Below, in pieces: positions 1 through 64,000 of a stretch of 64,000 bases of DNA. The translations under genes and the position numbers were made by a program. How positions within the stretch are numbered: position 1 is the stretch's first letter; every line of letters starts with the position of its first letter. Below the pieces are notes generated by a model. It saw only the letters and a list, made by a program, of their open reading frames with translations, did no database searches and had not been told where the DNA came from. Origin of the DNA: Candidatus Saccharimonadota bacterium (GTDB lineage: Bacteria; Patescibacteriota; Saccharimonadia; Saccharimonadales; Saccharimonadaceae); the NCBI GenBank assembly GCA_027450165.1, contig DAIDKE010000004.1:1-64000 (forward strand). Direction: 5' to 3'.

Positions 1-55
1 GTTAACCGTGGTGATGAGGTAGACTTAACTAGTAATTGGTGGTAATCACCACCCG
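1..55 (+). rRNA. Presumed 3' end of 23S rRNA (partial)
   Basis: The stretch at about 11-40 resembles the extreme 3' part of bacterial 23S rRNA (the region that reads like GATGCG..CTAACC..TACTAATGAACC in E. coli), and it lies immediately upstream of the 5S gene in the usual 23S-5S order. A hairpin at 38-53 (GGTGGT/ACCACC, four-base loop) marks the end region. The exact 3' terminus cannot be placed by eye and the rest of the gene is outside the window. Confidence 0.45.
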
Positions 56-113
56 CAATTTTTAAAATTCTTACCGTGTCGATCTAGCAACAAGCTGGAT
101 GGACATCGAAGCG

Positions 114-168
114 AGGTTTTCAGGCCCACTGACGATTGATGTGTCAGCTCAAAGTGCCCGGAAAACCT
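114..168 (+). other. 23S-5S spacer stem, likely rRNA processing site
   Basis: AGGTTTTC at 114-121 pairs with GAAAACCT at 161-168, and CTGAC at 129-133 pairs with GTCAG at 143-147 inside it. Together they form one long imperfect hairpin between the 23S end and the 5S gene. Such stems in rRNA transcripts are normally RNase III-type processing sites; that role is inferred here. Confidence 0.45.
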
Positions 169-170
169 TA

Positions 171-281
171 CTTCGGTGCCCATGGCGCTGAGGAAATACC
201 TGTTCCCATTCCGAACACAGAAGTCAAGCTCAGCCGCGGCGATTATACTGCCACAAGTGGGAAACTAGCACGGTGCCGAAT
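171..281 (+). rRNA. rrf: 5S ribosomal RNA
   Basis: This is a complete 5S rRNA of about 110 nt. Helix I is visible: TTCGGTGCC at 172-180 pairs with GGTGCCGAA at 272-280 (two G-U pairs). The conserved interior CCCATTCCGAACACAGAAGT and the GTGGGAAACTAGCACGG region are present. It follows the presumed 23S end and is followed five bases later by a strong intrinsic terminator, so it is the last gene of the rRNA operon. No tRNA lies between it and the terminator. Confidence 0.95.
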
Positions 282-284
282 TAT

Positions 285-317
285 AAAAAGGACTTCCTAA
301 TAGGAAGTCCTTTTTCT
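285..317 (+). terminator. Intrinsic terminator of the rRNA operon
   Basis: AAAAAGGACTTCC pairs with GGAAGTCCTTTTT around a short TAATA loop and runs into a T-rich tail. It sits directly after the 5S gene. Confidence 0.9.
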
Positions 318-399
318 CTTGCCCGGATACCGCGGCAAGATAACTTACTCTCCGAATAGGAGGGCTTTTATCTTTTTCTGATGTTTTTATACTGGCGTG

Positions 400-511
400 C
401 AGAGGCTAATTCTCTATCTATGAAGCTCAAATCTGTACTTTTACGACATTAAGAATTAGTCGTAAAAACGTAAAATGACCCATCTCGCAGATTGGGTCAT
501 TTCTTTTTTTG
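400..511 (+). ncRNA. Possible small RNA (weak)
   Basis: A TATACT hexamer at 388-393 could act as a -10 box, and a strong terminator ends at 511 with no open reading frame between. The predicted transcript of about 110 nt would carry a 9-bp hairpin (TTTTACGAC 439-447 with GTCGTAAAA 459-467) followed by the terminator hairpin. No convincing -35 box was seen and the sequence was not recognised as a known RNA family. The remainder of 318-400 has a short hairpin (CTTGCC/GGCAAG near 319-340) and nothing else recognisable. Confidence 0.25.
473..511 (+). terminator. Intrinsic terminator in the non-coding stretch
   Basis: AAATGACCCA at 473-482 pairs with TGGGTCATTT at 493-502 and is followed by eight T residues. 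No gene ends just upstream, which is why a small transcript is suspected. Confidence 0.85.
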
Positions 512-622
512 TGGTGGATCTTTCGTAGTTACTTAAGATCCAAACAGGTGCATATTTATAATAACTCACGCGGCGCATATGTGCAACGGTACGATAAACA
601 TAAAATTGTGCTTATGTACATA

Positions 623-651
623 TTGACAAAATGCCCAGCTTATGCTAATAT
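623..651 (+). promoter_or_regulatory. Promoter of the KGG protein gene
   Basis: A perfect TTGACA at 623-628 is spaced 17 nt from TAATAT at 646-651. Transcription would start near 659, next to a small palindrome ACACATATCATGTGT at 661-675 that could be an operator or a 5' stabilising hairpin. Confidence 0.85.
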
Positions 652-695
652 TTAACCATTACACATATCATGTGTGAGTTAAAGGAGAACAATAA

Positions 696-896
696 ATGGC
701 AGGTACCAAAGCTGGTGGCAAACTAGCCGCTGAGAAAAACCTGGCGCGCGATCCTAACTTTTACGCTAAGATCGGTGCTAAGGGTGGCAAGAACGGCCAC
801 ACTGGCGGCTTCGCCGCTAACCCAAATCTAGCCCGCATCGCTGGTGCTAAGGGTGGCCGCATTAGCCGCCGCCACAAAAAAATCGTCGAAGCTTAA
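696..896 (+). CDS. KGG-motif stress-type small basic protein
   Basis: This 66-residue Gly/Lys/Ala-rich basic protein has KGG motifs at residues 29-31 and 52-54 and a related KAGGK at 5-9. These repeats define the stress-induced bacterial acidophilic repeat/KGG family, small proteins linked to stress survival and possibly nucleic-acid binding; the molecular role is not settled. The start is fixed by AAAGGAG at 681-687, eight bases upstream, and by a consensus promoter. Together with its own bidirectional terminator this makes a monocistronic, probably highly expressed gene. The function assignment is by motif only. Confidence 0.85.
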   Translation: MAGTKAGGKLAAEKNLARDPNFYAKIGAKGGKNGHTGGFAANPNLARIAGAKGGRISRRHKKIVEA

Positions 897-914
897 TTGC
901 TTTGCGACAACCTA

Positions 915-950
915 AAAAATAACCGCTCGAGTCTCGGGCGGTTATTTTGT
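915..950. terminator. Bidirectional terminator
   Basis: AATAACCGC at 918-926 pairs with GCGGTTATT at 938-946. A T-run follows on the plus strand and an A-run precedes it, so the same hairpin can end the KGG transcript and the convergent minus-strand protease transcript. Confidence 0.85.
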
Positions 951-951
951 T

Positions 952-1416
952 TTATTTGGCCAAATCGTAACGTCTAAGTTCGCAAATTCGCGCTTCATTA
1001 ACGCGCCATTTATGGTTACAGGCTAGGCATTGATAGGTGAATTGCCTGATTTGATGACCATTAGCGGCGCAATTAGTGCAGGTACTGCGGGCGTGCAACC
1101 AATCACGATAAGTGTCCAGGTGATCTTCGATCATCTGTTCGCTAATCGTGAAGCCATATTCGGAGCCCAATTCTAGGGCCCGGTTCCAGGCGCTGCGCTC
1201 CATATTAACTAACGTAATGTCGTGGCGATAGTCGTTGTGGCCTAAGAGGCCATGTGAGAGCTCGTGTAGTATCAAGGCGGCCGAATCGGAGTTATCTAGT
1301 GGACCATAATAAAGCGTGCGCTCTGACGGTGACCACAGAAAATCATCACCAGCCTTAAACTGGATGGCCGGAAAATCCTTCTTTAGTTTAGCGACTAGCA
1401 AGACAATCGGTGGCAT
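952..1416 (-). CDS. HExxH putative metalloprotease with C-terminal zinc ribbon
   Basis: Using the ATG at 1416, the protein is 154 residues. It has HELSH at residues 51-55 with a further His at 60 and candidate third ligands among Glu73, Glu82 and Glu86, an arrangement like ImmA/IrrE or SprT-type zincins. A C-terminal CxxC pair (CTNC 113-116, CLAC 130-133) looks like a zinc ribbon, as in SprT-like proteins. A longer frame begins at 1467, but that extension lies entirely inside the upstream kinase gene and is not hydrophobic or signal-like, so the internal ATG is preferred. It overlaps the ROK gene by 29 nt and is probably translationally coupled to it. Substrate is unknown. Confidence 0.7.
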   Translation of the reverse strand: MPPIVLLVAKLKKDFPAIQFKAGDDFLWSPSERTLYYGPLDNSDSAALILHELSHGLLGHNDYRHDITLVNMERSAWNRALELGSEYGFTISEQMIEDHLDTYRDWLHARSTCTNCAANGHQIRQFTYQCLACNHKWRVNEARICELRRYDLAK

Positions 1417-2203
1417 AGTAATAACATCCGTAAATAACGGCCTGCTCGGGGTGTTTAGCCTGAACAATTTTTGGCGTTGGAATATGTTCCGGTAGGTGTT
1501 TGTTCAGAATGTCTGTCAAATCTTTACCGTAACGGTCGAAGTAGGTGCCAACACTGCCGCCAATGATGATTACGTCTGGCTGCAGCATCGGTATGATCGC
1601 TAGAAAACCGCGGCTGATACGACCGGCAATCTGGCGCCAGGTGCGCTTGCTGTGAATGTCGCGGGCAAATTTGTGATATTTCTTGACGATAGCTCGGCCA
1701 GAAGCAAAGCTTTCCCATTGTTGGACTTTGCCCTTGTATTCAACTAGCATGTGTCCACCTTCACTATAGCGGACTCCTGGGTCAATCTTGCCCTGGGTTA
1801 CAAAACCGGTCCCGATGCCGGTGCTAACGGTAACGTAAAGTGAACTTTCGGGAATTTTTTCTAGGCTGCGCGTTTCGGCTAGACCGGCCAAATTGGCGTC
1901 ATTTTCAATCCAAACTGGCGCATCCCCTAAGACTCCAGCGAGTGTCTCTTGGGCGTGGAAGTTCTTCCACCCAAGGTTATTGCACCATACAGCAACGCCG
2001 TTTTTGATAATGCCTGGCAAGGCTATGGCTACAGCCTCGACGTCTTTACCGGCGTAATTATCGACTAATGTTTTACGTAATAGGTTGATATATTCGGTCT
2101 GATCTTTTGGTGTTTCGAAGCGAATGACATCGCCTAACTGGCCATCTTTTGAAAAGCTGGCGACAAGTGTTTTTGTGCCCCCGGTGTCTACAGTTACAAT
2201 CAT
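1388..2203 (-). CDS. ROK family sugar kinase
   Basis: This 271-residue protein has the actin-like ATPase features of ROK kinases: phosphate-1 loop DTGGTKT at residues 6-12, catalytic Asp102 in ENDAN (100-104), phosphate-2 STGIGTG at 127-133 and an SGRA segment near 168-171. ROK enzymes phosphorylate glucose, fructose, N-acetylmannosamine or similar sugars; the substrate cannot be read here. The usual zinc-binding CxCGxxGC segment after the EGGHM motif (148-152) is absent, so this is a zinc-less ROK branch. On the minus strand an extended -10 (TGTTAAAAT, 2210-2217) ends 6 nt before the ATG with no Shine-Dalgarno sequence, which predicts a leaderless transcript shared with the downstream protease. 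Confidence 0.88.
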   Translation of the reverse strand: MIVTVDTGGTKTLVASFSKDGQLGDVIRFETPKDQTEYINLLRKTLVDNYAGKDVEAVAIALPGIIKNGVAVWCNNLGWKNFHAQETLAGVLGDAPVWIENDANLAGLAETRSLEKIPESSLYVTVSTGIGTGFVTQGKIDPGVRYSEGGHMLVEYKGKVQQWESFASGRAIVKKYHKFARDIHSKRTWRQIAGRISRGFLAIIPMLQPDVIIIGGSVGTYFDRYGKDLTDILNKHLPEHIPTPKIVQAKHPEQAVIYGCYYYATDCLASR

Positions 2204-2250
2204 GGCTCTATTTTAACATTTAGCAAGGTTGGCAAAAATGGTAACTTTAG

Positions 2251-2279
2251 TTGCGTTTTTACCCATAAGAGGTAATAAT
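2251..2279 (+). promoter_or_regulatory. Promoter of the LPQTG protein gene
   Basis: TTGCGT at 2251-2256 and TAATAA(T) at 2273-2279 are 16 nt apart. A strong GGAGGT ribosome binding site follows at 2291-2296. Confidence 0.6.
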
Positions 2280-2301
2280 AGTTTTATAACGGAGGTACAC
2301 C

Positions 2302-2718
2302 ATGTGGCGAAGAGTTTTAAATAGCCGACTGTGGATTTCGGTAGGGGTGGTGGTAATCCTAGCGGCGGCCTTGATTGGCGGCAGCATTTTAGTTCAAAAA
2401 CGGGGTGAGCAGGCGCGAGCGCGTGGCGCCGAAGTTGCAGTTCAGCAGCAGAAAAATAGTGAAAATAGTGACAATAGTCACAGCCAGACCAGCTCAAACA
2501 GCAGCCAGTCTTCATCTGGTCAAACTGGGTCGTCTGACACAACTGCAACCGGTAGCGCAAATTCAAATAGCGCAGAATCAACACCGGTCACCGGGCAATT
2601 GCCGCAGACTGGACCGAGCGATTTTTTGGGAACGGCCTTGGTGCTGGCGATGCTGACGTTTAGCGCCGTATTATATTTGCGCTCAAGACAAGCTAATACT
2701 AGTAGATCTTTGACCTAA
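2302..2718 (+). CDS. Small LPQTG-anchored surface protein
   Basis: This 138-residue protein has an N-terminal hydrophobic segment (10-31), a long Ser/Asn/Gln/Thr-rich linker (about 48-96), then LPQTG at 100-104, a second hydrophobic helix (108-126) and a positive tail (RSR). LPxTG plus helix plus basic tail is the cell-wall sorting signal of sortase substrates in Gram-positive bacteria. The linker looks like a flexible wall-spanning stalk with no catalytic domain. It stands alone between its own promoter and the rpsA promoter, which overlaps its last codons. No sortase gene lies in this window. The first transmembrane helix may be an uncleaved signal anchor. Confidence 0.8.
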   Translation: MWRRVLNSRLWISVGVVVILAAALIGGSILVQKRGEQARARGAEVAVQQQKNSENSDNSHSQTSSNSSQSSSGQTGSSDTTATGSANSNSAESTPVTGQLPQTGPSDFLGTALVLAMLTFSAVLYLRSRQANTSRSLT

Positions 2719-2738
2719 AGGCTTAACTGAGGTATAAT
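2710..2738 (+). promoter_or_regulatory. Strong promoter of rpsA
   Basis: TTGACC at 2710-2715, a 17-nt spacer and a perfect TATAAT at 2733-2738. The -35 box lies inside the end of the preceding coding region. The leader runs about 65 nt to the rpsA start. Confidence 0.9.
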
Positions 2739-2810
2739 AGTAGCTAATCGAGGAGCCGTATTTTAAATATGGCCCAAGAAATACATTTAAGGAAGGAATA
2801 ATATTAACTA

Positions 2811-3887
2811 ATGGCAAAAGCCCAAATAACAATGGACGAATTGCTCGCCTCAGAAGGCGACGGCGTCAAAAAAATAGCTGGAGGAGAGGTCATCGGCGGT
2901 ACGATTTTATCGATCCGCAAGCATGAAATCCTAGTTGACCTTGGCGCACATGGTGTCGGTTTAGTGCCACGCCGCGAGGTCGGTTTTTCGCGCAACTTAA
3001 ACGTTGGCGACGAAGTAACAGCTAGCATTGTTGATCCAGAACTAGAGAACGGTTACGTTCTGTTGAGTTTGCGTAAAGCCGCCAAGGATCGCGGCTGGGA
3101 TGAACTGGCTGCAAAGATGGAGAGCGGCGAAATCATCGAGGTTTCACCATACGACGCCAACCGTGGTGGTTTGTTGGTTGAATACGATGGTGTGCGCGGT
3201 TTCTTGCCGGTTTCACAACTGTCGGCCGAGCACTACCCACGGGTTGGCTCAAGCGACAAGGAAGAAATCTTGCAACGCCTGAACGTCTTGATCGGTCAAG
3301 CTTTGAAGGTTCGAATCTTGGACTGCGACCGCAAGGCTAACAAGCTAATTTTTAGCGAAAAAGAAGCCATCAAGGATGGTCTAGCTGAGCGCTTCGAAAA
3401 ACTAGCTGTTGGCGATGTTGTTACCGGTGTAGTAACTGGTGTTGTCGACTACGGCGCTTTCGTTAACGTTGATGGTATCGAAGGTTTGGTGCACATCTCA
3501 GAAATTAGCTGGGAACGTGTCAATAATCCTGCCGATTACGTCAAGGTTGGCCAGAGTATCGAGGCTAAAATTATCGCTATCGACAAGGACCGCCTAAGTC
3601 TAAGTATCAAGCAATTGAGCGAAGACCCATGGCTATCAGAAGTTGAGCAGTTCTCGGTTGGCCAAACTGTTGAAGGTACTGTAACGCGCATTACGCCGTT
3701 TGGTGCATTTGTTCAGATTAGCCCAGCCGTTGAAGCATTGGTTCACGTTAGTGAGCTAGGCGAAGGCGATGGGGCTGATCCAGAAAAGGTCTTCACTTTG
3801 AACGAGCGCAAAGAGTTTGTCGTGCTCGACATCGAAAAAGACAACCGCAAGATCTCGCTTGGTTTACCGAAAAAAGCCAAGAAGTAG
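2811..3887 (+). CDS. rpsA: 30S ribosomal protein S1
   Basis: This 358-residue protein is built of four S1/OB-fold repeats, roughly at residues 22-90, 103-170, 195-265 and 280-350; the last two carry the typical GVVxxVxxYGAFV and GxVxxITPFGAFV openings. S1 helps 30S subunits bind and unfold mRNA. E. coli S1 has six repeats; four-repeat forms are usual in Gram-positive and reduced genomes. AAGGAAGG lies near 2790-2797 ahead of the ATG. The gene has its own near-consensus promoter and is followed 56 nt later by infB. S1 copes with structured or leaderless messages in other bacteria, relevant to the many leaderless starts predicted in this window. Confidence 0.95.
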   Translation: MAKAQITMDELLASEGDGVKKIAGGEVIGGTILSIRKHEILVDLGAHGVGLVPRREVGFSRNLNVGDEVTASIVDPELENGYVLLSLRKAAKDRGWDELAAKMESGEIIEVSPYDANRGGLLVEYDGVRGFLPVSQLSAEHYPRVGSSDKEEILQRLNVLIGQALKVRILDCDRKANKLIFSEKEAIKDGLAERFEKLAVGDVVTGVVTGVVDYGAFVNVDGIEGLVHISEISWERVNNPADYVKVGQSIEAKIIAIDKDRLSLSIKQLSEDPWLSEVEQFSVGQTVEGTVTRITPFGAFVQISPAVEALVHVSELGEGDGADPEKVFTLNERKEFVVLDIEKDNRKISLGLPKKAKK

Positions 3888-3943
3888 TTAGATCACATTA
3901 AAAATTTGAGGACGTGTTTCGGGTAGAAAGGAGTATTTAAGAC

Positions 3944-5713
3944 ATGGCTGAGAAAATCGTACAACTAGCTGACTCAATCACTGTAGGCGAGCTAGCCACC
4001 ACTCTAAATCTACCCGTTACCACCCTAATTGGTGAATTGTTTAAAAACGGCATTGCCGCAACAATTAACCAAAGGATTGATTTTGAAACGGCGACAATTA
4101 TTGTCGAAGAGCTGGGGCTCGATGTCGAGCTCGAAAAGAAGGCAGCTGTTAATCACAGTGAGCACCATCTTCATGCGCCGTCGGCTAATGCCGTAGCGCG
4201 ACCGCCGATTGTGGCCGTCATGGGTCATGTTGACCATGGTAAAACAAGCCTGCTAGACACTATTTTAGGCACTAAGACCGTTGCCGGTGAGGCCGGTGGC
4301 ATTACGCAGCATATTAGTGCTTATCAGACAATTCGCAATGGTCGTCCGATTACCTTACTTGATACGCCGGGCCACGAGGCTTTTGCTGCCTTGCGTCAGC
4401 ACGGAGCCGCATTAACGGACGTAGTGATTATTGTTGTGGCGGCTGACGACGGCGTAAAGCCACAAACCGTCGAAGCGATTCGCTTTGCCCGTTCGGCCAA
4501 TGCCAAAATCGTTGTTGCCATTAATAAAATCGACAAGGAAGCCGCTAACCCGCAGATGGTTAAGGCGCAGCTTGCCAGTGAACATAACCTAAACCCAGAA
4601 GAGTGGGGCGGTGATACCGTTATGGTTGAGGTGAGCGCTAAAACTGGCCAGAATGTTGATAAACTGCTTGATATGGTGCTTTTAGTGGCCGATCTTGAAG
4701 AGCTGAAGGCTGATATCGATGTGCCGGCTGAAGGTTTGGTTATTGAGGCGCACATGGAAACCGGCCGCGGACCGGTTGTTAGCTTGTTAGTTGAACAAGG
4801 TTTATTAAAACCGACATCATTCCTGGTGGCTGGATCGTCTTACGGTAAGGTGCGAACCATGCAGGATTACTCGGGCAAGCCGCTTAAAGAGGCTGGTCCA
4901 TCAACTCCTGTGACTGTAACTGGGTTCAAGGATTTGCCACAATTTGGCGATAACTTCACGGTGGTGAAGAATGAACGTGAGGCTCGTGCCGCCGCCAATG
5001 AAGCCCGACTTGAAGAAGAGCGCAATGCGGCCACCACCAACGTTACCAGTGCTGACTTGTTGAAGATGATGAAACAGCAGCACGAATCACACGACTTTAA
5101 TGTGATTGTTAAGGCCGACGTGCAGGGCTCGCTTACTTCGGTGGTTGATAGCTTACATTTGATTGAAACTGACGGTGAAGTGACGCTACACGTGGTTGGT
5201 AGCGGAGTTGGTAATATTAGCGAAAATGATATTCGCCTGGCCGCTGGTGGCGACACGATTATTTATGGATTTAATGTCGAATTGCCGCAGGCCGTAAAAC
5301 GCATGGCGAGTCGCGAAAAGATTGAAGTACGTTTGTTTAGGGTTATTTATGAATTGCTCGACGACGCTCGTCACAGCATGGAAGAAATGCTGGCGCCGAA
5401 AGTAGTTGAGAGCGAAGTCGGCACCCTGACAGTTAAAGGCGTTTTCCGTACAACCAAAGAGCAGATTATCGCTGGTGGCGAGGTTACGAGTGGCAAGATC
5501 ACCAACGGATTATTGGTGCGTGTTAAGCACGGCGATGAACAAATCGCTGAAGCCGAGGTCAGCAACTTGCAGCGCAATCGCCAAGAAGCTAAAGAGGTAT
5601 TCGAAGGTGATATGTGTGGCCTTAGCCTAAAGATTGACCACAAGTTTGTACTTAGCGAAGGCGACAAGCTAGAGTTCTTCACGCGTGAGACTGTTAAGCG
5701 GACGTTGGCTTAG
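3944..5713 (+). CDS. infB: Translation initiation factor IF-2
   Basis: This 589-residue GTPase delivers fMet-tRNA to the 30S subunit. A short IF2-N module (about 12-60) precedes the G domain with GHVDHGKT at 94-101, DTPGHEAF at 140-147 and NKID near 195. Domains II to IV follow, with the conserved KADVQGS segment opening the C-terminal half. It lacks the long charged N-terminal extension of E. coli IF-2, so it is a compact form. AAAGGAG at about 3928-3934 supports the ATG. No separate promoter was found in the 56-nt gap to rpsA, so co-transcription with rpsA is likely. Confidence 0.97.
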   Translation: MAEKIVQLADSITVGELATTLNLPVTTLIGELFKNGIAATINQRIDFETATIIVEELGLDVELEKKAAVNHSEHHLHAPSANAVARPPIVAVMGHVDHGKTSLLDTILGTKTVAGEAGGITQHISAYQTIRNGRPITLLDTPGHEAFAALRQHGAALTDVVIIVVAADDGVKPQTVEAIRFARSANAKIVVAINKIDKEAANPQMVKAQLASEHNLNPEEWGGDTVMVEVSAKTGQNVDKLLDMVLLVADLEELKADIDVPAEGLVIEAHMETGRGPVVSLLVEQGLLKPTSFLVAGSSYGKVRTMQDYSGKPLKEAGPSTPVTVTGFKDLPQFGDNFTVVKNEREARAAANEARLEEERNAATTNVTSADLLKMMKQQHESHDFNVIVKADVQGSLTSVVDSLHLIETDGEVTLHVVGSGVGNISENDIRLAAGGDTIIYGFNVELPQAVKRMASREKIEVRLFRVIYELLDDARHSMEEMLAPKVVESEVGTLTVKGVFRTTKEQIIAGGEVTSGKITNGLLVRVKHGDEQIAEAEVSNLQRNRQEAKEVFEGDMCGLSLKIDHKFVLSEGDKLEFFTRETVKRTLA

Positions 5714-5720
5714 ACAAAAC

Positions 5721-5750
5721 TTGCTGTATTTAGTGCTGGCGTGCTAGAAT
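5721..5750 (+). promoter_or_regulatory. Promoter of the DUF5663-like/giant protein operon
   Basis: TTGCTG at 5721-5726 and TAGAAT at 5745-5750 are 18 nt apart. A leader of about 40 nt without a clear Shine-Dalgarno sequence precedes the first ATG. Confidence 0.6.
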
Positions 5751-5800
5751 TACATCGTAATAAATCACTTAATAAACAAAAACGGAAAAAATAACTAGCC

Positions 5801-6142
5801 ATGGACGAACTCGACAGCTTCATTAGTAATATACTCGATGAAAAACAACTTTCGGGCGTAACTGAAGATGTGAGGGCTCAGCTAGTCGAAGACCTAAAAA
5901 ATCGCCTGCTTGATCAGGTCAACCGTGCTCTGATTGATGCTATGCCAGATGAAAAAATCGATCAATTCAACGAACTGCTTGACCGTAATGTCGGCGATGA
6001 AGAGCTACAGCAATTTGTAACTGATAGCGGTGTTAATATTCCAGCGGTTACAACCGCAGCTATGCTGCATTTTCGCGATGCATACCTGGGCAACAGCCCT
6101 TCTACATCTGCTGATACCAACGAGGCGCCGGCTGGGGAATAA
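5801..6142 (+). CDS. DUF5663-like small helical protein
   Basis: This acidic 113-residue protein is almost entirely predicted helix by eye, with the pattern LLDQVNRALID.MPDEKIDQFNELLD (broken here) in the middle and a Ser/Thr/Ala/Glu-rich tail. A similar middle segment appears in the protein at 11691-12116, so the two are probably paralogues flanking the giant gene. Proteins of this appearance are annotated as DUF5663 in Patescibacteria; that match is from memory. The gene ends 3 nt before the giant gene, which shows a shared transcript and likely a shared function. No catalytic motif is visible. Confidence 0.65.
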   Translation: MDELDSFISNILDEKQLSGVTEDVRAQLVEDLKNRLLDQVNRALIDAMPDEKIDQFNELLDRNVGDEELQQFVTDSGVNIPAVTTAAMLHFRDAYLGNSPSTSADTNEAPAGE

Positions 6143-6145
6143 CCG

Positions 6146-9100
6146 ATGGTCGAATCTGAACCGACAATTAGTACTAGCGAAACGACTCTTGGTGGAAACG
6201 TTGCGACAATGGAGCATACAGCTCCGGAGTCTTTAGATGATAGCCAAAAGGTAACTGACGAGCAGCTGCAGGGGCTTGATCCATCAGTCCTAGAGTTGAT
6301 GTCGAGCGCCAATGCGGTTCTAGGCGGTGAACAGACCGTCGATGAGGCTTTTAAAGACGACACTTCAAATGAAGCGGAAGCGAAAGATAACGACGTTGCG
6401 GTTGCAACTAATGCCTCAACGTCAGCTCCGGCAGCTTATACGCTAGCGTCTGCCGCCCAACCAACGCCGCCAGCCGCACCGGTAAGCCCAGTGCCAGCTT
6501 CGAATGCACCTTCGGACGGTTCATCCCGCCAAGATAGCGACGAGGTTCCGGTCTATACTTTTACGACTGTCGATGATTCACATGGTCGTGAAGTACGTGC
6601 GCACGAGCTAGCCGAAAAGCGTTTGACGACCGAACTAAACGAGGGCGGTAAATTTAAACGCTTTTTGAAGTCAATTTGGCAGGGCAATATTGCCCGTGAT
6701 CAATATATTGCTAAGTATGCGGCGCAATACCGTCAGTCAATTGATCAGGCTGGGAGTATCAATTTAGACGACGACAATTCCGGGTTTGAGAAGCAGGCGC
6801 TAATTGACCGCTTTTCAAGCGAATACGACGAAACAGTTCATGCCGAAGCGGGTGAAAGGCGCGCCGAGTTAGCCTCAGATTCTGAATTTGCAACCCGAAC
6901 AAAGGACTTGCTCAGGCAGTATGCTAATGGCGAGTTAGACGACGAAAGCTTGATTGAAGAGCGCGGACGCCTATTAAAAGAATTAGCCGATGCCGGCAAC
7001 GATGAGCTGCTTGGCGAGGGTAAACTAAGGATTGATAATTTAGTGCAAATCGCCCAGGCCGTGAAGGGTTCGTTTGAACACGGAAAAAGTTTGGACCGCA
7101 TGCTTGATGCCATGCGTTTTATTAACGGTGAGGCTAAATCTGGCGCCCGAACTGAAGTTCATTATAATCGAGTCGAGAAAGTTGCGCAAAGACTCTCTAG
7201 CGGTCGTCTAGGCGCCCTAATGAGCCCCGAGGCGGTAATTACTGCGGTTGGCGTAACGACGACCTTGTTGCATTTGGGCAGTCGTAGCGCTACTAACGCT
7301 GCACTGAAGACCATAGCACCGGGTCTTTCAGGGGCTATTTGGGCCGGTGCTTGTGAAGGCCGACGCACCAAGGAAGAACGAGCGCAAAATGCGCGCGAAC
7401 GAGCCTACGGTGGTAAAATTGGCGAATCCGATAAGCGTCGCTTAGAGATGGACCAGACCAATTATGATTTGGCGACCGCTGCCAGCTTGACCGAAGAGCT
7501 GCGTAGTTTAACTGGCGAAGAGGTTGATCTATCTAAACGAGAGGCTTTAGAGGCGGCATTGACTTCATTGGCGGCAATTGAAGCACGTATGAAGCTTGCG
7601 GACGGCCATCATGTTGATCTAATTACTTATGATGATCAAACGACGGTCGAGGCTGGGCGGTTTGATCTCGATTTGGCTCGCGCGGAAGCAAAAGCGGCAA
7701 TTAACCAGCATTTGACCGATGAACTGCGCACTCAACTTGGCTTTCCCGCTGAGCAATCGGTTAATGAATTAATCGGGCAAAGGTCACAAGCTACCGTCGA
7801 GGCTCTATCAGAGATGATGTCCGAGAGGGACAAGGCATTTAATAAATTACGCACTAAGCGTATGGCTTCGGCGGCGCTTAAGGGACTAATAATCGGCGGC
7901 ACCATAGGCTTAGCGGCCCAGGAAACGATGGCGGCCTTCGATCCATCGCGGGCTGGCTTGATAGAGCAGTTATGGCACGCGAAAACCGGACTGATTAATG
8001 GTGAGCAGCACCAGACATTCCTTGAGGGGCTTGCTAATGGTGATCACAGCGCGATTCACCACATGGCTGAATCGACCTTCGGTCCAGATCAGCATATTGG
8101 CCAGAACGGTACGCTATCGATGTCGGCTGACCATAGTATCAACTACGATCCAACCAACCACACGCTGTCATTTACCGACCCTACAGGTCACGAAACGATT
8201 GGCCATGTGCCGGTTGAGTCTGACGGAAGTCTTTCTCAAAGCACGCAGCATATGCTCGAAGCCAAAGGTTTTCATGTTGAAGATTTTTCACATCAGGTTA
8301 CCGATGCGCCAGAGGTCTCAACTTCTACTCAAACAATTGGCGTCGAAGATTATGTGCATCAGCATCCTGAACTGACTACGCACATCAAACGTGATATGTG
8401 GTTTGATAACAATACTCCGGGTAAATTCGATCGTAATGAACTCGGATTACACTGGGGCGGCAGCGGCGTTAATCAAGACGGCTCATTCCAAATGAGCGTT
8501 TCGTCAATGACTGAAAATGGTTCATTCCATGACGGCACGTCGGTTGATTGGTCGCAAGCAGCGGCTGCCGGGCACCTGGAGCTAGCCGTTTCGGCTACCA
8601 GCGGTACCCAAACAGAAGTGTTTATGGTACCAATTGGCCCAGACGGCAGTATTCATATTGCGGCCGATAATCCAGCAGCTCACTTTTTTGCTAACGAAAA
8701 CGGCCACGCCGTCTTTAATGGTAAATATGCCGAGGTCGTGCAGACACTGAAGACCGACGATGCCGGTGTCGAGCATGTGCGCCCGCTGGCTACGTTGGTG
8801 GGCCACAATAATGTAAGCAGCGTACAGGAAACCATTCAAACCGTCATTCCACATAGCCACACCGAATTTGATTATCGCATTACGTCACCTGGCTACGAGA
8901 CGGTCCAGAGCAACTTCACCGAAATGGCGCCAAACATTCCGGTTATTCCAAGGCGAGCTATGGAAGTTATAAGACCGGGTGCTAGTAAAATCGAGACAGA
9001 ACTTAACATTTATCGGGCTATTTATGGAGGTGGTGATAGTCTAGAGGCTATGCGTGAATGGGTTGAGGAAAGGCCCGGCCGACTTCACTCTAGGCGTTAT

Positions 9101-11281
9101 CTTGAAGACGAGGGGCGTTGGGTAGAAGCGGATGGAAGCACGGTTGAGCGTAATGTTGATCGAGAGCGCGCCGAAATCGCAAAATACCTGGAGCGCGAAG
9201 CTCAACGAGACCCTGCTTATATTGAGCGTGTCCGTCAAGTTGCTAACCAATTAGGCGCTATGGGCGACTCAACTCGCGTAGCTGTTTGCGTGCCCGCGTG
9301 GATGGAAGAGAGGGCAATTGGTAATTTCTTAGATCAGTACATGCAGCAGACTCGACGCACTGTTGACGGTGGCGAAATTGATAAAGATTTATATGAAATT
9401 AACGTCTTAGTAAATCACCGCAAGGGAGCAGAAGAAGATGGCACTGCTCGTGTAATTCAGGAGTTTATCGATAACTATACGGCTGAACATGGTGGCACTA
9501 GGCCAAATATTAACTTTGTCGACGTGGAATTTAATGCGCCCGAGGCCAATGTCGGCTTTGCTCGCAAACTCCTTACCGATGCGGTAATGATGCGTAGCGT
9601 TGCCCGTGGCGCTCAGTCTGCTCCACTGTATATTGAGTCTGAGGACGCAGACATCACGCGCCTAGATCACCATACCATCTTTAATCTAATTGAAAAACTC
9701 GACACCAACCCATGGTTAGACGCCGTGCGCGGTACTGACGATAGGTCGCCAGACATACTAATGCAAAACGACAAGCTATTCCTGGAGCGACGCTTGTGGA
9801 ACTTTACTAGCGCGCTGATTGGCCAAAAAGTCTTTCGGCAACCGGAAAACAGTAACTGGAATTCAATGTGGAACCGGGTCTATACAAATGGATGGAACTC
9901 TGGCTTTACCGCCGAAGCTTATGCGCTAATTGATGGCTATACGCCGATTCCAGTGGGTGAAGATATGCAAATTGGGGCAAGAATATCAATGGTTCGAGGC
10001 GACGGCAGTATACCGAACCTTGAGGTTGTAGCACGTATCGGTACTCGATCGGACAGTTCGCCACGACGTTTTATAGCGGCTATTGAGGCTGGCGTTGAAG
10101 CGTATGATGAAGGACAGTTTACGAATCCGCGCGTGAATAAACTTATTCGCGAGAATAGCGACGAAGAGCTATTAAAACAGATTGACCGTGTGAGGCGTAT
10201 CGATGTCGACAATGAAGCTGAATTTAACGGTATGATACAAAATTACTATAACACTATGAATTATGAACATTGGGCGCCGTCCTTTGATGAAAGTGAACGA
10301 GTTATGCGGCGTGTTATGTTCTGGATCGGCTTCTCACGCGATGATTATGAGATTAGTAATGTGAAGGATGCCAATGGACGCACTGTTTCGAGTAGCATAA
10401 ATGTAAAATCGTGGGATCACGTCAAAAAAGCGCTTAATGATTATCGTCTCCGCCATGGAGTAACTGATTTAAGTCCAGGCGACGTAGAAGTGAACCCGGC
10501 CTCAAACCAGACTCCGGCCTTAAGCGCAGATGATACGCCCACCCAAGAGATACCAGTATCGGAAATAATTGCGGCGTCGCAACTCGACAGCGCGCCAGAA
10601 GCGCCGGCTGATGTCAATTCGGAGGCATCCGAAGGGACTTTAATCGGTGAAGGTCTACAATATAGGGTATTTGATGAAGGAAACGGTAGGGTTATGAAAG
10701 ACCCTGGCGGCCTCAACACTTCAACGGTAGCTGAAAATATGCGTCGTATGTATTTGATACCTAATGATTTACCGAAAGAAGAAGCCGAAGCACGTGCTAA
10801 TAGTATTATTTTGGCCCGTGATCGAGGCGCTCGGTTTGTGCGCCGGCTAGCGCAAAATCGTCCCGATCAGCTATGGCTGTTTGGCAATCCGTCTATTGAC
10901 CAAAATGGTCGTATCGAACAAGACAAGGTTACTCTATTTAGTGACTACTTGGATAGCCAAGCTACTGAAGACGAGAAGCGTCGGGCAATCGATAAGTATG
11001 TAGACGCTGTTAAAAACGCTCTTCGTGCAGGAGCAATTGAATATACCTTTAATTTTGGTCGTAATTTTGGTGTCGACAACAGTGGGCAGGTGGTCTTAAT
11101 TGACTTTGGCGAGCTTGGTTTACGTAAAAATGATGCCCATGGCGTAATTGACGTTCGCGGTTGGGAACAGTCGCATGACGCAACCTTGTTGAGCCCAGAG
11201 CTTAGGGCGTATTTCAACGAGGCTATGGCACGTGAAATAACCCATGAAACAGTTGATGAATTGTGGCCAGCTAGAGGTTAG
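6146..11281 (+). CDS. Giant membrane-associated protein: glycosyltransferase-like plus kinase-like domains
   Basis: This 1711-residue protein opens with a disordered acidic and Pro/Ala-rich part (1-135), then a long helical region (about 150-345). Hydrophobic stretches at about 351-405 and 571-598 are candidate membrane segments. A Gly/His/Asp-rich, beta-looking region follows (600-960). From about 1043 (VAVCVPAWMEE) it resembles a GT-A/GT2 glycosyltransferase: an acidic ESEDAD near 1164, GTDDRSPD near 1190 and GEDMQIGARI near 1271. After a variable linker (1415-1490) comes a kinase-like fold: glycine loop LIGEGLQYRVF near 1497, Lys in RVMKDP, and LIDFGE near 1650. The usual catalytic Asp of the HGDxxxxN loop appears to be Phe, so the tail may be a pseudokinase. 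No full-length family was recognised. Confidence 0.8.
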   Translation: MVESEPTISTSETTLGGNVATMEHTAPESLDDSQKVTDEQLQGLDPSVLELMSSANAVLGGEQTVDEAFKDDTSNEAEAKDNDVAVATNASTSAPAAYTLASAAQPTPPAAPVSPVPASNAPSDGSSRQDSDEVPVYTFTTVDDSHGREVRAHELAEKRLTTELNEGGKFKRFLKSIWQGNIARDQYIAKYAAQYRQSIDQAGSINLDDDNSGFEKQALIDRFSSEYDETVHAEAGERRAELASDSEFATRTKDLLRQYANGELDDESLIEERGRLLKELADAGNDELLGEGKLRIDNLVQIAQAVKGSFEHGKSLDRMLDAMRFINGEAKSGARTEVHYNRVEKVAQRLSSGRLGALMSPEAVITAVGVTTTLLHLGSRSATNAALKTIAPGLSGAIWAGACEGRRTKEERAQNARERAYGGKIGESDKRRLEMDQTNYDLATAASLTEELRSLTGEEVDLSKREALEAALTSLAAIEARMKLADGHHVDLITYDDQTTVEAGRFDLDLARAEAKAAINQHLTDELRTQLGFPAEQSVNELIGQRSQATVEALSEMMSERDKAFNKLRTKRMASAALKGLIIGGTIGLAAQETMAAFDPSRAGLIEQLWHAKTGLINGEQHQTFLEGLANGDHSAIHHMAESTFGPDQHIGQNGTLSMSADHSINYDPTNHTLSFTDPTGHETIGHVPVESDGSLSQSTQHMLEAKGFHVEDFSHQVTDAPEVSTSTQTIGVEDYVHQHPELTTHIKRDMWFDNNTPGKFDRNELGLHWGGSGVNQDGSFQMSVSSMTENGSFHDGTSVDWSQAAAAGHLELAVSATSGTQTEVFMVPIGPDGSIHIAADNPAAHFFANENGHAVFNGKYAEVVQTLKTDDAGVEHVRPLATLVGHNNVSSVQETIQTVIPHSHTEFDYRITSPGYETVQSNFTEMAPNIPVIPRRAMEVIRPGASKIETELNIYRAIYGGGDSLEAMREWVEERPGRLHSRRYLEDEGRWVEADGSTVERNVDRERAEIAKYLEREAQRDPAYIERVRQVANQLGAMGDSTRVAVCVPAWMEERAIGNFLDQYMQQTRRTVDGGEIDKDLYEINVLVNHRKGAEEDGTARVIQEFIDNYTAEHGGTRPNINFVDVEFNAPEANVGFARKLLTDAVMMRSVARGAQSAPLYIESEDADITRLDHHTIFNLIEKLDTNPWLDAVRGTDDRSPDILMQNDKLFLERRLWNFTSALIGQKVFRQPENSNWNSMWNRVYTNGWNSGFTAEAYALIDGYTPIPVGEDMQIGARISMVRGDGSIPNLEVVARIGTRSDSSPRRFIAAIEAGVEAYDEGQFTNPRVNKLIRENSDEELLKQIDRVRRIDVDNEAEFNGMIQNYYNTMNYEHWAPSFDESERVMRRVMFWIGFSRDDYEISNVKDANGRTVSSSINVKSWDHVKKALNDYRLRHGVTDLSPGDVEVNPASNQTPALSADDTPTQEIPVSEIIAASQLDSAPEAPADVNSEASEGTLIGEGLQYRVFDEGNGRVMKDPGGLNTSTVAENMRRMYLIPNDLPKEEAEARANSIILARDRGARFVRRLAQNRPDQLWLFGNPSIDQNGRIEQDKVTLFSDYLDSQATEDEKRRAIDKYVDAVKNALRAGAIEYTFNFGRNFGVDNSGQVVLIDFGELGLRKNDAHGVIDVRGWEQSHDATLLSPELRAYFNEAMAREITHETVDELWPARG

Positions 11282-11595
11282 GCTTGTGGTTTTTTGCTAT
11301 CAATGAGGTAGTTTATCTCACTCACTAATTCAAGCAGCGAATTAGCCTGCTGTTGATTGTCTTGTATATCAAGGGCCGCTTGTAGAGTCGGCCTTACTAA
11401 ATCAATACGGTCGGTTGATCGTAGGGCATTAATGCTGATGTCAAATTTTTGGGCTGGATCTATATCTGTAATGTTCGGTAACAATTTTGCGAGGGCGGAC
11501 ATTGCTTGCTCTTTAACACTAGCTAATAGTTCAAGATCGTTAGTTGAGGGGTCTTGATTTACCTGATTAGTATCTTGTGACTGGTCTTGATTCAT
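11278..11595 (-). CDS. Small acidic helical protein of unknown function
   Basis: Starting at the ATG at 11595, which has GGGAG a few bases upstream, the protein is 105 residues; the longer frame to 11625 lacks support. It has a Gln/Asn/Asp-rich head followed by two or three amphipathic helices (ELLASVKEQAMSALAKLLP and LRPTLQAALDIQ-type segments), with no catalytic motif, signal peptide or membrane helix. It converges on the giant gene with a 4-nt overlap of the two stop codons, leaving no room for a terminator. Its position between two DUF5663-like genes suggests it belongs to the same locus; nothing in the sequence states a role. Confidence 0.6.
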   Translation of the reverse strand: MNQDQSQDTNQVNQDPSTNDLELLASVKEQAMSALAKLLPNITDIDPAQKFDISINALRSTDRIDLVRPTLQAALDIQDNQQQANSLLELVSEINYLIDSKKPQA

Positions 11596-11643
11596 AATAT
11601 CTCCCACCGTAGTGACTATAATCATGCTTATGTTATCAAAAAA

Positions 11644-11671
11644 TTGGTAAAAAGAGAAGAATTGCTATAAT
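11644..11671 (+). promoter_or_regulatory. Promoter of the second DUF5663-like gene
   Basis: TTGGTA at 11644-11649, a 16-nt spacer and a perfect TATAAT at 11666-11671. AAGGAGA follows at 11678-11684. Confidence 0.75.
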
Positions 11672-11690
11672 TATATTAAGGAGACAAGGC

Positions 11691-12116
11691 ATGTATCAAC
11701 TTGATGATAAATTTTTAGATGACCTAGGGCTTAGCAGTTTGCCCGAAGAACAGAAAAAGCCGTTTTTGCAGCATATCTATGATGAGCTACAGTTAAGAGT
11801 TGGTGAGCGCCTGTCTGAAGGTTTAACCGATGAACAGCTGGACGAGTTTGAGGCCATTATCGACCATAAAGACGAGGTCGTAAATCCTTGGATTGAACGC
11901 TTTGCGCCGGATTATAGGCAGCAAGAGACTTTTCAGCGCTTAATCACCGAGCTTGACATACCGGCCGATAGTATACAGGCTAAAGCAGAATATGCTGCGA
12001 CGCGCTGGCTGGAGTTGAATCGACCGAATTATCGACAGGTGGTGAGCGAGACACTTGAAAGCCTGAAGGCCGAGATTATCAGCAGTCGCGATGTGATTCT
12101 TGGCGCTCAAGCCTGA
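11691..12116 (+). CDS. Second DUF5663-like helical protein
   Basis: This 141-residue acidic, helix-rich protein resembles the 113-residue protein at 5801-6142 in its first 70 residues: an LDxxFLDDLGL opening, then a YDELQLRVGERLxxGLTDEQLDEFEAIID block. A C-terminal extension of about 40 residues is unique to this copy. It has its own consensus promoter and AAGGAGA ribosome binding site seven bases before the ATG. Its end overlaps the convergent fmt gene by 10 nt. No enzymatic motif is visible; a structural or adaptor role with the giant protein is only an inference from position and paralogy. Confidence 0.7.
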   Translation: MYQLDDKFLDDLGLSSLPEEQKKPFLQHIYDELQLRVGERLSEGLTDEQLDEFEAIIDHKDEVVNPWIERFAPDYRQQETFQRLITELDIPADSIQAKAEYAATRWLELNRPNYRQVVSETLESLKAEIISSRDVILGAQA

Positions 12117-12991
12117 TAGCCGTTTAGGAAAGCGGCTTTATTCATTAATCGTCCGCTAGGGGCGATTAATTCATCTATGCTTAAAATTGTTCCATCTTTG
12201 CATTTGACGTCAAGAACCGTGTCACCTGATTGGGCAACGTGGCATTTTGTAACGATAATTTCATATGAGCCGATCGATAGACGCGTTTTTGGGTAGCCTA
12301 GGTAGGCTCGGACATGTTTTTCGGCTTCTGCGGCGGTTAGATCACTAGGGCTGAGTTGCCCATCTTGTTTAGAGAGAAGGTGTGTATAGCTGGCCCTAGC
12401 ATCGTCTTGGTCTAGGGGTGTTAGTGACCCAGTCAAGATGTCGGGCAAAACCTGTTTCAACAGGTCGGCACCAAATTCGGCCAGTTGACCATATAACTCC
12501 GGTTTTGTTTCATCGCCATTTAATGGGTAGTGAGATTGAGCATAAATCGGTCCGGCATCCATAGAAGAGGTGAGTTTAATAATTGATACCCCGGTTTCGC
12601 GGTCACCATTTAAAATCGCGGACTCAATCGGTGAAGGTCCCCGGTATTCAGGCAAAAGCGAAGGGTGGACATTGATTATGCCGGGCTCAAACAGGTCTAA
12701 AACAGTCTGGGGAATTATCTTACCGTAACTAGCCAAGACACCCGTCACCGGCTGTAGTGAGGCTATCTTGGGTATAATATCAACTAGTTTGTGGGGCTGC
12801 CATACTTCGATATTGTGACGATGAGCAATTTTTTTGACAGCAGGTTCAACCAATTGATGCCCGCGGCCGCGTATGCTATCCGGCTTGGTTACGACCGCCG
12901 CGATGTGGTAGCCGTTCTCAATTAAAACATTCAGGCTAGCGGCGCTGAAATCTTCAGTCCCAAAGAAGAGGATTGTCTTTGACGTGCTCAT
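12107..12991 (-). CDS. fmt: Methionyl-tRNA formyltransferase
   Basis: This 294-residue enzyme formylates Met-tRNA(fMet) with 10-formyl-tetrahydrofolate for translation initiation. The N-terminal domain starts with ILFFGTEDFS, the NVHPSLLPEYRGPSPI catalytic segment (Asn/His pair) lies in the middle and GVSIIKLTSSMDAGPIY follows, all typical of Fmt. The C-terminal OB-fold part is shorter than in E. coli (315 residues) but present. The ATG lies 38 nt inside the end of def, so the two are translationally coupled. With priA they form the conserved priA-def-fmt order. Presence of Fmt shows that this reduced cell keeps formylated initiation. Confidence 0.95.
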   Translation of the reverse strand: MSTSKTILFFGTEDFSAASLNVLIENGYHIAAVVTKPDSIRGRGHQLVEPAVKKIAHRHNIEVWQPHKLVDIIPKIASLQPVTGVLASYGKIIPQTVLDLFEPGIINVHPSLLPEYRGPSPIESAILNGDRETGVSIIKLTSSMDAGPIYAQSHYPLNGDETKPELYGQLAEFGADLLKQVLPDILTGSLTPLDQDDARASYTHLLSKQDGQLSPSDLTAAEAEKHVRAYLGYPKTRLSIGSYEIIVTKCHVAQSGDTVLDVKCKDGTILSIDELIAPSGRLMNKAAFLNGYQA

Positions 12992-13538
12992 AATAGTCTA
13001 ATGGTTGTAGCTCGCCTTTCTCGTCGAGTGTAAAAAACGCAGCGTCGTCTTCTTTGATGTGATCAATAAAGACAACGCCGTGAGTGTGGTCGATTTCGTG
13101 CTGCAAAACACGCGCCAAAAAACCATCGGCTTTAAAACGAACTTCCTCGCCATCAAGGTTGATAGCTTTTACGCGCACCTTGCTATAACGTGGCACATAA
13201 CCGTATATGTTACTGACGCTTAAGCAGCCTTCGTAATCATAAATTTGTTCACCTTCATACTTAACAATTTCGGGGTTAATTAGAGCCGTGAAGGCTTCGT
13301 TTTCTTTGTCGTCAAAGTCACTGCGCACAATAATAACTCGTTCCAGTTTGTCGATCTGAACGGCTGCTAGGGCGGCGCTGATCTCGTGTGGCCTGGAGTG
13401 TTCCCAGTCAACTGCCGCGTCGATCATGTCGGCTATCAAGTTCTTGACTTCGTCGGTAATCTCAAAAATACGCTCTGATTTTTGGCGCAGGTGCGGATTT
13501 GGCAATGTAATGATATCGTCTTTGGTCACTGCAGACAT
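12954..13538 (-). CDS. def: Peptide deformylase
   Basis: This 194-residue metalloenzyme removes the formyl group from nascent proteins. Motif II EGCLSV and motif III QHEIDHTHG give the Cys and two His metal ligands and the catalytic Glu. Motif I, usually GxGLAAxQ, reads SAALAAVQ: the key Gln and Leu remain but both glycines are replaced by Ser/Ala, and the second half of motif III has Thr instead of the usual Leu. This is within what divergent Def proteins tolerate, but it is unusual. The gene lies 18 nt after priA and overlaps fmt, so all three are one transcript. Confidence 0.92.
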   Translation of the reverse strand: MSAVTKDDIITLPNPHLRQKSERIFEITDEVKNLIADMIDAAVDWEHSRPHEISAALAAVQIDKLERVIIVRSDFDDKENEAFTALINPEIVKYEGEQIYDYEGCLSVSNIYGYVPRYSKVRVKAINLDGEEVRFKADGFLARVLQHEIDHTHGVVFIDHIKEDDAAFFTLDEKGELQPLDYYEHVKDNPLLWD

Positions 13539-13555
13539 TATATCACAGAGGTAAA

Positions 13556-15496
13556 CTATAGCAGGCTAGTTGGATCGAGTTCGTATTGCCAATTGGTTGG
13601 CGGCAGGTAATCTATGAGCGAACTTAAGTATTCGCGCTTGGGACTTTTAAGGACTAGCTGCCATCGGTAAGTTCCACGAAGACGCTCGTAGAATGACGGT
13701 GTCGGGCCAAGGATCTGGACACTTGGATCGGCCACGGATCTTAATTTTTGCGCCAGCTCCTTAGTGGCTCTGACTGCGCCCGCCTCGGTTTTATAAACAG
13801 CCGTCAATTTTAGTAAATAGACAAACGGGGGGAAGTGGGCTTGAGCGCGCGTTGCCAAAACTTGCTGGTAAAAAGCTTCATAATCTTGGTTGAGTCCGTA
13901 CACGATACTGGGATGATTTGGTTGATATGACTGAACGATCACGTTGGTCGGCTGAGCATTGCGGCCAACGCGTCCAATAACCTGGCTTAATAATTGAAAC
14001 GTGCGTTCACTGGCCGAGTAGTCGGGCAGGGCTAGTCCGCTGTCGGCCTGAATAACACCAACGGTACTTAAATGTGGCAAGTCTAAGCCTTTGGCTACCA
14101 CCTGAGTGCCGATCGCAATATCGATATCGCCGTTATATAGCTGGTCGTAAAGCTTATCTAGGCTTTTGTCGGACTCAGTATCAGAATCAAAACGGGCGAT
14201 GTGTGCTTGAGTAAATATTTTGTTCAACTCCGCTTCGATCAGTTTTGTGCCGATACCTTTATGGATAATGTCGGCTGAGCCACAAACTGGACACGTCTTT
14301 GGTACGTGCTGCTTGTAGCCGCATATGTGGCAGCTAAGTTCAAACTTATCGGTATGAAGTGTCAGCGGCACGAAACAATTAGGGCACAAGGCAGTCCAGC
14401 CGCAGTTACTGCACAAAGTCGTTGCGGCACTACCGCGCCGGTTATGAAAGATTAGGGTTTGGCGATGTTCGGCTAAGTTTTTCTCGATCGACGCCAAGAG
14501 CGCGTCCGACAAAAAACGATGTCGTTTGAAGTTGGAACGCTTAGTCATATCAATTAAATCGATTATAGGCGGCAGCGCATCTTGGCGCGCTCGGTCATTA
14601 AGTCGTAAAACCGGACGATTGGTTTGTTCGGCGACATAACGATCCGCCACCAAAGGTGTTGCACTGCCAAAAACGGTTTTTGCTTTAGCGAAGCGGCCTA
14701 GCATAGTCGCGGCGCGTAAGGCCGAGTAGCGCGGTGACTGCTCTTGTTTAAAACTTGGTTCATGCGCCTCGTCGATAACAATCAGCCCAAGATCTTTGAC
14801 GGGCGTAAACAGGGCGGATCGTGGGCCGATGATTAGTTGCGGCTTGGTGGCTGTTAAGGCCTGGCGCCAGGCTAGGTGACGTTCGGCTTCGCTGGCCTTT
14901 GAGTGCGTGACTATAATGTCGTCAAAGTGGTTGGCAAATTCGGCGATTACTTGCGCGGTGAGCGCAATTTCCGGTACCAATATTATGACCGACTGTCCGC
15001 GCTCTATTGTCTGGCGCGCCAGCTCAATGTAGACGGCGGTTTTGCCGGAGCCGGTAACACCCTGCAGCAAGAAGGTGCCAGGCTCAGAGTCACCAATTTT
15101 TGCTATAGCGGCGAGTTGTGACTCATTGAGCAAAAAATTTGTTCGTTCGCGGACGGCTCTGTTAATAGATGGTTTAGCGGCGCGGCGTTTAACGGTTAAT
15201 CCGCGCGGCAAAACAGTTTGGAGAACGGTTGCCAGGGGCGTCTTATAGTATTCGCTCAGCCAAAGCCCCAGCCTCACCGTAGCATAGGGTAGTGGCGTAT
15301 CTTCGATAAGCCGAGTGATGGGTTTGGTTTTAAACTCTGGTGGTGTGACTTTTTTGACGACCACTCCAGTTAGCTGTTTTTTACCAACCTCTATAACAAC
15401 TAATTGGCCAACCTTAAGAGGTGACTCGTAGCTATAAGTAAACACGTCGCTGCCAGACCGAATAATTTGGTTGGGGGCCACCTCGTAATAGTGCAT
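13556..15496 (-). CDS. priA: Primosomal protein N' (PriA helicase)
   Basis: This 646-residue superfamily 2 helicase reloads the replisome at collapsed forks. After the DNA-binding 3'BD domain comes Walker A (GVTGSGKT), the DEAH box (VIDEAHEPSFKQEQ), eight Cys residues in four CxxC-type pairs forming the zinc lobe (CSNC, CPNC, CHIC, CPVC), and helicase motifs V and VI (GTQVVAKGLDLP, QVIGRVGR). It is slightly shorter than E. coli PriA (732). A TATACT on the minus strand (15503-15508) ends 6 nt before the ATG with no Shine-Dalgarno sequence, so the operon mRNA is predicted leaderless. The divergent gene at 15547 shares this 50-nt gap. Confidence 0.97.
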   Translation of the reverse strand: MHYYEVAPNQIIRSGSDVFTYSYESPLKVGQLVVIEVGKKQLTGVVVKKVTPPEFKTKPITRLIEDTPLPYATVRLGLWLSEYYKTPLATVLQTVLPRGLTVKRRAAKPSINRAVRERTNFLLNESQLAAIAKIGDSEPGTFLLQGVTGSGKTAVYIELARQTIERGQSVIILVPEIALTAQVIAEFANHFDDIIVTHSKASEAERHLAWRQALTATKPQLIIGPRSALFTPVKDLGLIVIDEAHEPSFKQEQSPRYSALRAATMLGRFAKAKTVFGSATPLVADRYVAEQTNRPVLRLNDRARQDALPPIIDLIDMTKRSNFKRHRFLSDALLASIEKNLAEHRQTLIFHNRRGSAATTLCSNCGWTALCPNCFVPLTLHTDKFELSCHICGYKQHVPKTCPVCGSADIIHKGIGTKLIEAELNKIFTQAHIARFDSDTESDKSLDKLYDQLYNGDIDIAIGTQVVAKGLDLPHLSTVGVIQADSGLALPDYSASERTFQLLSQVIGRVGRNAQPTNVIVQSYQPNHPSIVYGLNQDYEAFYQQVLATRAQAHFPPFVYLLKLTAVYKTEAGAVRATKELAQKLRSVADPSVQILGPTPSFYERLRGTYRWQLVLKSPKREYLSSLIDYLPPTNWQYELDPTSLL

Positions 15497-15546
15497 GTTT
15501 TTAGTATACTCGACGTGCGCAGACTATGCCTGTATGATATAAACAT

Positions 15547-16206
15547 ATGCTTTATTTTGAGAGTCGAGCCCAAGCCGGCCAGATTTTAGCCGCTGAATTA
15601 TTGCAGCGCTATCGCTATGAGAACTGTGCCGTAGTAGCCCTGAATGACGGTGCTGTTTTAGTTGGCGAACAGATAGCAGCGGCGTTACATTGCATTTTGA
15701 CGTTGTTGCTTGCCGAGGATATTCCAGTGCCTGGCGAGGATCAAAGTTTTGGCGGCGTATCTCAAGACGGCGAGTTTACCTATAGTAGCGAGCTGTCCGA
15801 GGGCGAGCGCGATGAATACACCGAGGAGTTTCATGGATACCTAGAGGAAAAGAAGCTTGAAGCGTTCCAGCGCATCAATCGCTTGGTTGGTGATGGCGGT
15901 TTAATTGACCACGACATGTTGCGGGATCGGGTTGTGATCTTGGTCTCAGATGGCATCGACAGTACGACCATCCTCGATGTTGCTCGTGAGTTTTTAAAGC
16001 CGATTCGAATTCAGAAATTAATCGTGGCCGCCCCTGTGGCGTCAGTCTCGGTGGTTGACACGCTCCACATGGTAGCCGACGAACTACACGTGCTGGACGT
16101 TAAAGAGAACTATATGGGCGTTAACCACTATTACGACAGCAACGATATTCCGTCTCACGATGAAACAATCGCCAAAATCAATCAAATTATATTGAATTGG
16201 CGTTGA
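15547..16206 (+). CDS. Phosphoribosyltransferase-like protein
   Basis: This 219-residue protein matches the type I phosphoribosyltransferase layout: an N-terminal ESRAQAGQILA segment, VVALNDGAVLVGEQIA (the pyrophosphate-loop strand) near residues 29-44, a hood insertion rich in Glu (70-110), and VVILVSDGIDSTTILDVA near 139-156 in the place of the PRPP loop. In active enzymes that loop reads DDGxxTG(A/S)T; here it is SDGIDSTT, so PRPP binding may be weak and the product is best called PRTase-like. A TATGAT hexamer (15533-15538) ends 8 nt before the ATG and no Shine-Dalgarno sequence is present, so a leaderless start is likely. Substrate unknown. Confidence 0.7.
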   Translation: MLYFESRAQAGQILAAELLQRYRYENCAVVALNDGAVLVGEQIAAALHCILTLLLAEDIPVPGEDQSFGGVSQDGEFTYSSELSEGERDEYTEEFHGYLEEKKLEAFQRINRLVGDGGLIDHDMLRDRVVILVSDGIDSTTILDVAREFLKPIRIQKLIVAAPVASVSVVDTLHMVADELHVLDVKENYMGVNHYYDSNDIPSHDETIAKINQIILNWR

Positions 16207-16232
16207 CCGGACAGCCCTAAAAAGTGTAGAAT
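16203..16232 (+). promoter_or_regulatory. Promoter of the winged-helix/recJ pair
   Basis: TTGACC at 16203-16208 overlaps the preceding stop codon; TAGAAT at 16227-16232 is 18 nt away. AAGGGGAG at 16264-16271 supports the ATG at 16274. Confidence 0.75.
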
Positions 16233-16273
16233 AAAAATCAACAGACGAGGCAGTGAGTGTAAAAAGGGGAGAC

Positions 16274-16576
16274 ATGTTAGACGTTTTTATTACATCTCGG
16301 GTTCGGCGCAAGATTGTTGTGGTTTACGCCAAATATCCAGACTTTCGGACGCATGTTCGTGGCCTAGCCAAATTGATTAAAGAAGACCCGGGCAATATTC
16401 AGCGCGAATTGAAGCGCCTCGAAAAAGTCGGTTTTTTAGCTAGCGAAAAGCAGGGCAATACCAAGATTTACGCTACCAATAAACAATTTCCAATCTTTAA
16501 AGAACTCCAGAGTATCGTTATCAAGTCACAACAGCACTCGGCGCGGCCAAAGCGCGGCTCATCCGATATTGCCTAA
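16274..16576 (+). CDS. Winged-helix (ArsR/MarR-like) DNA-binding protein
   Basis: This protein of 100 residues starts at the ATG at 16274, chosen for the AAGGGGAG site 3-10 nt upstream; an in-frame GTG at 16253 has no such support. Residues 1-70 form a winged helix: a helix pair (RRKIVVVYAKYP, LAKLIKEDPGNIQRELKRLEKVGFL) and a wing (SEKQGNTKIYATN). This is the arrangement of ArsR-type regulators. No metal-binding Cys is present. The C-terminus is basic and disordered. Its stop and the recJ start share one base (TAATG), so it may be coupled to recJ. The regulated genes cannot be deduced. Confidence 0.75.
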   Translation: MLDVFITSRVRRKIVVVYAKYPDFRTHVRGLAKLIKEDPGNIQRELKRLEKVGFLASEKQGNTKIYATNKQFPIFKELQSIVIKSQQHSARPKRGSSDIA

Positions 16577-18264
16577 TGTCATCATTGTTCGAACGAATTC
16601 TAGAATCCCGTCACTTATCGCCCGCTGAGCGGGCGGCTTTTTTGTCACCCGACTATTCATCAACACACGATCCTTTTTTGCTGCCAGATATGGCGGCGGC
16701 AGTTGAGCGTTTGGTTGTGGCCCATGAAAAACAAGAGAAGATTACAATTTACGGTGATTACGATATCGATGGCCTAACAGCAACGACCGTTTTGCTGGAT
16801 GCGCTGGAATCCTTTGGTTTTAAAAATGTCGAGACGTTTATTCCGAATCGGTTCGTCGAGGGTTATGGCTTAACGGTCGAGGCGGTCGAAAAGATCGCTG
16901 CAACTGGCGCGCAGCTAATTATTACTGTCGACTGTGGTAGTTTAAGTGAAAAAGAAATTATTCGGGCCAACGAACTTGGCGTTGATGTTATTGTAACTGA
17001 CCACCATAATGTGGCGCCCAAACAGCCGCCAGCCGTGGCCGTGATTAACCCAAAGCGCATTTTTGTCGAACACCCAGATGCTTTTGATGATAAATTGCGC
17101 TTGAAAAAAACCTCAAAACTCAAAGTATATCCGTTTGTTGACTTAGCGGGGGTTGGCGTGGCCTTTAAATTGGTTCAGGCGCTACAGACGAAGCTGGCCG
17201 GCCTTGAAGATGGTCACGAAAAATGGCTGCTTGATTTGGTGGCTCTGGGTACGGTTTGCGATGTGGTGACTTTGGTTGACGAAAATCGACTATTTGTTTA
17301 TTACGGCCTCAAGGTTTTGGCAAAGACTAGGCGACCTGGCCTCAAAGCTTTGATGGCGGTTGCTGGCGTCGAGCCGGCAGATGTCAACGCCAGACATCTT
17401 GGTTTCGCGCTGGGGCCGCGTATGAACGCTGCTGGACGGTTAGAAACAGCCAGGCATTCACTGGACATGCTAAGATCAACGGATGGCATAGAAGCGCTCG
17501 AAAAGGCGCAAATGTTAAATGAGTTTAATCGTAGTCGTCGCGCCGAGCAAGACACAATTTTTGCAGCCGCCATTGAACAAGCCGAACAGTTTGCGGCCGA
17601 CCCAGTGCTGGTTGTTAGTCATCCGGACTGGAATCATGGCATTATTGGCATCGTAGCCGCGAAGTTACTCGAAAAATACCAAAAACCAACCTTTGTATTA
17701 CAGGAATTAGGCGACGAAGCTAAGGGATCAGCCCGTAGTTATGGCGGCTTTAGTGCTGCCGATGCCATCCGGTCGGCCGACGACCTAATCATTAAAGGCG
17801 GCGGTCATAAACTCGCCGCCGGTGTGACGCTGCCAACGGCTAATATTGCTGCTTTTCGCCAGCGCATTAATGATTTTTACCGATCCCAAAATTTGATTAA
17901 CCAAGCTGAACTGCTGCTGCCGCGCGCTGACGCCGAGGCAAAACTTAGCGAGCTAACCGAAGACTTAATTAACGAAATCGCCCAGCTAGAACCGTTTGGC
18001 AATGGCAATCCGCAGCCAGTTTTTGTCAGTGATAATTTAGTTGTCGCGGGTAAGCGAACAATGGGCAACAACGGCCAGCACGTTAAGTTGGAGCTAGTCG
18101 ATGGCGATGGTGTAAAAATGCAATTTTTGGCATTTAGTGCACCGCCACATTTCTTTGTCGAACCAAGCGAAACGGTCAAGGTTTGGTACGAAATTAACGT
18201 CAACGAATGGAACGGCCGTCGCAGCGTTGAAGGCCGGTTGCTGCACCTTGAGCTAACTAGTTAA
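16576..18264 (+). CDS. recJ: Single-stranded-DNA exonuclease RecJ
   Basis: This 562-residue 5'-3' ssDNA exonuclease acts in recombination and mismatch repair. The DHH phosphoesterase motifs are clear: YGDYDIDGLTAT near residue 58, VDCGS near 117, VTDHHN near 140, and the long DLAGVGVAFKL helix. The DHHA1 module contains GIIGIVAAKL and the GGGHKLAAG motif, followed by the OB-like C-terminal domain (PFGNGNPQPVF). All metal-binding Asp/His residues are visible. Length is typical. It is co-transcribed with the winged-helix gene, overlapping it by one base. Confidence 0.97.
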   Translation: MSSLFERILESRHLSPAERAAFLSPDYSSTHDPFLLPDMAAAVERLVVAHEKQEKITIYGDYDIDGLTATTVLLDALESFGFKNVETFIPNRFVEGYGLTVEAVEKIAATGAQLIITVDCGSLSEKEIIRANELGVDVIVTDHHNVAPKQPPAVAVINPKRIFVEHPDAFDDKLRLKKTSKLKVYPFVDLAGVGVAFKLVQALQTKLAGLEDGHEKWLLDLVALGTVCDVVTLVDENRLFVYYGLKVLAKTRRPGLKALMAVAGVEPADVNARHLGFALGPRMNAAGRLETARHSLDMLRSTDGIEALEKAQMLNEFNRSRRAEQDTIFAAAIEQAEQFAADPVLVVSHPDWNHGIIGIVAAKLLEKYQKPTFVLQELGDEAKGSARSYGGFSAADAIRSADDLIIKGGGHKLAAGVTLPTANIAAFRQRINDFYRSQNLINQAELLLPRADAEAKLSELTEDLINEIAQLEPFGNGNPQPVFVSDNLVVAGKRTMGNNGQHVKLELVDGDGVKMQFLAFSAPPHFFVEPSETVKVWYEINVNEWNGRRSVEGRLLHLELTS

Positions 18265-18335
18265 GTCTAACTAAACATATTGGTTAACTGAGTATTGCTT
18301 TAAGGCATTGGTATATTTATGCTAGAATCATGATC

Positions 18336-18608
18336 ATGAATAAGAAAAACTATCAAAAAACTCTCGTCGCTTGGCTCACTATCACAACTGTGGTTGCGGT
18401 GTTGGGTGTTGCGTCATCATTTTATTTTAGGGCCCAACTTCTAGACGGCCAGAACACGCTCGAAAATCAAATTGGTAATCTGCAAATTAAAAATGAGCGC
18501 ATACTTTTCTGCTATCAGAATCAAGTTCCAAATTGTGACGATGCTTCAATCAAAGCCTGGAATGCTGCCCACCCGGCAGACGCTTTTAATCTGAACGCTC
18601 GTTATTAA
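18336..18608 (+). CDS. Small single-pass membrane protein, unknown
   Basis: This protein of 90 residues starts with MNKKNYQKT, one hydrophobic helix (about 10-31) and an outer region with a short coiled-coil-like stretch (LENQIGNLQIKNERI) and two Cys (about 59 and 66) that could form a disulfide; a VKOR-type oxidase is encoded elsewhere in the window. A TAGAAT box at 18323-18328 ends 7 nt before the ATG at 18336, which is why this ATG is preferred over the in-frame ATG at 18330 (only one base after the box). The topology recalls FtsL/DivIC-type proteins but no sequence match is claimed. Confidence 0.6.
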   Translation: MNKKNYQKTLVAWLTITTVVAVLGVASSFYFRAQLLDGQNTLENQIGNLQIKNERILFCYQNQVPNCDDASIKAWNAAHPADAFNLNARY

Positions 18609-18614
18609 AACGGA

Positions 18615-19844
18615 CTAATCTTTAAATAGCTTAGATAGTTTGATTGTCTGTGAAAATTCCAGCGCACCGAGTTTAAAGGCGCGCACTGCTACCCAAATAC
18701 TAATTAACATAAAGACCGTCATCGTGCCGAGCGCTAGCCACGATTCGGTTAGGCTCATGCTGCCAACAGTATTGCGAATCAATGTAATGACCGGTGATGT
18801 CAGCGGGAAGAACGTCAAAAAGTGAACCAGCGAGCTGTTAGGATCGGTAACAATTGTGGTGATGAAGTAAAACGGAATGAAGGCGCCGATAAAGAAGACC
18901 GACGAGTAATTGTTGGCTTCTTTGGCCGAAGTGGTGGCCGCCGCCGCGGTGGTCATAAAACCGGCGAACATCAAGAACCCGACCACCAGGTAGGTTGCCC
19001 CAAAGAATATTGGCCAGAAGTGGAAACTGATTTTATCAAGTGAAATACCGAGCGGCAGGCTAATGTTGTTGCCGGTGTTAATCAAGACAACGTAGGCAAT
19101 GATTGCCAGCAGGGCAAAGAAAAGCACCTGAGTCAACGTTACCAAACAGACTGCCAATAATTTGCCGATGATTAAGCTGCGCGGCTTGACGTATGTTAAG
19201 ACCATTTCCATGGAGCGATTTTCTTTTTCCTCGCTGACGCTAGTTAACATATAGCTGACCGAAAAGGCGAAGATTAGATAAAACAGAACAACGAACAAGC
19301 CTGGTGCGATGTAATCGTTAAAGCCGCCGGTTGGGGTGCCGTTTTTGAACATTGTGACATCACCGCTGGCGCCGTTTTGGGCCAGAGCGATAATTTGCGG
19401 CGATCCTAGCGGCAAAAACAGACTAGTTTTTAGCAGGTTGTCGGCCAATGTGGTCACGCCGCTTAATTTAGTAAAGTCCGTGCTAGCCAAATAAATTTGG
19501 TAGCTGCGGCCAACCTTCAGGTTTTGCGGGTAAACTATAAGCGCCTCTAGCGTGCCTTTTTTGACCTGGTCTAGTAGGGGATTAAGCTGGTCGTTCGGAG
19601 CCAGCTTCAATTGACTAGCCTTAACGACGTTCTTGTTAATTAGTCCGCTTTCGTCGATGATTGCGACGTTATGTAGCTGCTTGGCCACCTGGGCGACGTG
19701 CTGGCTGCTGGACTGATTACCAAGCACCGACAGGGTAATAACGATTGCCGCTAGAACCGGAATGGCTGTCATGGCAATCCAAAAACTCGGCTGTCGAATG
19801 ATTGTCAGATATTCGTGGCGAATAATGTGGCGTAGTTTATGCAT
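18615..19844 (-). CDS. ABC transporter permease (NatB/ABC-2 type)
   Basis: Starting at the ATG at 19844, the protein is 409 residues. One membrane helix lies near residue 20-40, followed by a long extracellular domain (about 45-185) and then five or six closely spaced helices to the C-terminus. This is the ABC-2/NatB exporter layout (compare ABC-2 family, YhaP-type). SYMLTSVSEEKENRSMEMVLTYV (broken here: the SEEKENR segment) is the conserved cytoplasmic coupling helix of this family. The longer frame to 19958 lies inside the ATPase gene in another phase and is rejected. It overlaps the ATPase gene by 8 nt. Substrate, possibly a peptide, ion or lipid, is unknown. Confidence 0.9.
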   Translation of the reverse strand: MHKLRHIIRHEYLTIIRQPSFWIAMTAIPVLAAIVITLSVLGNQSSSQHVAQVAKQLHNVAIIDESGLINKNVVKASQLKLAPNDQLNPLLDQVKKGTLEALIVYPQNLKVGRSYQIYLASTDFTKLSGVTTLADNLLKTSLFLPLGSPQIIALAQNGASGDVTMFKNGTPTGGFNDYIAPGLFVVLFYLIFAFSVSYMLTSVSEEKENRSMEMVLTYVKPRSLIIGKLLAVCLVTLTQVLFFALLAIIAYVVLINTGNNISLPLGISLDKISFHFWPIFFGATYLVVGFLMFAGFMTTAAAATTSAKEANNYSSVFFIGAFIPFYFITTIVTDPNSSLVHFLTFFPLTSPVITLIRNTVGSMSLTESWLALGTMTVFMLISIWVAVRAFKLGALEFSQTIKLSKLFKD

Positions 19845-20580
19845 GACTGACCTCGCTGCTTTTTTCTTTGTAAATTGATACGAAAATATCCTCGATCGAT
19901 TCCGAATCAAATTGTTTCTTGACGTCATCGACGCTACCATAGGCGCGTGCGCGGCCATCTTTCAAAATTAGCAATTGGTCGGCCAAGCGCTCGACTTCTT
20001 CCATGAGGTGGGTGATATAAATAACGGCCGCACCTTGTTGTTTGCGCTCGTCGACAATATCTAGTAGCAACTTGCGGTTAACCGGGTCCAGGCTCTTGGT
20101 CGGTTCATCTAGGATCAATAGCTTGGGGTTGCCCATAATGGCCACACCGAGCTGAATCTTTTGCTGCTGGCCACCAGAGAGTTTTTTGATTTTTAGGTTA
20201 GCGCAGTCCGATAGTTCAACGCGCTGTAAATAATCCAATGAAAATTGACGGGCCTCGTCGCGCGGCATGCCTTTTAGCTCACCAAAGTAGGTCATTGTGT
20301 CTAGCACTTTGGCGCGTGTATAAAGCCCGCGCTCTTCTGGCAGGTAGCCGACAATTGATGCCGTATCTGGTGTTAACCGGGCGCCGTTAACTAGTAGCTC
20401 GCCGGCCGTTGGCTGATAAATGCCCAGCAGAGTACGAATCGTGCTGGTTTTACCCGAGCCGTTGGAGCCCAAAAAGGCAAAAATTTCGCCGGGCATAACA
20501 TCAAAGCTCAGGTCTTTGATGATTTCTTTACCGCCCAGTGTCAAACTGAAATCTTTAATTGAAACAATCGGTTTTTTCAT
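19837..20580 (-). CDS. ABC transporter ATP-binding protein (NatA type)
   Basis: This 247-residue ATPase has Walker A GSNGSGKTS near residue 39, signature LSGGQQQK near 137, Walker B LLILDEPTKSLDP near 157 and an H-loop in ITHLMEEVE. The C-terminal extension of about 20 residues (SIEDIFVSIYKE) is typical for ABC-2 exporters. The open frame extends 87 codons further upstream, but the start at 20580 (MKKPIVSIKDFSL) matches the family and has TGCTATATT on the minus strand ending 9 nt ahead, suggesting a nearly leaderless transcript. It forms a two-gene exporter operon with the permease and is divergent from rpsU. Confidence 0.93.
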   Translation of the reverse strand: MKKPIVSIKDFSLTLGGKEIIKDLSFDVMPGEIFAFLGSNGSGKTSTIRTLLGIYQPTAGELLVNGARLTPDTASIVGYLPEERGLYTRAKVLDTMTYFGELKGMPRDEARQFSLDYLQRVELSDCANLKIKKLSGGQQQKIQLGVAIMGNPKLLILDEPTKSLDPVNRKLLLDIVDERKQQGAAVIYITHLMEEVERLADQLLILKDGRARAYGSVDDVKKQFDSESIEDIFVSIYKEKSSEVSHA

Positions 20581-20608
20581 CTTATGCTTAATATAGCACG
20601 CACCACGC

Positions 20609-20637
20609 TTGCAACTCCAGTCCACATCTGTTACAAT
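20609..20637 (+). promoter_or_regulatory. Promoter of rpsU
   Basis: TTGCAA at 20609-20614, a 17-nt spacer and TACAAT at 20632-20637. Transcription would start at or within a few bases of the ATG at 20648. The region is shared with the divergent ABC exporter promoter. Confidence 0.75.
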
Positions 20638-20647
20638 AGTTCGCGAT

Positions 20648-20863
20648 ATGGTATTAGTTACACGTAAAGACGAACGCGAGGCGAGTGAGAACATTATTCG
20701 CCGTTTTAACCGCAAGGTTTTGCAGAGTGGTGTGCTGGCTGAAGCTAAAGCTTCAATGCGTTTCAGCAAGCCAATTTCAAAGCCCGAGCGCCGTGCAAAA
20801 GCGATTATTCGCAAAGAGCGCAAAGCCGACAAACTAAACAAGGCCCGTTTGGGACTACGTTAG
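20648..20863 (+). CDS. rpsU: 30S ribosomal protein S21
   Basis: This 71-residue basic protein matches S21: VTRKDEREASENIIRRFNRKV at the start (the DE-rich, RRFxRK element) and a long Lys/Arg helix at the end. S21 sits near the anti-Shine-Dalgarno region of 16S rRNA and influences initiation. A longer frame begins at 20609, but the ATG at 20648 matches the family start and lies 10 nt after a TACAAT box, with no Shine-Dalgarno sequence. It is followed 3 nt later by yqeY, a very common pairing. Confidence 0.93.
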   Translation: MVLVTRKDEREASENIIRRFNRKVLQSGVLAEAKASMRFSKPISKPERRAKAIIRKERKADKLNKARLGLR

Positions 20864-20866
20864 TTA

Positions 20867-21322
20867 ATGGCTGAACTCAAGCAAAAACTTGAAAACGATC
20901 TAAAAGCCGCCTTATTAGGCGGCGATCGTTTTAAGGCGGATGTTTTGCGCAACTTCAAAGCTGTTATTCTGAATGAAGAAGTTGCCACCGGCAAACGCGA
21001 CGAAGGCCTTGACGACGAATCAATTGAGAAATTATTAGCCCGTGAAGTTAAAAAGCGTGCCGAAAGTGCCGAACTTTATGACCAAGCCGGCCGACCGGAA
21101 CTATCGGAAAACGAGCGCAACGAAGCCAAGGTGCTTGAAGTTTATTTACCCGCTCAACTTAGCGAGGACGAAATTAAAAAAGTCATTGCCGATAAGATTG
21201 CCGCGCTTGGCGTTAGTGGACCACAGGCTATGGGCCAAGTGATTGGCGCTGTCAAACAAACAGTCGGCAACTCGGCCGATGGCGCGGTGGTTGCCAAACT
21301 TGTTCGCGAAGCGTTACAGTAA
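20867..21322 (+). CDS. yqeY: GatB/YqeY domain protein
   Basis: This 151-residue helical protein matches the YqeY family, related to the C-terminal tRNA-binding domain of GatB: DRFKADVLRNFKAVILNEE at the N-terminus, AREVKKRAESAELYDQAGR in the middle and EVYLPAQLSEDEI before the C-terminal three-helix part ending in AMGQVIGAVKQ. YqeY proteins are thought to bind tRNA or assist amidation of charged tRNA; the role is not established. The adjacency to rpsU is conserved in many bacteria and indicates co-transcription. Confidence 0.93.
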   Translation: MAELKQKLENDLKAALLGGDRFKADVLRNFKAVILNEEVATGKRDEGLDDESIEKLLAREVKKRAESAELYDQAGRPELSENERNEAKVLEVYLPAQLSEDEIKKVIADKIAALGVSGPQAMGQVIGAVKQTVGNSADGAVVAKLVREALQ

Positions 21323-21343
21323 ACACATAAAAATAGGAGTAAT

Positions 21344-21895
21344 ATGATTTTATTCTTTGGCCCGGCCGGTGCCGGTAAAAGTGTGCAAGGTCAGATTTTA
21401 GCTGCCCGGTTTGGCTGGCGCTGGTTAAGTGCTGGTCAATTATTACGTGATACACACGACCCGGAGCTCATCGCCGAGATGCAAACCGGCAAGTTGCTTG
21501 ATCACGACAAAGTCAACGCTATTATTGGTGATGCCTTGAAGCGAGCTGCCAATATCGACAGCGTGATTTTAGACGGTTTTCCGCGGGCGGTCGAACAGGC
21601 TAAATGGCTGGTTGAAAATCAACCGACACACGGCCGTTCAATTAGTTTGGTGGTTGTACTGGAAGTGCCGCGCGACGAATTACTGAAGCGTTTAGCCCTG
21701 CGCGGTCGTCCCGACGATCAGCCGGCGACGATTGACGAACGTTTGCAGATTTACCGCCAAGAAATCTATCCACTCTTAACTTACATGACCGAGCAAAACG
21801 TACCGATTGTTCATATCGACGGCGAGGGCACTGTTGGCGTAGTTCATGATCGAATTGTTGACGAACTAGTCTCGCGGGGACTGGCAAAGGTATGA
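21344..21895 (+). CDS. adk: Adenylate kinase (short form)
   Basis: This 183-residue P-loop kinase has GPAGAGKS at residues 6-13, an NMP-binding region (LSAGQLLRD), DGFPR near 75-79, RGRPDD in the LID position and a C-terminal helix. The LID is short and has no Cys, unlike the zinc LID of Gram-positive enzymes. It makes ADP from AMP and ATP. AGGAG lies 7 nt before the ATG. The stop TGA overlaps the map start (ATGA), which shows that TGA is a stop codon in this organism. adk-map adjacency is common, usually inside a ribosomal protein operon, but here it follows rpsU-yqeY. Confidence 0.93.
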   Translation: MILFFGPAGAGKSVQGQILAARFGWRWLSAGQLLRDTHDPELIAEMQTGKLLDHDKVNAIIGDALKRAANIDSVILDGFPRAVEQAKWLVENQPTHGRSISLVVVLEVPRDELLKRLALRGRPDDQPATIDERLQIYRQEIYPLLTYMTEQNVPIVHIDGEGTVGVVHDRIVDELVSRGLAKV

Positions 21896-22647
21896 TTGGT
21901 CCGGTAAAAACTCCGGCCGAAATTGAGGCCATGCGCGAAGGCGGTAAATTACTAGCCACAATTTTAAATGACATCCGCAATTACGTGACGGTCGGCGTAA
22001 CCGGCCTAGATGTTGACGCTTTTGTGGCTAAGGAAATCAAAGATTTTGGCGCTATCGCCACCTACAAAACACCTGAAGTTGATTTTCCTGGTGTGATTTG
22101 TATTTCGGTTAATGATCAGATTGTGCATGGCATTCCGACTGACTATGCTTTTGAAAAAGGCGACATAGTTAGTTTTGATTTAGTGATTACCTATAAAGGC
22201 ATGAAGACTGACGCGGCCTTTTCAATGGTGGTTGGTGAGCAGCTGAGCGGCGTCAAGAAACACCTACTGAATGTCACGGAGCGTAGTTTGTACGCCGGCA
22301 TCGACGCCATTAAGGGCCCGACGCGGGTAGGTGATATCGGCGCAGCCATTGAGGATGTTTTGAAAAAAGGTAAATTGGGCGTTATCCGCGACTTGGTCGG
22401 ACATGGTGTTGGTCATCAAATGCACCAAGAACCAGAAGTTCCTAACTGGGGCCGCAAGGGCACCGGGCCGTTGCTTGGTGTTGGCGACACGATTGCCATC
22501 GAGCCAATGGCAACTTTGGGTAGCGACAGGATTAAGCAAGAACCTGATGGCTGGACTTTTAGTACGCGCGACGGTAGTCTAGCGGCCCACTTTGAGCACA
22601 CCGTCCTAGTTACTGAGACGGGTGTGGAAATCTTGACCAAGCTTTAG
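21892..22647 (+). CDS. map: Methionine aminopeptidase type I
   Basis: This 251-residue pita-bread enzyme removes the initiator methionine after deformylation. Metal ligands are visible in SFDLVITYKGMKTDAAF (two Asp), GHGVGHQMHQEPEVPNW (His) and IEPMATLG / HFEHTVLVT (two Glu). The substrate-binding HGIPTD is present near residue 79. Length is typical of type Ia without zinc finger extension. It overlaps adk by 4 nt and is therefore co-translated. It completes the set of initiator-processing enzymes in this window with fmt and def. Confidence 0.96.
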   Translation: MIGPVKTPAEIEAMREGGKLLATILNDIRNYVTVGVTGLDVDAFVAKEIKDFGAIATYKTPEVDFPGVICISVNDQIVHGIPTDYAFEKGDIVSFDLVITYKGMKTDAAFSMVVGEQLSGVKKHLLNVTERSLYAGIDAIKGPTRVGDIGAAIEDVLKKGKLGVIRDLVGHGVGHQMHQEPEVPNWGRKGTGPLLGVGDTIAIEPMATLGSDRIKQEPDGWTFSTRDGSLAAHFEHTVLVTETGVEILTKL

Positions 22648-22693
22648 GGCTGGCCACTTTTCAACCAGCGGCGTAAGCGGTATACTTGGACGT

Positions 22694-23935
22694 ATGCAAG
22701 AAGTATCCAGGTATGCTGTTGGTATTGATGTAGGAACGACAACAGTTCGGGCAGTTGTAGGACATATCGACGCTTCAACCGGTACACCAACGATTGTTGG
22801 TGTCGGCCAAGCACCAAATAGCGGTATGCGTAAGGGAACGGTCGTTAATTTGACCGGTCCAGGTAAGGCTATTGATGAAGCCTTGGGTGAGGCCGAGCGC
22901 ATGAGTGGCTATCAAGTTGATCGCGCAACCGTTAGCATCAACGGTTCGCATATTTTGAGTACGCGCACTGATGGCATGATTGCCGTTGGAGCGCCGGATC
23001 ATGAAATTAATCATGATGATTTAGCGCGCATCGAAGAGGTGGCGACGCTCGGTAAGATTCCGGCTAACCGTGAAATTCTTGATATTGTGCCGCACGCTTA
23101 TCGCCTGGATGGCCAAGATAATATTAAAGATCCAGTTGGCATGACCGGCACCCGGCTAGAAATCGACGCCTTGGTGGTGTCAGCACTAACGCCGCATTTG
23201 GTTAATTTGCAGCGCACCGTCGAGACCGCGCAAGTTGCGCCACATTCAATCGTTGCTTCGGGAATTGCCGCGGCTCGCGCTGTTTTGGGCGAACAACAGA
23301 TGGAAAACGGCGTTGCCCTAGTTGATATTGGCGGTGCTACGACTAGCATTGCTGTTTACGAAGAGGGTGACTTGCAATATGTTGGTGTAATTCCACTTGG
23401 TGGGGTTAATATCACTAACGATTTGGCGATTGGACTAAAAACCGACCCAGAGGTTGCCGAGAAGGTTAAGCTAACTCATGCCTCGGCAGTTGATCGCGCC
23501 AACCAGCAAGTTACTTTGAAACACGCTAACGAAAGTTACACCTTTGATACGCAAGACATTGATGAGATCGTCGAAGCGCGACTAGAAGAAATTTTTGAAG
23601 GTATTCAACGCGAGCTAAAGAAGGCCGGTCGGGCCGGTAAATTACCAAGCGGCGTTGTTTTAACTGGCGGCACCGCACAGCTAAAGGGTTTGGTTGATTA
23701 TGCTAAAAATTACCTTGGTCTAGCGGCCCGAGTTGGCAAAGCTAGCGGCTATGGCGGCGTGGCCGACAATATTGATCAGCCGCAGTTTGCCGCTGCGGTC
23801 GGTTTGATGTTAATTGATACCGCTGGTAGCCAGCGGGTACTTGATAATGGTCACAAAAAGACTAAAATGCCAAATGTAAACCTGAAAAAAGCCGGTTCAA
23901 GACTAACTAAGTTCTTCCGTGGTTTCAAGGCGTAG
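22694..23935 (+). CDS. ftsA: Cell division protein FtsA
   Basis: This 413-residue actin-like protein tethers FtsZ to the membrane. It has [14 protein letters not shown] at the N-terminus, a 1C domain with INGSHI, the phosphate-2 region [13 protein letters not shown] near residue 214, adenosine loop [11 protein letters not shown] near 322, and a C-terminal amphipathic helix ([12 protein letters not shown]) that serves as the membrane anchor. TATACT at 22681-22686 ends 7 nt before the ATG with no Shine-Dalgarno sequence, so the message is predicted leaderless. ftsZ follows at 61 nt with its own extended -10 box. Confidence 0.96.
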
Positions 23936-23996
23936 TGTTTTTGACGTTAAGTGTTATACTAGTTTACAAGGAATTCTAGAAGAGGGAGCAATATTA

Positions 23997-25187
23997 ATGC
24001 CTGAAGTAAAACCAAGCGACATACAGACCTTTGCGAGCATTAAAGTGGTCGGTGTTGGTGGTGCCGGTGGATCGGCCGTAAATCGTATGAAGGATGCCGG
24101 GCTGGCTGGCGTGCAATTTATTGCCATGAACACCGATGCCCAGGCTCTCCACAACTCGAAAGCTGACGTTAAAATTCACCTCGGTCACAATACGACCAAT
24201 GGTTTAGGCGCTGGTGCCGACCCCTCGGTTGGTGAAGCGGCCGCGAATGAGTCACGCGAAGAAATAAAAGACGCACTGACCGGTGCCGACATGGTCTTTG
24301 TGACCATTGGTGCTGGTGGCGGTACTGGTAGTGGCGCCGGTTACATCGTGGCCGAAGTCGCCCAAGAACTTGGTATTTTGACTGTTGGTGTAGCAACGAA
24401 ACCGTTTAGTTTTGAAGGCGAGAAGCGCCGCAAAAATGCTGACTGGGCCATTAATATGCTTGGCCGCACGGTTGATACGTTGATTACGATTCCAAACGAT
24501 CGTCTGCTGCAGACAATCGACCGCCGTACGCCGCTACTTGAGACATTTAAGATTGCCGACGACGTTTTGCGCCAAGGTGTGCAAGGTATTTCAGAATTGA
24601 TTACCGAACACGGTTTAATTAACCTCGACTTTGCCGATGTTAAGGCCATTATGAGCCACGCTGGTTCAGCCTTGATGGGTATTGGTCGAGCAAGTGGCGA
24701 CAACCGTGCCGCTCAGGCCGCCCAACAAGCGATTGAATCACCACTAATTGAAGTTTCGATTGACGGCGCCAAGGGCGTACTGTTCAACGTTACCGGTGGC
24801 TACGACATGAGCATGAGCGAAATTCAAGAAGCAGCCGAGATTATTACCAGCGCTGTTTCACCAGACGCCAATATTATCTTTGGTGCCACCCTGAAGCCTG
24901 ATCTAGAAGATGAGCTGATTATTACGGTTATCGCTACTGGTTTTGACTCGGCTTATTACCACCAGGATGAAGCGGTTGAAGAAGCTGTTCGCGAAGAGGT
25001 TGCCGTTCCAAAAATGGATTTGTCAAAAGCAATCGACCTAAGTCTTGACCAAAGCGAGGCGGCTAGCGTCTTTAACGAAGAGCCAACGCACGATATCTGG
25101 AATCAACCACCTGAGGAAGATGACGAATCGGACACGCCAGCTTTTCTGCGTCGCCGCAAGAAACACAAAAAATCTGACGAGGAGTAA
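23997..25187 (+). CDS. ftsZ: Cell division protein FtsZ
   Basis: This 396-residue tubulin homologue forms the division ring. The GTP-binding GGGTGSGAG signature, NTDAQAL and IPNDRLL segments are present, and the C-terminal conserved peptide [13 protein letters not shown] fits the FtsA-binding tail. The frame is open from 23919, but the ATG at 23997 matches the family start and has GAGGGAG upstream (about 23982-23988). An extended -10 box TGTTATACT lies at 23952-23960. nrdR begins 3 nt after the stop. Confidence 0.97.
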
Positions 25188-25190
25188 TAA

Positions 25191-25658
25191 GTGGCTAATT
25201 TTAACATCGGCGATAGCCGAGTAATCGAATCACGTGAAGTGGGCGACGGTATGACTATTCGCAGGCGTCGCGAAACGCCGGATGGCCAGCGCTTCACAAC
25301 CTACGAAAGAGTCGAAAAACCAAATCTAGCTGTTGTCAAAAAGAACGGCTCGCGCGAACTTTACGACCGCGACAAGCTTGCGATTGCCATTAAGCGTTCG
25401 GTCGGCAAGTTCTTTACCTCTGAGGTTGAGGTTGAAGAAATGATCAATGACATTGAAGATCGCCTGTATGCGCTTGGTGAAAGTGAAATTACTTCGCGCC
25501 AAATTGGCGATGTTGTGCTGGACGAGCTAGCTAAGCGTAACGAAGTAGCATTTGTGCGTTTTGCGAGTGTTTTTCACGAATTTAAGACCCTAGACGACTT
25601 TGTCCATATATTAGAGCAGCGTCTTGACGCTAAAAAACAGAGCGAGAGTGCAGCCTAA
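25191..25658 (+). CDS. nrdR: NrdR-like repressor lacking its zinc-ribbon cysteines
   Basis: This 155-residue protein aligns with the ribonucleotide reductase regulator NrdR. The DSR...RRRRE...RFTTYE core of the N-terminal domain and the ATP-cone (about 47-137: VVKKNGSRELYDRDKLAIAIKRSV) are present. In NrdR the N-terminal domain is a four-Cys zinc ribbon (CPxC...C..C). Here none of the four Cys exists: the CPxC segment is missing and CxxC becomes TPDG. It starts with GTG behind GAGGAG, 3 nt after ftsZ, so no upstream extension can restore the ribbon. It probably still binds nucleotides through the ATP-cone; DNA binding is uncertain. No ribonucleotide reductase gene is in the window. Confidence 0.85.
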   Translation: MANFNIGDSRVIESREVGDGMTIRRRRETPDGQRFTTYERVEKPNLAVVKKNGSRELYDRDKLAIAIKRSVGKFFTSEVEVEEMINDIEDRLYALGESEITSRQIGDVVLDELAKRNEVAFVRFASVFHEFKTLDDFVHILEQRLDAKKQSESAA

Positions 25659-25661
25659 AGT

Positions 25662-25919
25662 ATGAGGGTCGTGGCCGTATACAAGAGTGAAACCGACTAC
25701 GCGCGTAGCGTTGAAGATTTTTTGCGCGATTTTGAAGCCCAAACCGGGCACCAGCTTGAAGCCATTGATCCGGACAGTCCGACCGGAATCGATTTTTGCA
25801 ACGCCTATGGCATCATGGAGTATCCAACGCTCATCGCAATTGCCGATGACGGCACGATGCAAAATATGTGGTCCGGCTTGCCGCTACCAACCGTAATGGA
25901 GATTAGTTTTTATGTCTAG
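25662..25919 (+). CDS. Thioredoxin-fold protein without CxxC
   Basis: This 85-residue protein shows a beta-alpha-beta start (VVAVYKSETDYARSVEDFL), then FCNAYGIMEYPTLIAIADDGT (residues 45-65 cover part) with the cis-Pro element YPT at 54-56 and a following beta hairpin. That is the C-terminal half of a thioredoxin fold, but the redox CxxC is absent and only one Cys (46) occurs. It overlaps the VKOR gene by 8 nt, so the two are co-translated. A docking, scaffold or regulatory partner of VKOR is a plausible reading from context only. Confidence 0.65.
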   Translation: MRVVAVYKSETDYARSVEDFLRDFEAQTGHQLEAIDPDSPTGIDFCNAYGIMEYPTLIAIADDGTMQNMWSGLPLPTVMEISFYV

Positions 25920-26553
25920 TACCGCCCGCCGATTAAAAGAATATTTCACTCACGAAGATGCAAAAATTCGCGACAATCGCTGGATTTTCCTGAGCATGTT
26001 AATCGGCGCCTTGATTAGTTTGACGGCCGCCTTTGTACTGTCGAATGAAGCCGTGACGATTGCTGCTAACCCACACGCAACGCTCAGCTGTAGCATCAAT
26101 GTAGTTTTGAACTGTGCGACAGTTGCTCGCGATCCATCGGCGCACATGTTCGGTTTTCCGAACAGCTTTTTGGGTTTGATTGCCGAGCCGGTGGTTATTA
26201 CGGTGGCGGTAGCTGGTCTGGCGGGCATTAAATTTCCGCGCAAATTCATGTTTGCGGCCCAAATTGGCTATACGCTAGGCTTTTTGTTTGCGATTCTGCT
26301 GTTTAGCATCAGTTTCTTCGTTATTGGCGCGCTTTGTCCGTGGTGTTTGTTGGTGACACTGTCGACGTCGTTCGTTTTTGCCTCAATTACGCGCTATAAC
26401 ATTCGCGAGGGAAATCTATTTTTGCCGGCCAAAGTCGAAAAGAAGTGTCACCGATTTATTGAAAAAGATTATGACAAACTAGCGCTATATATCTTTGTGG
26501 CGATTCTGGTGGCGATGATCGTCATCAAATATGGTGGCGCATTGTTTGCCTAA
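25912..26553 (+). CDS. Vitamin K epoxide reductase (VKOR) family oxidoreductase
   Basis: This 213-residue membrane protein has about five helices. The VKOR residues are in place: a loop Cys pair at 60 and 68 between the first two helices, the NSFLG motif at 84-88 with the conserved Ser, and the quinone-side active-site CPWC at 142-145. Bacterial VKORs reoxidise a DsbA/thioredoxin-like partner and so drive disulfide formation in exported proteins, passing electrons to quinone. It could serve the many predicted surface proteins of this window. It is coupled to the thioredoxin-fold gene by an 8-nt overlap; that partner lacks a CxxC, so another exported thiol protein must exist. Confidence 0.9.
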   Translation: MSSTARRLKEYFTHEDAKIRDNRWIFLSMLIGALISLTAAFVLSNEAVTIAANPHATLSCSINVVLNCATVARDPSAHMFGFPNSFLGLIAEPVVITVAVAGLAGIKFPRKFMFAAQIGYTLGFLFAILLFSISFFVIGALCPWCLLVTLSTSFVFASITRYNIREGNLFLPAKVEKKCHRFIEKDYDKLALYIFVAILVAMIVIKYGGALFA

Positions 26554-26568
26554 TCCCGGCGACTAGTC

Positions 26569-26597
26569 TTGCTCAAGATAAAAAGTTAGGCTATACT
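26569..26597 (+). promoter_or_regulatory. Promoter of the T-box/ileS transcript
   Basis: TTGCTC at 26569-26574, a 17-nt spacer and TATACT at 26592-26597. The start of transcription is expected near 26604, exactly where stem I of the riboswitch begins. Confidence 0.8.
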
Positions 26598-26603
26598 TTT
26601 GAT

Positions 26604-26800
26604 AGAAACGCTTGAGTCGCTATCAACGACGAGTTTCGGGAAGAAAGGGCATAGTATACCTTACAACGCCTAATTAGACCCCGACGGGCCACTCCGTAAG
26701 TGTGAAACAAGAGCTAAAAGAATCACTTCTTTTGGAAGTCAGATGGTACCGCCCTGAATCAGGGTTCTGACAGCCGAAAGAAGTGATTTTTATTTTAACT
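26604..26800 (+). promoter_or_regulatory. T-box riboswitch controlling ileS, ultrashort stem I
   Basis: Stem I is a short two-part hairpin: GAAAC 26605-26609 with GTTTC 26633-26637, then GTCG 26616-26619 with CGAC 26627-26630. Its seven-base loop CTATCAA holds ATC (26622-26624), the Ile codon, as specifier. The T-box bulge TGGTACC at 26744-26750 fits an ACCA tRNA end and sits in an antiterminator made of GTCAGA/TCTGAC (738-743 with 766-771, +26000) and CCCT/AGGG. A 16-bp helix encloses it (26720-26735 with 26774-26789) and runs into a T-rich tail, like a terminator. Uncharged tRNA(Ile) is expected to raise ileS expression. Confidence 0.93.
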
Positions 26801-26815
26801 AACGAAAGGACAGCC

Positions 26816-29701
26816 ATGAAGTTTCAAGCAAACACGCGCCGCCGGGCAATCGAATACGAAAAAGCTTTAGTGCAGTATTGGAAAGACAATAAGACATTTG
26901 AAAAATCGATCGAACAACGTTCGGCCGACGATGCCTATGTTTTTTACGATGGTCCGCCATTTATTTCCGGCGTGCCGCACCACGGAACTCTACTCAGCTC
27001 AATCGTTAAAGATGCTATTCCGCGCTACCAAACCATGAAAGGTAAGCGCGTTGAGCGCGTTTGGGGTTGGGATGCTCATGGTTTGCCGGCCGAGCGCTAT
27101 ACCGAGAAAAAGCTCGGTATTCATAGTCGTAAAGAAGTTCTGGAATTTGGTTTAGAAAAATACATCAACGCCACGCGTGAAAATATGCTTGAAACTTCAA
27201 GCGCCTGGGAAGATGTGATTGACCGAATCGGCCGCTGGGTTGACTTTAAGGGCGCCTACAAAACCATGGACAAAGACTACATGGAATCGATTTGGTGGGC
27301 TTTTAAAACCTTGTACGATAAGGGCAAAATTTACGAAGGCGAAAAGGTGCTGATGTACTGTACGCTCGACGGCACGCCACTTTCGAAGGCCGAAGTCACT
27401 ATGGATTCCGGCGCCTACCAAGACGTTACCGACCCGAGCGTCTATGTGAAGTTCAAACTAGAAGACGGCTCAACTATGTTAGCCTGGACGACCACGCCGT
27501 GGACCTTGCCGGCTAACACGGCCCTAGCGGTTAACCCGGAGCTTGATTACATTGAAGTTAAGGTCGGTGATGAGCAATTTATTCTGGCCGAAGAACTGGC
27601 GGCCAAAGTCCTGACTGATGAAAAACACCAGCCATTGCAATATGAGGTTCTGCGCAAAATTAAAGGCTCGGAACTCGTCGGCAAAAAATACCAACCGCTA
27701 CTTGGCGTAGACCGCGGTGCCAATGCTCATAAAGTTTGGGCGGCCGATTATGTGTCGAACGAAGACGGTACGGGTATTGTTCACTTGGCGCCGGCATATG
27801 GTGAAGAAGACTTTGAACTAGCCAAAGAAAATAATATACCGGTTGTTCACGTGATTGACCAAAACGGTTTTTACACCGAAAGTGACTGGGTTGGTCAGAA
27901 TGTCTGGGAGGCCAACAAGCCGATCGCCAAGGACCTGCACGAGCGGGGAATTGTTTGGAAGATCGAGTACGTGCGCCACAGCTATCCGCACTGTCACCGC
28001 TGTGGCACACGCTTGATGTACCGCGCTCACCCAAGCTGGTTCCTCAATATCGACGCCCAGCGCAAACTAATGCTCGAGAAAAACGAACCGATTAATTGGT
28101 TCCCGGAGCACGTCAAGCACGGTCGTTTCGAAAAGAACATCGAGCAAGCGCCGGACTGGAATATTTCGCGTGATCGTTTTTGGGCCACAGCTATGCCGGT
28201 TTGGAAAAGTCCGAGCGGTAAGGTCAAGGTCGTCGGTAGTTATGCCGAACTCAAGGAGCTATCTGGAGTTGAGCTTGATGATTACCACCGTCCTTGGGTA
28301 GATGAAATTGTTTTCGATATCGATGGCGAGACCTACACACGCATCGATAAGGTGATGGACAGTTGGTTTGAGGCCGGTTCAATGCCATTCGCTCAATTCC
28401 ACTATCCGTTTGAAAACGTCGAAAAATTCGAAAAGAATTTCCCGGGCGACTTCATTGTCGAATATATCGGTCAGGTACGTGCCTGGTTCTATTACATGCA
28501 CGCCATGAGCATCGCGCTGTTTGGTACTAACAGCTTCAAAAACGTGATCGTTACTGGCAACGTTGCCGGTAATGATGGCCGCAAAATGAGTAAAAGCTAC
28601 GGTAACTATACTGATCCAAACGAGTTGATGGATAAGTTCTCGGCCGATAGTTTGCGCTTTTTGCTGCTATCGTCACCGCTGTTAAACGGCGAAGACTTTG
28701 CCTTGCAGGACAAAGAAGTGGGTGATGTCGCGCGCAAGCTGGGCATGATTTGGAATATGTACGATTTCTTTACAATGTACGCCGAAGTCGATGGCTGGGA
28801 ATTTGACCCAGAAAAACCATTCACACTGAACCCGGATGACTTGAATAATCCGCTCGATAAATGGATTGTGTCGCGTGTTCACCAGCTGAACCAGCACATC
28901 ACCGAACATATGGATGCCTACAATATTCCAGAAACCATGGCCGAGATCTTGCCATTTATAGACGATGCCAGTAACTGGTTTGTCCGCCGTTCACGTCGAC
29001 GCTTCTGGAAGAGTGAAGACGATAACGACAAAAACGATGCCTACCGCACGCTGCATTATGTGCTGCTAAAATTGTCGGTACTATTAGCGCCGTTTACGCC
29101 ATTTTTGGCCGAGGAACTTTACCAAAAGCTTGGTGGCGGTAGCGAGTCGGTGCACCTGTTGGATTGGCCGACCAACTATTCGGTCGACGAAGCTACGATT
29201 GAGTTCATGGCCGAAGCCCGTAAAATCATTGAACAAGGCTTGAGCCTGCGCATGTTCAAGAGCGACGACGAACAACAAGTCAAAATTCGCCAGCCACTCA
29301 GCAAACTAAGTTATACCGGTCAAAAACTCGACTCATACTACGAAAACATCATCGCCGAAGAGGTGAATGTTAAAACGGTTGAATATGCCGGTGCCGAAGG
29401 TGTCGAATTAGTGGTTTTGGACAAGACAATTACACCAGAATTAAAGCGTGAAGGTTTAATGCGTGAAGTCGTGCGCGTGGTGCAAAACGCCCGCAAAGAA
29501 GCCGGTTTAAACGTTGATGATCGAATTAAGCTGAGCCTTAAGACCGACGACGAAGAACTGCGTGCTGCCATCACCGAGCATAGCGAGACCATTAAGGCTG
29601 AAACCTTAGCCCTTGAACTGGGTGAGGCGGACTATGGTTTTAAGACCGATGCTAAAGCCGACGGCGCACTGCTGACCGTATCGCTTGAAAAAGCTAGCTA
29701 G
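26816..29701 (+). CDS. ileS: Isoleucyl-tRNA synthetase
   Basis: This class I synthetase has 961 residues from the ATG at 26816, which has AAAGGA at about 26805-26810; a frame open from 26783 starts inside the riboswitch tail and is rejected. KMSKS is intact (GRKMSKSYGNY). The editing domain has TTPWTLPANTALAVNP, and a WFLNI segment follows HRCGTRL. The HIGH motif reads HHGT (in GVPHHGTLLSS), so the second His is replaced by Thr. The anticodon-binding part (FVRRSRRRFWK) and a C-terminal tail as in eukaryote-like, mupirocin-insensitive-type IleRS are present. Expression is set by the upstream T-box. Confidence 0.95.
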   Translation: MKFQANTRRRAIEYEKALVQYWKDNKTFEKSIEQRSADDAYVFYDGPPFISGVPHHGTLLSSIVKDAIPRYQTMKGKRVERVWGWDAHGLPAERYTEKKLGIHSRKEVLEFGLEKYINATRENMLETSSAWEDVIDRIGRWVDFKGAYKTMDKDYMESIWWAFKTLYDKGKIYEGEKVLMYCTLDGTPLSKAEVTMDSGAYQDVTDPSVYVKFKLEDGSTMLAWTTTPWTLPANTALAVNPELDYIEVKVGDEQFILAEELAAKVLTDEKHQPLQYEVLRKIKGSELVGKKYQPLLGVDRGANAHKVWAADYVSNEDGTGIVHLAPAYGEEDFELAKENNIPVVHVIDQNGFYTESDWVGQNVWEANKPIAKDLHERGIVWKIEYVRHSYPHCHRCGTRLMYRAHPSWFLNIDAQRKLMLEKNEPINWFPEHVKHGRFEKNIEQAPDWNISRDRFWATAMPVWKSPSGKVKVVGSYAELKELSGVELDDYHRPWVDEIVFDIDGETYTRIDKVMDSWFEAGSMPFAQFHYPFENVEKFEKNFPGDFIVEYIGQVRAWFYYMHAMSIALFGTNSFKNVIVTGNVAGNDGRKMSKSYGNYTDPNELMDKFSADSLRFLLLSSPLLNGEDFALQDKEVGDVARKLGMIWNMYDFFTMYAEVDGWEFDPEKPFTLNPDDLNNPLDKWIVSRVHQLNQHITEHMDAYNIPETMAEILPFIDDASNWFVRRSRRRFWKSEDDNDKNDAYRTLHYVLLKLSVLLAPFTPFLAEELYQKLGGGSESVHLLDWPTNYSVDEATIEFMAEARKIIEQGLSLRMFKSDDEQQVKIRQPLSKLSYTGQKLDSYYENIIAEEVNVKTVEYAGAEGVELVVLDKTITPELKREGLMREVVRVVQNARKEAGLNVDDRIKLSLKTDDEELRAAITEHSETIKAETLALELGEADYGFKTDAKADGALLTVSLEKAS

Positions 29702-29783
29702 TAAAGTGCGTTACCGGTTGACATTTTGTGTTACTTATGCTTAAATAAGGTCACTGTTATAAAAAACAAACAGCCACAAAAAT

Positions 29784-29987
29784 ATGTCAATCTTGAAATA
29801 CCTACAATTACAACCGGTTGATCCGAAAAATGACGGTACTGATGACAGTGACCTTGATCAGTACGCCAAAGACGAAACGATTTCACTGAAAGATAATATT
29901 GACGCTCAGGCGCTCGATAAAGAGTGGAGCGACATCGTTAGCGACCTAGAAAAGGATCCAGGCTGGTTTAAGTTCGACGACGAATAG
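29784..29987 (+). CDS. Small acidic protein, unknown
   Basis: This 67-residue very acidic protein (many Asp/Glu, for example DDSDLDQ and the tail FKFDDE) has no recognisable motif. TTGACA at 29718-29723 with TTAAAT at 29741-29746 (17-nt spacer) is a plausible promoter; the resulting leader of about 30 nt is A-rich and lacks a Shine-Dalgarno sequence. It precedes the metallopeptidase gene by 28 nt but that gene seems to have its own -10 box. Coding status rests on codon-like composition and spacing only. Confidence 0.55.
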   Translation: MSILKYLQLQPVDPKNDGTDDSDLDQYAKDETISLKDNIDAQALDKEWSDIVSDLEKDPGWFKFDDE

Positions 29988-30015
29988 GCGTCACGACCGC
30001 GGTATACTTATATAT

Positions 30016-30390
30016 ATGGAAATTTCCGACCAAGAGTTTGACCGGTTAATTAGCCGGGCGATGGATGAGCTACCCCAGGAATACATCAAGGGACTCGATA
30101 ATGTAGCCATCGTTTACGCTGATTGGCCCGACGAATATCAGGCCCAAAAAGCCGGCTTGCGATCTGGCAATATTTTACTTGGGCTTTATGAAGGCATTCC
30201 GTTAACCAAGCGTGGCGCCGGCTATGGTTTTGTGCTGCCGGATAAAATCACGTTGTTTAAAAACTCAATTTTAATGGTTGCGCACAACGAAACCGAACTT
30301 TTTGAACAGATTAAACACACTTTGTGGCATGAAATTGCCCACTATTACGGCTTGAACCACGCCGATATTCATCGTCTAGAAGACAATTAG
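30016..30390 (+). CDS. Metallopeptidase family protein (zincin-like)
   Basis: This 124-residue protein ends with HEIAHYYGLNH, the extended zincin motif HExxHxxGxxH with three His ligands. The preceding TLFKNSIL and LFEQIKHTLW helix fit the small cytosolic metallopeptidase family (former DUF1025, MpaA-like) found in Gram-positive and CPR bacteria. Substrate is unknown. TATACT at 30003-30008 ends 7 nt before the ATG and there is no Shine-Dalgarno sequence, so it is predicted leaderless. It is the second HExxH protein in the window, unrelated to the one at 952-1416. Confidence 0.9.
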   Translation: MEISDQEFDRLISRAMDELPQEYIKGLDNVAIVYADWPDEYQAQKAGLRSGNILLGLYEGIPLTKRGAGYGFVLPDKITLFKNSILMVAHNETELFEQIKHTLWHEIAHYYGLNHADIHRLEDN

Positions 30391-30398
30391 ATTTGTAG

Positions 30399-30437
30399 GT
30401 GACACCCATCACATTGTTGTTGCGGGTGTCTTGTTTT
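30399..30437 (+). terminator. Intrinsic terminator after the metallopeptidase
   Basis: GACACCC at 30401-30407 pairs with GGGTGTC at 30424-30430, followed by TTGTTTT. It separates the metallopeptidase from the secreted protein gene. Confidence 0.75.
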
Positions 30438-30516
30438 GGTGCTACAGTAGAACTTAGATGCAAGGGTAGTTTAAGTTTTGGTGTAGTGGTGGAGCGAGCA
30501 CCGGGGGAGTGTAGAT

Positions 30517-33225
30517 ATGAGACAGCACATATTTGCAAAACAAACAGCAAAACGGATAGCAACTTTATTCTCGGCTTTTGTCGTGGCGGTTAGCGCTTTG
30601 AGCGCGACATTGCCATTTATCTTAAGCCAGCAGGCCGATGCGGCTCCAAATACCGTATATACCAACACTGGTTTTGGCGGACTGTCGTGGTCGGCAGATC
30701 GTACGGCGCCATCTGGCGGCTATACCAATAGCGGCGGCACTTTAACCATGAATGTTAACGGCGGCGCCACAAATGCCAACCAGGCTTTTTACAAATATGA
30801 GGGTCTAAAAGCGGCGCTACCCGCTAACACTAATACGGTTCGGGCAAGTTTGTATGTCGACCCAGCGTGGGAAAACCAAGATGTTCTGATTGGCATGTGG
30901 GGTCAAGTAGAGACCAGTACCGTTATAACCGGTAGCGGTGCGGTTAACTATAACCCAGCTTGGCCAACGCTTGAATTCAATAACATCGACCCGGGTAGCC
31001 ATCAGGCGAGCGTCGATGTCTGGAATACGTTCACTGGTAATCTAGAGGGTGTGACAACGGTTAGCTACGGCAGTACCATCAGCCTTGAGATTGCGGTTGA
31101 CCCTGTGGCCGGTACGTTCGATTATTATTTGAACGGCGTATCTATCTTTAGCCAGCCAAACACCTATACGGCTGATGCGTCTGATGCGGCCAGTACCAAT
31201 CTTACGGTCGGTCAGGTGATTAGCTATAACAACTTTTCGCACATCATTTTTGACAATCTTAACTCCGGCGCCAGCTACACCGTAAAATGGTCTAATCTAC
31301 AGCTCGGTAAGTCTGAGGCGCCTAAGCCAACTGGACTGGTGATTAAGCGCGATTCTAATCACGCGGTCGTAACCAACGGTGTGGTTAACGATCCGAACGA
31401 CACCCTGACGTGGAGTGGCACGCTTGCCCCTGGGGCGTCATGGCAAATAAAAGTGACCGATCCAAATGGAGTAGTGAATACTAGTCGCCGCACACAGTCG
31501 ATCGGTTTTGACTTGAACGACGCTACTAGATACGGTCTGTTTGGAACCCTTCAGGGCAAATACACCTACCAGGTTCGTCAACAGGCTGGCGGGCCTTATT
31601 ACGAAGGCTTGTCCGATTGGTCCGACCCCGTCTCTTTGACATTTGACTCGATACCGCCGGTTCTGACTAAGGTCACCGCCAATGGTAAGCAGCTTGATTT
31701 GAACGGCGTTACGGCGGTTAACGGTCAATCGGGCGTTCAGTTGGCGGCCGTTTGTACGGACGCTCAAAGTCCTAATTCGCTATCTTGGATTACATTTGGT
31801 CAATGGACGCCAAACCAGGACAATCGCATTAGCGGATACAGCATCACAGTTCCGGCCAACCGCTTGAGCGACGGCCAGACGTATAGTTTTACGGTTGATT
31901 GTTCGGATGAATATAACTACGCCGGCCTAAACCACCAAGTGACCACCGTTAACTTTAAAGTTGACAATACGGCGCCTTACCACCCAACCAATCTACAGGT
32001 AAATGGCCAATCTGGCACGTTCTATACCCAAGTCGGGGCACCATTTACGCAGACTTGGCAGGAGTCGGTGAAGTCTAAGGATGTCGTCGGCTACAACTAT
32101 GAAAGCTGCTACGTCAGCCAAATGCCGGCTAGCGATAGTTGTTCGGGTAGCAAATACACAACCACACTTGGCACAACCAGTAAAAAGGTTGGTGCGGGTG
32201 ATACTAAGCACGATGAAGTATTCTTCTGGCACGTCCAGGCCTTTGACGCTGCCGGTAATACCAGCGGATGGAGCAGTTGGTCAGAGGTAGTGGTTGATAG
32301 TACCGCGCCAAGTGTGCCGGTCAATGGCCAACCTTCGGGTGTTTATAAAACAAGTAATGTGTTTAATTACACCTGGGATCCATCAACCGATAATCTAAGC
32401 CCAGTACACTATGAGTACCAGGCCTCGAAAGATCCAACGACAGTTGGCGGGGTATTGGTAAACAGTGTTTGGAATTCAGCTAGCGGTAGCGCTACTCAAA
32501 AGGCCGCCCTGATGGCTGGCCCGAGCATTCCATCAGAAGGTACGTCTGACGGTACATGGTATTGGCAAGTACGAGCCGTCGACGCGGCTGGTAATAAATC
32601 AGCCTGGAGTCAGGTTTGGAGCTACACGCTTGATAGCGTTAAGCCTGTAGTGACCGTGAATAGCCTGTCTACTACCAATACCACCCCTACACTTACCGGT
32701 ACGGTCGACGACCATACTGCAACAGTTACCGTAAAGGTTGACGGTCATACTTACACTGCCGTTAATAACCAAGATGGCACTTGGACGGCAAATATTGCCG
32801 ACGCCTTGGCGCTGGGCGTGTATGACGTATCGGCAAGCGCTACCGATCCAGCCGGTAATGTTGGATACACTACAGCCAATGCAGTATTAACCATTTCGGC
32901 TGCGCCAACTGCTTTGGTTACTCCACCGGCCGCGCAACTGATAATTGGTCCAACCGCTAATCTATTCTCGAACGCCGCACCGCAGGGTTCTAACGGTGAC
33001 CAGCAGGGATCAACTACTCCAACCGACCAGGCCGTCGAAGGTGCGCAAACCCAAAAGAGTAATACCAATAATAACGACCAGGCCGTCGAAGGTGCTAGTA
33101 CCACCAAAGGACCTTGGTCATTATGGGGCGTTGCCTGGTATTGGTGGCTGGTAATCTTGGCCATTTTGGGGGCGATCATCTGGTGGCTGATAGCTGGATA
33201 TCGTCGTAACGCAAACGAGGCATAG
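30517..33225 (+). CDS. Large secreted Ig-like surface protein with C-terminal anchor
   Basis: This 902-residue protein has a signal peptide (1-43, cleavage likely after ADAA), then a lectin/laminin-G-like beta domain (about 45-270), several Ig-like or fibronectin-type modules (for example VDSTAPSVPVNGQ and LDSVKPVVTVN openings; TDPAGNVG) up to about 800, a low-complexity linker with two 17-residue repeats containing DQAVEGA, and a Trp-rich C-terminal membrane helix (about 868-892) ending in a basic RR tail. It is therefore anchored outside the cell. Such modular proteins are candidate adhesins for attachment to a host cell; that is an inference. GGGGGAG before the ATG gives a strong ribosome binding site. 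The CAP protein gene follows. Confidence 0.85.
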   Translation: MRQHIFAKQTAKRIATLFSAFVVAVSALSATLPFILSQQADAAPNTVYTNTGFGGLSWSADRTAPSGGYTNSGGTLTMNVNGGATNANQAFYKYEGLKAALPANTNTVRASLYVDPAWENQDVLIGMWGQVETSTVITGSGAVNYNPAWPTLEFNNIDPGSHQASVDVWNTFTGNLEGVTTVSYGSTISLEIAVDPVAGTFDYYLNGVSIFSQPNTYTADASDAASTNLTVGQVISYNNFSHIIFDNLNSGASYTVKWSNLQLGKSEAPKPTGLVIKRDSNHAVVTNGVVNDPNDTLTWSGTLAPGASWQIKVTDPNGVVNTSRRTQSIGFDLNDATRYGLFGTLQGKYTYQVRQQAGGPYYEGLSDWSDPVSLTFDSIPPVLTKVTANGKQLDLNGVTAVNGQSGVQLAAVCTDAQSPNSLSWITFGQWTPNQDNRISGYSITVPANRLSDGQTYSFTVDCSDEYNYAGLNHQVTTVNFKVDNTAPYHPTNLQVNGQSGTFYTQVGAPFTQTWQESVKSKDVVGYNYESCYVSQMPASDSCSGSKYTTTLGTTSKKVGAGDTKHDEVFFWHVQAFDAAGNTSGWSSWSEVVVDSTAPSVPVNGQPSGVYKTSNVFNYTWDPSTDNLSPVHYEYQASKDPTTVGGVLVNSVWNSASGSATQKAALMAGPSIPSEGTSDGTWYWQVRAVDAAGNKSAWSQVWSYTLDSVKPVVTVNSLSTTNTTPTLTGTVDDHTATVTVKVDGHTYTAVNNQDGTWTANIADALALGVYDVSASATDPAGNVGYTTANAVLTISAAPTALVTPPAAQLIIGPTANLFSNAAPQGSNGDQQGSTTPTDQAVEGAQTQKSNTNNNDQAVEGASTTKGPWSLWGVAWYWWLVILAILGAIIWWLIAGYRRNANEA
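33024..33125 (+). repeat. Two tandem 51-nt repeats in the anchor linker
   Basis: The 21 bases CGACCAGGCCGTCGAAGGTG(C) recur exactly at 33024 and 33075, a period of 51 nt or 17 codons. Each copy encodes DQAVEGA followed by a Thr/Gln/Asn/Lys stretch. Conserved codons over a diverged remainder suggest a recent in-frame duplication that lengthened the stalk. Confidence 0.7.
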
Positions 33226-33235
33226 CCAAGCATTA

Positions 33236-33270
33236 ATTAAAAACGACCTCTAGACAAGGTCGTTTTTAAT
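33236..33270 (+). terminator. Intrinsic terminator after the surface protein
   Basis: AAAAACGACC at 33239-33248 pairs with GGTCGTTTTT at 33258-33267 and a T-run follows. Confidence 0.85.
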
Positions 33271-33312
33271 ACGGGCAAAACTTGCTATACTGGAGGCATA
33301 AGCATCAACCAA

Positions 33313-34206
33313 ATGAGTAAACAGACAGTCCATAAACCAAAGCGCCGTACGCTGGCACACCACGCTAAGCATATCTTGGTGCCGCACAAGGGCAATAACT
33401 ACCGTCCACATTTGATTCGCTGGCGCGGACTGGCTTTGGTGGCGGCTGTTTCACTGGTAATGCAAATTAGCTATGGTTTGATCACCACTGGTCAGCTGGC
33501 GGTGCTAGGTAGTACCTCGAACATCTCGCCGAGCCAATTGCTGGTTGATACTAATCAAGAGCGTGAAGCTAATGGCCTAGGCGATCTTGTGCAAAACGAG
33601 CAGCTCTCGCAGGCAGCCTTCCTTAAGGCGCAGGACATGTTCAAAAATAATTACTGGGCACACACCTCGCCAAAGGGCATAACGCCTTGGTACTGGTTTG
33701 CTCAAGTCGGCTATAATTACCAGCGCGCTGGTGAGAATCTTGCGAAAAACTATCCAACCGCCCAGGCGACGGTTGATGCCTGGATGAATTCGCCAACTCA
33801 TCGCGCCAATGTTCTAGATGATAAATATACTGATGTTGGCTTTGCAGTTGTCGACGGTGTCCTGAGCGGCCGCGTAACGACGCTAGTAGTAGCAGAGTAT
33901 GGTCAGCCGGCTAGCCCGGGCATTCAATTTACGCCGATATTTAACACTTCATCGACCAACACTGATTCGCAAAATCCGCTGACTTATTTCGCAAGCGCTG
34001 CTTCATCGCTTAGCCCGGCGTCGGTCGGGGTAATGTCGTTATTATTGCTGGTTGCTTTTGTGGCCGCTGCCGCCCAAGCTTACCACAAACGTCTGCCTAA
34101 GCCATGGCGCGAAAGCTGGAAGGCCCACCACGGCGCCTATACGCTAGTCGGCGTGATCGTCGTTATGTTGCTATTAATTATCGCAACCGGCGCCGGCCAG
34201 TTGTAA
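33313..34206 (+). CDS. CAP (SCP/PR-1, YkwD-like) domain membrane protein
   Basis: This 297-residue protein has a basic N-terminus, a signal-anchor helix (about 37-58), a CAP domain (about 75-205: NQEREANGLGDLVQNEQLSQAA, WAHTSPKGITPW, AGENLAKNY, WMNSPTHRANVLDDKYTDVGFAV) and two further hydrophobic helices near the C-terminus around a basic loop. CAP proteins are secreted and their bacterial roles are poorly known. TGCTATACT (an extended -10) lies at 33283-33291, 21 nt before the ATG. It is the neighbour of the large surface protein, which suggests both work at the cell surface. Confidence 0.9.
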   Translation: MSKQTVHKPKRRTLAHHAKHILVPHKGNNYRPHLIRWRGLALVAAVSLVMQISYGLITTGQLAVLGSTSNISPSQLLVDTNQEREANGLGDLVQNEQLSQAAFLKAQDMFKNNYWAHTSPKGITPWYWFAQVGYNYQRAGENLAKNYPTAQATVDAWMNSPTHRANVLDDKYTDVGFAVVDGVLSGRVTTLVVAEYGQPASPGIQFTPIFNTSSTNTDSQNPLTYFASAASSLSPASVGVMSLLLLVAFVAAAAQAYHKRLPKPWRESWKAHHGAYTLVGVIVVMLLLIIATGAGQL

Positions 34207-34211
34207 CGTCG

Positions 34212-34240
34212 TTTACAAACAGATTTCTATCTGTTATAAT
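34212..34240 (+). promoter_or_regulatory. rplU promoter with an internal dyad
   Basis: TTTACA at 34212-34217 and a perfect TATAAT at 34235-34240 (extended TGT before it) are 17 nt apart. A 7-bp inverted repeat, AACAGAT/ATCTGTT with a four-base loop, fills the spacer at 34218-34235 and could be an operator or simply chance. Confidence 0.75.
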
Positions 34241-34276
34241 TTGTAGCTGATTGTTAACTAATTTAAGGAACCAAAC

Positions 34277-34585
34277 ATGGTAAAAGCAGTCGTAAAAGTC
34301 GGCGGTAAGCAATATGTTGTCGCCGAAAAAGAGACCCTACTGGTGGATCGCCTCCAGGAAGGCACAAAAGAGCTCACTTTGGACGCTCTGCTAGTAATCG
34401 ATGGTGACAAGACAACCGTTGGCGACCCAACCGTCAAGGGTGTAAAAGTTGCCGCCAAGGTCGTAGACGAAGAAGTAAAGGGCGACAAGCTCCGCATTAT
34501 TCGCTACAAGGCCAAAAAGCGCGTTGATACGCAAACCGGTCACCGCCAAAAGTACTCACGCATCGAAATTACTTCGATCAAATAA
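34277..34585 (+). CDS. rplU: 50S ribosomal protein L21
   Basis: This 102-residue protein matches L21 along its length: VVKVGGKQYVV at the start, the basic middle (RIIRYKAKKRVDTQTGHRQKYSRIEI) at the 23S-binding loop. AAGGA lies 8 nt before the ATG. In most bacteria rplU is followed by rpmA (L27); here no rpmA follows and the next gene is parA, so the operon is broken or L27 is encoded elsewhere. Confidence 0.96.
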   Translation: MVKAVVKVGGKQYVVAEKETLLVDRLQEGTKELTLDALLVIDGDKTTVGDPTVKGVKVAAKVVDEEVKGDKLRIIRYKAKKRVDTQTGHRQKYSRIEITSIK

Positions 34586-34589
34586 GCCA

Positions 34590-34723
34590 AGCCAACGTCA
34601 TAAGGTCACGCTCGGGTACACTTTTTAAAAGAACTGCCACTGGCAGTTCTTTTAAGCGTTTGGCTGAAATCGGTTAAAACAACCGATTTCACAACCCCTC
34701 GCTTAGACCTTATGACGTTGGCT
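34590..34723. repeat. Nested inverted repeat element between rplU and parA
   Basis: An 18-bp perfect inverted repeat (AGCCAACGTCATAAGGTC at 34590-34607, its complement at 34706-34723) encloses two further hairpins: 13-15 bp at about 34625-34655 (the rplU terminator) and 10 bp at 34666-34690 (GAAATCGGTT/AACCGATTTC). In RNA or as a cruciform it would form a three-way or four-way junction. No coding sequence fits inside. It could be a structured RNA, a miniature mobile relic or a site used by the neighbouring parAB system. Confidence 0.6.
34625..34655 (+). terminator. Intrinsic terminator of rplU
   Basis: AAAAGAACTGCCA at 34627-34639 pairs with TGGCAGTTCTTTT at 34641-34653. The short T-run is part of the stem. 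It lies inside the nested inverted repeat. Confidence 0.65.
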
Positions 34724-34794
34724 TTGGAGTGTAGGTTGCGTGAAAAGTTTCCTGCTCGTGTTACAATAAATACAGAAGAGGATATAGACAAACA

Positions 34795-35559
34795 GTGGCC
34801 GTAGTAATAGCTGTGACTAATCAAAAGGGGGGTGTTGGTAAGACCACCACTTCTATTAACCTGGCTTATTATTTGGCGAAAAATAACCAAAAAACACTTT
34901 TGGTTGACTGTGATCCGCAGGGCAACGCCACTAGTGGTCTGGGCATCGATAAACAAAAACTCACCGCAACTTTAGTAGAGGTCATGACCGGCCAGCTAAA
35001 TATGGAAACGGTTGTCATCCCGACTGATTACAAGAACTTATGGCTGGTGCCAACCGAATCGACTTTGGCGAACGCCGAGGTTGAGCTAGCGCAAGCCGAT
35101 AAACGCTTTTCACGGCTTAAGACGGCGCTTGAGAATGTGATTGATAGCTATGACTATATTATTATCGACAGCCCGCCAAGCCTGAGTTTGCTAACGGTGA
35201 ACGGCCTAATTGCCGCAAAATACGTTCTGCTGCCGGTCCAGACTGAATTTTACGCTCTAGAAGGCCTTGGCCAGTTGTTGCAGACGATGAAGCTGGTACG
35301 CAAGGGTATGAATCCGGTGCTCGAGCTGTTGGGTGTGCTACCTACAATGTATGACAACCGCACGACCTTAAGCCGCCAGGTGCTCGAAGAAATTAAGCGC
35401 AATTTTCCAGGACGCGTTTTTGAAACTATTATTCCACGTAATATTCGTTTAGCCGAGGCTCCGAGTCACGGTCTGCCAGTGGGGGTTTATGACAAGTTTT
35501 CTAAGGGTTCGCGCGCCTACAAAGCTTTAGCCAAAGAGGTGACTAGTCGTGTCGGCTAA
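34795..35559 (+). CDS. parA: Chromosome partitioning ATPase ParA (Soj)
   Basis: This 254-residue ParA/Soj-type ATPase moves the chromosome origin region with ParB. The deviant Walker A is KGGVGKTT at residues 10-17 (with the second Lys10), DCDPQGNAT follows near 40, and DSPPSLSLLT gives Walker B. There is no N-terminal helix-turn-helix domain, as in chromosomal Soj proteins. The start is GTG at 34795, matched by the family alignment; TGTTACAAT at 34759-34767 is an extended -10 and AGAGGA at about 34777-34782 a modest ribosome binding site. It overlaps parB by 11 nt. Confidence 0.95.
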   Translation: MAVVIAVTNQKGGVGKTTTSINLAYYLAKNNQKTLLVDCDPQGNATSGLGIDKQKLTATLVEVMTGQLNMETVVIPTDYKNLWLVPTESTLANAEVELAQADKRFSRLKTALENVIDSYDYIIIDSPPSLSLLTVNGLIAAKYVLLPVQTEFYALEGLGQLLQTMKLVRKGMNPVLELLGVLPTMYDNRTTLSRQVLEEIKRNFPGRVFETIIPRNIRLAEAPSHGLPVGVYDKFSKGSRAYKALAKEVTSRVG

Positions 35560-36430
35560 AAAAGGTCTCGGTCGCGGTTTTGAGTCGCTGATTCCGACTG
35601 ATCTTTTAGACGAGTCGTTTGACCCAACGGCCAAACAAGACGAACAGGTGAGCGACCTGCGTCAGATTAAACTGACCGAAATTCACACCGACCCCGATCA
35701 GCCACGCCGTAATTTTGATGAAACTGGTATGGCCGAACTAGCGGCTTCAATCAAAGAGCATGGCGTTTTGCAGCCGATTGTTGTTATGCCGCACAAAGGC
35801 GGCTATCAAATTGTTGCCGGTGAGCGGCGTTTTCGCGCTAGCCAAATGGTGGGGCTTACCAAGGTTCCGGCTTTAGTTAGGACTTTGAGCGCCCAGCATA
35901 AACTTGAGCTATCGTTGATCGAGAACTTGCAGCGCCGCGATTTGAACGCTATCGAAACCGCCACGGCTTACCTGAAGTTGCGCGACCAATTTAACCTGTC
36001 GCTTGAGCAAATCGGTCAGCGTGTTGGCGGCAAGTCAGTTAGCGCTGTTAGTAACACCTTGCGTTTATTGAAACTACCTAAAGTTGTTGTGGCAGCCATT
36101 GCCGAAGGCAAGCTTAGTGAAGGCCAGGCCAGGCCATTAATTGGCCTAGACGCACAACTAGCCGAAAGTTTGTTAAAACGCGTTATTGCCGAAAGCTGGA
36201 GCGCGCGCCAAATTGAGCAGTATATTGTTAATCTCAAGCAGTCAGCACCGGCTAAAAGCACCAAGGCGGCTCAAAAGTCACAAACCGGCTATGAATCGCA
36301 GGTTGCCAATCTAAAAAATCGTTTTCAGACCGATGTTAAGATTCGCGTTAACAGCCATGGCGCTGGACAACTTGTTATTCCATTTAAAGATGAGCAAGAC
36401 TTCGAGCGCATCAAAAATTTGCTCGGCTAA
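35549..36430 (+). CDS. parB: Chromosome partitioning protein ParB (Spo0J)
   Basis: This 293-residue protein has the N-terminal ParA-interacting stretch (KKGLGRGFESLIP), the CTP-binding ParB/Srx domain (about 40-135: QPRRNFDETGMAELAASIKEHGVLQPI, GERRFRAS, ENLQRRDLNAIE), the helix-turn-helix (KSVSAVSNTLRLLKLP) and a C-terminal dimer domain. It starts with GTG inside the end of parA. No parS-like TGTTTCACGTGAAACA palindrome was found in the window, so its loading site is elsewhere or diverged. A convergent terminator separates it from lepB. Confidence 0.95.
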   Translation: MSAKKGLGRGFESLIPTDLLDESFDPTAKQDEQVSDLRQIKLTEIHTDPDQPRRNFDETGMAELAASIKEHGVLQPIVVMPHKGGYQIVAGERRFRASQMVGLTKVPALVRTLSAQHKLELSLIENLQRRDLNAIETATAYLKLRDQFNLSLEQIGQRVGGKSVSAVSNTLRLLKLPKVVVAAIAEGKLSEGQARPLIGLDAQLAESLLKRVIAESWSARQIEQYIVNLKQSAPAKSTKAAQKSQTGYESQVANLKNRFQTDVKIRVNSHGAGQLVIPFKDEQDFERIKNLLG

Positions 36431-36454
36431 CTATAGCCTTATTTGAAAATCTAT

Positions 36455-36485
36455 AAAAAACCGGACTAGAAGGTCCGGATTTTGT
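36455..36485 (-). terminator. Terminator of lepB reaching into its stop codon
   Basis: CCGGAC at 36461-36466 pairs with GTCCGG at 36473-36478; read on the minus strand it is followed by six T. The lepB stop codon (36466-36468) lies within this hairpin, so coding and termination overlap. The plus-strand side has only a weak ATTTTG tail for parB. Confidence 0.75.
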
Positions 36486-37065
36486 TAAACGGATAAATTC
36501 GCAAGCTGACCGTACCGACGACATCGTAAAGCGGTATCGTACCCAGGCCATTGCGCGAGTCAAACGAGTAATCACCTTGACGGTGGTCGCCACTCACAAA
36601 TAGCTGACCATCGGGCACAATCGTATCAACCGAGCCGCTGGTTGGACTACCGGGTTCGCCGTGATTGTAATCGTCGGGGTTAAAGCCGTTAGGGTTTTGC
36701 TTGTTATAAACGGTGTATTTGCCATCTTTTAAGACCACATGCTCGCCAGGCAGGCCGATAACCCGTTTGACGATGTATTCATCTTGAATACCAGGCTCGT
36801 AATGCGGGTTTTTAAAGACGATAATTTGACCGCGCTGCGGCACAAACTGCTTGTTTTGCAGGTGGGCAATCGTTACCGGCACGCGGTTAATAATCAAGCG
36901 ATCATTTGTATACAGGGTCTTTTCCATGCTTGGGCCAACCACACTAAAACTACGAAAGATGTAGTTGTTAATAAATAGTGTGCCGACAAGTACACAGACA
37001 ATAAAAATACTGATGTTGATCAGATCTTTAAATAATGGGTGGCGGGTAAAAAAGCCGGCTTCCAT
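36466..37065 (-). CDS. lepB: Signal peptidase I
   Basis: This 199-residue membrane protease cleaves signal peptides of exported proteins. One N-terminal helix (about 14-35) is followed by box B with the nucleophile Ser (VVGPSMEKTLY), box C (RLIINRV), box D with the general base Lys (YIVKRVIGLPGEHV) and box E (SGDHRQGDYSFDSR). It is a compact one-helix form as in Gram-positive bacteria. A TATAAT on the minus strand (37078-37083) lies 12 nt upstream of the ATG, giving at most a very short leader. Likely substrates are the secreted proteins at 30517 and 33313. Confidence 0.95.
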   Translation of the reverse strand: MEAGFFTRHPLFKDLINISIFIVCVLVGTLFINNYIFRSFSVVGPSMEKTLYTNDRLIINRVPVTIAHLQNKQFVPQRGQIIVFKNPHYEPGIQDEYIVKRVIGLPGEHVVLKDGKYTVYNKQNPNGFNPDDYNHGEPGSPTSGSVDTIVPDGQLFVSGDHRQGDYSFDSRNGLGTIPLYDVVGTVSLRIYPFNKIRTF

Positions 37066-37158
37066 AGACTAGAATCTATTATACATGAGCATCGTGGCAA
37101 TAGATACAGCTATTAGGGTTCACTGACCGGCCTTTTTTAGGTATTATAAGATAAGCAT

Positions 37159-38505
37159 ATGAAAAAACCTCCAGCGTCAATCGACGGATTTGTTTCGCGT
37201 CGACCCGGTAGCAAGTTGGGTGATTTACACAATGAAAAAGTTGTGCAAGCGCCCAGCCGGCGTTTGATTGGCCGCCACGATATCGATGCGTCGCTGAAGG
37301 ACATTGAAGAAGCCGCCAAGGGTCAAAAATTGTCGCGCCGTTCACGCCGTCAACTAAAACAAGATAAAAAACGCGCTCGTCGCGGTCGTAGCAAAGTCAA
37401 AAAATTCTTTGTCTCAGCCACGGTCGTAGTTATCTTGGCGGCCATTGGTACGGCTGGCTATTTTGCAACCCAAATTAATTCGGCTGGCACCAAGGTATTC
37501 AAGGGCAGCCTACTTGATATTGTAAAGAACGAGCCGCTCAAACAGGACGCAAATGGTTTTAGTAACTTTTTAATATTAGGCACCTCCGAAGACGACCCCA
37601 ATCACCCCGGCGGCAACCTGACCGACTCGATGATGGTGGTTAGTGTCAATCAAACCACCAAGCAGACCTATATGTTCAGTGTTCCGCGCGACTTGTATGT
37701 TAAATATGGCCAAGCGTGTGTCTCGGGCTACCAGGGTAAAATCAACGCTTACTTTAGCTGCGTCAATGATGGCACCAGCGATGCGGCTGAGAATGACCGA
37801 TTGGCCAAGGCCCAGACATTTATCGGTAATATTTTCGGTCTCGATCTGCAGTACGGTGTTCATGTCAATAATTCCGTGATTCGCGACGCCGTTAACGCCG
37901 TTGGGGGAGTCGATGTTGATATTGAGGGTGACGGCGCCAGCGGTATTCTGGACCGTAACTTCGACTGGCGCTGTAAATATACCTGTTATTACGTCAAATA
38001 CGATAACGGCGTGCATCATTTAGATGGTGATCACGCGCTGTTTTTGGCGATGGCTAGGGGAGATGTGGCGCCAACCTATGGTTTAGCCAATTCCAATTTT
38101 GATCGTGAACAAAACCAGCAAAAAATTCTTTTGGCGCTCAAGGACAAGGCCGTTAGCACTGGCACATTAACCAACCTAAGTGCTATCTCGAAACTGATTA
38201 ACGCGTTTGGCAATAATCTACGCACCAATATTCCAACATCCGAAATAGCCACCTTGGCGCAGTTAGCCCAAGACGTTAAAGGCGGCGATATACACAAAAT
38301 TAATCTTTATGAAGGTGGCGGCAGCGTTGTGACGACCGGACCGTATAACGGCCAAAGCGTTGTGATGCCGGCCGACGGATTATTTGACTATAGCGGACTG
38401 CAGCAGTTCATCACTGAACAGATGTCGGGCGGCTCGCTTGCTCCGGCCAGCTCCGACAGCTCGACGACTAGCCCCGCAACCACCACTCAAACGACCGGCA
38501 ATTAA
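37159..38505 (+). CDS. LytR-CpsA-Psr (LCP) family protein
   Basis: This 448-residue protein has a long basic cytosolic head (1-90), one transmembrane helix (about 91-113), and an extracellular LCP domain (about 135-390) with NFLILGTS, LTDSMMVVSVN, FSVPRDLYV (the conserved Arg/Asp set), and GGVDVDIEG and DGDHALFLAMARG. LCP enzymes attach teichoic-acid-like or other undecaprenyl-linked glycopolymers to peptidoglycan, so this points to a Gram-positive-like wall. The tail is Ser/Thr-rich. TATAAG at 37145-37150 ends 8 nt before the ATG with no Shine-Dalgarno sequence, a predicted leaderless start. Confidence 0.93.
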   Translation: MKKPPASIDGFVSRRPGSKLGDLHNEKVVQAPSRRLIGRHDIDASLKDIEEAAKGQKLSRRSRRQLKQDKKRARRGRSKVKKFFVSATVVVILAAIGTAGYFATQINSAGTKVFKGSLLDIVKNEPLKQDANGFSNFLILGTSEDDPNHPGGNLTDSMMVVSVNQTTKQTYMFSVPRDLYVKYGQACVSGYQGKINAYFSCVNDGTSDAAENDRLAKAQTFIGNIFGLDLQYGVHVNNSVIRDAVNAVGGVDVDIEGDGASGILDRNFDWRCKYTCYYVKYDNGVHHLDGDHALFLAMARGDVAPTYGLANSNFDREQNQQKILLALKDKAVSTGTLTNLSAISKLINAFGNNLRTNIPTSEIATLAQLAQDVKGGDIHKINLYEGGGSVVTTGPYNGQSVVMPADGLFDYSGLQQFITEQMSGGSLAPASSDSSTTSPATTTQTTGN

Positions 38506-38530
38506 TAGTATGTTATTATAGAAGACAGCT

Positions 38531-39364
38531 ATGGCTATGGAGCTTTTAAAGTTCGTAAAACGACGTTCATTTCTCAGTGAAGTGATTTACGTCTGTTTGA
38601 ATGTCGCGTTGGGACTGGCGATGTTGGCATCGATTGCCTTTACCCAGTCAATCACTCTAGGGCTAGTCTTAGTTTTGGTAAGTAAGTGGCGCGTTTTGGC
38701 GGTTCGCCCGCGTTATTGGTTTGCCAATGTTCAAGCTAATTTAGTTGATATTATCGTCAGCGTTAGCTTCGTGCTCGATCTATTCCTAATTAATAATTCG
38801 GCTTATAGCAGCAATCAGCGTTGGTGGGCCATGGGCATATTAACGGCTCTATATGTGGCGTGGCTTTTGTTCCTAAAACCTCGTTCGCGCCGCATTTACA
38901 TGGTAGCCCAGGCTGGGGTGGCGCTGTTTTTGGGCACTGTGACGTTGTTCGCATTTTCGTATGAATGGCCGGTTTCGCTAGTAGTGTTGGGTGTGATGCT
39001 CATTGGTTACGCCACAGCCCGACACACGCTGACTAGCTACGACGACGAGACGCATGTTCTATTTTTGAGCCTGGCTTGGGCTTTGGTGTTGGGTGAATTT
39101 GGCTGGCTAGCCTACCACTGGACGATTGCTTATAGCATTCCGTTTATGACCAGTTTACTCGTTCCTCAGGCCTCGGTGCTAATGTTGGCGCTTGGTTTCT
39201 TGGCCTATCGGGCGTACGATTCGTTCTACCATCATCAAAAAGTTCGCAGCGTCGACGTGCTGCTGCCACTATTGTTTGTGATCGGTCTGTTTGTGGCTCT
39301 ACTGGTCGTTCTGCCATTAATCTTTTGTCATTCGGTCGACTGTACCGGCTTTATCAACGTCTAG
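38531..39364 (+). CDS. Polytopic membrane protein, unknown
   Basis: This protein of up to 277 residues has about eight hydrophobic helices and few charged loops, with no signature motif. The first candidate start is ATG at 38531 and a second ATG at 38537 is equally possible; TATTAT at 38514-38519 lies close upstream and no Shine-Dalgarno sequence is seen. It converges with prmC, overlapping it by 4 nt at the stop codons. Such proteins with paired short helices can be transporters or glycolipid-synthesis partners, but nothing here allows a choice. Confidence 0.7.
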   Translation: MAMELLKFVKRRSFLSEVIYVCLNVALGLAMLASIAFTQSITLGLVLVLVSKWRVLAVRPRYWFANVQANLVDIIVSVSFVLDLFLINNSAYSSNQRWWAMGILTALYVAWLLFLKPRSRRIYMVAQAGVALFLGTVTLFAFSYEWPVSLVVLGVMLIGYATARHTLTSYDDETHVLFLSLAWALVLGEFGWLAYHWTIAYSIPFMTSLLVPQASVLMLALGFLAYRAYDSFYHHQKVRSVDVLLPLLFVIGLFVALLVVLPLIFCHSVDCTGFINV

Positions 39365-40185
39365 ATAAATTTCAAAGTCACACAGTAACCGTTAGTGCGT
39401 ACCAGCTCAAAGCTGGTAGTTTTGGCGCTTTTGATGATTTCTTCGTGCTGTGTTAAGTCGGCCTCTAAGATCAGATAGCCACCATGATTCAGGCGACCAG
39501 GCGCCTCATTTAGCAGACGATTAATCAAGGCCAGGCCGTTATCATCGGCAAACAGCGCCAGTTCTGGCTCATGCTTGGTCTCGGGTGAACGACCCCAACT
39601 GCGATCGACGTACGGCAAATTAGCCAAAATAATATCGGCCTGAAACGGACAATTATCAAGTAAATCACTCTGTAAAATAGTCACTGTCGCGTTAAGCTGG
39701 CGGGCATTATTTTCGGCCACTGTTAAGGCGTGGCGGCTAACATCGAGCAACGTAACATCCAGCTCGGGTACTTCTAGTTTGGCTGTAATGCCCAGCGCGC
39801 CGCTACCGGTACCGACATCGACTAAACGCCAAGCTGGCTGAATCATGGCGATCGCCGGCGGAATAATTTCTTTGAGCGACTCAATAATTGCCTCGGACTC
39901 GGGGCGGGGAATAAGTGTCGCTGTGTTGACGGTAAAACGACGACCGTAAAATTCCTTGTGGCCAATAATATAGGCCACCGGTACGCGATCAAGTCGCAAT
40001 AACAGACGGGCGTCAGCAATTTCTTGTTGTCGATCATCTAAATCATCATCGCCATGCGCGTGCAGGAAAGTTCGCGATTGACGAATGGTATGCGCCAAAA
40101 TCACCTCGGCGTCAAGCCGGGCAGTGTCAATCCCGATTTCTCGCAGTTGGTGCGCGGCTTGTTTTAACCATTGCGCTATTGTCAT
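39361..40185 (-). CDS. prmC: Release factor glutamine methyltransferase PrmC (HemK)
   Basis: This 274-residue enzyme methylates the GGQ glutamine of release factors. It has the N-terminal helical domain (LDAEVILAHTIRQSRTFLHAH), the SAM-binding DVGTGSGALGI motif near residue 120 and the catalytic NxPY as NLPY (the family norm is NPPY). It lies 32 nt downstream of prfA, its substrate gene, a conserved pairing. On the minus strand TGTTATAAT ends 6 nt before the ATG (-10 complement 40192-40197), so besides read-through from prfA a leaderless internal promoter is likely. Confidence 0.95.
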   Translation of the reverse strand: MTIAQWLKQAAHQLREIGIDTARLDAEVILAHTIRQSRTFLHAHGDDDLDDRQQEIADARLLLRLDRVPVAYIIGHKEFYGRRFTVNTATLIPRPESEAIIESLKEIIPPAIAMIQPAWRLVDVGTGSGALGITAKLEVPELDVTLLDVSRHALTVAENNARQLNATVTILQSDLLDNCPFQADIILANLPYVDRSWGRSPETKHEPELALFADDNGLALINRLLNEAPGRLNHGGYLILEADLTQHEEIIKSAKTTSFELVRTNGYCVTLKFI

Positions 40186-40217
40186 AAGTATATTATAACA
40201 TAAATTTATGTCTAAAT

Positions 40218-41288
40218 TTAGCTTGAAGCACCCTGGGCTTTAAGCTCGCGCTCGTAGGCTTGCAGGTGCTCAACCAAGTCGTCTATATCGCCGTTCATCG
40301 CAGCGGGGATATTACTACGTGAGTAACCGATGCGGTGGTCGGTGATTCGGTCTTGCGGGAAGTTATAAGTACGGATTTTCTCGCTGCGGTCACCCGAGCC
40401 AATCAGTGAGCGGCGCTCGGCGGTGAGTTTAGCGTTTTCTTCGTCAATTTTAATCTGTAGCAAACGGGCACGCAGCACGCCCATGGCTTTGTCTTTGTTT
40501 TTGATCTGCGACTTTTCGTCTTGGTTGGTTACCACCATGCCGGTTGGCAGGTGAGTAATACGCACGGCGCTGTCGGTGGTGTTAACCGATTGGCCACCAT
40601 GACCCGAGGCGCGGAAAATATCAATTCTTAGGTCATTTGGATCGATTTGAATATCGGCCTCTTCGGCTTCTGGCAAAACCGCCACCGTCACCGTACTGGT
40701 GTGAATGCGGCCCTGGCTTTCGGTAACCGGCACGCGCTGCACACGGTGAACGCCCGATTCAAACTTCAACTTCGAGTACGGTGCGTCGCCCTTAACCCCA
40801 AAAATAACTTCCTTGTAACCACCGGCGTCATTGGCGCTCTCGCTAATTAGTTCGGTTTTTAGGTTGTGGATTTCGCAGTAGCGCAAATACATTCGGTATA
40901 GTTCAGCTGCAAACAGGCTGGCCTCATCACCACCGGCGCCGGCGCGAATTTCAATGATAATGTTCTTCTCGTCGTTCGGGTCTTTCGGAGCCAGCATAAC
41001 GAACAGCTCGTTTTCTAGTTCTTCTAGCCGTTTTTCAGTAGTGGCGACTTCTTCTTTGGCAAGTTCGGCCAATTCGTCGCTGCCGCCAGCTAGTTCACGA
41101 GCCTCGGCTAACTGTTTCTCGAGCGTGTCTTGCTCGTCCAGCTTCGCTAAAATCGTCTCCAGCTCATTCAGGCGTTTGTTTTTAGTACTAAAATTAGGAT
41201 CAGTATAGGAATCTGGCTGCGCTAAAAAATTGCCAAGTTCTTGCTTCTCGGCTAAAAGTTCATCTTTGTTCAGGTTTATCTTCGGCAT
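40218..41288 (-). CDS. prfA: Peptide chain release factor 1
   Basis: This 356-residue RF1 reads UAA/UAG stop codons. The GGQ loop (SGHGGQSVN) and the PVT tripeptide in [15 protein letters not shown], the RF1-type stop-codon reader, are present. Domain 1 is a long helical coiled coil at the N-terminus. The minus-strand TATAAT (complement 41300-41305) lies 11 nt before the ATG with an AGGA within that gap. It is upstream of prmC. Confidence 0.96.
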
Positions 41289-41311
41289 AATTAATTCCTA
41301 TTATACAAGAA

Positions 41312-41438
41312 ATAACCGGTTGCTACTTCTTATATCTTCGCCCGGTGAGGTTTCGGAGAATCTTGAGTTTGCATCAGGAATCTCCGAAACCTCAGCCTTA
41401 TAATTACGGGCTCAGATACAAGAGTAGCAACCGGTTAT
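41312..41438. repeat. Nested inverted repeat element between rpmE and prfA
   Basis: A 16-bp perfect inverted repeat (ATAACCGGTTGCTACT at 41312-41327 and its complement at 41423-41438) encloses a perfect 14-bp hairpin (TGAGGTTTCGGAGA 41346-41359 with TCTCCGAAACCTCA 41381-41394); a minor GCCCG/CGGGC pair (41340-41344, 41407-41411) lies between. The plan matches the element at 34590-34723, although the sequences differ. It lies downstream of rpmE in the direction of transcription and upstream of prfA. No ORF fits inside. Confidence 0.6.
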
Positions 41439-41447
41439 CTATGTATA

Positions 41448-41768
41448 CTATTTAGCGTCTTTTTTGGCTTTAGCAGCGGCTGATTTCTTAGCCTTGTTAG
41501 CCAGAGCGGCCTTACGGTCGGCAGCAGCAGCGGCACGAGCCTTAAAGCGGTCGACACGACCTTCGGTGTCGATAATCTTTTCTTCACCAGTAAAGAACGG
41601 GTGAGAGGCGCTTGAGATGTGCACCTTAACTAGTGGATATTCGTTACCATCTTCCCATTTGATGGTCTCGTTGGTCTGCGCCGTACTCTGAGTAAGGAAC
41701 GCAAAACCGGCAACCTCGTCGCTAAATACGACAGGCCTGTAGTCGGCTGGGTGTAAATTCTTTTTCAT
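41448..41768 (-). CDS. rpmE2: 50S ribosomal protein L31 type B with Ala/Lys tail
   Basis: This 106-residue protein starts [18 protein letters not shown] and contains [26 protein letters not shown] (broken here as two parts), typical of L31. The zinc-binding Cys residues of type A are absent, so this is type B. A C-terminal Ala/Lys-rich extension (about 78-106) is longer than usual and may contact rRNA. TATAAT (complement 41779-41784) ends 10 nt before the ATG on the minus strand and no Shine-Dalgarno sequence is seen. An unusual nested repeat follows. Confidence 0.93.
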
Positions 41769-41841
41769 AATCTTGGTAATTATATCTGTTTTTGATTGAT
41801 TTGTCTAGAGATGGATTTTATCTCGAAAACGTGGCATCTGA

Positions 41842-41869
41842 TTGAAAAATATTTATTTTATGTTATACT
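41842..41869 (+). promoter_or_regulatory. Promoter of the unknown gene at 41876
   Basis: TTGAAA at 41842-41847, a 16-nt spacer and TATACT at 41864-41869 (preceded by TGT). The ATG follows after 6 nt, one of the clearest leaderless cases. Confidence 0.8.
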
Positions 41870-41875
41870 ACCGCT

Positions 41876-42400
41876 ATGGATATCACTCCACATCCTCCGC
41901 TTGAAGAACAACCCAAAAAATACCCTGAAGGTTTGGCTACTACCGAGCACGTCCGCACGTTGGTAAGAACGGCTATCGACAAGGTTGAGCAGTTGGGTAT
42001 GCCATGGGGTGATGAGGCTGGTTGGACGTTTATGACTTGTACTTTCGATTTAGAGCAACTGGAGCTGGCTGTTCCAAATGCGGTCGCGACTTTATATTAT
42101 CCTAGGGAAATCAATGTCACTATTCCAATGGTCAACGATCCGTCATTGGCGGCCTGCGAACTCACAAAAACAGTACTTGGCAGCGACGGCGAACCTCACA
42201 GCGAAGCTATCAAGGTCTTCGTTACTGACGGACAATATAGCTTGCTACATGAGTATGACGGCAAGCCGGCCAATCCTTACGGCACCGATTCGGGCTATTC
42301 AAGGGCTTTAGTAAAGGCCAGAGAAGTCGCGGCTTATAACGACATCCTTAAAGCCGCTAACCACACGACCGTTTTATTTAGTGGTAATGAGCAGCAATAG
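41876..42400 (+). CDS. Hypothetical protein
   Basis: This 174-residue mixed alpha/beta protein was not recognised. It has a Pro/Glu-rich head (HPPLEEQPKKYPEG), a helix (TEHVRTLVRTAIDKVEQLG), several beta strands with ATLYYPREINVTIPMV, and a C-terminal helix (SRALVKAREVAAYNDILKAA). No signal peptide, membrane helix or catalytic motif is visible. A TATACT box ends 6 nt before the ATG. It stands alone between rpmE and rpsB, with its own promoter. Confidence 0.75.
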   Translation: MDITPHPPLEEQPKKYPEGLATTEHVRTLVRTAIDKVEQLGMPWGDEAGWTFMTCTFDLEQLELAVPNAVATLYYPREINVTIPMVNDPSLAACELTKTVLGSDGEPHSEAIKVFVTDGQYSLLHEYDGKPANPYGTDSGYSRALVKAREVAAYNDILKAANHTTVLFSGNEQQ

Positions 42401-42423
42401 GGCTTTTCAATAGCACTATAATC

Positions 42424-42517
42424 TGTTATACTAATTCAGTAAATAATTTTAATGACACAGCTTTTCGCATAAACTCCTGAATTTTCAGGGCGAAAGGCGA
42501 GGAACAAGGAGTTCTAC
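42424..42517 (+). promoter_or_regulatory. rpsB promoter and structured leader with sequestered ribosome binding site
   Basis: An extended -10 TGTTATACT lies at 42424-42432. In the leader, CTTTTCGC (42461-42468) pairs with GCGAAAG (42490-42496), and CCTGA/TCAGG (42476-42480, 42485-42489) forms the inner hairpin. Alternatively AACTCCT (42472-42478) can pair perfectly with AGGAGTT (42507-42513), the Shine-Dalgarno site before the ATG at 42518. The two folds exclude each other, as expected of a feedback switch by S2 or by the ribosome. Confidence 0.55.
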
Positions 42518-43240
42518 ATGGCAGTTGATGTCGATATTAAGGCATTGCTGGAAGCCGGTGTTCATTTTGGACACAAAACCAGCCGCTGGCACCCTAAAAT
42601 GGCGCCTTACATTCACTCTAAGCGTCAGGACAGTCACATTATTGACCTGACTAAAACCGTTGAAGGTCTTGAGAAGGCTTTGCCTTTCATTACCAAAACT
42701 GTTGCCGCTGGCAAGCCAATTCTATTTGTGGCTACCAAAAAGCAAACCAAGGGCGTCGTTAAAGAAACTGCCGAAGCCTTGAAACAGCCTTACATGATTG
42801 AGCGTTGGCTTGGTGGTACTTTAACTAACACCACAACTACAAGTGCTCAGATCAAGAAGCTAAAAGACCTTGAGCGCCGCATGGCCTCAGGTGACCTAGA
42901 GAAGCGCTACAACAAGCTTGAAGTTCAGCGTTTCCAAGAGGAAATCGATGCTTTGAACTTGAAGTACGGTGGTATTAAAGACATGAACGGCAAGCCGGGT
43001 GCGGTATTTGTGATTGACGTCATTGGTGACGCCAACGCTATCAAAGAAGCTCACACCATTGGTGTGCCGGTTGTTGCAATTGTCGACACCAACGCTAACC
43101 CAGACCTAGCCGACTACGTTATTCCTGGTAACGACGACGCGATTAAGGGTATTAAATTGATGCTTAGCTATGTTGCCGAAGCTGTTAAAGAAGGCCAAAA
43201 GGGCGACAAACCAGAAGCTAAAGACGTAGAGGAGAAATAA
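42518..43240 (+). CDS. rpsB: 30S ribosomal protein S2
   Basis: This 240-residue protein matches S2: LLEAGVHFGHKTSRWHPKMAPYI near the start, the coiled-coil insertion (around 105-150), and the conserved VVAIVDTNANPDLADYVIPGNDDAIKGIKLM (given here in parts). The Shine-Dalgarno AGGAG precedes the ATG and may be regulated by the leader fold. tsf follows 1 nt later, the conserved rpsB-tsf order. Confidence 0.97.
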   Translation: MAVDVDIKALLEAGVHFGHKTSRWHPKMAPYIHSKRQDSHIIDLTKTVEGLEKALPFITKTVAAGKPILFVATKKQTKGVVKETAEALKQPYMIERWLGGTLTNTTTTSAQIKKLKDLERRMASGDLEKRYNKLEVQRFQEEIDALNLKYGGIKDMNGKPGAVFVIDVIGDANAIKEAHTIGVPVVAIVDTNANPDLADYVIPGNDDAIKGIKLMLSYVAEAVKEGQKGDKPEAKDVEEK

Positions 43241-43241
43241 G

Positions 43242-43838
43242 GTGGCTGTTTCGATCGACGACATTCGCAAACTAAAAGAATTGACCGGTGTTGGTCTGAC
43301 CGACGCCAAGCAGGCCCTAGTTGAAGCTAACGGTGACTTCGACAAAGCCCTTGAGGCGATGCGTAAAAAGGGTCTAACCAAAGCCGAGAAAAAAGCCGAC
43401 CGCGAAGCCCGCGAGGGTTTGATTGAAGGCTATGTTCACAGCGGCCGTATTGGTGTGCTGGTCGAAGTTAACTGTGAGACAGATTTCGTGGCTCGCACCG
43501 ATAACTTCAAAACTTTTGCCCACAACATGGCTCTGCAGATAGCTTCAATGGCCCCGCAGTATATTTCAGAGGCTGATATTCCGGCCGACGAAATGGCTCG
43601 TGTGCGCGCCGAAGCTGAAGCTAGTGATGCTCTAAAGGGCAAGCCGGCTGAGATTGTTGCTAAGATTGTTGAGGGCCAAGTTAAGAAGAATTTCGAAGAA
43701 AAAGTTCTTCTTAGCCAGGTTTATGTCATGGACGACAGCAAAACCGTCGAGCAATATCTGAAAGAGACGGTCAGCAAAACCGGTGAAAACATCGTTATTC
43801 GCCGTTTCAAGCGCATTGAGCTTGGCGTAGACGACTAA
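43242..43838 (+). CDS. tsf: Elongation factor Ts
   Basis: This 198-residue EF-Ts recycles EF-Tu-GDP. The N-terminal UBA-like domain (IRKLKELTGVGLTDAKQALVEA), KKGLTKAEKKADREAREG and the TDFVART motif near residue 80 are present. It is the short form, as in many Gram-positive bacteria, lacking much of the second core subdomain and dimerisation module. It starts with GTG immediately after rpsB and is translationally coupled. Confidence 0.96.
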   Translation: MAVSIDDIRKLKELTGVGLTDAKQALVEANGDFDKALEAMRKKGLTKAEKKADREAREGLIEGYVHSGRIGVLVEVNCETDFVARTDNFKTFAHNMALQIASMAPQYISEADIPADEMARVRAEAEASDALKGKPAEIVAKIVEGQVKKNFEEKVLLSQVYVMDDSKTVEQYLKETVSKTGENIVIRRFKRIELGVDD

Positions 43839-43853
43839 TCTGTTTGATTAAAA

Positions 43854-43886
43854 CTAAAAACCGCCTTGCCATAAGGCGGTTTTTAG
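43854..43886 (+). terminator. Intrinsic terminator of rpsB-tsf
   Basis: AAAAACCGCCTT at 43856-43867 pairs with AAGGCGGTTTTT at 43873-43884, loop of five bases, with T-rich ending. Confidence 0.92.
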
Positions 43887-43932
43887 TTTGTACTAGTGTT
43901 TTTGGCGGTTTTAAGGTAAAATGTATCTATAT

Positions 43933-44331
43933 ATGGATAAGGAAAACTTCAAACGCAAACACGCGGCGTCGATCGAGTCGCGCATTAAATTATGGGCCGA
44001 GATGGGCGGTAATCATTTTTCAGCATATCCGCTGCTTGATCGGATTGCGCTGGCGATGCGCATTAATAACGAATCAGGCGAGCGCGACGCTTTTTATCAC
44101 GGTGTGAACACGCTTGCTGTTACAGAACTGGCAAAAGAGGGTATTATGGCCGAAGTTTATGCGATGCGCGGTGATTTTAGCTACGGTAACGAGGATAGTC
44201 GCGACTACGTCCGGGTTTATGAACGCGGCGGACGTCCGACTGAGATTGACAGGCTAAAATTGAGCGGTTACCAAAAGTATGTCGTCAGGGCCTCAGCGGC
44301 TGATTTGAAACCGGAAAATGATGTAGAATAG
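43933..44331 (+). CDS. Hypothetical protein
   Basis: Starting at the ATG at 43933, this protein has 132 residues; the frame is open from 43921 but the internal ATG lies 10 nt after a TAAAAT box at 43917-43922. It is rich in charged residues and probably alpha/beta: a helix with KRKHAASIESRIKLWAEMGG, ARLD-type stretch LLDRIALAMRINNE, then a beta-like FSYGNEDSRDYVRVYERGG. No family was recognised. It precedes frr by 6 nt but frr seems to have its own -10 box within this gene's end. Confidence 0.65.
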   Translation: MDKENFKRKHAASIESRIKLWAEMGGNHFSAYPLLDRIALAMRINNESGERDAFYHGVNTLAVTELAKEGIMAEVYAMRGDFSYGNEDSRDYVRVYERGGRPTEIDRLKLSGYQKYVVRASAADLKPENDVE

Positions 44332-44337
44332 AAGTAT

Positions 44338-44892
44338 ATGTTTGACACGAAACCATACGAAAATCGGTTCACTGGAGCAATTGCGCATTTTGAAGAAGAG
44401 TTAAAAAAGGTTCGCACTGGCCGAGCTCACCCGGGAATGCTTGATGGTATTCAGGTTGAGGCTTACGGCGCCAAAATGCCGCTTAACCAGGTTGCCAATG
44501 TCACCGCGCCAGAAGCACAAATGCTTCTCGTGACTCCGTTTGACCCAAGTAATGTTCAGGCGATTTCGGCTGCGGTTCGTAATGATCAATCTTTGGGTTT
44601 CAACCCGAGCGATGATGGTCGCGTAGTCCGAATCCCGATTCCACCACTGACCGAAGAGCGCCGCCAGCAGCTGGTTAAGCAAACTTCTGAAAAAGTTGAA
44701 GAGACGCGAATTGCCCTGCGTAATATTCGTCAGGACGCCCTCAAAGAAGCCAAGCGGCTAAAAGACGCGAAAGAGCTATCAGAAGACGATGTTAAGCGCA
44801 TCGAAAAGGGTATTGACGATGATATGGTGCAATATAACTCGCAGATTGACGCCATTTTCAAGGCCAAAGAAAAGGATATTCTAACAATCTAA
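44338..44892 (+). CDS. frr: Ribosome recycling factor
   Basis: This 184-residue RRF splits post-termination ribosomes with EF-G. The long three-helix bundle and the small beta domain (about 30-105) are clear: KKVRTGRAHPGMLDGI, VEAYGAKMPLNQVANV, PPLTEERRQQLVKQ and a C-terminal helix with ALKEAKRLKDAKELSEDD. TAGAAT at 44324-44329 ends 8 nt before the ATG, inside the end of the upstream gene, and no Shine-Dalgarno sequence exists. Overlaps uppS by one base (TAATG). Confidence 0.96.
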   Translation: MFDTKPYENRFTGAIAHFEEELKKVRTGRAHPGMLDGIQVEAYGAKMPLNQVANVTAPEAQMLLVTPFDPSNVQAISAAVRNDQSLGFNPSDDGRVVRIPIPPLTEERRQQLVKQTSEKVEETRIALRNIRQDALKEAKRLKDAKELSEDDVKRIEKGIDDDMVQYNSQIDAIFKAKEKDILTI

Positions 44893-45590
44893 TGTCAGAT
44901 TCTGGCGATCAACTGCCAAATCATATTGGGATTATTGTTGACGGTAATCGTCGCTGGGCGCGCAAGCACGGCCTGCCGGCTTACGAAGGTCACTTGGCGG
45001 GCTACAATGCATTGAAAGATGTATTGCTTGATTTTTACGACAAAGGCGTTAAAAACGTCTCGATCTATGTTTTTAGCACTGAAAACTGGCAGCGAGACCG
45101 CGACGAGGTAAATCGTTTAATGGCGATTTTTGTGCGGATTTTGAAGACTGATTTGCATATTTTTATTGAAAAAAATGTTCGCTTGCTAGTGCTTGGGTCG
45201 CGTGAGGGTTTGAGCGATAAATTAATCAAAGCAATTGATGGTGCCGAGGCTAAAACGGCTCACAATACCGGCGGTAATCTGGCGGTTTGTTTGAACTATG
45301 GCGGCCAACTCGAAATAGCCGATGCCGTTAAAAGAATTATCAAGGACGGCTATAAGGCCGAAGATATTACGCCCGAACTGATTAGCCAGCACTTATATGC
45401 ACCGGAAATTCCTCCGGTCGATATAATTGTGCGTACCGGAGCCGAAAAGCGCATCAGCAATTTTATGCTGTGGCGGGCGGCTTACAGTGAGCTTTTATTT
45501 TTAAAAAAGTTGTGGCCGGAAATGACAAAAGCCGACGTTGACGCTATACTAAATGAGTATATGCGGCGTCACCGACGCTTTGGAAAATAA
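44892..45590 (+). CDS. uppS: Isoprenyl (undecaprenyl) diphosphate synthase
   Basis: This 232-residue cis-prenyltransferase makes the long-chain polyprenyl diphosphate carrying wall precursors. The catalytic Asp and P-loop are in GIIVDGNRRWARKHG (residues about 14-28), the helix GYNALKDVLLDFYDKG follows, then YVFSTENWQR (conserved Asn/Trp/Arg) and the C-terminal RTGAEKRISNFMLWRAAYSE segment. The first residue of motif V reads RTGAEKRISNF, as in UppS. It lies between frr and rseP, matching the frr-uppS-cdsA-rseP order with cdsA missing here. Confidence 0.96.
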   Translation: MSDSGDQLPNHIGIIVDGNRRWARKHGLPAYEGHLAGYNALKDVLLDFYDKGVKNVSIYVFSTENWQRDRDEVNRLMAIFVRILKTDLHIFIEKNVRLLVLGSREGLSDKLIKAIDGAEAKTAHNTGGNLAVCLNYGGQLEIADAVKRIIKDGYKAEDITPELISQHLYAPEIPPVDIIVRTGAEKRISNFMLWRAAYSELLFLKKLWPEMTKADVDAILNEYMRRHRRFGK

Positions 45591-45602
45591 AGGGGGACTG
45601 AG

Positions 45603-46733
45603 TTGGTTTTCGGGGTTATCATTGGGCTGGTGATATTAGTTCTACTAGTGGTTGTTCACGAGTTGGGCCACGCGATTGTGGCGCGTCGTAACGGTGTAGT
45701 CGTTGAAGAATTTGGAATTGGTTTTCCGCCTAGGGCTTGGTCGCGCAAGCTCAAGAGCGGCCTGTTATTTAGTCTAAACTGGCTGCCGCTGGGTGGTTTC
45801 GTCAAATTACAGGGCGAGCACGATAATGATCACAAAAAAGGCGACTACGGCGCCGTCAGTTTTTGGCGTAAGACAAAGATTTTGTTCGCTGGTGTAGTGA
45901 TGAACTGGGTTGTGGCGGCCGTATTGTTAACGATTTTAGCAATTACCGGTTTGCCAAAGGTGCTGCCAAATCAGTTTTTGGTGCCGGCTGACACCAAAAT
46001 TACTAGTGGCGCCGTCACGGTAGTAAGTACTGAAGCTGGTTTTCCGGCGGCTAAGGCTGGGCTTAAGGCTGGCGATGAGATAGTAAAGCTTGATAGCCAG
46101 GCGATCCAAAGTGACGATCAGCTAGTTACATCTACCAAAGCTCATCGCGGCCAGGCAGTAACGATTGAATATCGCCGCGACAACAAAACCTATACCACCA
46201 AACTGACCCTCCGTAACACAGATTCAGCACTGCTTGGAGTTGAGCTAGGGCAGTCCGAAACAATACACGCCACTTGGTCGGCACCGATCGTCGGCGTCGG
46301 TACGACAGCACAGTTTAGCTGGCTAACACTAAAGGGCGTCGGTCAGGCGCTTGGCAATTTGTTTGCCGGGTTGTTCTTGCAGTTTAGCCCAAACCAGGTG
46401 ATACACAACCAAGGCGCGCAAGATTTGGCAAACGCTCGTCAGAGCGTGGCTGGACCGGTTGGAATTTTAGGAACTATTTTCCCGGCCGCCGCCAAAGCAG
46501 GTTTGACGCAGCTGATTTTCCTGACGGCCATTATCTCGTTAACCTTGGCGGTCATGAATGTACTGCCGATTCCAGCTCTTGATGGCGGACGTTGGTTTGT
46601 GATGACTATTTATCGCTTGCGTCACAAGGTTTTGACCGAAGAGACTGAAGAAAAAATTCAGATGGTTGGCTTTACGGTTCTGATGTTATTAGTTGTAATC
46701 ATAACAATTGGCGATGTTACACGAATCCTCTAA
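45603..46733 (+). CDS. rseP: Site-2 protease RseP/RIP metalloprotease
   Basis: This 376-residue intramembrane zinc protease has HELGH near residues 17-21 in the first helix, a PDZ domain (about 130-200; AGFPAAKAGLKAGDEIV) and the third ligand motif NVLPIPALDGGRWF in the penultimate helix. It cleaves anti-sigma factors or signal peptide remnants in other bacteria. The start is TTG at 45603 with AAAGGGGG just upstream; an ATG is not available in the correct place. It follows uppS directly and overlaps the next gene. Confidence 0.94.
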   Translation: MVFGVIIGLVILVLLVVVHELGHAIVARRNGVVVEEFGIGFPPRAWSRKLKSGLLFSLNWLPLGGFVKLQGEHDNDHKKGDYGAVSFWRKTKILFAGVVMNWVVAAVLLTILAITGLPKVLPNQFLVPADTKITSGAVTVVSTEAGFPAAKAGLKAGDEIVKLDSQAIQSDDQLVTSTKAHRGQAVTIEYRRDNKTYTTKLTLRNTDSALLGVELGQSETIHATWSAPIVGVGTTAQFSWLTLKGVGQALGNLFAGLFLQFSPNQVIHNQGAQDLANARQSVAGPVGILGTIFPAAAKAGLTQLIFLTAIISLTLAVMNVLPIPALDGGRWFVMTIYRLRHKVLTEETEEKIQMVGFTVLMLLVVIITIGDVTRIL

Positions 46734-47493
46734 CGAAAAGCAATCTTGGTGGAACCGCTCGCGCTGGCTAGCGTTTTTGTACCCGGTCGGTGTTGTAGCA
46801 GCGTTTTACTTGTCGGCTGTTATCACTGGATTCTTGCTGGGCTTTTTGCAACATGTTGGCCTGATTAACCTTAGTGGTAGCAGTGAAGCAGTCGTTGCCG
46901 AAACCGTCATTGCTGCCCTGATTTATGTCGTGGCAATTTTAATTGTTATTGGCGTGCCGTGGATGAATAAAAAACTAGTTCACTTACGTGCCGACGCCAA
47001 AGATCTGGGCTACGGTCGCTGGATGAGTTGGACCGACGTTTTACTTGGGCCGGCTGGATTTTTGGTCTACATTATTTTATCGGCTATTTTAGTCTATCTA
47101 GGTTCGCAAATTATTGGCTTCAACACTTCTCAGTCTCAAAACGTTGGTTTTCATGGACTGCAAACTTACACGCAGTACGTTTTGGCGTTTATTACGCTGG
47201 TCATTATGGCGCCGATTGCCGAAGAGACACTATTCCGTGGCTATCTATATGGCAAAGTCAAAAAATACGTGCCAACTTGGCTGGCGATTCTTATTACAAG
47301 TGTAACTTTTGGTCTGGTTCATGGTCAGTGGAACGTTGGTCTTGATGTTTTTGCGCTGAGCATCGTCTTGTGCGTGCTGCGCGAAATTAGCGGCAGCATC
47401 TGGCCGTCAATCTGGCTACACATGCTAAAAAACGGTCTGGCTTTTTATATACTCTTTATTTCGCCGATGATTTTACATACACTAGGAGGATAG
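46714..47493 (+). CDS. CPBP family intramembrane glutamic endopeptidase
   Basis: This protein of 259 residues (from the ATG at 46714) has about seven helices and the CPBP/Abi motifs: EExxxR in AEETLFRGYLYG near residue 170, the FxxxH-type HGQWN, and HMLKNG near the C-terminus. CPBP proteases are relatives of CAAX prenyl protease 2; bacterial substrates are mostly unknown. The start overlaps the rseP end by 20 nt, so the two intramembrane proteases are co-translated. Wall or signal processing is the natural guess. Confidence 0.9.
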   Translation: MLHESSNEKQSWWNRSRWLAFLYPVGVVAAFYLSAVITGFLLGFLQHVGLINLSGSSEAVVAETVIAALIYVVAILIVIGVPWMNKKLVHLRADAKDLGYGRWMSWTDVLLGPAGFLVYIILSAILVYLGSQIIGFNTSQSQNVGFHGLQTYTQYVLAFITLVIMAPIAEETLFRGYLYGKVKKYVPTWLAILITSVTFGLVHGQWNVGLDVFALSIVLCVLREISGSIWPSIWLHMLKNGLAFYILFISPMILHTLGG

Positions 47494-47494
47494 T

Positions 47495-48739
47495 ATGAGA
47501 CTGAGTGAACTATTTACCAAGACTGTTAGGAACGCACCGGCCGATGAAGTGTCTAAAAACGCCCAGCTTTTGATTCGAGCTGGCTTTGTGTACAAAGAGA
47601 TGGCTGGAGTTTACGCATATTTGCCGCTAGGTTTAAGGGTTATCGATAAAATCAAGCAAATTGTCCGCGAAGAAATGAATGCCATTAATTCGCAGGAAAT
47701 TATTATGACGAGTCTGCAGCGCAAAGAAATCTGGGAGCAGACTGGCCGCTGGGACGACGAGCTGGTTGATATTTGGTTCAAGACTCAACTTAAAGACGAG
47801 ACCGAGATCGGTCTTGGTTGGAGTCACGAAGAGCCGATCGTTGAAATGCTCAAACAGTACGTGCAGAGTTATAAAGACCTGCCGGTAAGTGTTTATCAGT
47901 TCCAAACCAAGCTACGGAACGAGCTGCGCGCCAAGAGTGGCATCATGCGTGGCCGCGAGTTTGTTATGAAAGATATGTATTCGTTGCATAGCTCGGCCGA
48001 AGATCTAGATAGTTATTACAATCAGGCCATTGAAGCCTATAAACGGGTTTTCAACCGTTTAGGTATAGGCGACGACACTTATGTGACGTTTGCTAGCGGT
48101 GGTGCTTTTACTAAATTTAGCCATGAATTTCAAACAATCTGCGACGCCGGTGAAGATGTGATTTATTTGCATCGCGGCCGCAATATTGCCATTAACGAAG
48201 AAGTGCTCGACGATGCAATGGCCGAGATGGGCGTTACGCGCGATGAGCTCGAAGAGGTCAAGACCGCCGAAGTGGGCAATATATTCAACTTTGGTACCGA
48301 CAAAACCGATACTATGGGTTTGAAGTTTACAGACTCCGAGGGTAAGCAGGTTTCGGCCTATTTAGGTAGTTACGGCATTGGCATTACGCGTGTTATGGGC
48401 GTGGTTGTCGAGAAATTATCCGACGACAAGGGTATCGTGTGGCCGGATTCGATTGCGCCGGCGAAGGTTTTTTTGGTTCAATTGGGTGAAAACGAGGCTG
48501 TCAAGAATCACGCCGAAGCGCTTTATAAGCTGCTAAGCGACAAGGGTATAGAGGTTTTATACGATGACCGCGACCTGCGTGCTGGCCAAAAATTCGCCGA
48601 CGCTGAGCTGATGGGTATGCCGTACCGCGTGACAATAAGTGATCGGTTGGAGGCCGATGGCAAGGTAGAATTTAGCGTTCGTAAAACTGGTGTTACGGAA
48701 GTGTTGACACAGGACGAACTGCTTGCTAAACTGGGTTGA
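47495..48739 (+). CDS. proS: Prolyl-tRNA synthetase without the editing insertion
   Basis: This 414-residue class II synthetase charges tRNA(Pro). Motif 1 (YLPLGLRVIDKIKQIVREEM), motif 2 (NELRAKSGIMRGREFVMKDMYS region) and motif 3 (GSYGIGITRVMG) are present, followed by the anticodon-binding domain (KVFLVQLGENE...LYDDRDLRAGQKF). Standard bacterial ProRS has about 570 residues with an INS editing domain of about 180 residues between motifs 2 and 3. That insertion is missing here, leaving only about 60 residues. AGGAGGA precedes the ATG. Misacylated Ala-tRNA(Pro) would need a separate deacylase. Confidence 0.95.
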   Translation: MRLSELFTKTVRNAPADEVSKNAQLLIRAGFVYKEMAGVYAYLPLGLRVIDKIKQIVREEMNAINSQEIIMTSLQRKEIWEQTGRWDDELVDIWFKTQLKDETEIGLGWSHEEPIVEMLKQYVQSYKDLPVSVYQFQTKLRNELRAKSGIMRGREFVMKDMYSLHSSAEDLDSYYNQAIEAYKRVFNRLGIGDDTYVTFASGGAFTKFSHEFQTICDAGEDVIYLHRGRNIAINEEVLDDAMAEMGVTRDELEEVKTAEVGNIFNFGTDKTDTMGLKFTDSEGKQVSAYLGSYGIGITRVMGVVVEKLSDDKGIVWPDSIAPAKVFLVQLGENEAVKNHAEALYKLLSDKGIEVLYDDRDLRAGQKFADAELMGMPYRVTISDRLEADGKVEFSVRKTGVTEVLTQDELLAKLG

Positions 48740-48757
48740 CTAGGCAGTTTTAGGGTT

Positions 48758-48781
48758 TAATACACCAGATGTGGTGTATTA
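48758..48781. repeat. 10-bp palindrome before greA
   Basis: TAATACACCA at 48758-48767 and TGGTGTATTA at 48772-48781 form a perfect dyad with loop GATG. There is no T-run, so a terminator is unlikely; a TTGACT lies at 48736-48741, placing the dyad over a possible -10 region. It may be an operator for greA or a hairpin after proS. Confidence 0.45.
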
Positions 48782-48822
48782 ATTATAGATAAAAACGCTA
48801 GGTGAAAAGGATTAATTTTATT

Positions 48823-49278
48823 ATGAAGAAAGTATTTCAACTGACCGCAGCTGGCAAAAAAGAGCTCGAAGCCGAATTGGCTGAGCTTAAGTCACGTCGC
48901 GGTGACATCGCCGACAAAATCGCTGAAGCCCGTGATTTTGGTGATCTCAGCGAAAATGCTGAATATGATGCGGCACGCGAGGAACAGGGCTTAGTTGAGA
49001 CTCGAATTGCCGAAATCGAAGATATTTTGGCCAACGCTGCCTTAATTCGCAGCGGTTCATCGAGCAGCGTTAACCTTGGTTCGACGGTTGAACTAACAAC
49101 CGACGGCAAAAACGTTACCTACACCGTTGTTGGTCCTGTCGAAGCTGATCCGCTAGCCGGCAAAATTAGCAACGAATCGCCAATCGGCGAGGCGCTATTT
49201 GGCAAGAAAATCGGCGATACAGCCGTTATAACGACGCCAAAAGGTCAAGTAACCTACACAATCGCCAGCATTAGCTAG
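48823..49278 (+). CDS. greA: Transcription elongation factor GreA
   Basis: This protein of 151 residues rescues backtracked RNA polymerase. The N-terminal coiled coil carries the acidic tip DFGDLSENAEYDAAREEQG (the D..ENAEY residues that reach the active site), followed by the C-terminal FKBP-like domain (NLGSTVELTTDGKNVTYTVVG, SPIGEALFGKKIGD). The ATG at 48823 with AAAAGGA about 11 nt upstream is preferred over an in-frame GTG at 48802. Confidence 0.95.
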   Translation: MKKVFQLTAAGKKELEAELAELKSRRGDIADKIAEARDFGDLSENAEYDAAREEQGLVETRIAEIEDILANAALIRSGSSSSVNLGSTVELTTDGKNVTYTVVGPVEADPLAGKISNESPIGEALFGKKIGDTAVITTPKGQVTYTIASIS

Positions 49279-49316
49279 TTCGTCACCCTTATCTTGTGCT
49301 AAACTTGTAATCAGTT

Positions 49317-50828
49317 ATGTCAACACTGAAAGATTTTCGAGATGAGCGCCTACGTAAGTTAGGTGATTTAAAGGCGCTTGGCTTTGACCCATATCCAGCC
49401 AAAGCTAACCGCAACCAATTAACAGGGGCAATCACTGGTCAGTTTGATCAATTAAATGGCCAGACCGTTACTGTAGCCGGCCGGGTGATGGCGATTCGTA
49501 AGTTCGGCAAGTTAGCATTTATTGTGCTGCGTGATTTTAGCGGCCAGGTGCAGTTGTTTTTGAACGAGTCGCAGGTTGAGCCGCGTAACCCAGCCAATAA
49601 CCAACTGGCCATGGAAGACCTGCCGCTGCTTGATATTGGTGATTTTATTGAGGCCACAGGTGAGGTCGGCAAGAGTCAAACCGGCGAGATATCGGTCTTC
49701 GTCCACCAAATTCGACTATTAACCAAAGCCCTCCGGCCAATGCCAACCGCCAGTGAAGGCTTCACGAACAAAGAAGAGCGTCTGCGCCGTCGGTATGTTG
49801 ACATGAACGTCAACTTGGAGGTTCGCGACCGGTTTGTGCGCCGTTCAAAGTTCTGGCAAGCGACGCGTGATTATTTGAACGCCAACGGTTTTATAGAGGT
49901 CAACATACCGGTGCTTGAACATACCACCGGTGGGGCCGATGCCAACCCGTTTGTCACCCACATGGACGCCCTAGATCAGGACTTTTACCTTAGAATCAGT
50001 CATGAATTGCCGCTAAAGCGTCTGCTGGGCGCCGGTTTTGAAAAGGTCTATGATATTGGGCCGCGTTTTCGTAACGAAAATTACTCCGACGAGCACCTGC
50101 CGGAGCACGTGGCCATGGAGTGGTATTGGGCCTACGCCAACTGGCAAGATGGTATGAAGTTTATGGAAGCCATGTACAAAGATGTGCTCGAAAAAACTTT
50201 CGGTACGCTACAGTTCAAACTTGGCCAGTTCGATATTGATATGGGTAAAGAGTGGGAAGTTTGGGACTACGCGACGGTCATCAAAGATCGTTATGGTCTT
50301 GATGTCTACGAAAGTTCGCTCGACGAAGTGAAGAAGGCTTTAATCGATAACAAGCTTGAGGTTGAGCAGACCGAAAACCGCGCCCGCGGTATCGACAAAT
50401 TGTGGAAGAATATCCGCAAAGATGTTGCCGGACCAGTTTGGCTGATCAATACGCCGAAATTTATTAGTCCACTCGCCAAAAGTAATCCGAACGATCCGCG
50501 AACGGTTGAGCGTTTTCAGCCGATTATCGCTGGTAGTGAGCTAGGCAACGGCTTTTCAGAGCTCAATGACCCAATCGACCAGCTGAACCGCTTTACCGAA
50601 CAGCAGGCGATGCGCGATGCCGGTGACGACGAGGCTATGATGCTCGATATCGATTACATCGAGATGTTGGAATATGGCATGCCGCCAGCTTGCGGCTGGG
50701 GCTATAGTGAGCGCGTTTTTTGGATTTTTGAAGGCGTGACTGCTCGCGAGGGCGTTCCGTTTCCGCAACTACGCGTTGATTACGACGGCACAACCCGCGA
50801 TTTGTATCCGGACGTAAAATTTCATTAA
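49317..50828 (+). CDS. lysS: Lysyl-tRNA synthetase (class II)
   Basis: This 503-residue enzyme has the N-terminal OB anticodon-binding domain (about 50-140: VTVAGRVMAIRKFGKLAFIVLRD), class II motif 1 (FWQATRDYLNANGFIEVNIPVL), motif 2 (GFEKVYDIGPRFRNE...DEHLPEHVAMEWYWAY, split here) and a C-terminal motif 3 region. The Arg in motif 3 is in a non-canonical context near the end and was not firmly placed. A TAAACT box ends 11 nt upstream with no Shine-Dalgarno sequence. It is a single gene after greA. Confidence 0.94.
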   Translation: MSTLKDFRDERLRKLGDLKALGFDPYPAKANRNQLTGAITGQFDQLNGQTVTVAGRVMAIRKFGKLAFIVLRDFSGQVQLFLNESQVEPRNPANNQLAMEDLPLLDIGDFIEATGEVGKSQTGEISVFVHQIRLLTKALRPMPTASEGFTNKEERLRRRYVDMNVNLEVRDRFVRRSKFWQATRDYLNANGFIEVNIPVLEHTTGGADANPFVTHMDALDQDFYLRISHELPLKRLLGAGFEKVYDIGPRFRNENYSDEHLPEHVAMEWYWAYANWQDGMKFMEAMYKDVLEKTFGTLQFKLGQFDIDMGKEWEVWDYATVIKDRYGLDVYESSLDEVKKALIDNKLEVEQTENRARGIDKLWKNIRKDVAGPVWLINTPKFISPLAKSNPNDPRTVERFQPIIAGSELGNGFSELNDPIDQLNRFTEQQAMRDAGDDEAMMLDIDYIEMLEYGMPPACGWGYSERVFWIFEGVTAREGVPFPQLRVDYDGTTRDLYPDVKFH

Positions 50829-50833
50829 TTGAC

Positions 50834-50862
50834 TTGCAGACGGCTTTGCTAGTTGCTATACT
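50834..50862 (+). promoter_or_regulatory. Promoter of the FMN reductase gene
   Basis: TTGCAG at 50834-50839, a 17-nt spacer and TATACT at 50857-50862 (extended TGC). AAAGGAA precedes the ATG at 50894. Confidence 0.8.
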
Positions 50863-50893
50863 ATGTATAGTATTATTTAAGCAAAGGAAAAAT

Positions 50894-51436
50894 ATGACAA
50901 AAATTGCCGTATTCGTGGGTAGTCTGCAGCAAAAATCACTTAATAAGCTACTGGCCAAAAACCTGGAAAAACTTGCTCCAGAGGGTCTTGAATTCAGTTA
51001 TGTTGATTTGGCTTCGTTGCCGCTTTTCAACCAAGACTTAGAGGCTGATTTTCCAGCTGCCGCTCGGGCCGCTAAAGATATCGTAGAAGCTGCCGACGGT
51101 GTTTTATTTGTTACTCCGGAATATAACCGTAGTATCCCAGGCGTCCTGAAGAACGCGATTGACTGGGTGAGCCGTCCGTGGGGGTCTAATTCGCTGAACG
51201 GCAAGCCGGCTGGAATTGTTGGGGCGTCGGGTAGTCCGCTAGGAACAGCGGTTGCACAGGCCGATCTGCGCCATATTCTGGTTTATTTGAACGTCAAGCT
51301 AATGGGGCAGCCAGAAGTATACTTGATGCATGCGCCTAATGCTTTTGATGAAAACGGCGATGTAGTAGAGGCCTCGCGCGAGCACCTAGTGAACTACATC
51401 AATACTTTTGCTAAGTGGGTTGAAGACGAAAAATAG
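50894..51436 (+). CDS. NADPH-dependent FMN reductase
   Basis: This protein of 180 residues is a flavodoxin-like quinone/FMN reductase: VFVGSLQQKSLNKLLAKNL (phosphate loop), PLFNQDLE, ADGVLFVTPEYNRSIPGVLKNAIDWVSRP (typical segment with PEYN and the GVLKNAIDW motif) and GASGSPLGTAVAQADLR. Such enzymes reduce quinones, chromate or azo compounds and protect against oxidative stress. The frame is open from 50834 but the ATG at 50894 has AAAGGAA upstream and matches the family start. It has its own promoter and terminator. Confidence 0.93.
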   Translation: MTKIAVFVGSLQQKSLNKLLAKNLEKLAPEGLEFSYVDLASLPLFNQDLEADFPAAARAAKDIVEAADGVLFVTPEYNRSIPGVLKNAIDWVSRPWGSNSLNGKPAGIVGASGSPLGTAVAQADLRHILVYLNVKLMGQPEVYLMHAPNAFDENGDVVEASREHLVNYINTFAKWVEDEK

Positions 51437-51452
51437 ACGGTTTTTATCGTGG

Positions 51453-51483
51453 CGAATAGCGCTCCAATCGGGGCGCTATTTTA
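51453..51483 (+). terminator. Intrinsic terminator after the FMN reductase
   Basis: AATAGCGC at 51455-51462 pairs with GCGCTATT at 51473-51480, extended by further pairs up to the AATC loop, then T-rich. It lies just before the PadR promoter. Confidence 0.75.
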
Positions 51484-51523
51484 GTAGGTTGACATTTTTT
51501 AGTACCTTGTATAACATAGAACT

Positions 51524-51868
51524 ATGACAGAGCAAGATATATCAAGTGAAAAGTACGCCGAAAATCTGGCTATCCAGCTACGAAAAGGTTTTTTGGCCTA
51601 CTGCGTCCTAAAGGTTTGTAGCAACGAAGCGGTCTATACCAGCGATATTATCGCCAAACTGCACCAGGCGGAACTGGTGGTGGTCGAGGGCACGATTTAT
51701 CCGCTCTTGAGCCGCTTGCAAAAAGACGGGCTCTTGCAACATGAATGGCAAGAGAGCGAGCAGGGGCCACCGCGCAAATACTACCAGCTAACGCCATTTG
51801 GCCATGAGGTTATGGAAGGTGTTAGTCGAAAAATTACAACTCTAAATACCACGTTAAAGAAGTTATAA
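51524..51868 (+). CDS. PadR family transcriptional regulator
   Basis: This 114-residue protein is a PadR-type winged helix: GFLAYCVLKVCSN (helix 1), a helix-turn-helix, then VVEGTIYPLLSRLQKDGLLQHEWQESEQGPPRKYYQLT, a classic PadR/VanR-like wing with the conserved GPPRKYY; the C-terminal dimer helix follows. TTGACA at 51489-51494 and TAACAT at 51512-51517 (17-nt spacer) end 6 nt before the ATG, a leaderless start without a Shine-Dalgarno sequence. It most likely controls the following PspC/ABC genes, by the usual pairing. Confidence 0.93.
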   Translation: MTEQDISSEKYAENLAIQLRKGFLAYCVLKVCSNEAVYTSDIIAKLHQAELVVVEGTIYPLLSRLQKDGLLQHEWQESEQGPPRKYYQLTPFGHEVMEGVSRKITTLNTTLKKL

Positions 51869-51878
51869 GGAGCAGGAC

Positions 51879-53489
51879 ATGAACGAAATTACCCGCATTC
51901 ACCTCGCCAAAGTCCCGTACAATGTCGAGGTTGAAGCAAAAAAAGAATTGCAAAAATATCTTGATGCCATCAAGGCCTACGCCGGTGACAGCGATTTGGT
52001 AAGTGATGTCGAAAGCCGAATGGTTGAGATTTTGGCCGATCGCAAGATTGTTGCCGATGGTATTGTGACGGCCGAAGACGTTAAAGCTTTAAAACAACAG
52101 CTAGGTGAGCCCGAAGAGTTTAGCGGTGATGAACAAGCCGAAGTTTTGCCGACCGAAGATGATGGCAAGCCAATGCACAGGCTATATCGCGACACGACCC
52201 AGGCCTGGCTTGGCGGTGTAGCGGCTGGTATCGCGCGCTACTACGGCATCCAGGCGGTGTGGGTGCGTTTGATTTTCATCGCCCTGGCCTTGGCCTCTTT
52301 TGGTTCGGTGGTCTTAATCTACGTAATTTTGTGGTTAATTATTCCGCCAGCCAAAACAGCCGCCGATTTATTGCAGCTCGAGGGTAAGCCGGCTACCGTG
52401 ACGGCAATTCGCGCCCTTAGTGAGCGCGGCCAGCTGATCAATAGCAACCGCGACCACAAGATTGCTCGCTTCTTTAGCGTTCTGTTTGGAACACTCGCGA
52501 CTCTGACGGCTACATCTGTCCTGATTGCGATGGTGACCTTCGGCGTTTTGGCTATTCGCCACGACAATATCAATATGGTGACCGGAATGAACAGTATAAC
52601 CGGCAATGCGGGCACCTCTTGGCTGATTTTTGCCGTCATCATGACCGGTATGTTGCTGTTTGTGGTATTAATGTCGCTGATAGGCTATGCGCTGCTAAGC
52701 TGGCGCTATACCCGTCGAATCTTGGTTAGCGGTATCGTGGTGATAGCGCTAGGAATTGCTTCGGTAGCAACGTTTATTGTGTTAGTTACAACATCTCAGG
52801 CGAATTATCAGCAATGGATCGACAAATCGATGGTTAGCAAAACCTATAATTTACCGGCAGATTTCAAGTCGGTCTCGAGCCTGGATTTTAAGGGCAGTAA
52901 TATCGACAGCGTTACCTACATGGTTTCAAATACCACACCGCGGGTCGTTGTTAACAGTTTAAATGGCAACCTACAGCCGTCGGTTAGTGTTAACGGCGCG
53001 TCCGCATCAATGTCAATTAGTCAGCCGACGGTTAATTTCGGTCGTTATTATCGGCTATCGACGGTTACAATTTATGGCCCAGCCCTAAGCGGACTTACGG
53101 TTAACAGCGGTACATTTACCTATGATGGCGCCAATACAACCTCCAGCAAGCTGGCCGTTAAGGTTACGGGCGACGGTAATCAATTAACGCTCTATCATTT
53201 GCAAGTTAATTCGCTGCAGGCTGATGTCGATGACCAAGCGTCGTTCGACGCAACCGGCGCGGCCGTTCGTGACACAAGCCTTAATATGGCCTCGGGCGGT
53301 CACGTGTCGCTGGCAAATATCGCCAACCTAACACTCACGGCACCAGATGTTTGCGCCAGCAACGACACGCCAGTGGTTGTCAATGTCGCTAATGTTAATA
53401 GTGGCAGCCTAAGTTATAATGGAAGTAAGGTTAATGCCAAATCATTTGCCGACGCCTGCGTCGAGCTAACAGTAGGGGTAAATTCGTGA
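51879..53489 (+). CDS. PspC domain membrane protein with beta-helical tail
   Basis: This 536-residue protein begins with a cytosolic helical domain (about 1-100), then a PspC domain (about 105-160: RLYRDTTQAWLGGVAAGIARYYG, IILWLIIPPAK), three further hydrophobic helices (about 200-305), and a large Ser/Asn/Thr-rich, beta-helix-like extracellular domain (about 320-536) resembling putative auto-transporter adhesin head domains (DUF2807/DUF4097 type). PspC proteins sense envelope stress. It follows padR by 10 nt and ends in a GTGA overlap with the ABC ATPase, so the four genes form one operon. Confidence 0.82.
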   Translation: MNEITRIHLAKVPYNVEVEAKKELQKYLDAIKAYAGDSDLVSDVESRMVEILADRKIVADGIVTAEDVKALKQQLGEPEEFSGDEQAEVLPTEDDGKPMHRLYRDTTQAWLGGVAAGIARYYGIQAVWVRLIFIALALASFGSVVLIYVILWLIIPPAKTAADLLQLEGKPATVTAIRALSERGQLINSNRDHKIARFFSVLFGTLATLTATSVLIAMVTFGVLAIRHDNINMVTGMNSITGNAGTSWLIFAVIMTGMLLFVVLMSLIGYALLSWRYTRRILVSGIVVIALGIASVATFIVLVTTSQANYQQWIDKSMVSKTYNLPADFKSVSSLDFKGSNIDSVTYMVSNTTPRVVVNSLNGNLQPSVSVNGASASMSISQPTVNFGRYYRLSTVTIYGPALSGLTVNSGTFTYDGANTTSSKLAVKVTGDGNQLTLYHLQVNSLQADVDDQASFDATGAAVRDTSLNMASGGHVSLANIANLTLTAPDVCASNDTPVVVNVANVNSGSLSYNGSKVNAKSFADACVELTVGVNS

Positions 53490-54187
53490 TCGAAATAAAG
53501 CATATATCCAAAACATACGGTAAAAAAGAGTCGGCCTTTGAGGCTTTAAAGGATGTGACGTTTACCATTCCAGACGGTGCCAGCGTGGCAATTCTAGGCA
53601 AGTCTGGTAGCGGCAAGTCAACCTTGATGCACGCCATGAGCGGCCTAGATCGTCCGCAAACCGGAGAAGTCGTCATTGATGGCCAAAATATTTTGACGCT
53701 CAAAGACAAGCAGGTTGATCGTTTTCGGGCTGAAAAAATCGGCTTTATCTTCCAAAGTTTTTTTGTTCAAGGTAACGAGACTGTCAGCGATAACGTGAGT
53801 TTGCCGCTTGAAATTGCCAATGTAGCGTTTTCGTCGCGACGCAAGCGTGTCGAGGCGGCCCTAGATAGTGTTGATTTGCTCGAGAAAAAGAATAATCGCG
53901 CTAAAGATTTGTCGGGTGGCCAAAAGCAGCGCCTGGCGATTGCCCGGGCTATCGTCAACAATCCGTCGATTATTTTCGCCGACGAACCGACCGGTAACCT
54001 AGACAGTGTGACTGGTGCTAAGGTTGAGGATTTGTTATTTTCTTATAACAAAAACAAGGGCGCGACCCTAATTATCGTGACCCACGATGCCGATCTTGGT
54101 GCAAAATGCGACATCATCATTCACATTAAAGACGGTAAGATTGAGTCGATTGACAATAAAAAGACACGAGATGGAGCTAAGCGATGA
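53486..54187 (+). CDS. ABC transporter ATP-binding protein (MacB/LolD type)
   Basis: This 233-residue ATPase has Walker [10 protein letters not shown] near residue 38, the Q-loop with [10 protein letters not shown], signature DLSGGQKQR near 139, Walker [13 protein letters not shown] and H-loop TH. This is the MacB/LolD/FtsE family. It starts with GTG at 53486, whose GTGA overlaps the preceding stop by 4 nt, and itself overlaps the permease by 4 nt. Confidence 0.94.
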
Positions 54188-55464
54188 AATTTGTTGATAT
54201 AACCAAGCGTGCCGGACGCAGCCTGCGCGAGTCGAAAGCCAGGACGATTTTAACTAGCCTGGCAATTGGTGTCGGCGCCTTTACAATTACCCTGAGCTTG
54301 GCTGCTGGGGCTGGTGGACGTCAATACGCTGCCGATATTGTCAGTGCCAACACCAATAAACAGGAGCTGCAGGTTTCGCAAAAACAAGAATCCGCACTCA
54401 GTGGGCCGCAGGAATATAGCGATTCGCCGTCGGTTACTTTTGGCGGCCGTTTTTCGGTTAAGCAATTGTCGAGCGCCGATATCGATAAAATCGCGGCCGT
54501 AAGTGGCGTTAAATCGGTCTCGCCAGCTTATAATCTAAGCGTTAAGTATATTACCCGTGTGGGCGCTAAAAAATATAACGCCAGTGTTAGCCAGTACAAT
54601 AACGCCATGAGTTACAACTTCATTGCTGGTAATGGTAAAAATTTGGCTGACGATGAGATCGTTCTAAGCAAAGACTACATAACAGCACTTGGTTTCAAGT
54701 CGCCGCAAGAGGCGATTGGTCAAACGGTTGATTTGGTGGTTGCGCGGGCAGCCGATATAGTTCCGCCGCAAGACCAGAAGACATTTTCGTATAAAATTGC
54801 TGGCGTAATTGATCAAAACGAGCTGTCGTTTGCTAGCAACCAAACGGTTATCCTAGTTACGCCAGCTGCTGCCAAAACTATGTACGACTATAACCAGACC
54901 GGCACGACAACCTATGGCAACTATTTAGCGGCCGTTGTCATCGCTAAAGATGGTGTCGATGTTAATACGGTTAAAGACCAGTTGAACAAGCTGGGCTACG
55001 ATGCCCAAACTGCCCAAGACCTAATGAGCACAATCTTTCAGTTCATTAATGTCTTGCAGGGTATTCTGATTGGCTTCGGTGCTTTGGCGGTTCTGACGTC
55101 GGTGTTTGGGATCATCAATACGCAGTACATTAGTGTTCTGGAGCGCACGCAACAGATTGGTCTTATGAAAGCCCTTGGTATGCGCCGACGTGATGTCGGA
55201 CGGCTGTTCAAGCTCGAGGCTGCTTGGATTGGTTTTCTTGGTGGGGCAATCGGTGCCGGCTTGGCTATGGTTGTCGGTTTGGCGGCGAACCCGTGGATTT
55301 CAAACGTCCTAAGTCTGCCAAAGGGAACTGATTTACTGATTTTTCAGCCACTAAGCGTTACCGTGGTAATCGTCGGTTTGATCTTAGTGTCGGTTGGTGC
55401 GGGAATCTTGCCAGCTCGTAAGGCTGCTAAACTTGATCCAATCGAAGCCCTGCGCACCGAGTAG
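54184..55464 (+). CDS. ABC transporter permease (MacB/FtsX type)
   Basis: This 426-residue permease has one N-terminal helix (about 18-40), a long extracellular MacB-type domain (about 45-270), then three C-terminal helices forming the FtsX domain (GALAVLTSVFGIINTQYISVLERTQQIGLMKALGMRRRDVG, split here, followed by ILPARKAAKLDPIEALRTE). That layout fits a mechanotransmission exporter or efflux system. Together with the ATPase it may act in envelope stress or antimicrobial peptide resistance under PadR control; the substrate is not visible. Confidence 0.93.
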   Translation: MKFVDITKRAGRSLRESKARTILTSLAIGVGAFTITLSLAAGAGGRQYAADIVSANTNKQELQVSQKQESALSGPQEYSDSPSVTFGGRFSVKQLSSADIDKIAAVSGVKSVSPAYNLSVKYITRVGAKKYNASVSQYNNAMSYNFIAGNGKNLADDEIVLSKDYITALGFKSPQEAIGQTVDLVVARAADIVPPQDQKTFSYKIAGVIDQNELSFASNQTVILVTPAAAKTMYDYNQTGTTTYGNYLAAVVIAKDGVDVNTVKDQLNKLGYDAQTAQDLMSTIFQFINVLQGILIGFGALAVLTSVFGIINTQYISVLERTQQIGLMKALGMRRRDVGRLFKLEAAWIGFLGGAIGAGLAMVVGLAANPWISNVLSLPKGTDLLIFQPLSVTVVIVGLILVSVGAGILPARKAAKLDPIEALRTE

Positions 55465-55486
55465 TAAGCGTGATACAATATAGTTC

Positions 55487-56731
55487 ATGTTAGACATCCG
55501 ATTTATCCGTGACAATGCCGACGCTGTGCAGCAAAATGCTCGTAGCCGCGGCTACAATGTTGATATTGCTAAATTACTGGCCGTTGATTCGGACCGTCGC
55601 ACACTGCGCCAAAAAGTCGACGAACTGCGCGAAAAGCGCAATCAAAATGCCGCCAAAATGAAAGGCGGCGCGCCGGATGCCACTTTGATCGAAGAGGGTA
55701 AGCAGCTAAAGACTGATTTGGCCGAACTTGAGGCCAAACTGCCTCAGCTCGATAAAGATTATGATAGTCTTTTGTCTGGTATCCCAAACATGAATTTCGA
55801 AGACGTGCCACTAGGGGGTGAAGAAGACAGTGTCGAGATTAAAAAATGGGGCGATGCTAAAACTGGAGCTGTCGATCATCTAGATTTTGCGACCAAACGC
55901 GGCTGGGTGGATTTCGAACGCGGTGCTAAAGTTGCCGGTGCTAAATTCTACTACCTAAAAGGCGACTTGGCTTTGTTAGAAAACGCGATTTTTCAATTCG
56001 CTCTCGATCTTTTAATGAAGAAAAACTTCACCTATATGACCGTGCCGCACATGGTGAATAGCCAAACGGCGGTCGGTACCGGTTTTGCACCGCGCTCGAG
56101 CGACCAAAACGACGAATATAATATCGAAAACGAAGATTTGTCGTTGATTGCCACCGCCGAAATGCCATTGACCGGTTATTATGCCGATGAAATCCTCGAC
56201 GCCGCCCAGTTGCCGCTCTTTTACGCCGGTTATAGTCCAAGCTATCGCAAAGAAGCTGGTGCCGCTGGCAAGCACACCCGTGGTCTGTTCCGCGTTCACC
56301 AGTTTAATAAACTCGAGATGTATGCCTACACTTTGCCAGAGCAAAGTCGAGAAGTGCACGAAAAGCTGCTTGGTATCGAAGAAGAAATCTGGCAAGCAAT
56401 TGGCGTGCCTTACCACATTATCAATATCGCCGCTGGTGATCTAGGTGCGCCAGCTGCCAAAAAATATGACCTCGAGTATTGGTCGCCGGTTGACGGCACT
56501 TACCGCGAACTAACCAGTTGTTCGAATTGTACTGATTTTCAAGCGCGTAATTTGAACATTCGCGTTCGCCGCGACGATGGTTCGGTCGAAATTGTACATA
56601 CCCTAAATGGCACAGCCGTTTCCTTGGCGCGCTCATTGGTGGCGATTATCGAAAACTTCCAAAACCCAGACGGCACACTGACCGTCCCTGAAGTGCTGAG
56701 GCCGTATCTTGGTGGTCGCACGACTCTCTAG
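55487..56731 (+). CDS. serS: Seryl-tRNA synthetase
   Basis: This 414-residue class II synthetase has the N-terminal coiled-coil arm that holds tRNA(Ser) (about 28-100), motif 2 (FRVHQFNKLEMY), and motif 3 (NGTAVSLARSLVAIIEN). All are conserved. TACAAT at 55474-55479 ends 7 nt before the ATG without a Shine-Dalgarno sequence, a leaderless start. It follows the ABC operon without a terminator. Confidence 0.97.
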   Translation: MLDIRFIRDNADAVQQNARSRGYNVDIAKLLAVDSDRRTLRQKVDELREKRNQNAAKMKGGAPDATLIEEGKQLKTDLAELEAKLPQLDKDYDSLLSGIPNMNFEDVPLGGEEDSVEIKKWGDAKTGAVDHLDFATKRGWVDFERGAKVAGAKFYYLKGDLALLENAIFQFALDLLMKKNFTYMTVPHMVNSQTAVGTGFAPRSSDQNDEYNIENEDLSLIATAEMPLTGYYADEILDAAQLPLFYAGYSPSYRKEAGAAGKHTRGLFRVHQFNKLEMYAYTLPEQSREVHEKLLGIEEEIWQAIGVPYHIINIAAGDLGAPAAKKYDLEYWSPVDGTYRELTSCSNCTDFQARNLNIRVRRDDGSVEIVHTLNGTAVSLARSLVAIIENFQNPDGTLTVPEVLRPYLGGRTTL

Positions 56732-56772
56732 AATTTGCTAAAATAGATATATAGCTAAAGAGGAGGGTCTGG

Positions 56773-57147
56773 GTGATCAAATCAGTCACAATTACAGCTC
56801 TAAAGTATGAGGTTGATGACGCAACGCGTCGTTATGTGTTGAAAAAAATCGGCAACCTGGATCGTTATTTGCCGCGACATGCCCGCAAATCAGCGGTGGC
56901 TGAGGTGAAGCTGCGGCAGGTTAATCGTGACCACGGTAATAAGTACGAGGCAGAAGTTATTTTGACGGTTCCAGATCGAGTTATGACGGCCGTCGACTCA
57001 ACCATTAACATGCTGGCGGCGGTGGATATCGTTGAAGCTAAAATGATTGCCCAGACCCGGCGTTACAAACAAGAGAGTTTGCCGCACATTGGTCGCCGAC
57101 GTTTGCTGAGTCGGTTTAAACACGTTGATAAAACGGTTGAAATATAG
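56773..57147 (+). CDS. hpf: Ribosome hibernation promoting factor (short form)
   Basis: This 124-residue RaiA/HPF-type protein has the beta-alpha-beta-beta-beta-alpha fold: VTITALKYEVDDATRRYVLKKIGNLDRYLPRH, then AEVKLRQVNRD and VDIVEAKMIAQTRRYKQ. It is the short form lacking the C-terminal dimerisation domain. It silences ribosomes in stationary phase. It starts with GTG at 56773 with a strong AGGAGGG at about 56761-56767. It precedes secA, a common order in Gram-positive bacteria. Confidence 0.92.
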   Translation: MIKSVTITALKYEVDDATRRYVLKKIGNLDRYLPRHARKSAVAEVKLRQVNRDHGNKYEAEVILTVPDRVMTAVDSTINMLAAVDIVEAKMIAQTRRYKQESLPHIGRRRLLSRFKHVDKTVEI

Positions 57148-57169
57148 CTGATTTCAGGCTCTGATATGC

Positions 57170-57198
57170 TTGTGCGACAGGTGTAGTCGTCGTATAAT
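57170..57198 (+). promoter_or_regulatory. Promoter of secA
   Basis: TTGTGC at 57170-57175, a 17-nt spacer and a perfect TATAAT at 57193-57198. The leader to the ATG is about 40 nt. Confidence 0.75.
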
Positions 57199-57246
57199 AG
57201 TTGCTAGTAACTGACAGAGGCAGATTCCTGAAAGGCAGGGTTAATT

Positions 57247-59865
57247 ATGATTAGCAAACAGGGGGCGCTCACCAAAATTTTTGGCGACCCGCAAGCAAAA
57301 ACGATCAAACGACTTAATAAAAAAGTCGAAGCTGTTAATGCACTTGGCGATAAGTACAAGGCGATGTCGACAGCCGACCTAAAAAAGCAGACCGAAGTCT
57401 TAAAAAAGCGTCTGCAAAATAAGGGCACGACACTTGATGATATTCTGCCTGACGCTTTTGCGCTGGTCCGCGAAGCTAGCGAGCGCACGCTGGGCATGCG
57501 TCATTTTGACGTGCAGCTAATCGGCGGTATGGTGCTGCACGAAGGCAATGTTGCCGAGATGAAAACCGGTGAAGGTAAGACCTTGGTCGCAACGCTTGCT
57601 GTTTATTTGAACGCGCTTGAAGAAAAAGGTGTCCACGTCGTTACTGTCAACGACTATCTGGCACAGCGTGACGCCGGCTGGATGGGCGAAGTCTATCATT
57701 TCTTGGGCATGGAGACTGGTGTCATTATCAACGAAGCCTCGTTTGTCTATGACCCAGAATATAAAAACGAACACCACACCGACCCGCGCATGCAGAAACT
57801 GCGTCCTGTCACCCGTAAAGAGGCCTATGCCGCCGATGTTACTTACGGCACCAACAATGAGTTTGGTTTCGATTATCTGCGCGACAACATGGTCAATGAA
57901 GTCGAATTATTGCGCCAGCGTGAATTGAATTTTGCTATCGTCGACGAGGTTGACTCAATCTTGATCGACGAGGCTCGTACACCGCTTATTATTAGCGCGC
58001 CAGCTGCCGAAAACCCAGACAGTTATTATCAGTTTGCTAAGATTGCCGCTAAACTCGTACCCGAAGATTACACGGTCGACGAAAAGCGCAAAAGCACAGC
58101 CCTGACCGACGAGGGTGTCGAAAAGGTCCAGAAAATGCTGGGCATTAAAAACCTTTATAGCCCAGATTACGTTCGCTCGGTTTACCACATGGACCAAGCT
58201 TTGCGCGCTCAGACACTGTTTCACCGCGACAAAGATTACGTTGTGACTAAAGATGGCGAAGTAATTATCGTCGACGAGTTTACTGGTCGTTTAATGCAAG
58301 GCCGTCGCTACAACGAAGGTCTGCACCAGGCGATTGAAGCTAAGGAAAACGTACCAGTGTTGCAAGAAAGCATGACACTGGCAACAATTTCGTTCCAGAA
58401 TTACTTCCGTTTGTACAAAAAATTATCTGGTATGACCGGTACGGCCTTTACCGAAGCCGAAGAATTTCAGCAGATCTATAGCCTGGATGTCGTCCAGATT
58501 CCACCTAACAGGCCGGTCGTTCGTAACGACAAACAAGACCTAATTTTCCGCAGCGAAAAGGGCAAAATCAAGGCCCTAGTAGAGGCTGTTAAAAACTATC
58601 ATGAGCAGGGTCGGCCAGTGCTAATCGGTTCGGCTTCGATTACTAAAAACGAATTAATCGCTGAAGCGCTTGAAAAGGCTAAGGTGCCGTTTGAAATCTT
58701 GAACGCCAAAAACAATGAACGCGAAGCGGCAATTGTTGAAAAGGCTGGTGAAAAAGGCGCTGTAACTCTTGCGACCAACATTGCTGGTCGTGGTACCGAC
58801 ATCAAACTAGGCGAGGGCGTGCGTGAGTTGGGCGGCTTGGTAGTGATTGGTTCTGAGCGTCACGAGGCTCGTCGCATCGACAACCAGCTACGTGGTCGTG
58901 GTGGTCGCCAGGGTGACCCAGGTGAGACGCAGTTCTATGTTTCAACTGAAGATGATTTGATGCGTATTTTTCAGGGTGAGCGAATCGCCGCCCTGATGGA
59001 TAGGCTTGGACTGGACGAGGACACACCAATTGAGAACAAGGCCGTCACCAAGACGCTCGAATCGGCCCAGAAGCGCGTCGAGGGCTACAACTTTGATGCC
59101 CGTAAAAACGTTGTGCAGTACGACGACGTTATTAACCGTCACCGCCGCGTAGTCTACACCATGCGCCACAAGATTCTAGAGGGCGAAGACATCAAACCGG
59201 AAATCCAACGCCTGCTTGAGGCTAAGGTTCATGAGCTGACTATCGTGCCAGCCAACAACAATCCTAAGTTCGCCGAAGAATTCGAAGAAATCTTTCCGAT
59301 TAACGACAAGAAAATCAAAGCTATTGGCGCCGAAAAACGCGACAAGGCACGTTACGAGCTAGCGCTTAAAGAGGTTGAAAAACTTTATAAAGCCAAAGAA
59401 GAAGAGCTCGACGAAGATATTTTGCGCAAAGTTGAACGCGAAGTCTACCTGCAGGTGCTTGATACCCTATGGATGCAACACCTTGAAACCATGCAGCACC
59501 TGCGCGAAGGTATCCACTGGCGCAGTGTTGGCCAGCGCGATCCACTGGTTGAGTATCGAGCCGAATCGCAAAAGCTGTTCGATGGTTTACAGCAAAGTTT
59601 GCGCGACGAAGTGCTGCGAGCCGTTATGCATGTTCATTTGAACGATAGTCTGACTCGTGGCCAGGAAGACCATGACACCGAATTGACCCGACTGGCCGAA
59701 ACCGCCGTCGAAACCGGTGTTAACGAAATCACCTCTGGTGAAAAAAATCGCGACGAAGATTTTACGATCAAAAAGTCGAGCGAGCAATCATCAGCGCATA
59801 AAAAGAACGCTGCGCGCAAGAAGAAAAAGAACCAACGCCAAAACCGTAAATCAGGTCGTCGATAG
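57247..59865 (+). CDS. secA: Preprotein translocase ATPase SecA
   Basis: This 872-residue motor pushes preproteins through SecYEG. Walker A (MKTGEGKTLVA) near residue 101, DEAD-type VDEVDSILIDEARTP near 208, and TNIAGRGTDIKLGEGV and QLRGRGGRQGDPG in NBF2 are present, followed by the helical scaffold and a basic C-terminal tail (KKNAARKKKKNQRQ). The zinc-binding Cys cluster of many SecA C-termini (CxCxSGxxxxCH) is absent. The long Lys/Arg tail may bind lipids or ribosomes. It has its own promoter. Confidence 0.97.
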   Translation: MISKQGALTKIFGDPQAKTIKRLNKKVEAVNALGDKYKAMSTADLKKQTEVLKKRLQNKGTTLDDILPDAFALVREASERTLGMRHFDVQLIGGMVLHEGNVAEMKTGEGKTLVATLAVYLNALEEKGVHVVTVNDYLAQRDAGWMGEVYHFLGMETGVIINEASFVYDPEYKNEHHTDPRMQKLRPVTRKEAYAADVTYGTNNEFGFDYLRDNMVNEVELLRQRELNFAIVDEVDSILIDEARTPLIISAPAAENPDSYYQFAKIAAKLVPEDYTVDEKRKSTALTDEGVEKVQKMLGIKNLYSPDYVRSVYHMDQALRAQTLFHRDKDYVVTKDGEVIIVDEFTGRLMQGRRYNEGLHQAIEAKENVPVLQESMTLATISFQNYFRLYKKLSGMTGTAFTEAEEFQQIYSLDVVQIPPNRPVVRNDKQDLIFRSEKGKIKALVEAVKNYHEQGRPVLIGSASITKNELIAEALEKAKVPFEILNAKNNEREAAIVEKAGEKGAVTLATNIAGRGTDIKLGEGVRELGGLVVIGSERHEARRIDNQLRGRGGRQGDPGETQFYVSTEDDLMRIFQGERIAALMDRLGLDEDTPIENKAVTKTLESAQKRVEGYNFDARKNVVQYDDVINRHRRVVYTMRHKILEGEDIKPEIQRLLEAKVHELTIVPANNNPKFAEEFEEIFPINDKKIKAIGAEKRDKARYELALKEVEKLYKAKEEELDEDILRKVEREVYLQVLDTLWMQHLETMQHLREGIHWRSVGQRDPLVEYRAESQKLFDGLQQSLRDEVLRAVMHVHLNDSLTRGQEDHDTELTRLAETAVETGVNEITSGEKNRDEDFTIKKSSEQSSAHKKNAARKKKKNQRQNRKSGRR

Positions 59866-59874
59866 AGATAAGAT

Positions 59875-61161
59875 ATGAAACATACCGTAGAAGAGATCCG
59901 TTTGAAAAATGGGGCACGGGGATTATTAATTGATGTCCCGGGCGCCACAGTTATGAGCATGCAGTTTCAGTTCCGTGCCGGTAGCCGTTACGCTAAGTCC
60001 AAAGAGATTGAAGAAGTGGCGCACATCATGGAGCACATGGCGTTTGGTGCCAATTCGCGCTTCAAGAACGAGCAGGAATTTGAGGCCGAGTTTACTAAAA
60101 ATGGGGCCTATCACAATGCCTTTACCAGCGATTTCTCGATGGTTTATGAGGCCGACTGTGCCGATTTTGAATGGGATCGAATCTTGGATTTGCAGCGTGT
60201 GAGCATTTGCGAGCCGCGCTTTAACGACGAAGCGCTGCAGGCCGAAAAGGGTAACGTGCGCAGCGAACTAACCAATTACCTGAACGACCATGTGCGGATT
60301 TTGTGGCCGCGAATGCAGCAAATTATGGGCGAAGACGTGTTAACGTATCGCCAAGCCCTGCCAACGATTGGCGCGGTTAGCCTAGCTGATATTCGCGAGC
60401 ATCATCGTCGCACCCACACCACCAAGAATATGCGTTTTGTGATTGCTGGTCGTTTGCACGGCCGCAAGAGTGAGATTCGCCGCCAGCTGGAAGAATTTAG
60501 CCTGCCAGAAGGCGAACGTTTTCCGATTCCCAAAGACGTTATTACTGGGGCCAATCCGACTATCGTTCGTCGTAAGGATGCTTCAAACCTAACCTTTGGC
60601 TGGTCGATGAATATTGCGCGTGAGCTAAGCGATGCCGAATTAGACGCTATGCATTCGTTGAATCATATTTTGACCGGTACAACTAACTCGCGCATCTTTG
60701 GGGCAGCCCGCCAGAAAGGCCTGGCTTACAGTGTTGGCGCTTATTGCGGTGCCGGTTTTTACAATAGCGGCTGGGATATTTCGGGTCAGGTGAATCATGA
60801 CACGGCGGGTGAACTATTCGATATTATTCAGCGTGAAATTGGCCAGGTGCTAGACGGTAAACTACTGCAGTCTGAAATTGATGCCGCCAAGTCGTTTGCT
60901 ATGGGCCGCTATCAAATGGGCGCCCAGACAGTAGCCCAAATCAGCGGCTTTTACACCGGTCGTTATTTTGCCGACGATTTCATCAAAGATTACGATAAAG
61001 TTCCGGAAATGATCAAAGCCGTCGATCTTGACCGTATAACCAAGACCGCTCGTGAGTTTATCAATGAAAATACCTGGGCCTTAGCCGCCGTTTCGAGCGG
61101 TGATCGCCAAGAGGTGGTTGATTTAAGCGAAAAACTTAAGCCACTATTCGAAAGAGTATAA
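59875..61161 (+). CDS. M16 family peptidase
   Basis: This 428-residue protein has the inverted zinc motif HxxEH as HIMEH near residue 50, with the third ligand Glu about 75 residues later (EKGNVRSEL). The C-terminal half is the second, inactive-type M16 domain. M16 peptidases are clamshell enzymes cutting short peptides; no signal peptide is seen, so this one acts in the cytosol or is secreted by another path. It begins 9 nt after secA and is followed by a paralogue. Confidence 0.92.
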   Translation: MKHTVEEIRLKNGARGLLIDVPGATVMSMQFQFRAGSRYAKSKEIEEVAHIMEHMAFGANSRFKNEQEFEAEFTKNGAYHNAFTSDFSMVYEADCADFEWDRILDLQRVSICEPRFNDEALQAEKGNVRSELTNYLNDHVRILWPRMQQIMGEDVLTYRQALPTIGAVSLADIREHHRRTHTTKNMRFVIAGRLHGRKSEIRRQLEEFSLPEGERFPIPKDVITGANPTIVRRKDASNLTFGWSMNIARELSDAELDAMHSLNHILTGTTNSRIFGAARQKGLAYSVGAYCGAGFYNSGWDISGQVNHDTAGELFDIIQREIGQVLDGKLLQSEIDAAKSFAMGRYQMGAQTVAQISGFYTGRYFADDFIKDYDKVPEMIKAVDLDRITKTAREFINENTWALAAVSSGDRQEVVDLSEKLKPLFERV

Positions 61162-61162
61162 T

Positions 61163-62467
61163 ATGCCAATTAAACACAAGGTGCACGAGTTAATTTTAAA
61201 AAACGGCGCCAAAGGTTTATTGATTGATGTTCCAGATACGACCGTGGCCTCGTTTGAGGTTTGTTTCCGGGCTGGTAATGAATATGTTATGCGCCCTGAG
61301 CGTCAACAAACAGCTCATTTAATGGAGCATATGGCGTTTGGATCTAATAAAGATTTTGGTGATCCCGAGACTTTTAGTCAGGAAATTACCAAAAACGGTG
61401 CTCGTTATAATGCTGTCACCTGGGACCGCGACATGGCATATTACATTGACTGTGCTCTGATGGAATGGGAGCGCATTTTAGATGTGCTTGAATTGACGGT
61501 TGTTGAGCCGGTTTACAAGAAGAATATTTTGGAATCGGAAAAAGGCAATGCTCGCGAGGAGCTAACTGGTGATCTGAATAATTATGCTCGTCTGTTAAAC
61601 CAGCGTGTTTATAAAGCCCTAGGCGACACCTTAATGCTTGATGCCGATAAATTAACAACCATCGACAGTGTGACTACAAGCGATATCAGACAACATCACG
61701 ACCGGACGCATACTACTGAAAATTTACGATTTGTGATTGCGGGTAATCTAGGCAGCCACGAGTCTAAAATTATTGCCAAACTAGAAAATTGGCATTTGGC
61801 GCGTGGTGAGCGTTTGCCGGTCACAAAGGCACATTATCATCGCGCTGAGCCAGTCACCATTGTCCGTAAAGATATGTCGAGTGTACGTTTTTTGCTATCA
61901 ATCGCTTTGAACCGTGAGCTAACAATGATCGAGCGAGATGCCATGGGTGCACTCAATCATATTTTGACCGGAACGGCCCACTCGCGAATTTGGGGCAAGG
62001 CTCGCAGTAGTGGCCTTTGTTATGGTATGGGCTCTCGGACTTATAGTGACGTGAGTGGTACTTCGTCGTGGGATTTTTATGGTCAAATCAGTCTCGAAAA
62101 TTCAGTGCCACTCTTTGATTTGATAATCGAACAGCTGAGGCGAATAGCAAACAGTGATCTTACAGAGGATGAGCTATATATTGCAAAACAGTATGCCCTA
62201 GGCGGTTTTCAGATGCGTGGCCAAACGGTCGCTAATTTGTTGGACTGGTACGCTGGTATGTACTTCGAAAAAGATGAAATTGACAATATCGACGACTCAC
62301 CAAAATACATTAACGCGACTGAGTTATCGCAAATCGAAGCCCTGGCGAAAGAGTTTTTAAACAGTGGTATATGGACAATAGGTTTGATTGGCAACGTGAC
62401 TGAAGCCGATACTAAGATCCTATACGATAAATTAAAGGGCTTACTGCCAGTCAAGGATGAAGAATAA
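61163..62467 (+). CDS. Second M16 family peptidase (paralogue)
   Basis: This 434-residue protein aligns end to end with the preceding one: the same opening (LKNGAKGLLIDVPDTTV versus LKNGARGLLIDVPGATV), the zinc motif HLMEH, and EKGNAREEL for the third ligand. The two therefore arose by tandem duplication and both retain complete catalytic sites, unlike typical M16B pairs, in which one subunit lacks the zinc motif. It may form a homodimer or heterodimer with its neighbour. The start overlaps nothing (1 nt spacing) and the stop overlaps murD by one base. Confidence 0.92.
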   Translation: MPIKHKVHELILKNGAKGLLIDVPDTTVASFEVCFRAGNEYVMRPERQQTAHLMEHMAFGSNKDFGDPETFSQEITKNGARYNAVTWDRDMAYYIDCALMEWERILDVLELTVVEPVYKKNILESEKGNAREELTGDLNNYARLLNQRVYKALGDTLMLDADKLTTIDSVTTSDIRQHHDRTHTTENLRFVIAGNLGSHESKIIAKLENWHLARGERLPVTKAHYHRAEPVTIVRKDMSSVRFLLSIALNRELTMIERDAMGALNHILTGTAHSRIWGKARSSGLCYGMGSRTYSDVSGTSSWDFYGQISLENSVPLFDLIIEQLRRIANSDLTEDELYIAKQYALGGFQMRGQTVANLLDWYAGMYFEKDEIDNIDDSPKYINATELSQIEALAKEFLNSGIWTIGLIGNVTEADTKILYDKLKGLLPVKDEE

Positions 62468-63759
62468 TGAAAATCGCAATCGCCGGTTACGGTGTTGAAG
62501 GGCAAGCTAACTACCGTTACTGGTCGGCTGATCCGGCTAACCAGTTGACGATTGTCGATGAGAAAAGTGAGCTCGACAATCTACCGCAAGGCGCAGCCAC
62601 AATTTTGGGTCCGGATGCTTTTTCAAAGCTCGATGGTTTTGATTTGGTGATTCGCACCGCCGGACTTGCACCGCGCAAAATTAAAACCGACGGCAAGATT
62701 TGGTCTGGTGCTAATGAATTTTTTGCTAAATGTCCGGCGCCGATCATCGGCGTGACAGGATCAAAAGGCAAGGGCACGACCGCCAGTTTAATCGCTAGCA
62801 TCCTAGAAGTGGCTGGTAAGAAAGTTTGGCTGGTTGGCAATATCGGTATTGCAAGTCTGGATATTCTCGATCAGATTAAACCAACCGACCTCGTGGTTTA
62901 TGAACTATCCAGCTTTCAATTATGGGATCTGGAGCGCTCACCGCAGACGGCCGTGGTGCTCTATATAGAGCAGGAGCACCTAGACGTTCACGCTGATATG
63001 GATGAATATGTGACAGCTAAAGCGCAGATTACAGCACATCAAGCAGCCGATGATTTGTTGGTCTACAATCAAAACAACACCTATGCCAATCAGATAGCCG
63101 CTAATTCGGTGGCGCAAAAACTTGGCTACCCGAGCGAGATGACAGCGCATGTTAATGACGGAAGCTTTTATTACGGCGAACAAGAAATTTGTTCAACCGA
63201 TGTTCTGCAGATCAGGGGTTCCCATAACTTAGACAATGCCTGTGCGGCGATTGACGCTATTTGGCAATATACCCAAGATCCATCTGTAATCGAAAAAGGC
63301 CTAAGTAGTTTCAAGGGTCTGCCGCACCGCTTGCAGCTAGTCGCGGTTGTAAATAGTGTAAGTTATTACGATGACAGCATTGCCACCACGCCAAGTTCGG
63401 CCATTGCGGCTCTAAGGTCGTTTGATGGACCTAAGGTTATTATCCTCGGCGGATCGTCAAAAGGCTCTGACTTTAGCGAGCTAGGACAGGAATTGAAACG
63501 ACAAGACGCCAAGGCCTTATTGATTGGCGCTGAAGCCTCAACCATTGCAGGGGCGTGCGATGCGGCCGATTTTAGTAACTATGAAATTTTAACAGACAAA
63601 ACTATGGCCGAGATTGTCAGCCGCGCTGCTGAAGTAGCCGAGCCGAATAGCACAGTCCTGCTGAGTCCGGCCGCCGCCAGCTTTGGTATGTTCAAAAACT
63701 ATGCCGATCGCGGCGATCAGTTCCAGGCGGCCGTAAAGAGCCTGGGTGCGGTACAATAA
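62467..63759 (+). CDS. murD: UDP-N-acetylmuramoylalanine--D-glutamate ligase
   Basis: This 430-residue Mur ligase adds D-Glu to UDP-MurNAc-L-Ala, an early peptidoglycan step. The N-terminal Rossmann-like part (AIAGYGVEGQANYRYW) binds the UDP moiety, the ATP-binding GVTGSKGKGTT (in place of the usual GTNGKST) lies near residue 97, ELSSFQLW is the MurD signature near 142 and the C-terminal domain has RLQLVAVVNSVSYYDDSIATTPSSA, characteristic of MurD. It shows that the organism makes peptidoglycan. Overlaps the second M16 gene by 1 nt. Confidence 0.95.
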   Translation: MKIAIAGYGVEGQANYRYWSADPANQLTIVDEKSELDNLPQGAATILGPDAFSKLDGFDLVIRTAGLAPRKIKTDGKIWSGANEFFAKCPAPIIGVTGSKGKGTTASLIASILEVAGKKVWLVGNIGIASLDILDQIKPTDLVVYELSSFQLWDLERSPQTAVVLYIEQEHLDVHADMDEYVTAKAQITAHQAADDLLVYNQNNTYANQIAANSVAQKLGYPSEMTAHVNDGSFYYGEQEICSTDVLQIRGSHNLDNACAAIDAIWQYTQDPSVIEKGLSSFKGLPHRLQLVAVVNSVSYYDDSIATTPSSAIAALRSFDGPKVIILGGSSKGSDFSELGQELKRQDAKALLIGAEASTIAGACDAADFSNYEILTDKTMAEIVSRAAEVAEPNSTVLLSPAAASFGMFKNYADRGDQFQAAVKSLGAVQ

Positions 63760-63764
63760 TAGAT

Positions 63765-64000
63765 ATGCATCAGCTGCAAAAACGAACCAGTGAACTATTA
63801 GAGCAAATCAATGCAGCTGTTTTAAGGCTTCATATAGCCGATAAGTTGCAGCAAATTGCTGCCGTCGAGGCCGAGTTAATGAACTCTGAAATTTGGAATA
63901 ACCCAAATTATGCTCAGGAAAAAAGCCGCCAGCTAGCCGCTATGCAGGCCGAAACCGAGCCTTGGCTGACACTCCAGACGCAAACCGCCGACCTAACGGA
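63765..64000 (+). CDS. prfB: Peptide chain release factor 2 (N-terminal part)
   Basis: The frame runs off the window end after about 78 codons. It matches the helical domain 1 of RF2, including ELMNSEIWNNPNYAQEKSRQLA, which corresponds to the DPDFWDDP-type segment. Starting at ATG 63765, 7 nt after TACAAT (63752-63757) with no Shine-Dalgarno sequence, the message is predicted leaderless. No in-frame UGA and no frameshift site (CUUUGA) occurs in the first codons, so the autoregulatory +1 frameshift of many bacteria is absent. The GGQ domain is outside the window. Confidence 0.88.
   Translation, partial: MHQLQKRTSELLEQINAAVLRLHIADKLQQIAAVEAELMNSEIWNNPNYAQEKSRQLAAMQAETEPWLTLQTQTADLT

Follow-up and report, generated by a model that had tools for sequence, protein, structure and literature searches.

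Promoters adjoining the start codon predict leaderless mRNAs in a Candidatus Saccharimonadota bacterium and most of the sampled Patescibacteria

The stretch of DNA analysed here (the window, 64,000 nt from a Candidatus Saccharimonadota bacterium) raises the question whether many of its genes are read from mRNAs that begin directly at the start codon. An earlier note had listed 17 genes in which a sigma70-type -10 hexamer ends 6-10 nt before the ATG and no Shine-Dalgarno (SD) sequence is found. When the upstream regions were inspected, TANNNT was present at the given gap in 16 of the 17 (Table 1). For the LCP gene a hexamer does lie at gap 8, but it reads TATAAG; to find TANNNT (as TATTAT) one has to go to gap 11. 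Two annotation details had to be amended, as the gene at 54184 encodes an FtsX/MacB-type permease and ftsZ starts at 23997. SD-like 4-mers at the PRTase-like, ABC ATPase and serS genes (TGAT, TAAG) are located within the -10 box or adjoin it and are probably incidental. A promoter embedded in the stop codon of the upstream gene was considered as a general rule and rejected; this arrangement is frequent in one orthologous family (62467) and occurs at frr and prfB, but is not general.

Table 1. Candidate -10 boxes and the gene starts they precede in the window (gap, nt between hexamer and start codon; TG, TG-extended)
Gene	Start	-10 box	Gap	Position	Strand	Remarks	Basis
ROK-family kinase	2203	TAAAAT (TG)	6	2210..2215	-		sequence; ROK PF00480
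priA	15496	TATACT	6	15503..15508	-	divergent to 15547	sequence; 14/16 distinct orthologue upstreams
PRTase-like	15547	TATGAT	8	15533..15538	+		sequence; 25/29 orthologues
small protein	18336	TAGAAT (TG)	7	18323..18328	+		sequence
ABC ATPase	20580	TATATT (TG)	9	20590..20595	-		sequence; family match
rpsU-like	20648	TACAAT (TG)	10	20632..20637	+		S21 TIGR00030 just under cut-off
ftsA	22694	TATACT	7	22681..22686	+		FtsA TIGR01174
zincin-like metallopeptidase	30016	TATACT	7	30003..30008	+		PF06262
LCP	37159	TATAAG	8	37145..37150	+	weak candidate; only one of the 17 not TANNNT at its gap	
LCP, alternative box	37159	TATTAT	11	37142-37147	+		sequence
prmC	40185	TATAAT (TG)	6	40192..40197	-		sequence
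rpmE	41768	TATAAT	10	41779..41784	-		L31 PF01197
no assigned function	41876	TATACT (TG)	6	41864..41869	+	TTGAAA, -35-like, upstream	sequence
no assigned function	43933	TAAAAT	10	43917..43922	+	alternative ATG 43921 overlaps -10	sequence
frr	44338	TAGAAT	8	44324..44329	+	final T opens TAG stop of upstream gene	RRF PF01765
padR	51524	TAACAT	6	51512..51517	+	TTGACA 17 nt upstream	PadR PF03551
serS	55487	TACAAT (TG)	7	55474..55479	+		90/91 distinct orthologue upstreams
prfB	63765	TACAAT	7	63752..63757	+	final T opens TAA stop of upstream gene	48/60 orthologue upstreams
class II tRNA synthetase (labelled lysS)	49317	TAAACT (TG)	11	49300..49305	+	absent from earlier list	25/27 orthologues TANNNT at gap 6-10
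ftsZ (contrast)	23997	TATACT (TG)	36	23955..23960	+	GAGGGAG SD in leader	FtsZ Pfam

The genome-wide scan of -10-to-ATG distances proposed in the earlier note was carried out on 424 kb of the same genome, i.e., the window and 360 kb of further stretches, with gene starts taken from a home-made caller that is blind to any upstream signal. The expected peak at 6-10 nt is present. TANNNT ends 5-10 nt upstream of 112 of the 349 gene starts, against 52.8±6.2 (maximum 69) in 200 dinucleotide shuffles, an excess of about 9.5 standard deviations, and the same element was found at only 8.0% of 4,840 interior ATGs used as control. In unsupervised EM motif discovery the top motif was (TGn)TATAAT at gap 6-9 (about 34% of genes), followed in strength by AAGGAG, the SD sequence (about 31%); 111 of the 349 starts carry neither a TA nor an SD signal. 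The same pipeline gave 4% for E. coli and 16% for D. radiodurans MP1, the latter with none at gap 21-25.

The boxes conform to TRTGnTATAAT, and a weak TTG stands exactly 17 nt upstream of them, inside the 16-18 nt range suggested for a search for -35 elements. In the hexamer-aligned sequences, at positions that played no part in the selection, G predominates at -2 (64-74%), preceded by T at -3, R at -4 and T at -5, and T..G at -23/-21 corresponds to the 17-nt spacer. Most of the information is carried by the -10 and not by the -35 element. This is the pattern of an extended -10 promoter (TGnTATAAT, with the -35 element at 17±1 nt when present), and the boxes are true promoters of this type. 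Only one sigma factor, SigA-like, was found in the genome; it has the conserved regions 2.4 and 3.0 of a group 1 sigma factor, and its region 2.4-3.0 block IRIPVHMVETINKL is unchanged. Together with the mutual exclusion of boxes and SD sequences, these features bear out the sigma70-type reading of the hexamers.

The spacing between -10 box and start codon is bimodal. Among the strict extended -10 boxes in the genome, 2 have gaps of 0-5, 39 of 6-10, 3 of 12-20 and 23 of 21-45. The distribution thus sets in abruptly at gap 6, which is also the modal gap, and shows a nearly empty zone at 12-20 and a separate class with SD leaders, as leaderless transcripts demand. SD sequences occur in 2/39 genes of the gap 6-10 class versus 11/25 of the distant class, and ATG is the start codon in 39/39 versus 20/25. 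Genome-wide, SD-led genes coexist with TA-led genes lacking SD, and the two signals are mutually exclusive (odds ratio 0.20, p=1e-9); the odds ratio was 0.17 at 80 loci of relatives, which are not independent as all come from one genomic neighbourhood. Of the TA-only genes, 67/78 are divergent to or more than 25 nt away from the upstream gene, which places them at the heads of transcription units, and no TA box was found in gene pairs of the -4/-1 overlap peaks.

We regard sigma-A promoters yielding leaderless mRNAs, alongside an SD class, as the best reading, with a probability of roughly 0.9. In about one fifth to one third of the genes, in this bacterium as in most of the sampled phylum, the promoter adjoins the ATG and the mRNA is predicted to start with the AUG. 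RNA polymerase with the housekeeping sigma-A would recognize TRTGnTATAAT with its weak -35 and, judging from the promoter spacing, start at the A of the ATG or up to about 4 nt before it. Each such gene would head a transcription unit, its mRNA would have essentially no 5' leader, and the ribosome would presumably initiate directly at the AUG of this 5' end, with no SD helix involved. In the second class a similar promoter at least 21 nt upstream would provide a leader with SD, and operon-internal genes would depend on SD or translational coupling.

Alternatively, the mRNAs could be leadered and the hexamers, instead of being promoters, could form an unstructured AT-rich stretch that enhances translation or binds the ribosome in a non-canonical way. 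AT-rich non-SD ribosome-binding regions have been proposed for Bacteroidetes-type genomes. In line with this, the A content rises upstream of starts in all gene classes and an S1 protein with four S1 domains is present. However, a composition bias does not account for a signal as specific as TRTGnTATAAT with TTG 17 nt upstream, absent from the -4/-1 overlap pairs and sharply bounded at gap 6. The signal has -10 specificity and depends on operon position, both lacking in a Bacteroidetes-type ribosome-binding region, and we consider this explanation very unlikely. It seems similarly improbable that the promoters are real but give ultra-short leaders of 1-5 nt, read by an unusual short-leader mechanism instead of true leaderless initiation. 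Gaps of 9-10 are indeed frequent (15/39 of the close class), but at the modal gap of 6 a transcript starting 7 nt after the hexamer would have the A of the start codon as its +1, and hardly any gene would have a leader of about 5-14 nt. Within the leaderless class, gaps of 9-10 could leave leaders of 1-4 nt.

The upstream regions of orthologues confirm the proposed split of genes by initiation mode and show it to be specific to the gene throughout the order. The TA box is kept across Saccharibacteria at serS, the tRNA synthetase gene at 49317, the PRTase-like gene, priA and prfB, with frequencies from 90/91 to 48/60 upstreams (Table 1), and is rare at the contrast genes secA (3/76) and the 54184 permease (0/60). 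Orthologues of prmC have the box only where prmC lies outside an operon. Throughout the order the boxes are retained in otherwise unrelated flanks, and the orthologues start at the same residue. This also bears on whether the start codons were misassigned and the true starts lie downstream, behind an SD in a normal leader. Some longest-ORF starts here are wrong, as for ftsZ (23997, not 23919), but no ATG or GTG with a 5-nt SD lies in the 30 codons downstream of any of the 17 starts (prmC alone has a TTG, at codon 29), and together with the shared start residue this renders misassignment extremely improbable. Chance occurrence of the loose TANNNT, which shuffles alone place at gap 5-10 in 53/349 starts, is ruled out at 48% G+C by the enrichment, the de novo motif and the order-wide conservation in unrelated flanks.

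In whole-genome counts a TA excess was found in 89/145 Patescibacteria, with a patchy distribution by lineage. Loss of IF3 as cause of the leaderless class was rejected, as the IF3 gene is present in 143/145 of these genomes, in lineages with and without the signal alike, and also here. Loss of the anti-SD was rejected as well: four family members, used since the 16S gene of this genome is cut at a contig end, retain ACCTCCTTT intact. As IF3, which acts against leaderless initiation in E. coli, is encoded here, special ribosomes and 70S initiation are no more than putative.

The predicted leaderless system is of a known type. TA-led genes make up about 20% in Actinobacteria and about 40% in Deinococcus-Thermus (Zheng et al., 2011, PMC3160421); they likewise have TANNNT or TATAAT about 10 nt upstream, coexist with SD-led genes and reach a similar proportion. 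In difference to those systems, the full TRTGn-extended TATAAT is found here at 48% G+C, and the groups with leaderless genes in that study do not include Saccharibacteria or other Patescibacteria. Lactococcus-type TA-led genes (PMC3160421) share the strong TG before the box and the weak or absent -35, but belong to another phylum with much lower G+C. In Mycobacterium tuberculosis (Cortes et al., 2013, PMC3898074) about a quarter of the genes, among them several tRNA synthetases, are leaderless with a -10-dominated TANNNT. There, TGn occurs at only 7% of promoters, GTG is as frequent as ATG in leaderless genes, and no ribosomal protein, initiation or elongation factor is leaderless. Here, TGn is common, ATG is the sole start codon, and the class includes rpmE, rpsU, frr and prfB. 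In Deinococcus-Thermus an ORF-adjacent -10 motif serves as the promoter for about 30% of ORFs, with the mechanism tested by mutation (Zhong et al., 2025, PMC12340547), a study whose main text names no Patescibacteria or CPR; the present case is built on sequence. No published report of leaderless genes in Patescibacteria and no transcript 5'-end mapping study for the lineage were found in the literature searched, which left out most subscription journals and bioRxiv.

Patescibacteria represent a very large share of bacterial diversity, of which few members are in culture and little biochemistry is available, and leaderless initiation would extend to them beyond the usual phyla. A dense leaderless class changes the annotation of starts and promoters in Patescibacteria because the -10 box fixes transcript start and start codon alike; in the window this affects the choices between 18330 and 18336 and between 43921 and 43933. 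The boxes also supply predicted transcription starts, ready for use in cultivable Saccharibacteria, and a gene-by-gene data set on the evolution of mode switching (prmC, prfB). Tentatively, and with more doubt than confidence, the initiation mode may be an inherited, gene-specific trait of Patescibacteria, with a fixed leaderless core (serS, another tRNA synthetase, prfB, frr, rpmE, rpsU and priA) kept over the depth of a class and in numerous further lineages of the phylum, and translated via a ribosome form (70S or IF2-driven) other than that used for the SD genes. If this is true, the dependence on ribosome form would give a host-dependent parasite with few regulators a global switch.

Starts were taken from our own gene caller, which relies on coding potential and codon type alone, blind to any upstream signal; from 424 kb of the genome (the window and 360 kb more) it gave 349 usable starts. 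A genome-wide scan of TANNNT-to-start distances against shuffled sequence, as proposed in the earlier note, revealed an excess: the hexamer ends 5-10 nt upstream of 112/349 starts, against 52.8±6.2 (maximum 69) in 200 dinucleotide shuffles, and 8.0% of interior ATGs (n=4,840) carry it. The histogram of the gap, i.e., the nucleotides between hexamer and start codon, jumps between gaps 5 and 6, from 10 starts to 37. TAnnnT showed the highest enrichment at gap 6-9 among 64 XYnnnZ patterns, and motif discovery from random seeds with no prior returned nTATAAT at gaps 6-9 as the best motif, in about one third of the genes, and AAGGAG as the second. The share of TA-led genes (with such a box just before the start codon) ranges from ~22% by strict call (78/349) to ~34% by a mixture model, a proportion as high as that of the classic groups. 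Run on E. coli K-12, this pipeline yields 4% and the Shine-Dalgarno (SD) sequence as the sole motif found; run on Deinococcus radiodurans MP1 it yields 16%, and there a step again occurs at gap 6 and gaps 21-25 have none.

The spacing of strict boxes (TGnTA[TCA]A[AC]T) argues for leaderless mRNA. In the own genome, gaps 0-5 hold 2 of them, gaps 6-10 hold 39, gaps 12-20 hold 3 and gaps 21-45 hold 23; in 80 loci from relatives the corresponding counts are 1, 186, 7 and 90, and as these loci represent one shared neighbourhood, p-values from them overstate independence. Sigma-A starts transcription about 7 nt past the hexamer, so that gap 6 places +1 on the A of ATG. With a gap below 6 the ATG would be lost from the transcript and such gaps are avoided, predicted leaders of about 5-14 nt are nearly absent, and leadered promoters return at distances where an SD fits. 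For the strict boxes of the own genome, SD 5-mers accompany 2/39 close-class boxes vs 11/25 far-class ones (p=3e-4), and the start is ATG in 39/39 vs 20/25. Over all genes TA-led and SD-led starts are mutually exclusive (odds ratio 0.20, p=1.3e-9); ftsZ, previously placed in the SD-leader group, is the contrasting gene of the window. Genes overlapping by -4/-1, as coupled genes typically do, include no TA-led gene in the own genome.

TA-led starts without SD were then aligned, anchored on the hexamer, and positions unused in the selection show a consensus. G at -2 (64% in the own genome, 74% in relatives), T at -3, a purine at -4 and T at -5 give TRTGnTATAAT. Further up in this alignment, positions -23 and -21 show a weak T..G; with it, a -35 of the TTGACA type is placed at a spacer of 17 nt. 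The whole is the group 1 sigma consensus. Sigma-70 region 2 has one match in the genome, and the sigma protein aligns over its length to SigA/RpoD structures with the IRIPVHMVETINKL block kept. In region 3.0 of E. coli sigma, His455 and Glu458 touch the TG.

The genome comprises 794 kb in 7 contigs (99.5% complete), the window being bases 1-64000 of contig C4. All 17 starts previously listed with a -10 hexamer at gap 6-10 were read, and 16 carry TANNNT at the gap claimed; LCP does not; its box could be TATAAG (gap 8) or TATTAT (gap 11). Conservation was counted as TANNNT at gap 6-10 over distinct upstream sequences from Saccharibacteria, and the sequence flanking conserved boxes is otherwise unalignable, as judged by eye. 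The prmC box is present in this genome and missing in relatives where prfA precedes in the operon, so a gene can switch class. In many relatives a gene's TAG stop also forms the first half of the following gene's -10 box, TAGAAT; upstream of the 62467 orthologue, stop and -10 share bases in the relatives' loci L054, L056, L057 and L060.

Features of the window and box counts in Saccharibacteria
Feature	Position	Box / upstreams	Remarks
serS		90/91	10-22 in other 5-nt windows
Class II tRNA synthetase	49317	25/27	
PRTase-like gene	15496-15547 (with priA)	25/29	Divergent; 50 nt between the two ATGs; each has a -10 box at leaderless spacing; pair retained in relatives
priA	15496-15547 (with PRTase-like gene)	14/16	Divergent
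prfB		48/60	
secA		3/76	SD in 66
Permease	54184	0/60	SD in 57
Gene at 51879	51879	0/14	SD in 14
ftsZ	23955; ATG 23997		TGTTATACT, then 36 nt with GAGGGAG
-10 box overlapping upstream stop codon	44324-44331; 63752-63759		TAGAATAG; TACAATAA
Open or wrong longest-ORF starts	18330/18336; 43921/43933; 13538; 23919/23997		One start picked by -10 position, for ftsZ by SD
Ribosomal protein S1	2832-3887		Four S1 domains only; start likely 2811, AAGGAAGGA upstream
1711-aa ORF	6146-11281 (+)		Downstream of infB; among the largest genes; no Pfam match
5S rRNA	172-281		At contig start

The window encodes S1 (four S1 domains), IF2 and S2, and the genome IF3. The rRNA operon was broken by assembly, with the 16S gene truncated where contig C1 ends and 5S at the start of the present contig; the 16S 3' end, absent from this assembly, is intact in four family members (ACCTCCTTT). 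Their tail (L264, L265, L266, L267) is GGATTACCTCC, not the usual GGATCACCTCC, with the anti-SD core unchanged. Nothing in the translation apparatus examined suggests a special ribosome, and the initiation route, 70S or 30S-IF2, is therefore inferred from E. coli work.

Beyond this genome, TATAATN{6,9}ATG was compared with TATAATN{18,21}ATG, independent of annotation, in 145 whole Patescibacteria genomes. The totals are 9,999 vs 6,304, and the excess is significant in 89/145 genomes (false discovery rate 5%), present in 11/11 genomes from this organism's class, at a ratio of 2.3, and missing from ~20. Motif discovery on 20-kb stretches yielded TAnAAT at gap 6 in 20 high-ratio genomes and SD only in 20 low-ratio genomes, where selection and test overlap slightly as the stretches belong to the ratio-selected genomes. 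In G063 and G089, two near-complete genomes of the phylum sample, the IF3 C-terminal domain was not found; the TATAAT-ATG ratio is high in each (16/4 and 93/33).

The TA-led class was defined by Zheng et al. (2011; PMC3160421), who reported it in 207/953 bacterial genomes and do not have Patescibacteria among the groups named with TA-led genes. According to a later survey, as cited in PMC9581028, 21.6% of bacterial species are predicted to have leaderless transcription, in up to 40% of transcripts. Compared with the experimental model of Cortes et al. (2013; PMC3898074), the system here differs in the TG extension, the strict ATG and the translation genes in the class; the mechanism was demonstrated in Deinococcus (Zhong et al., 2025; PMC12340547). 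Set beside these papers, and within the part of the literature surveyed, the predicted system is of a known kind, and this lineage would be a new one for TA-led genes.
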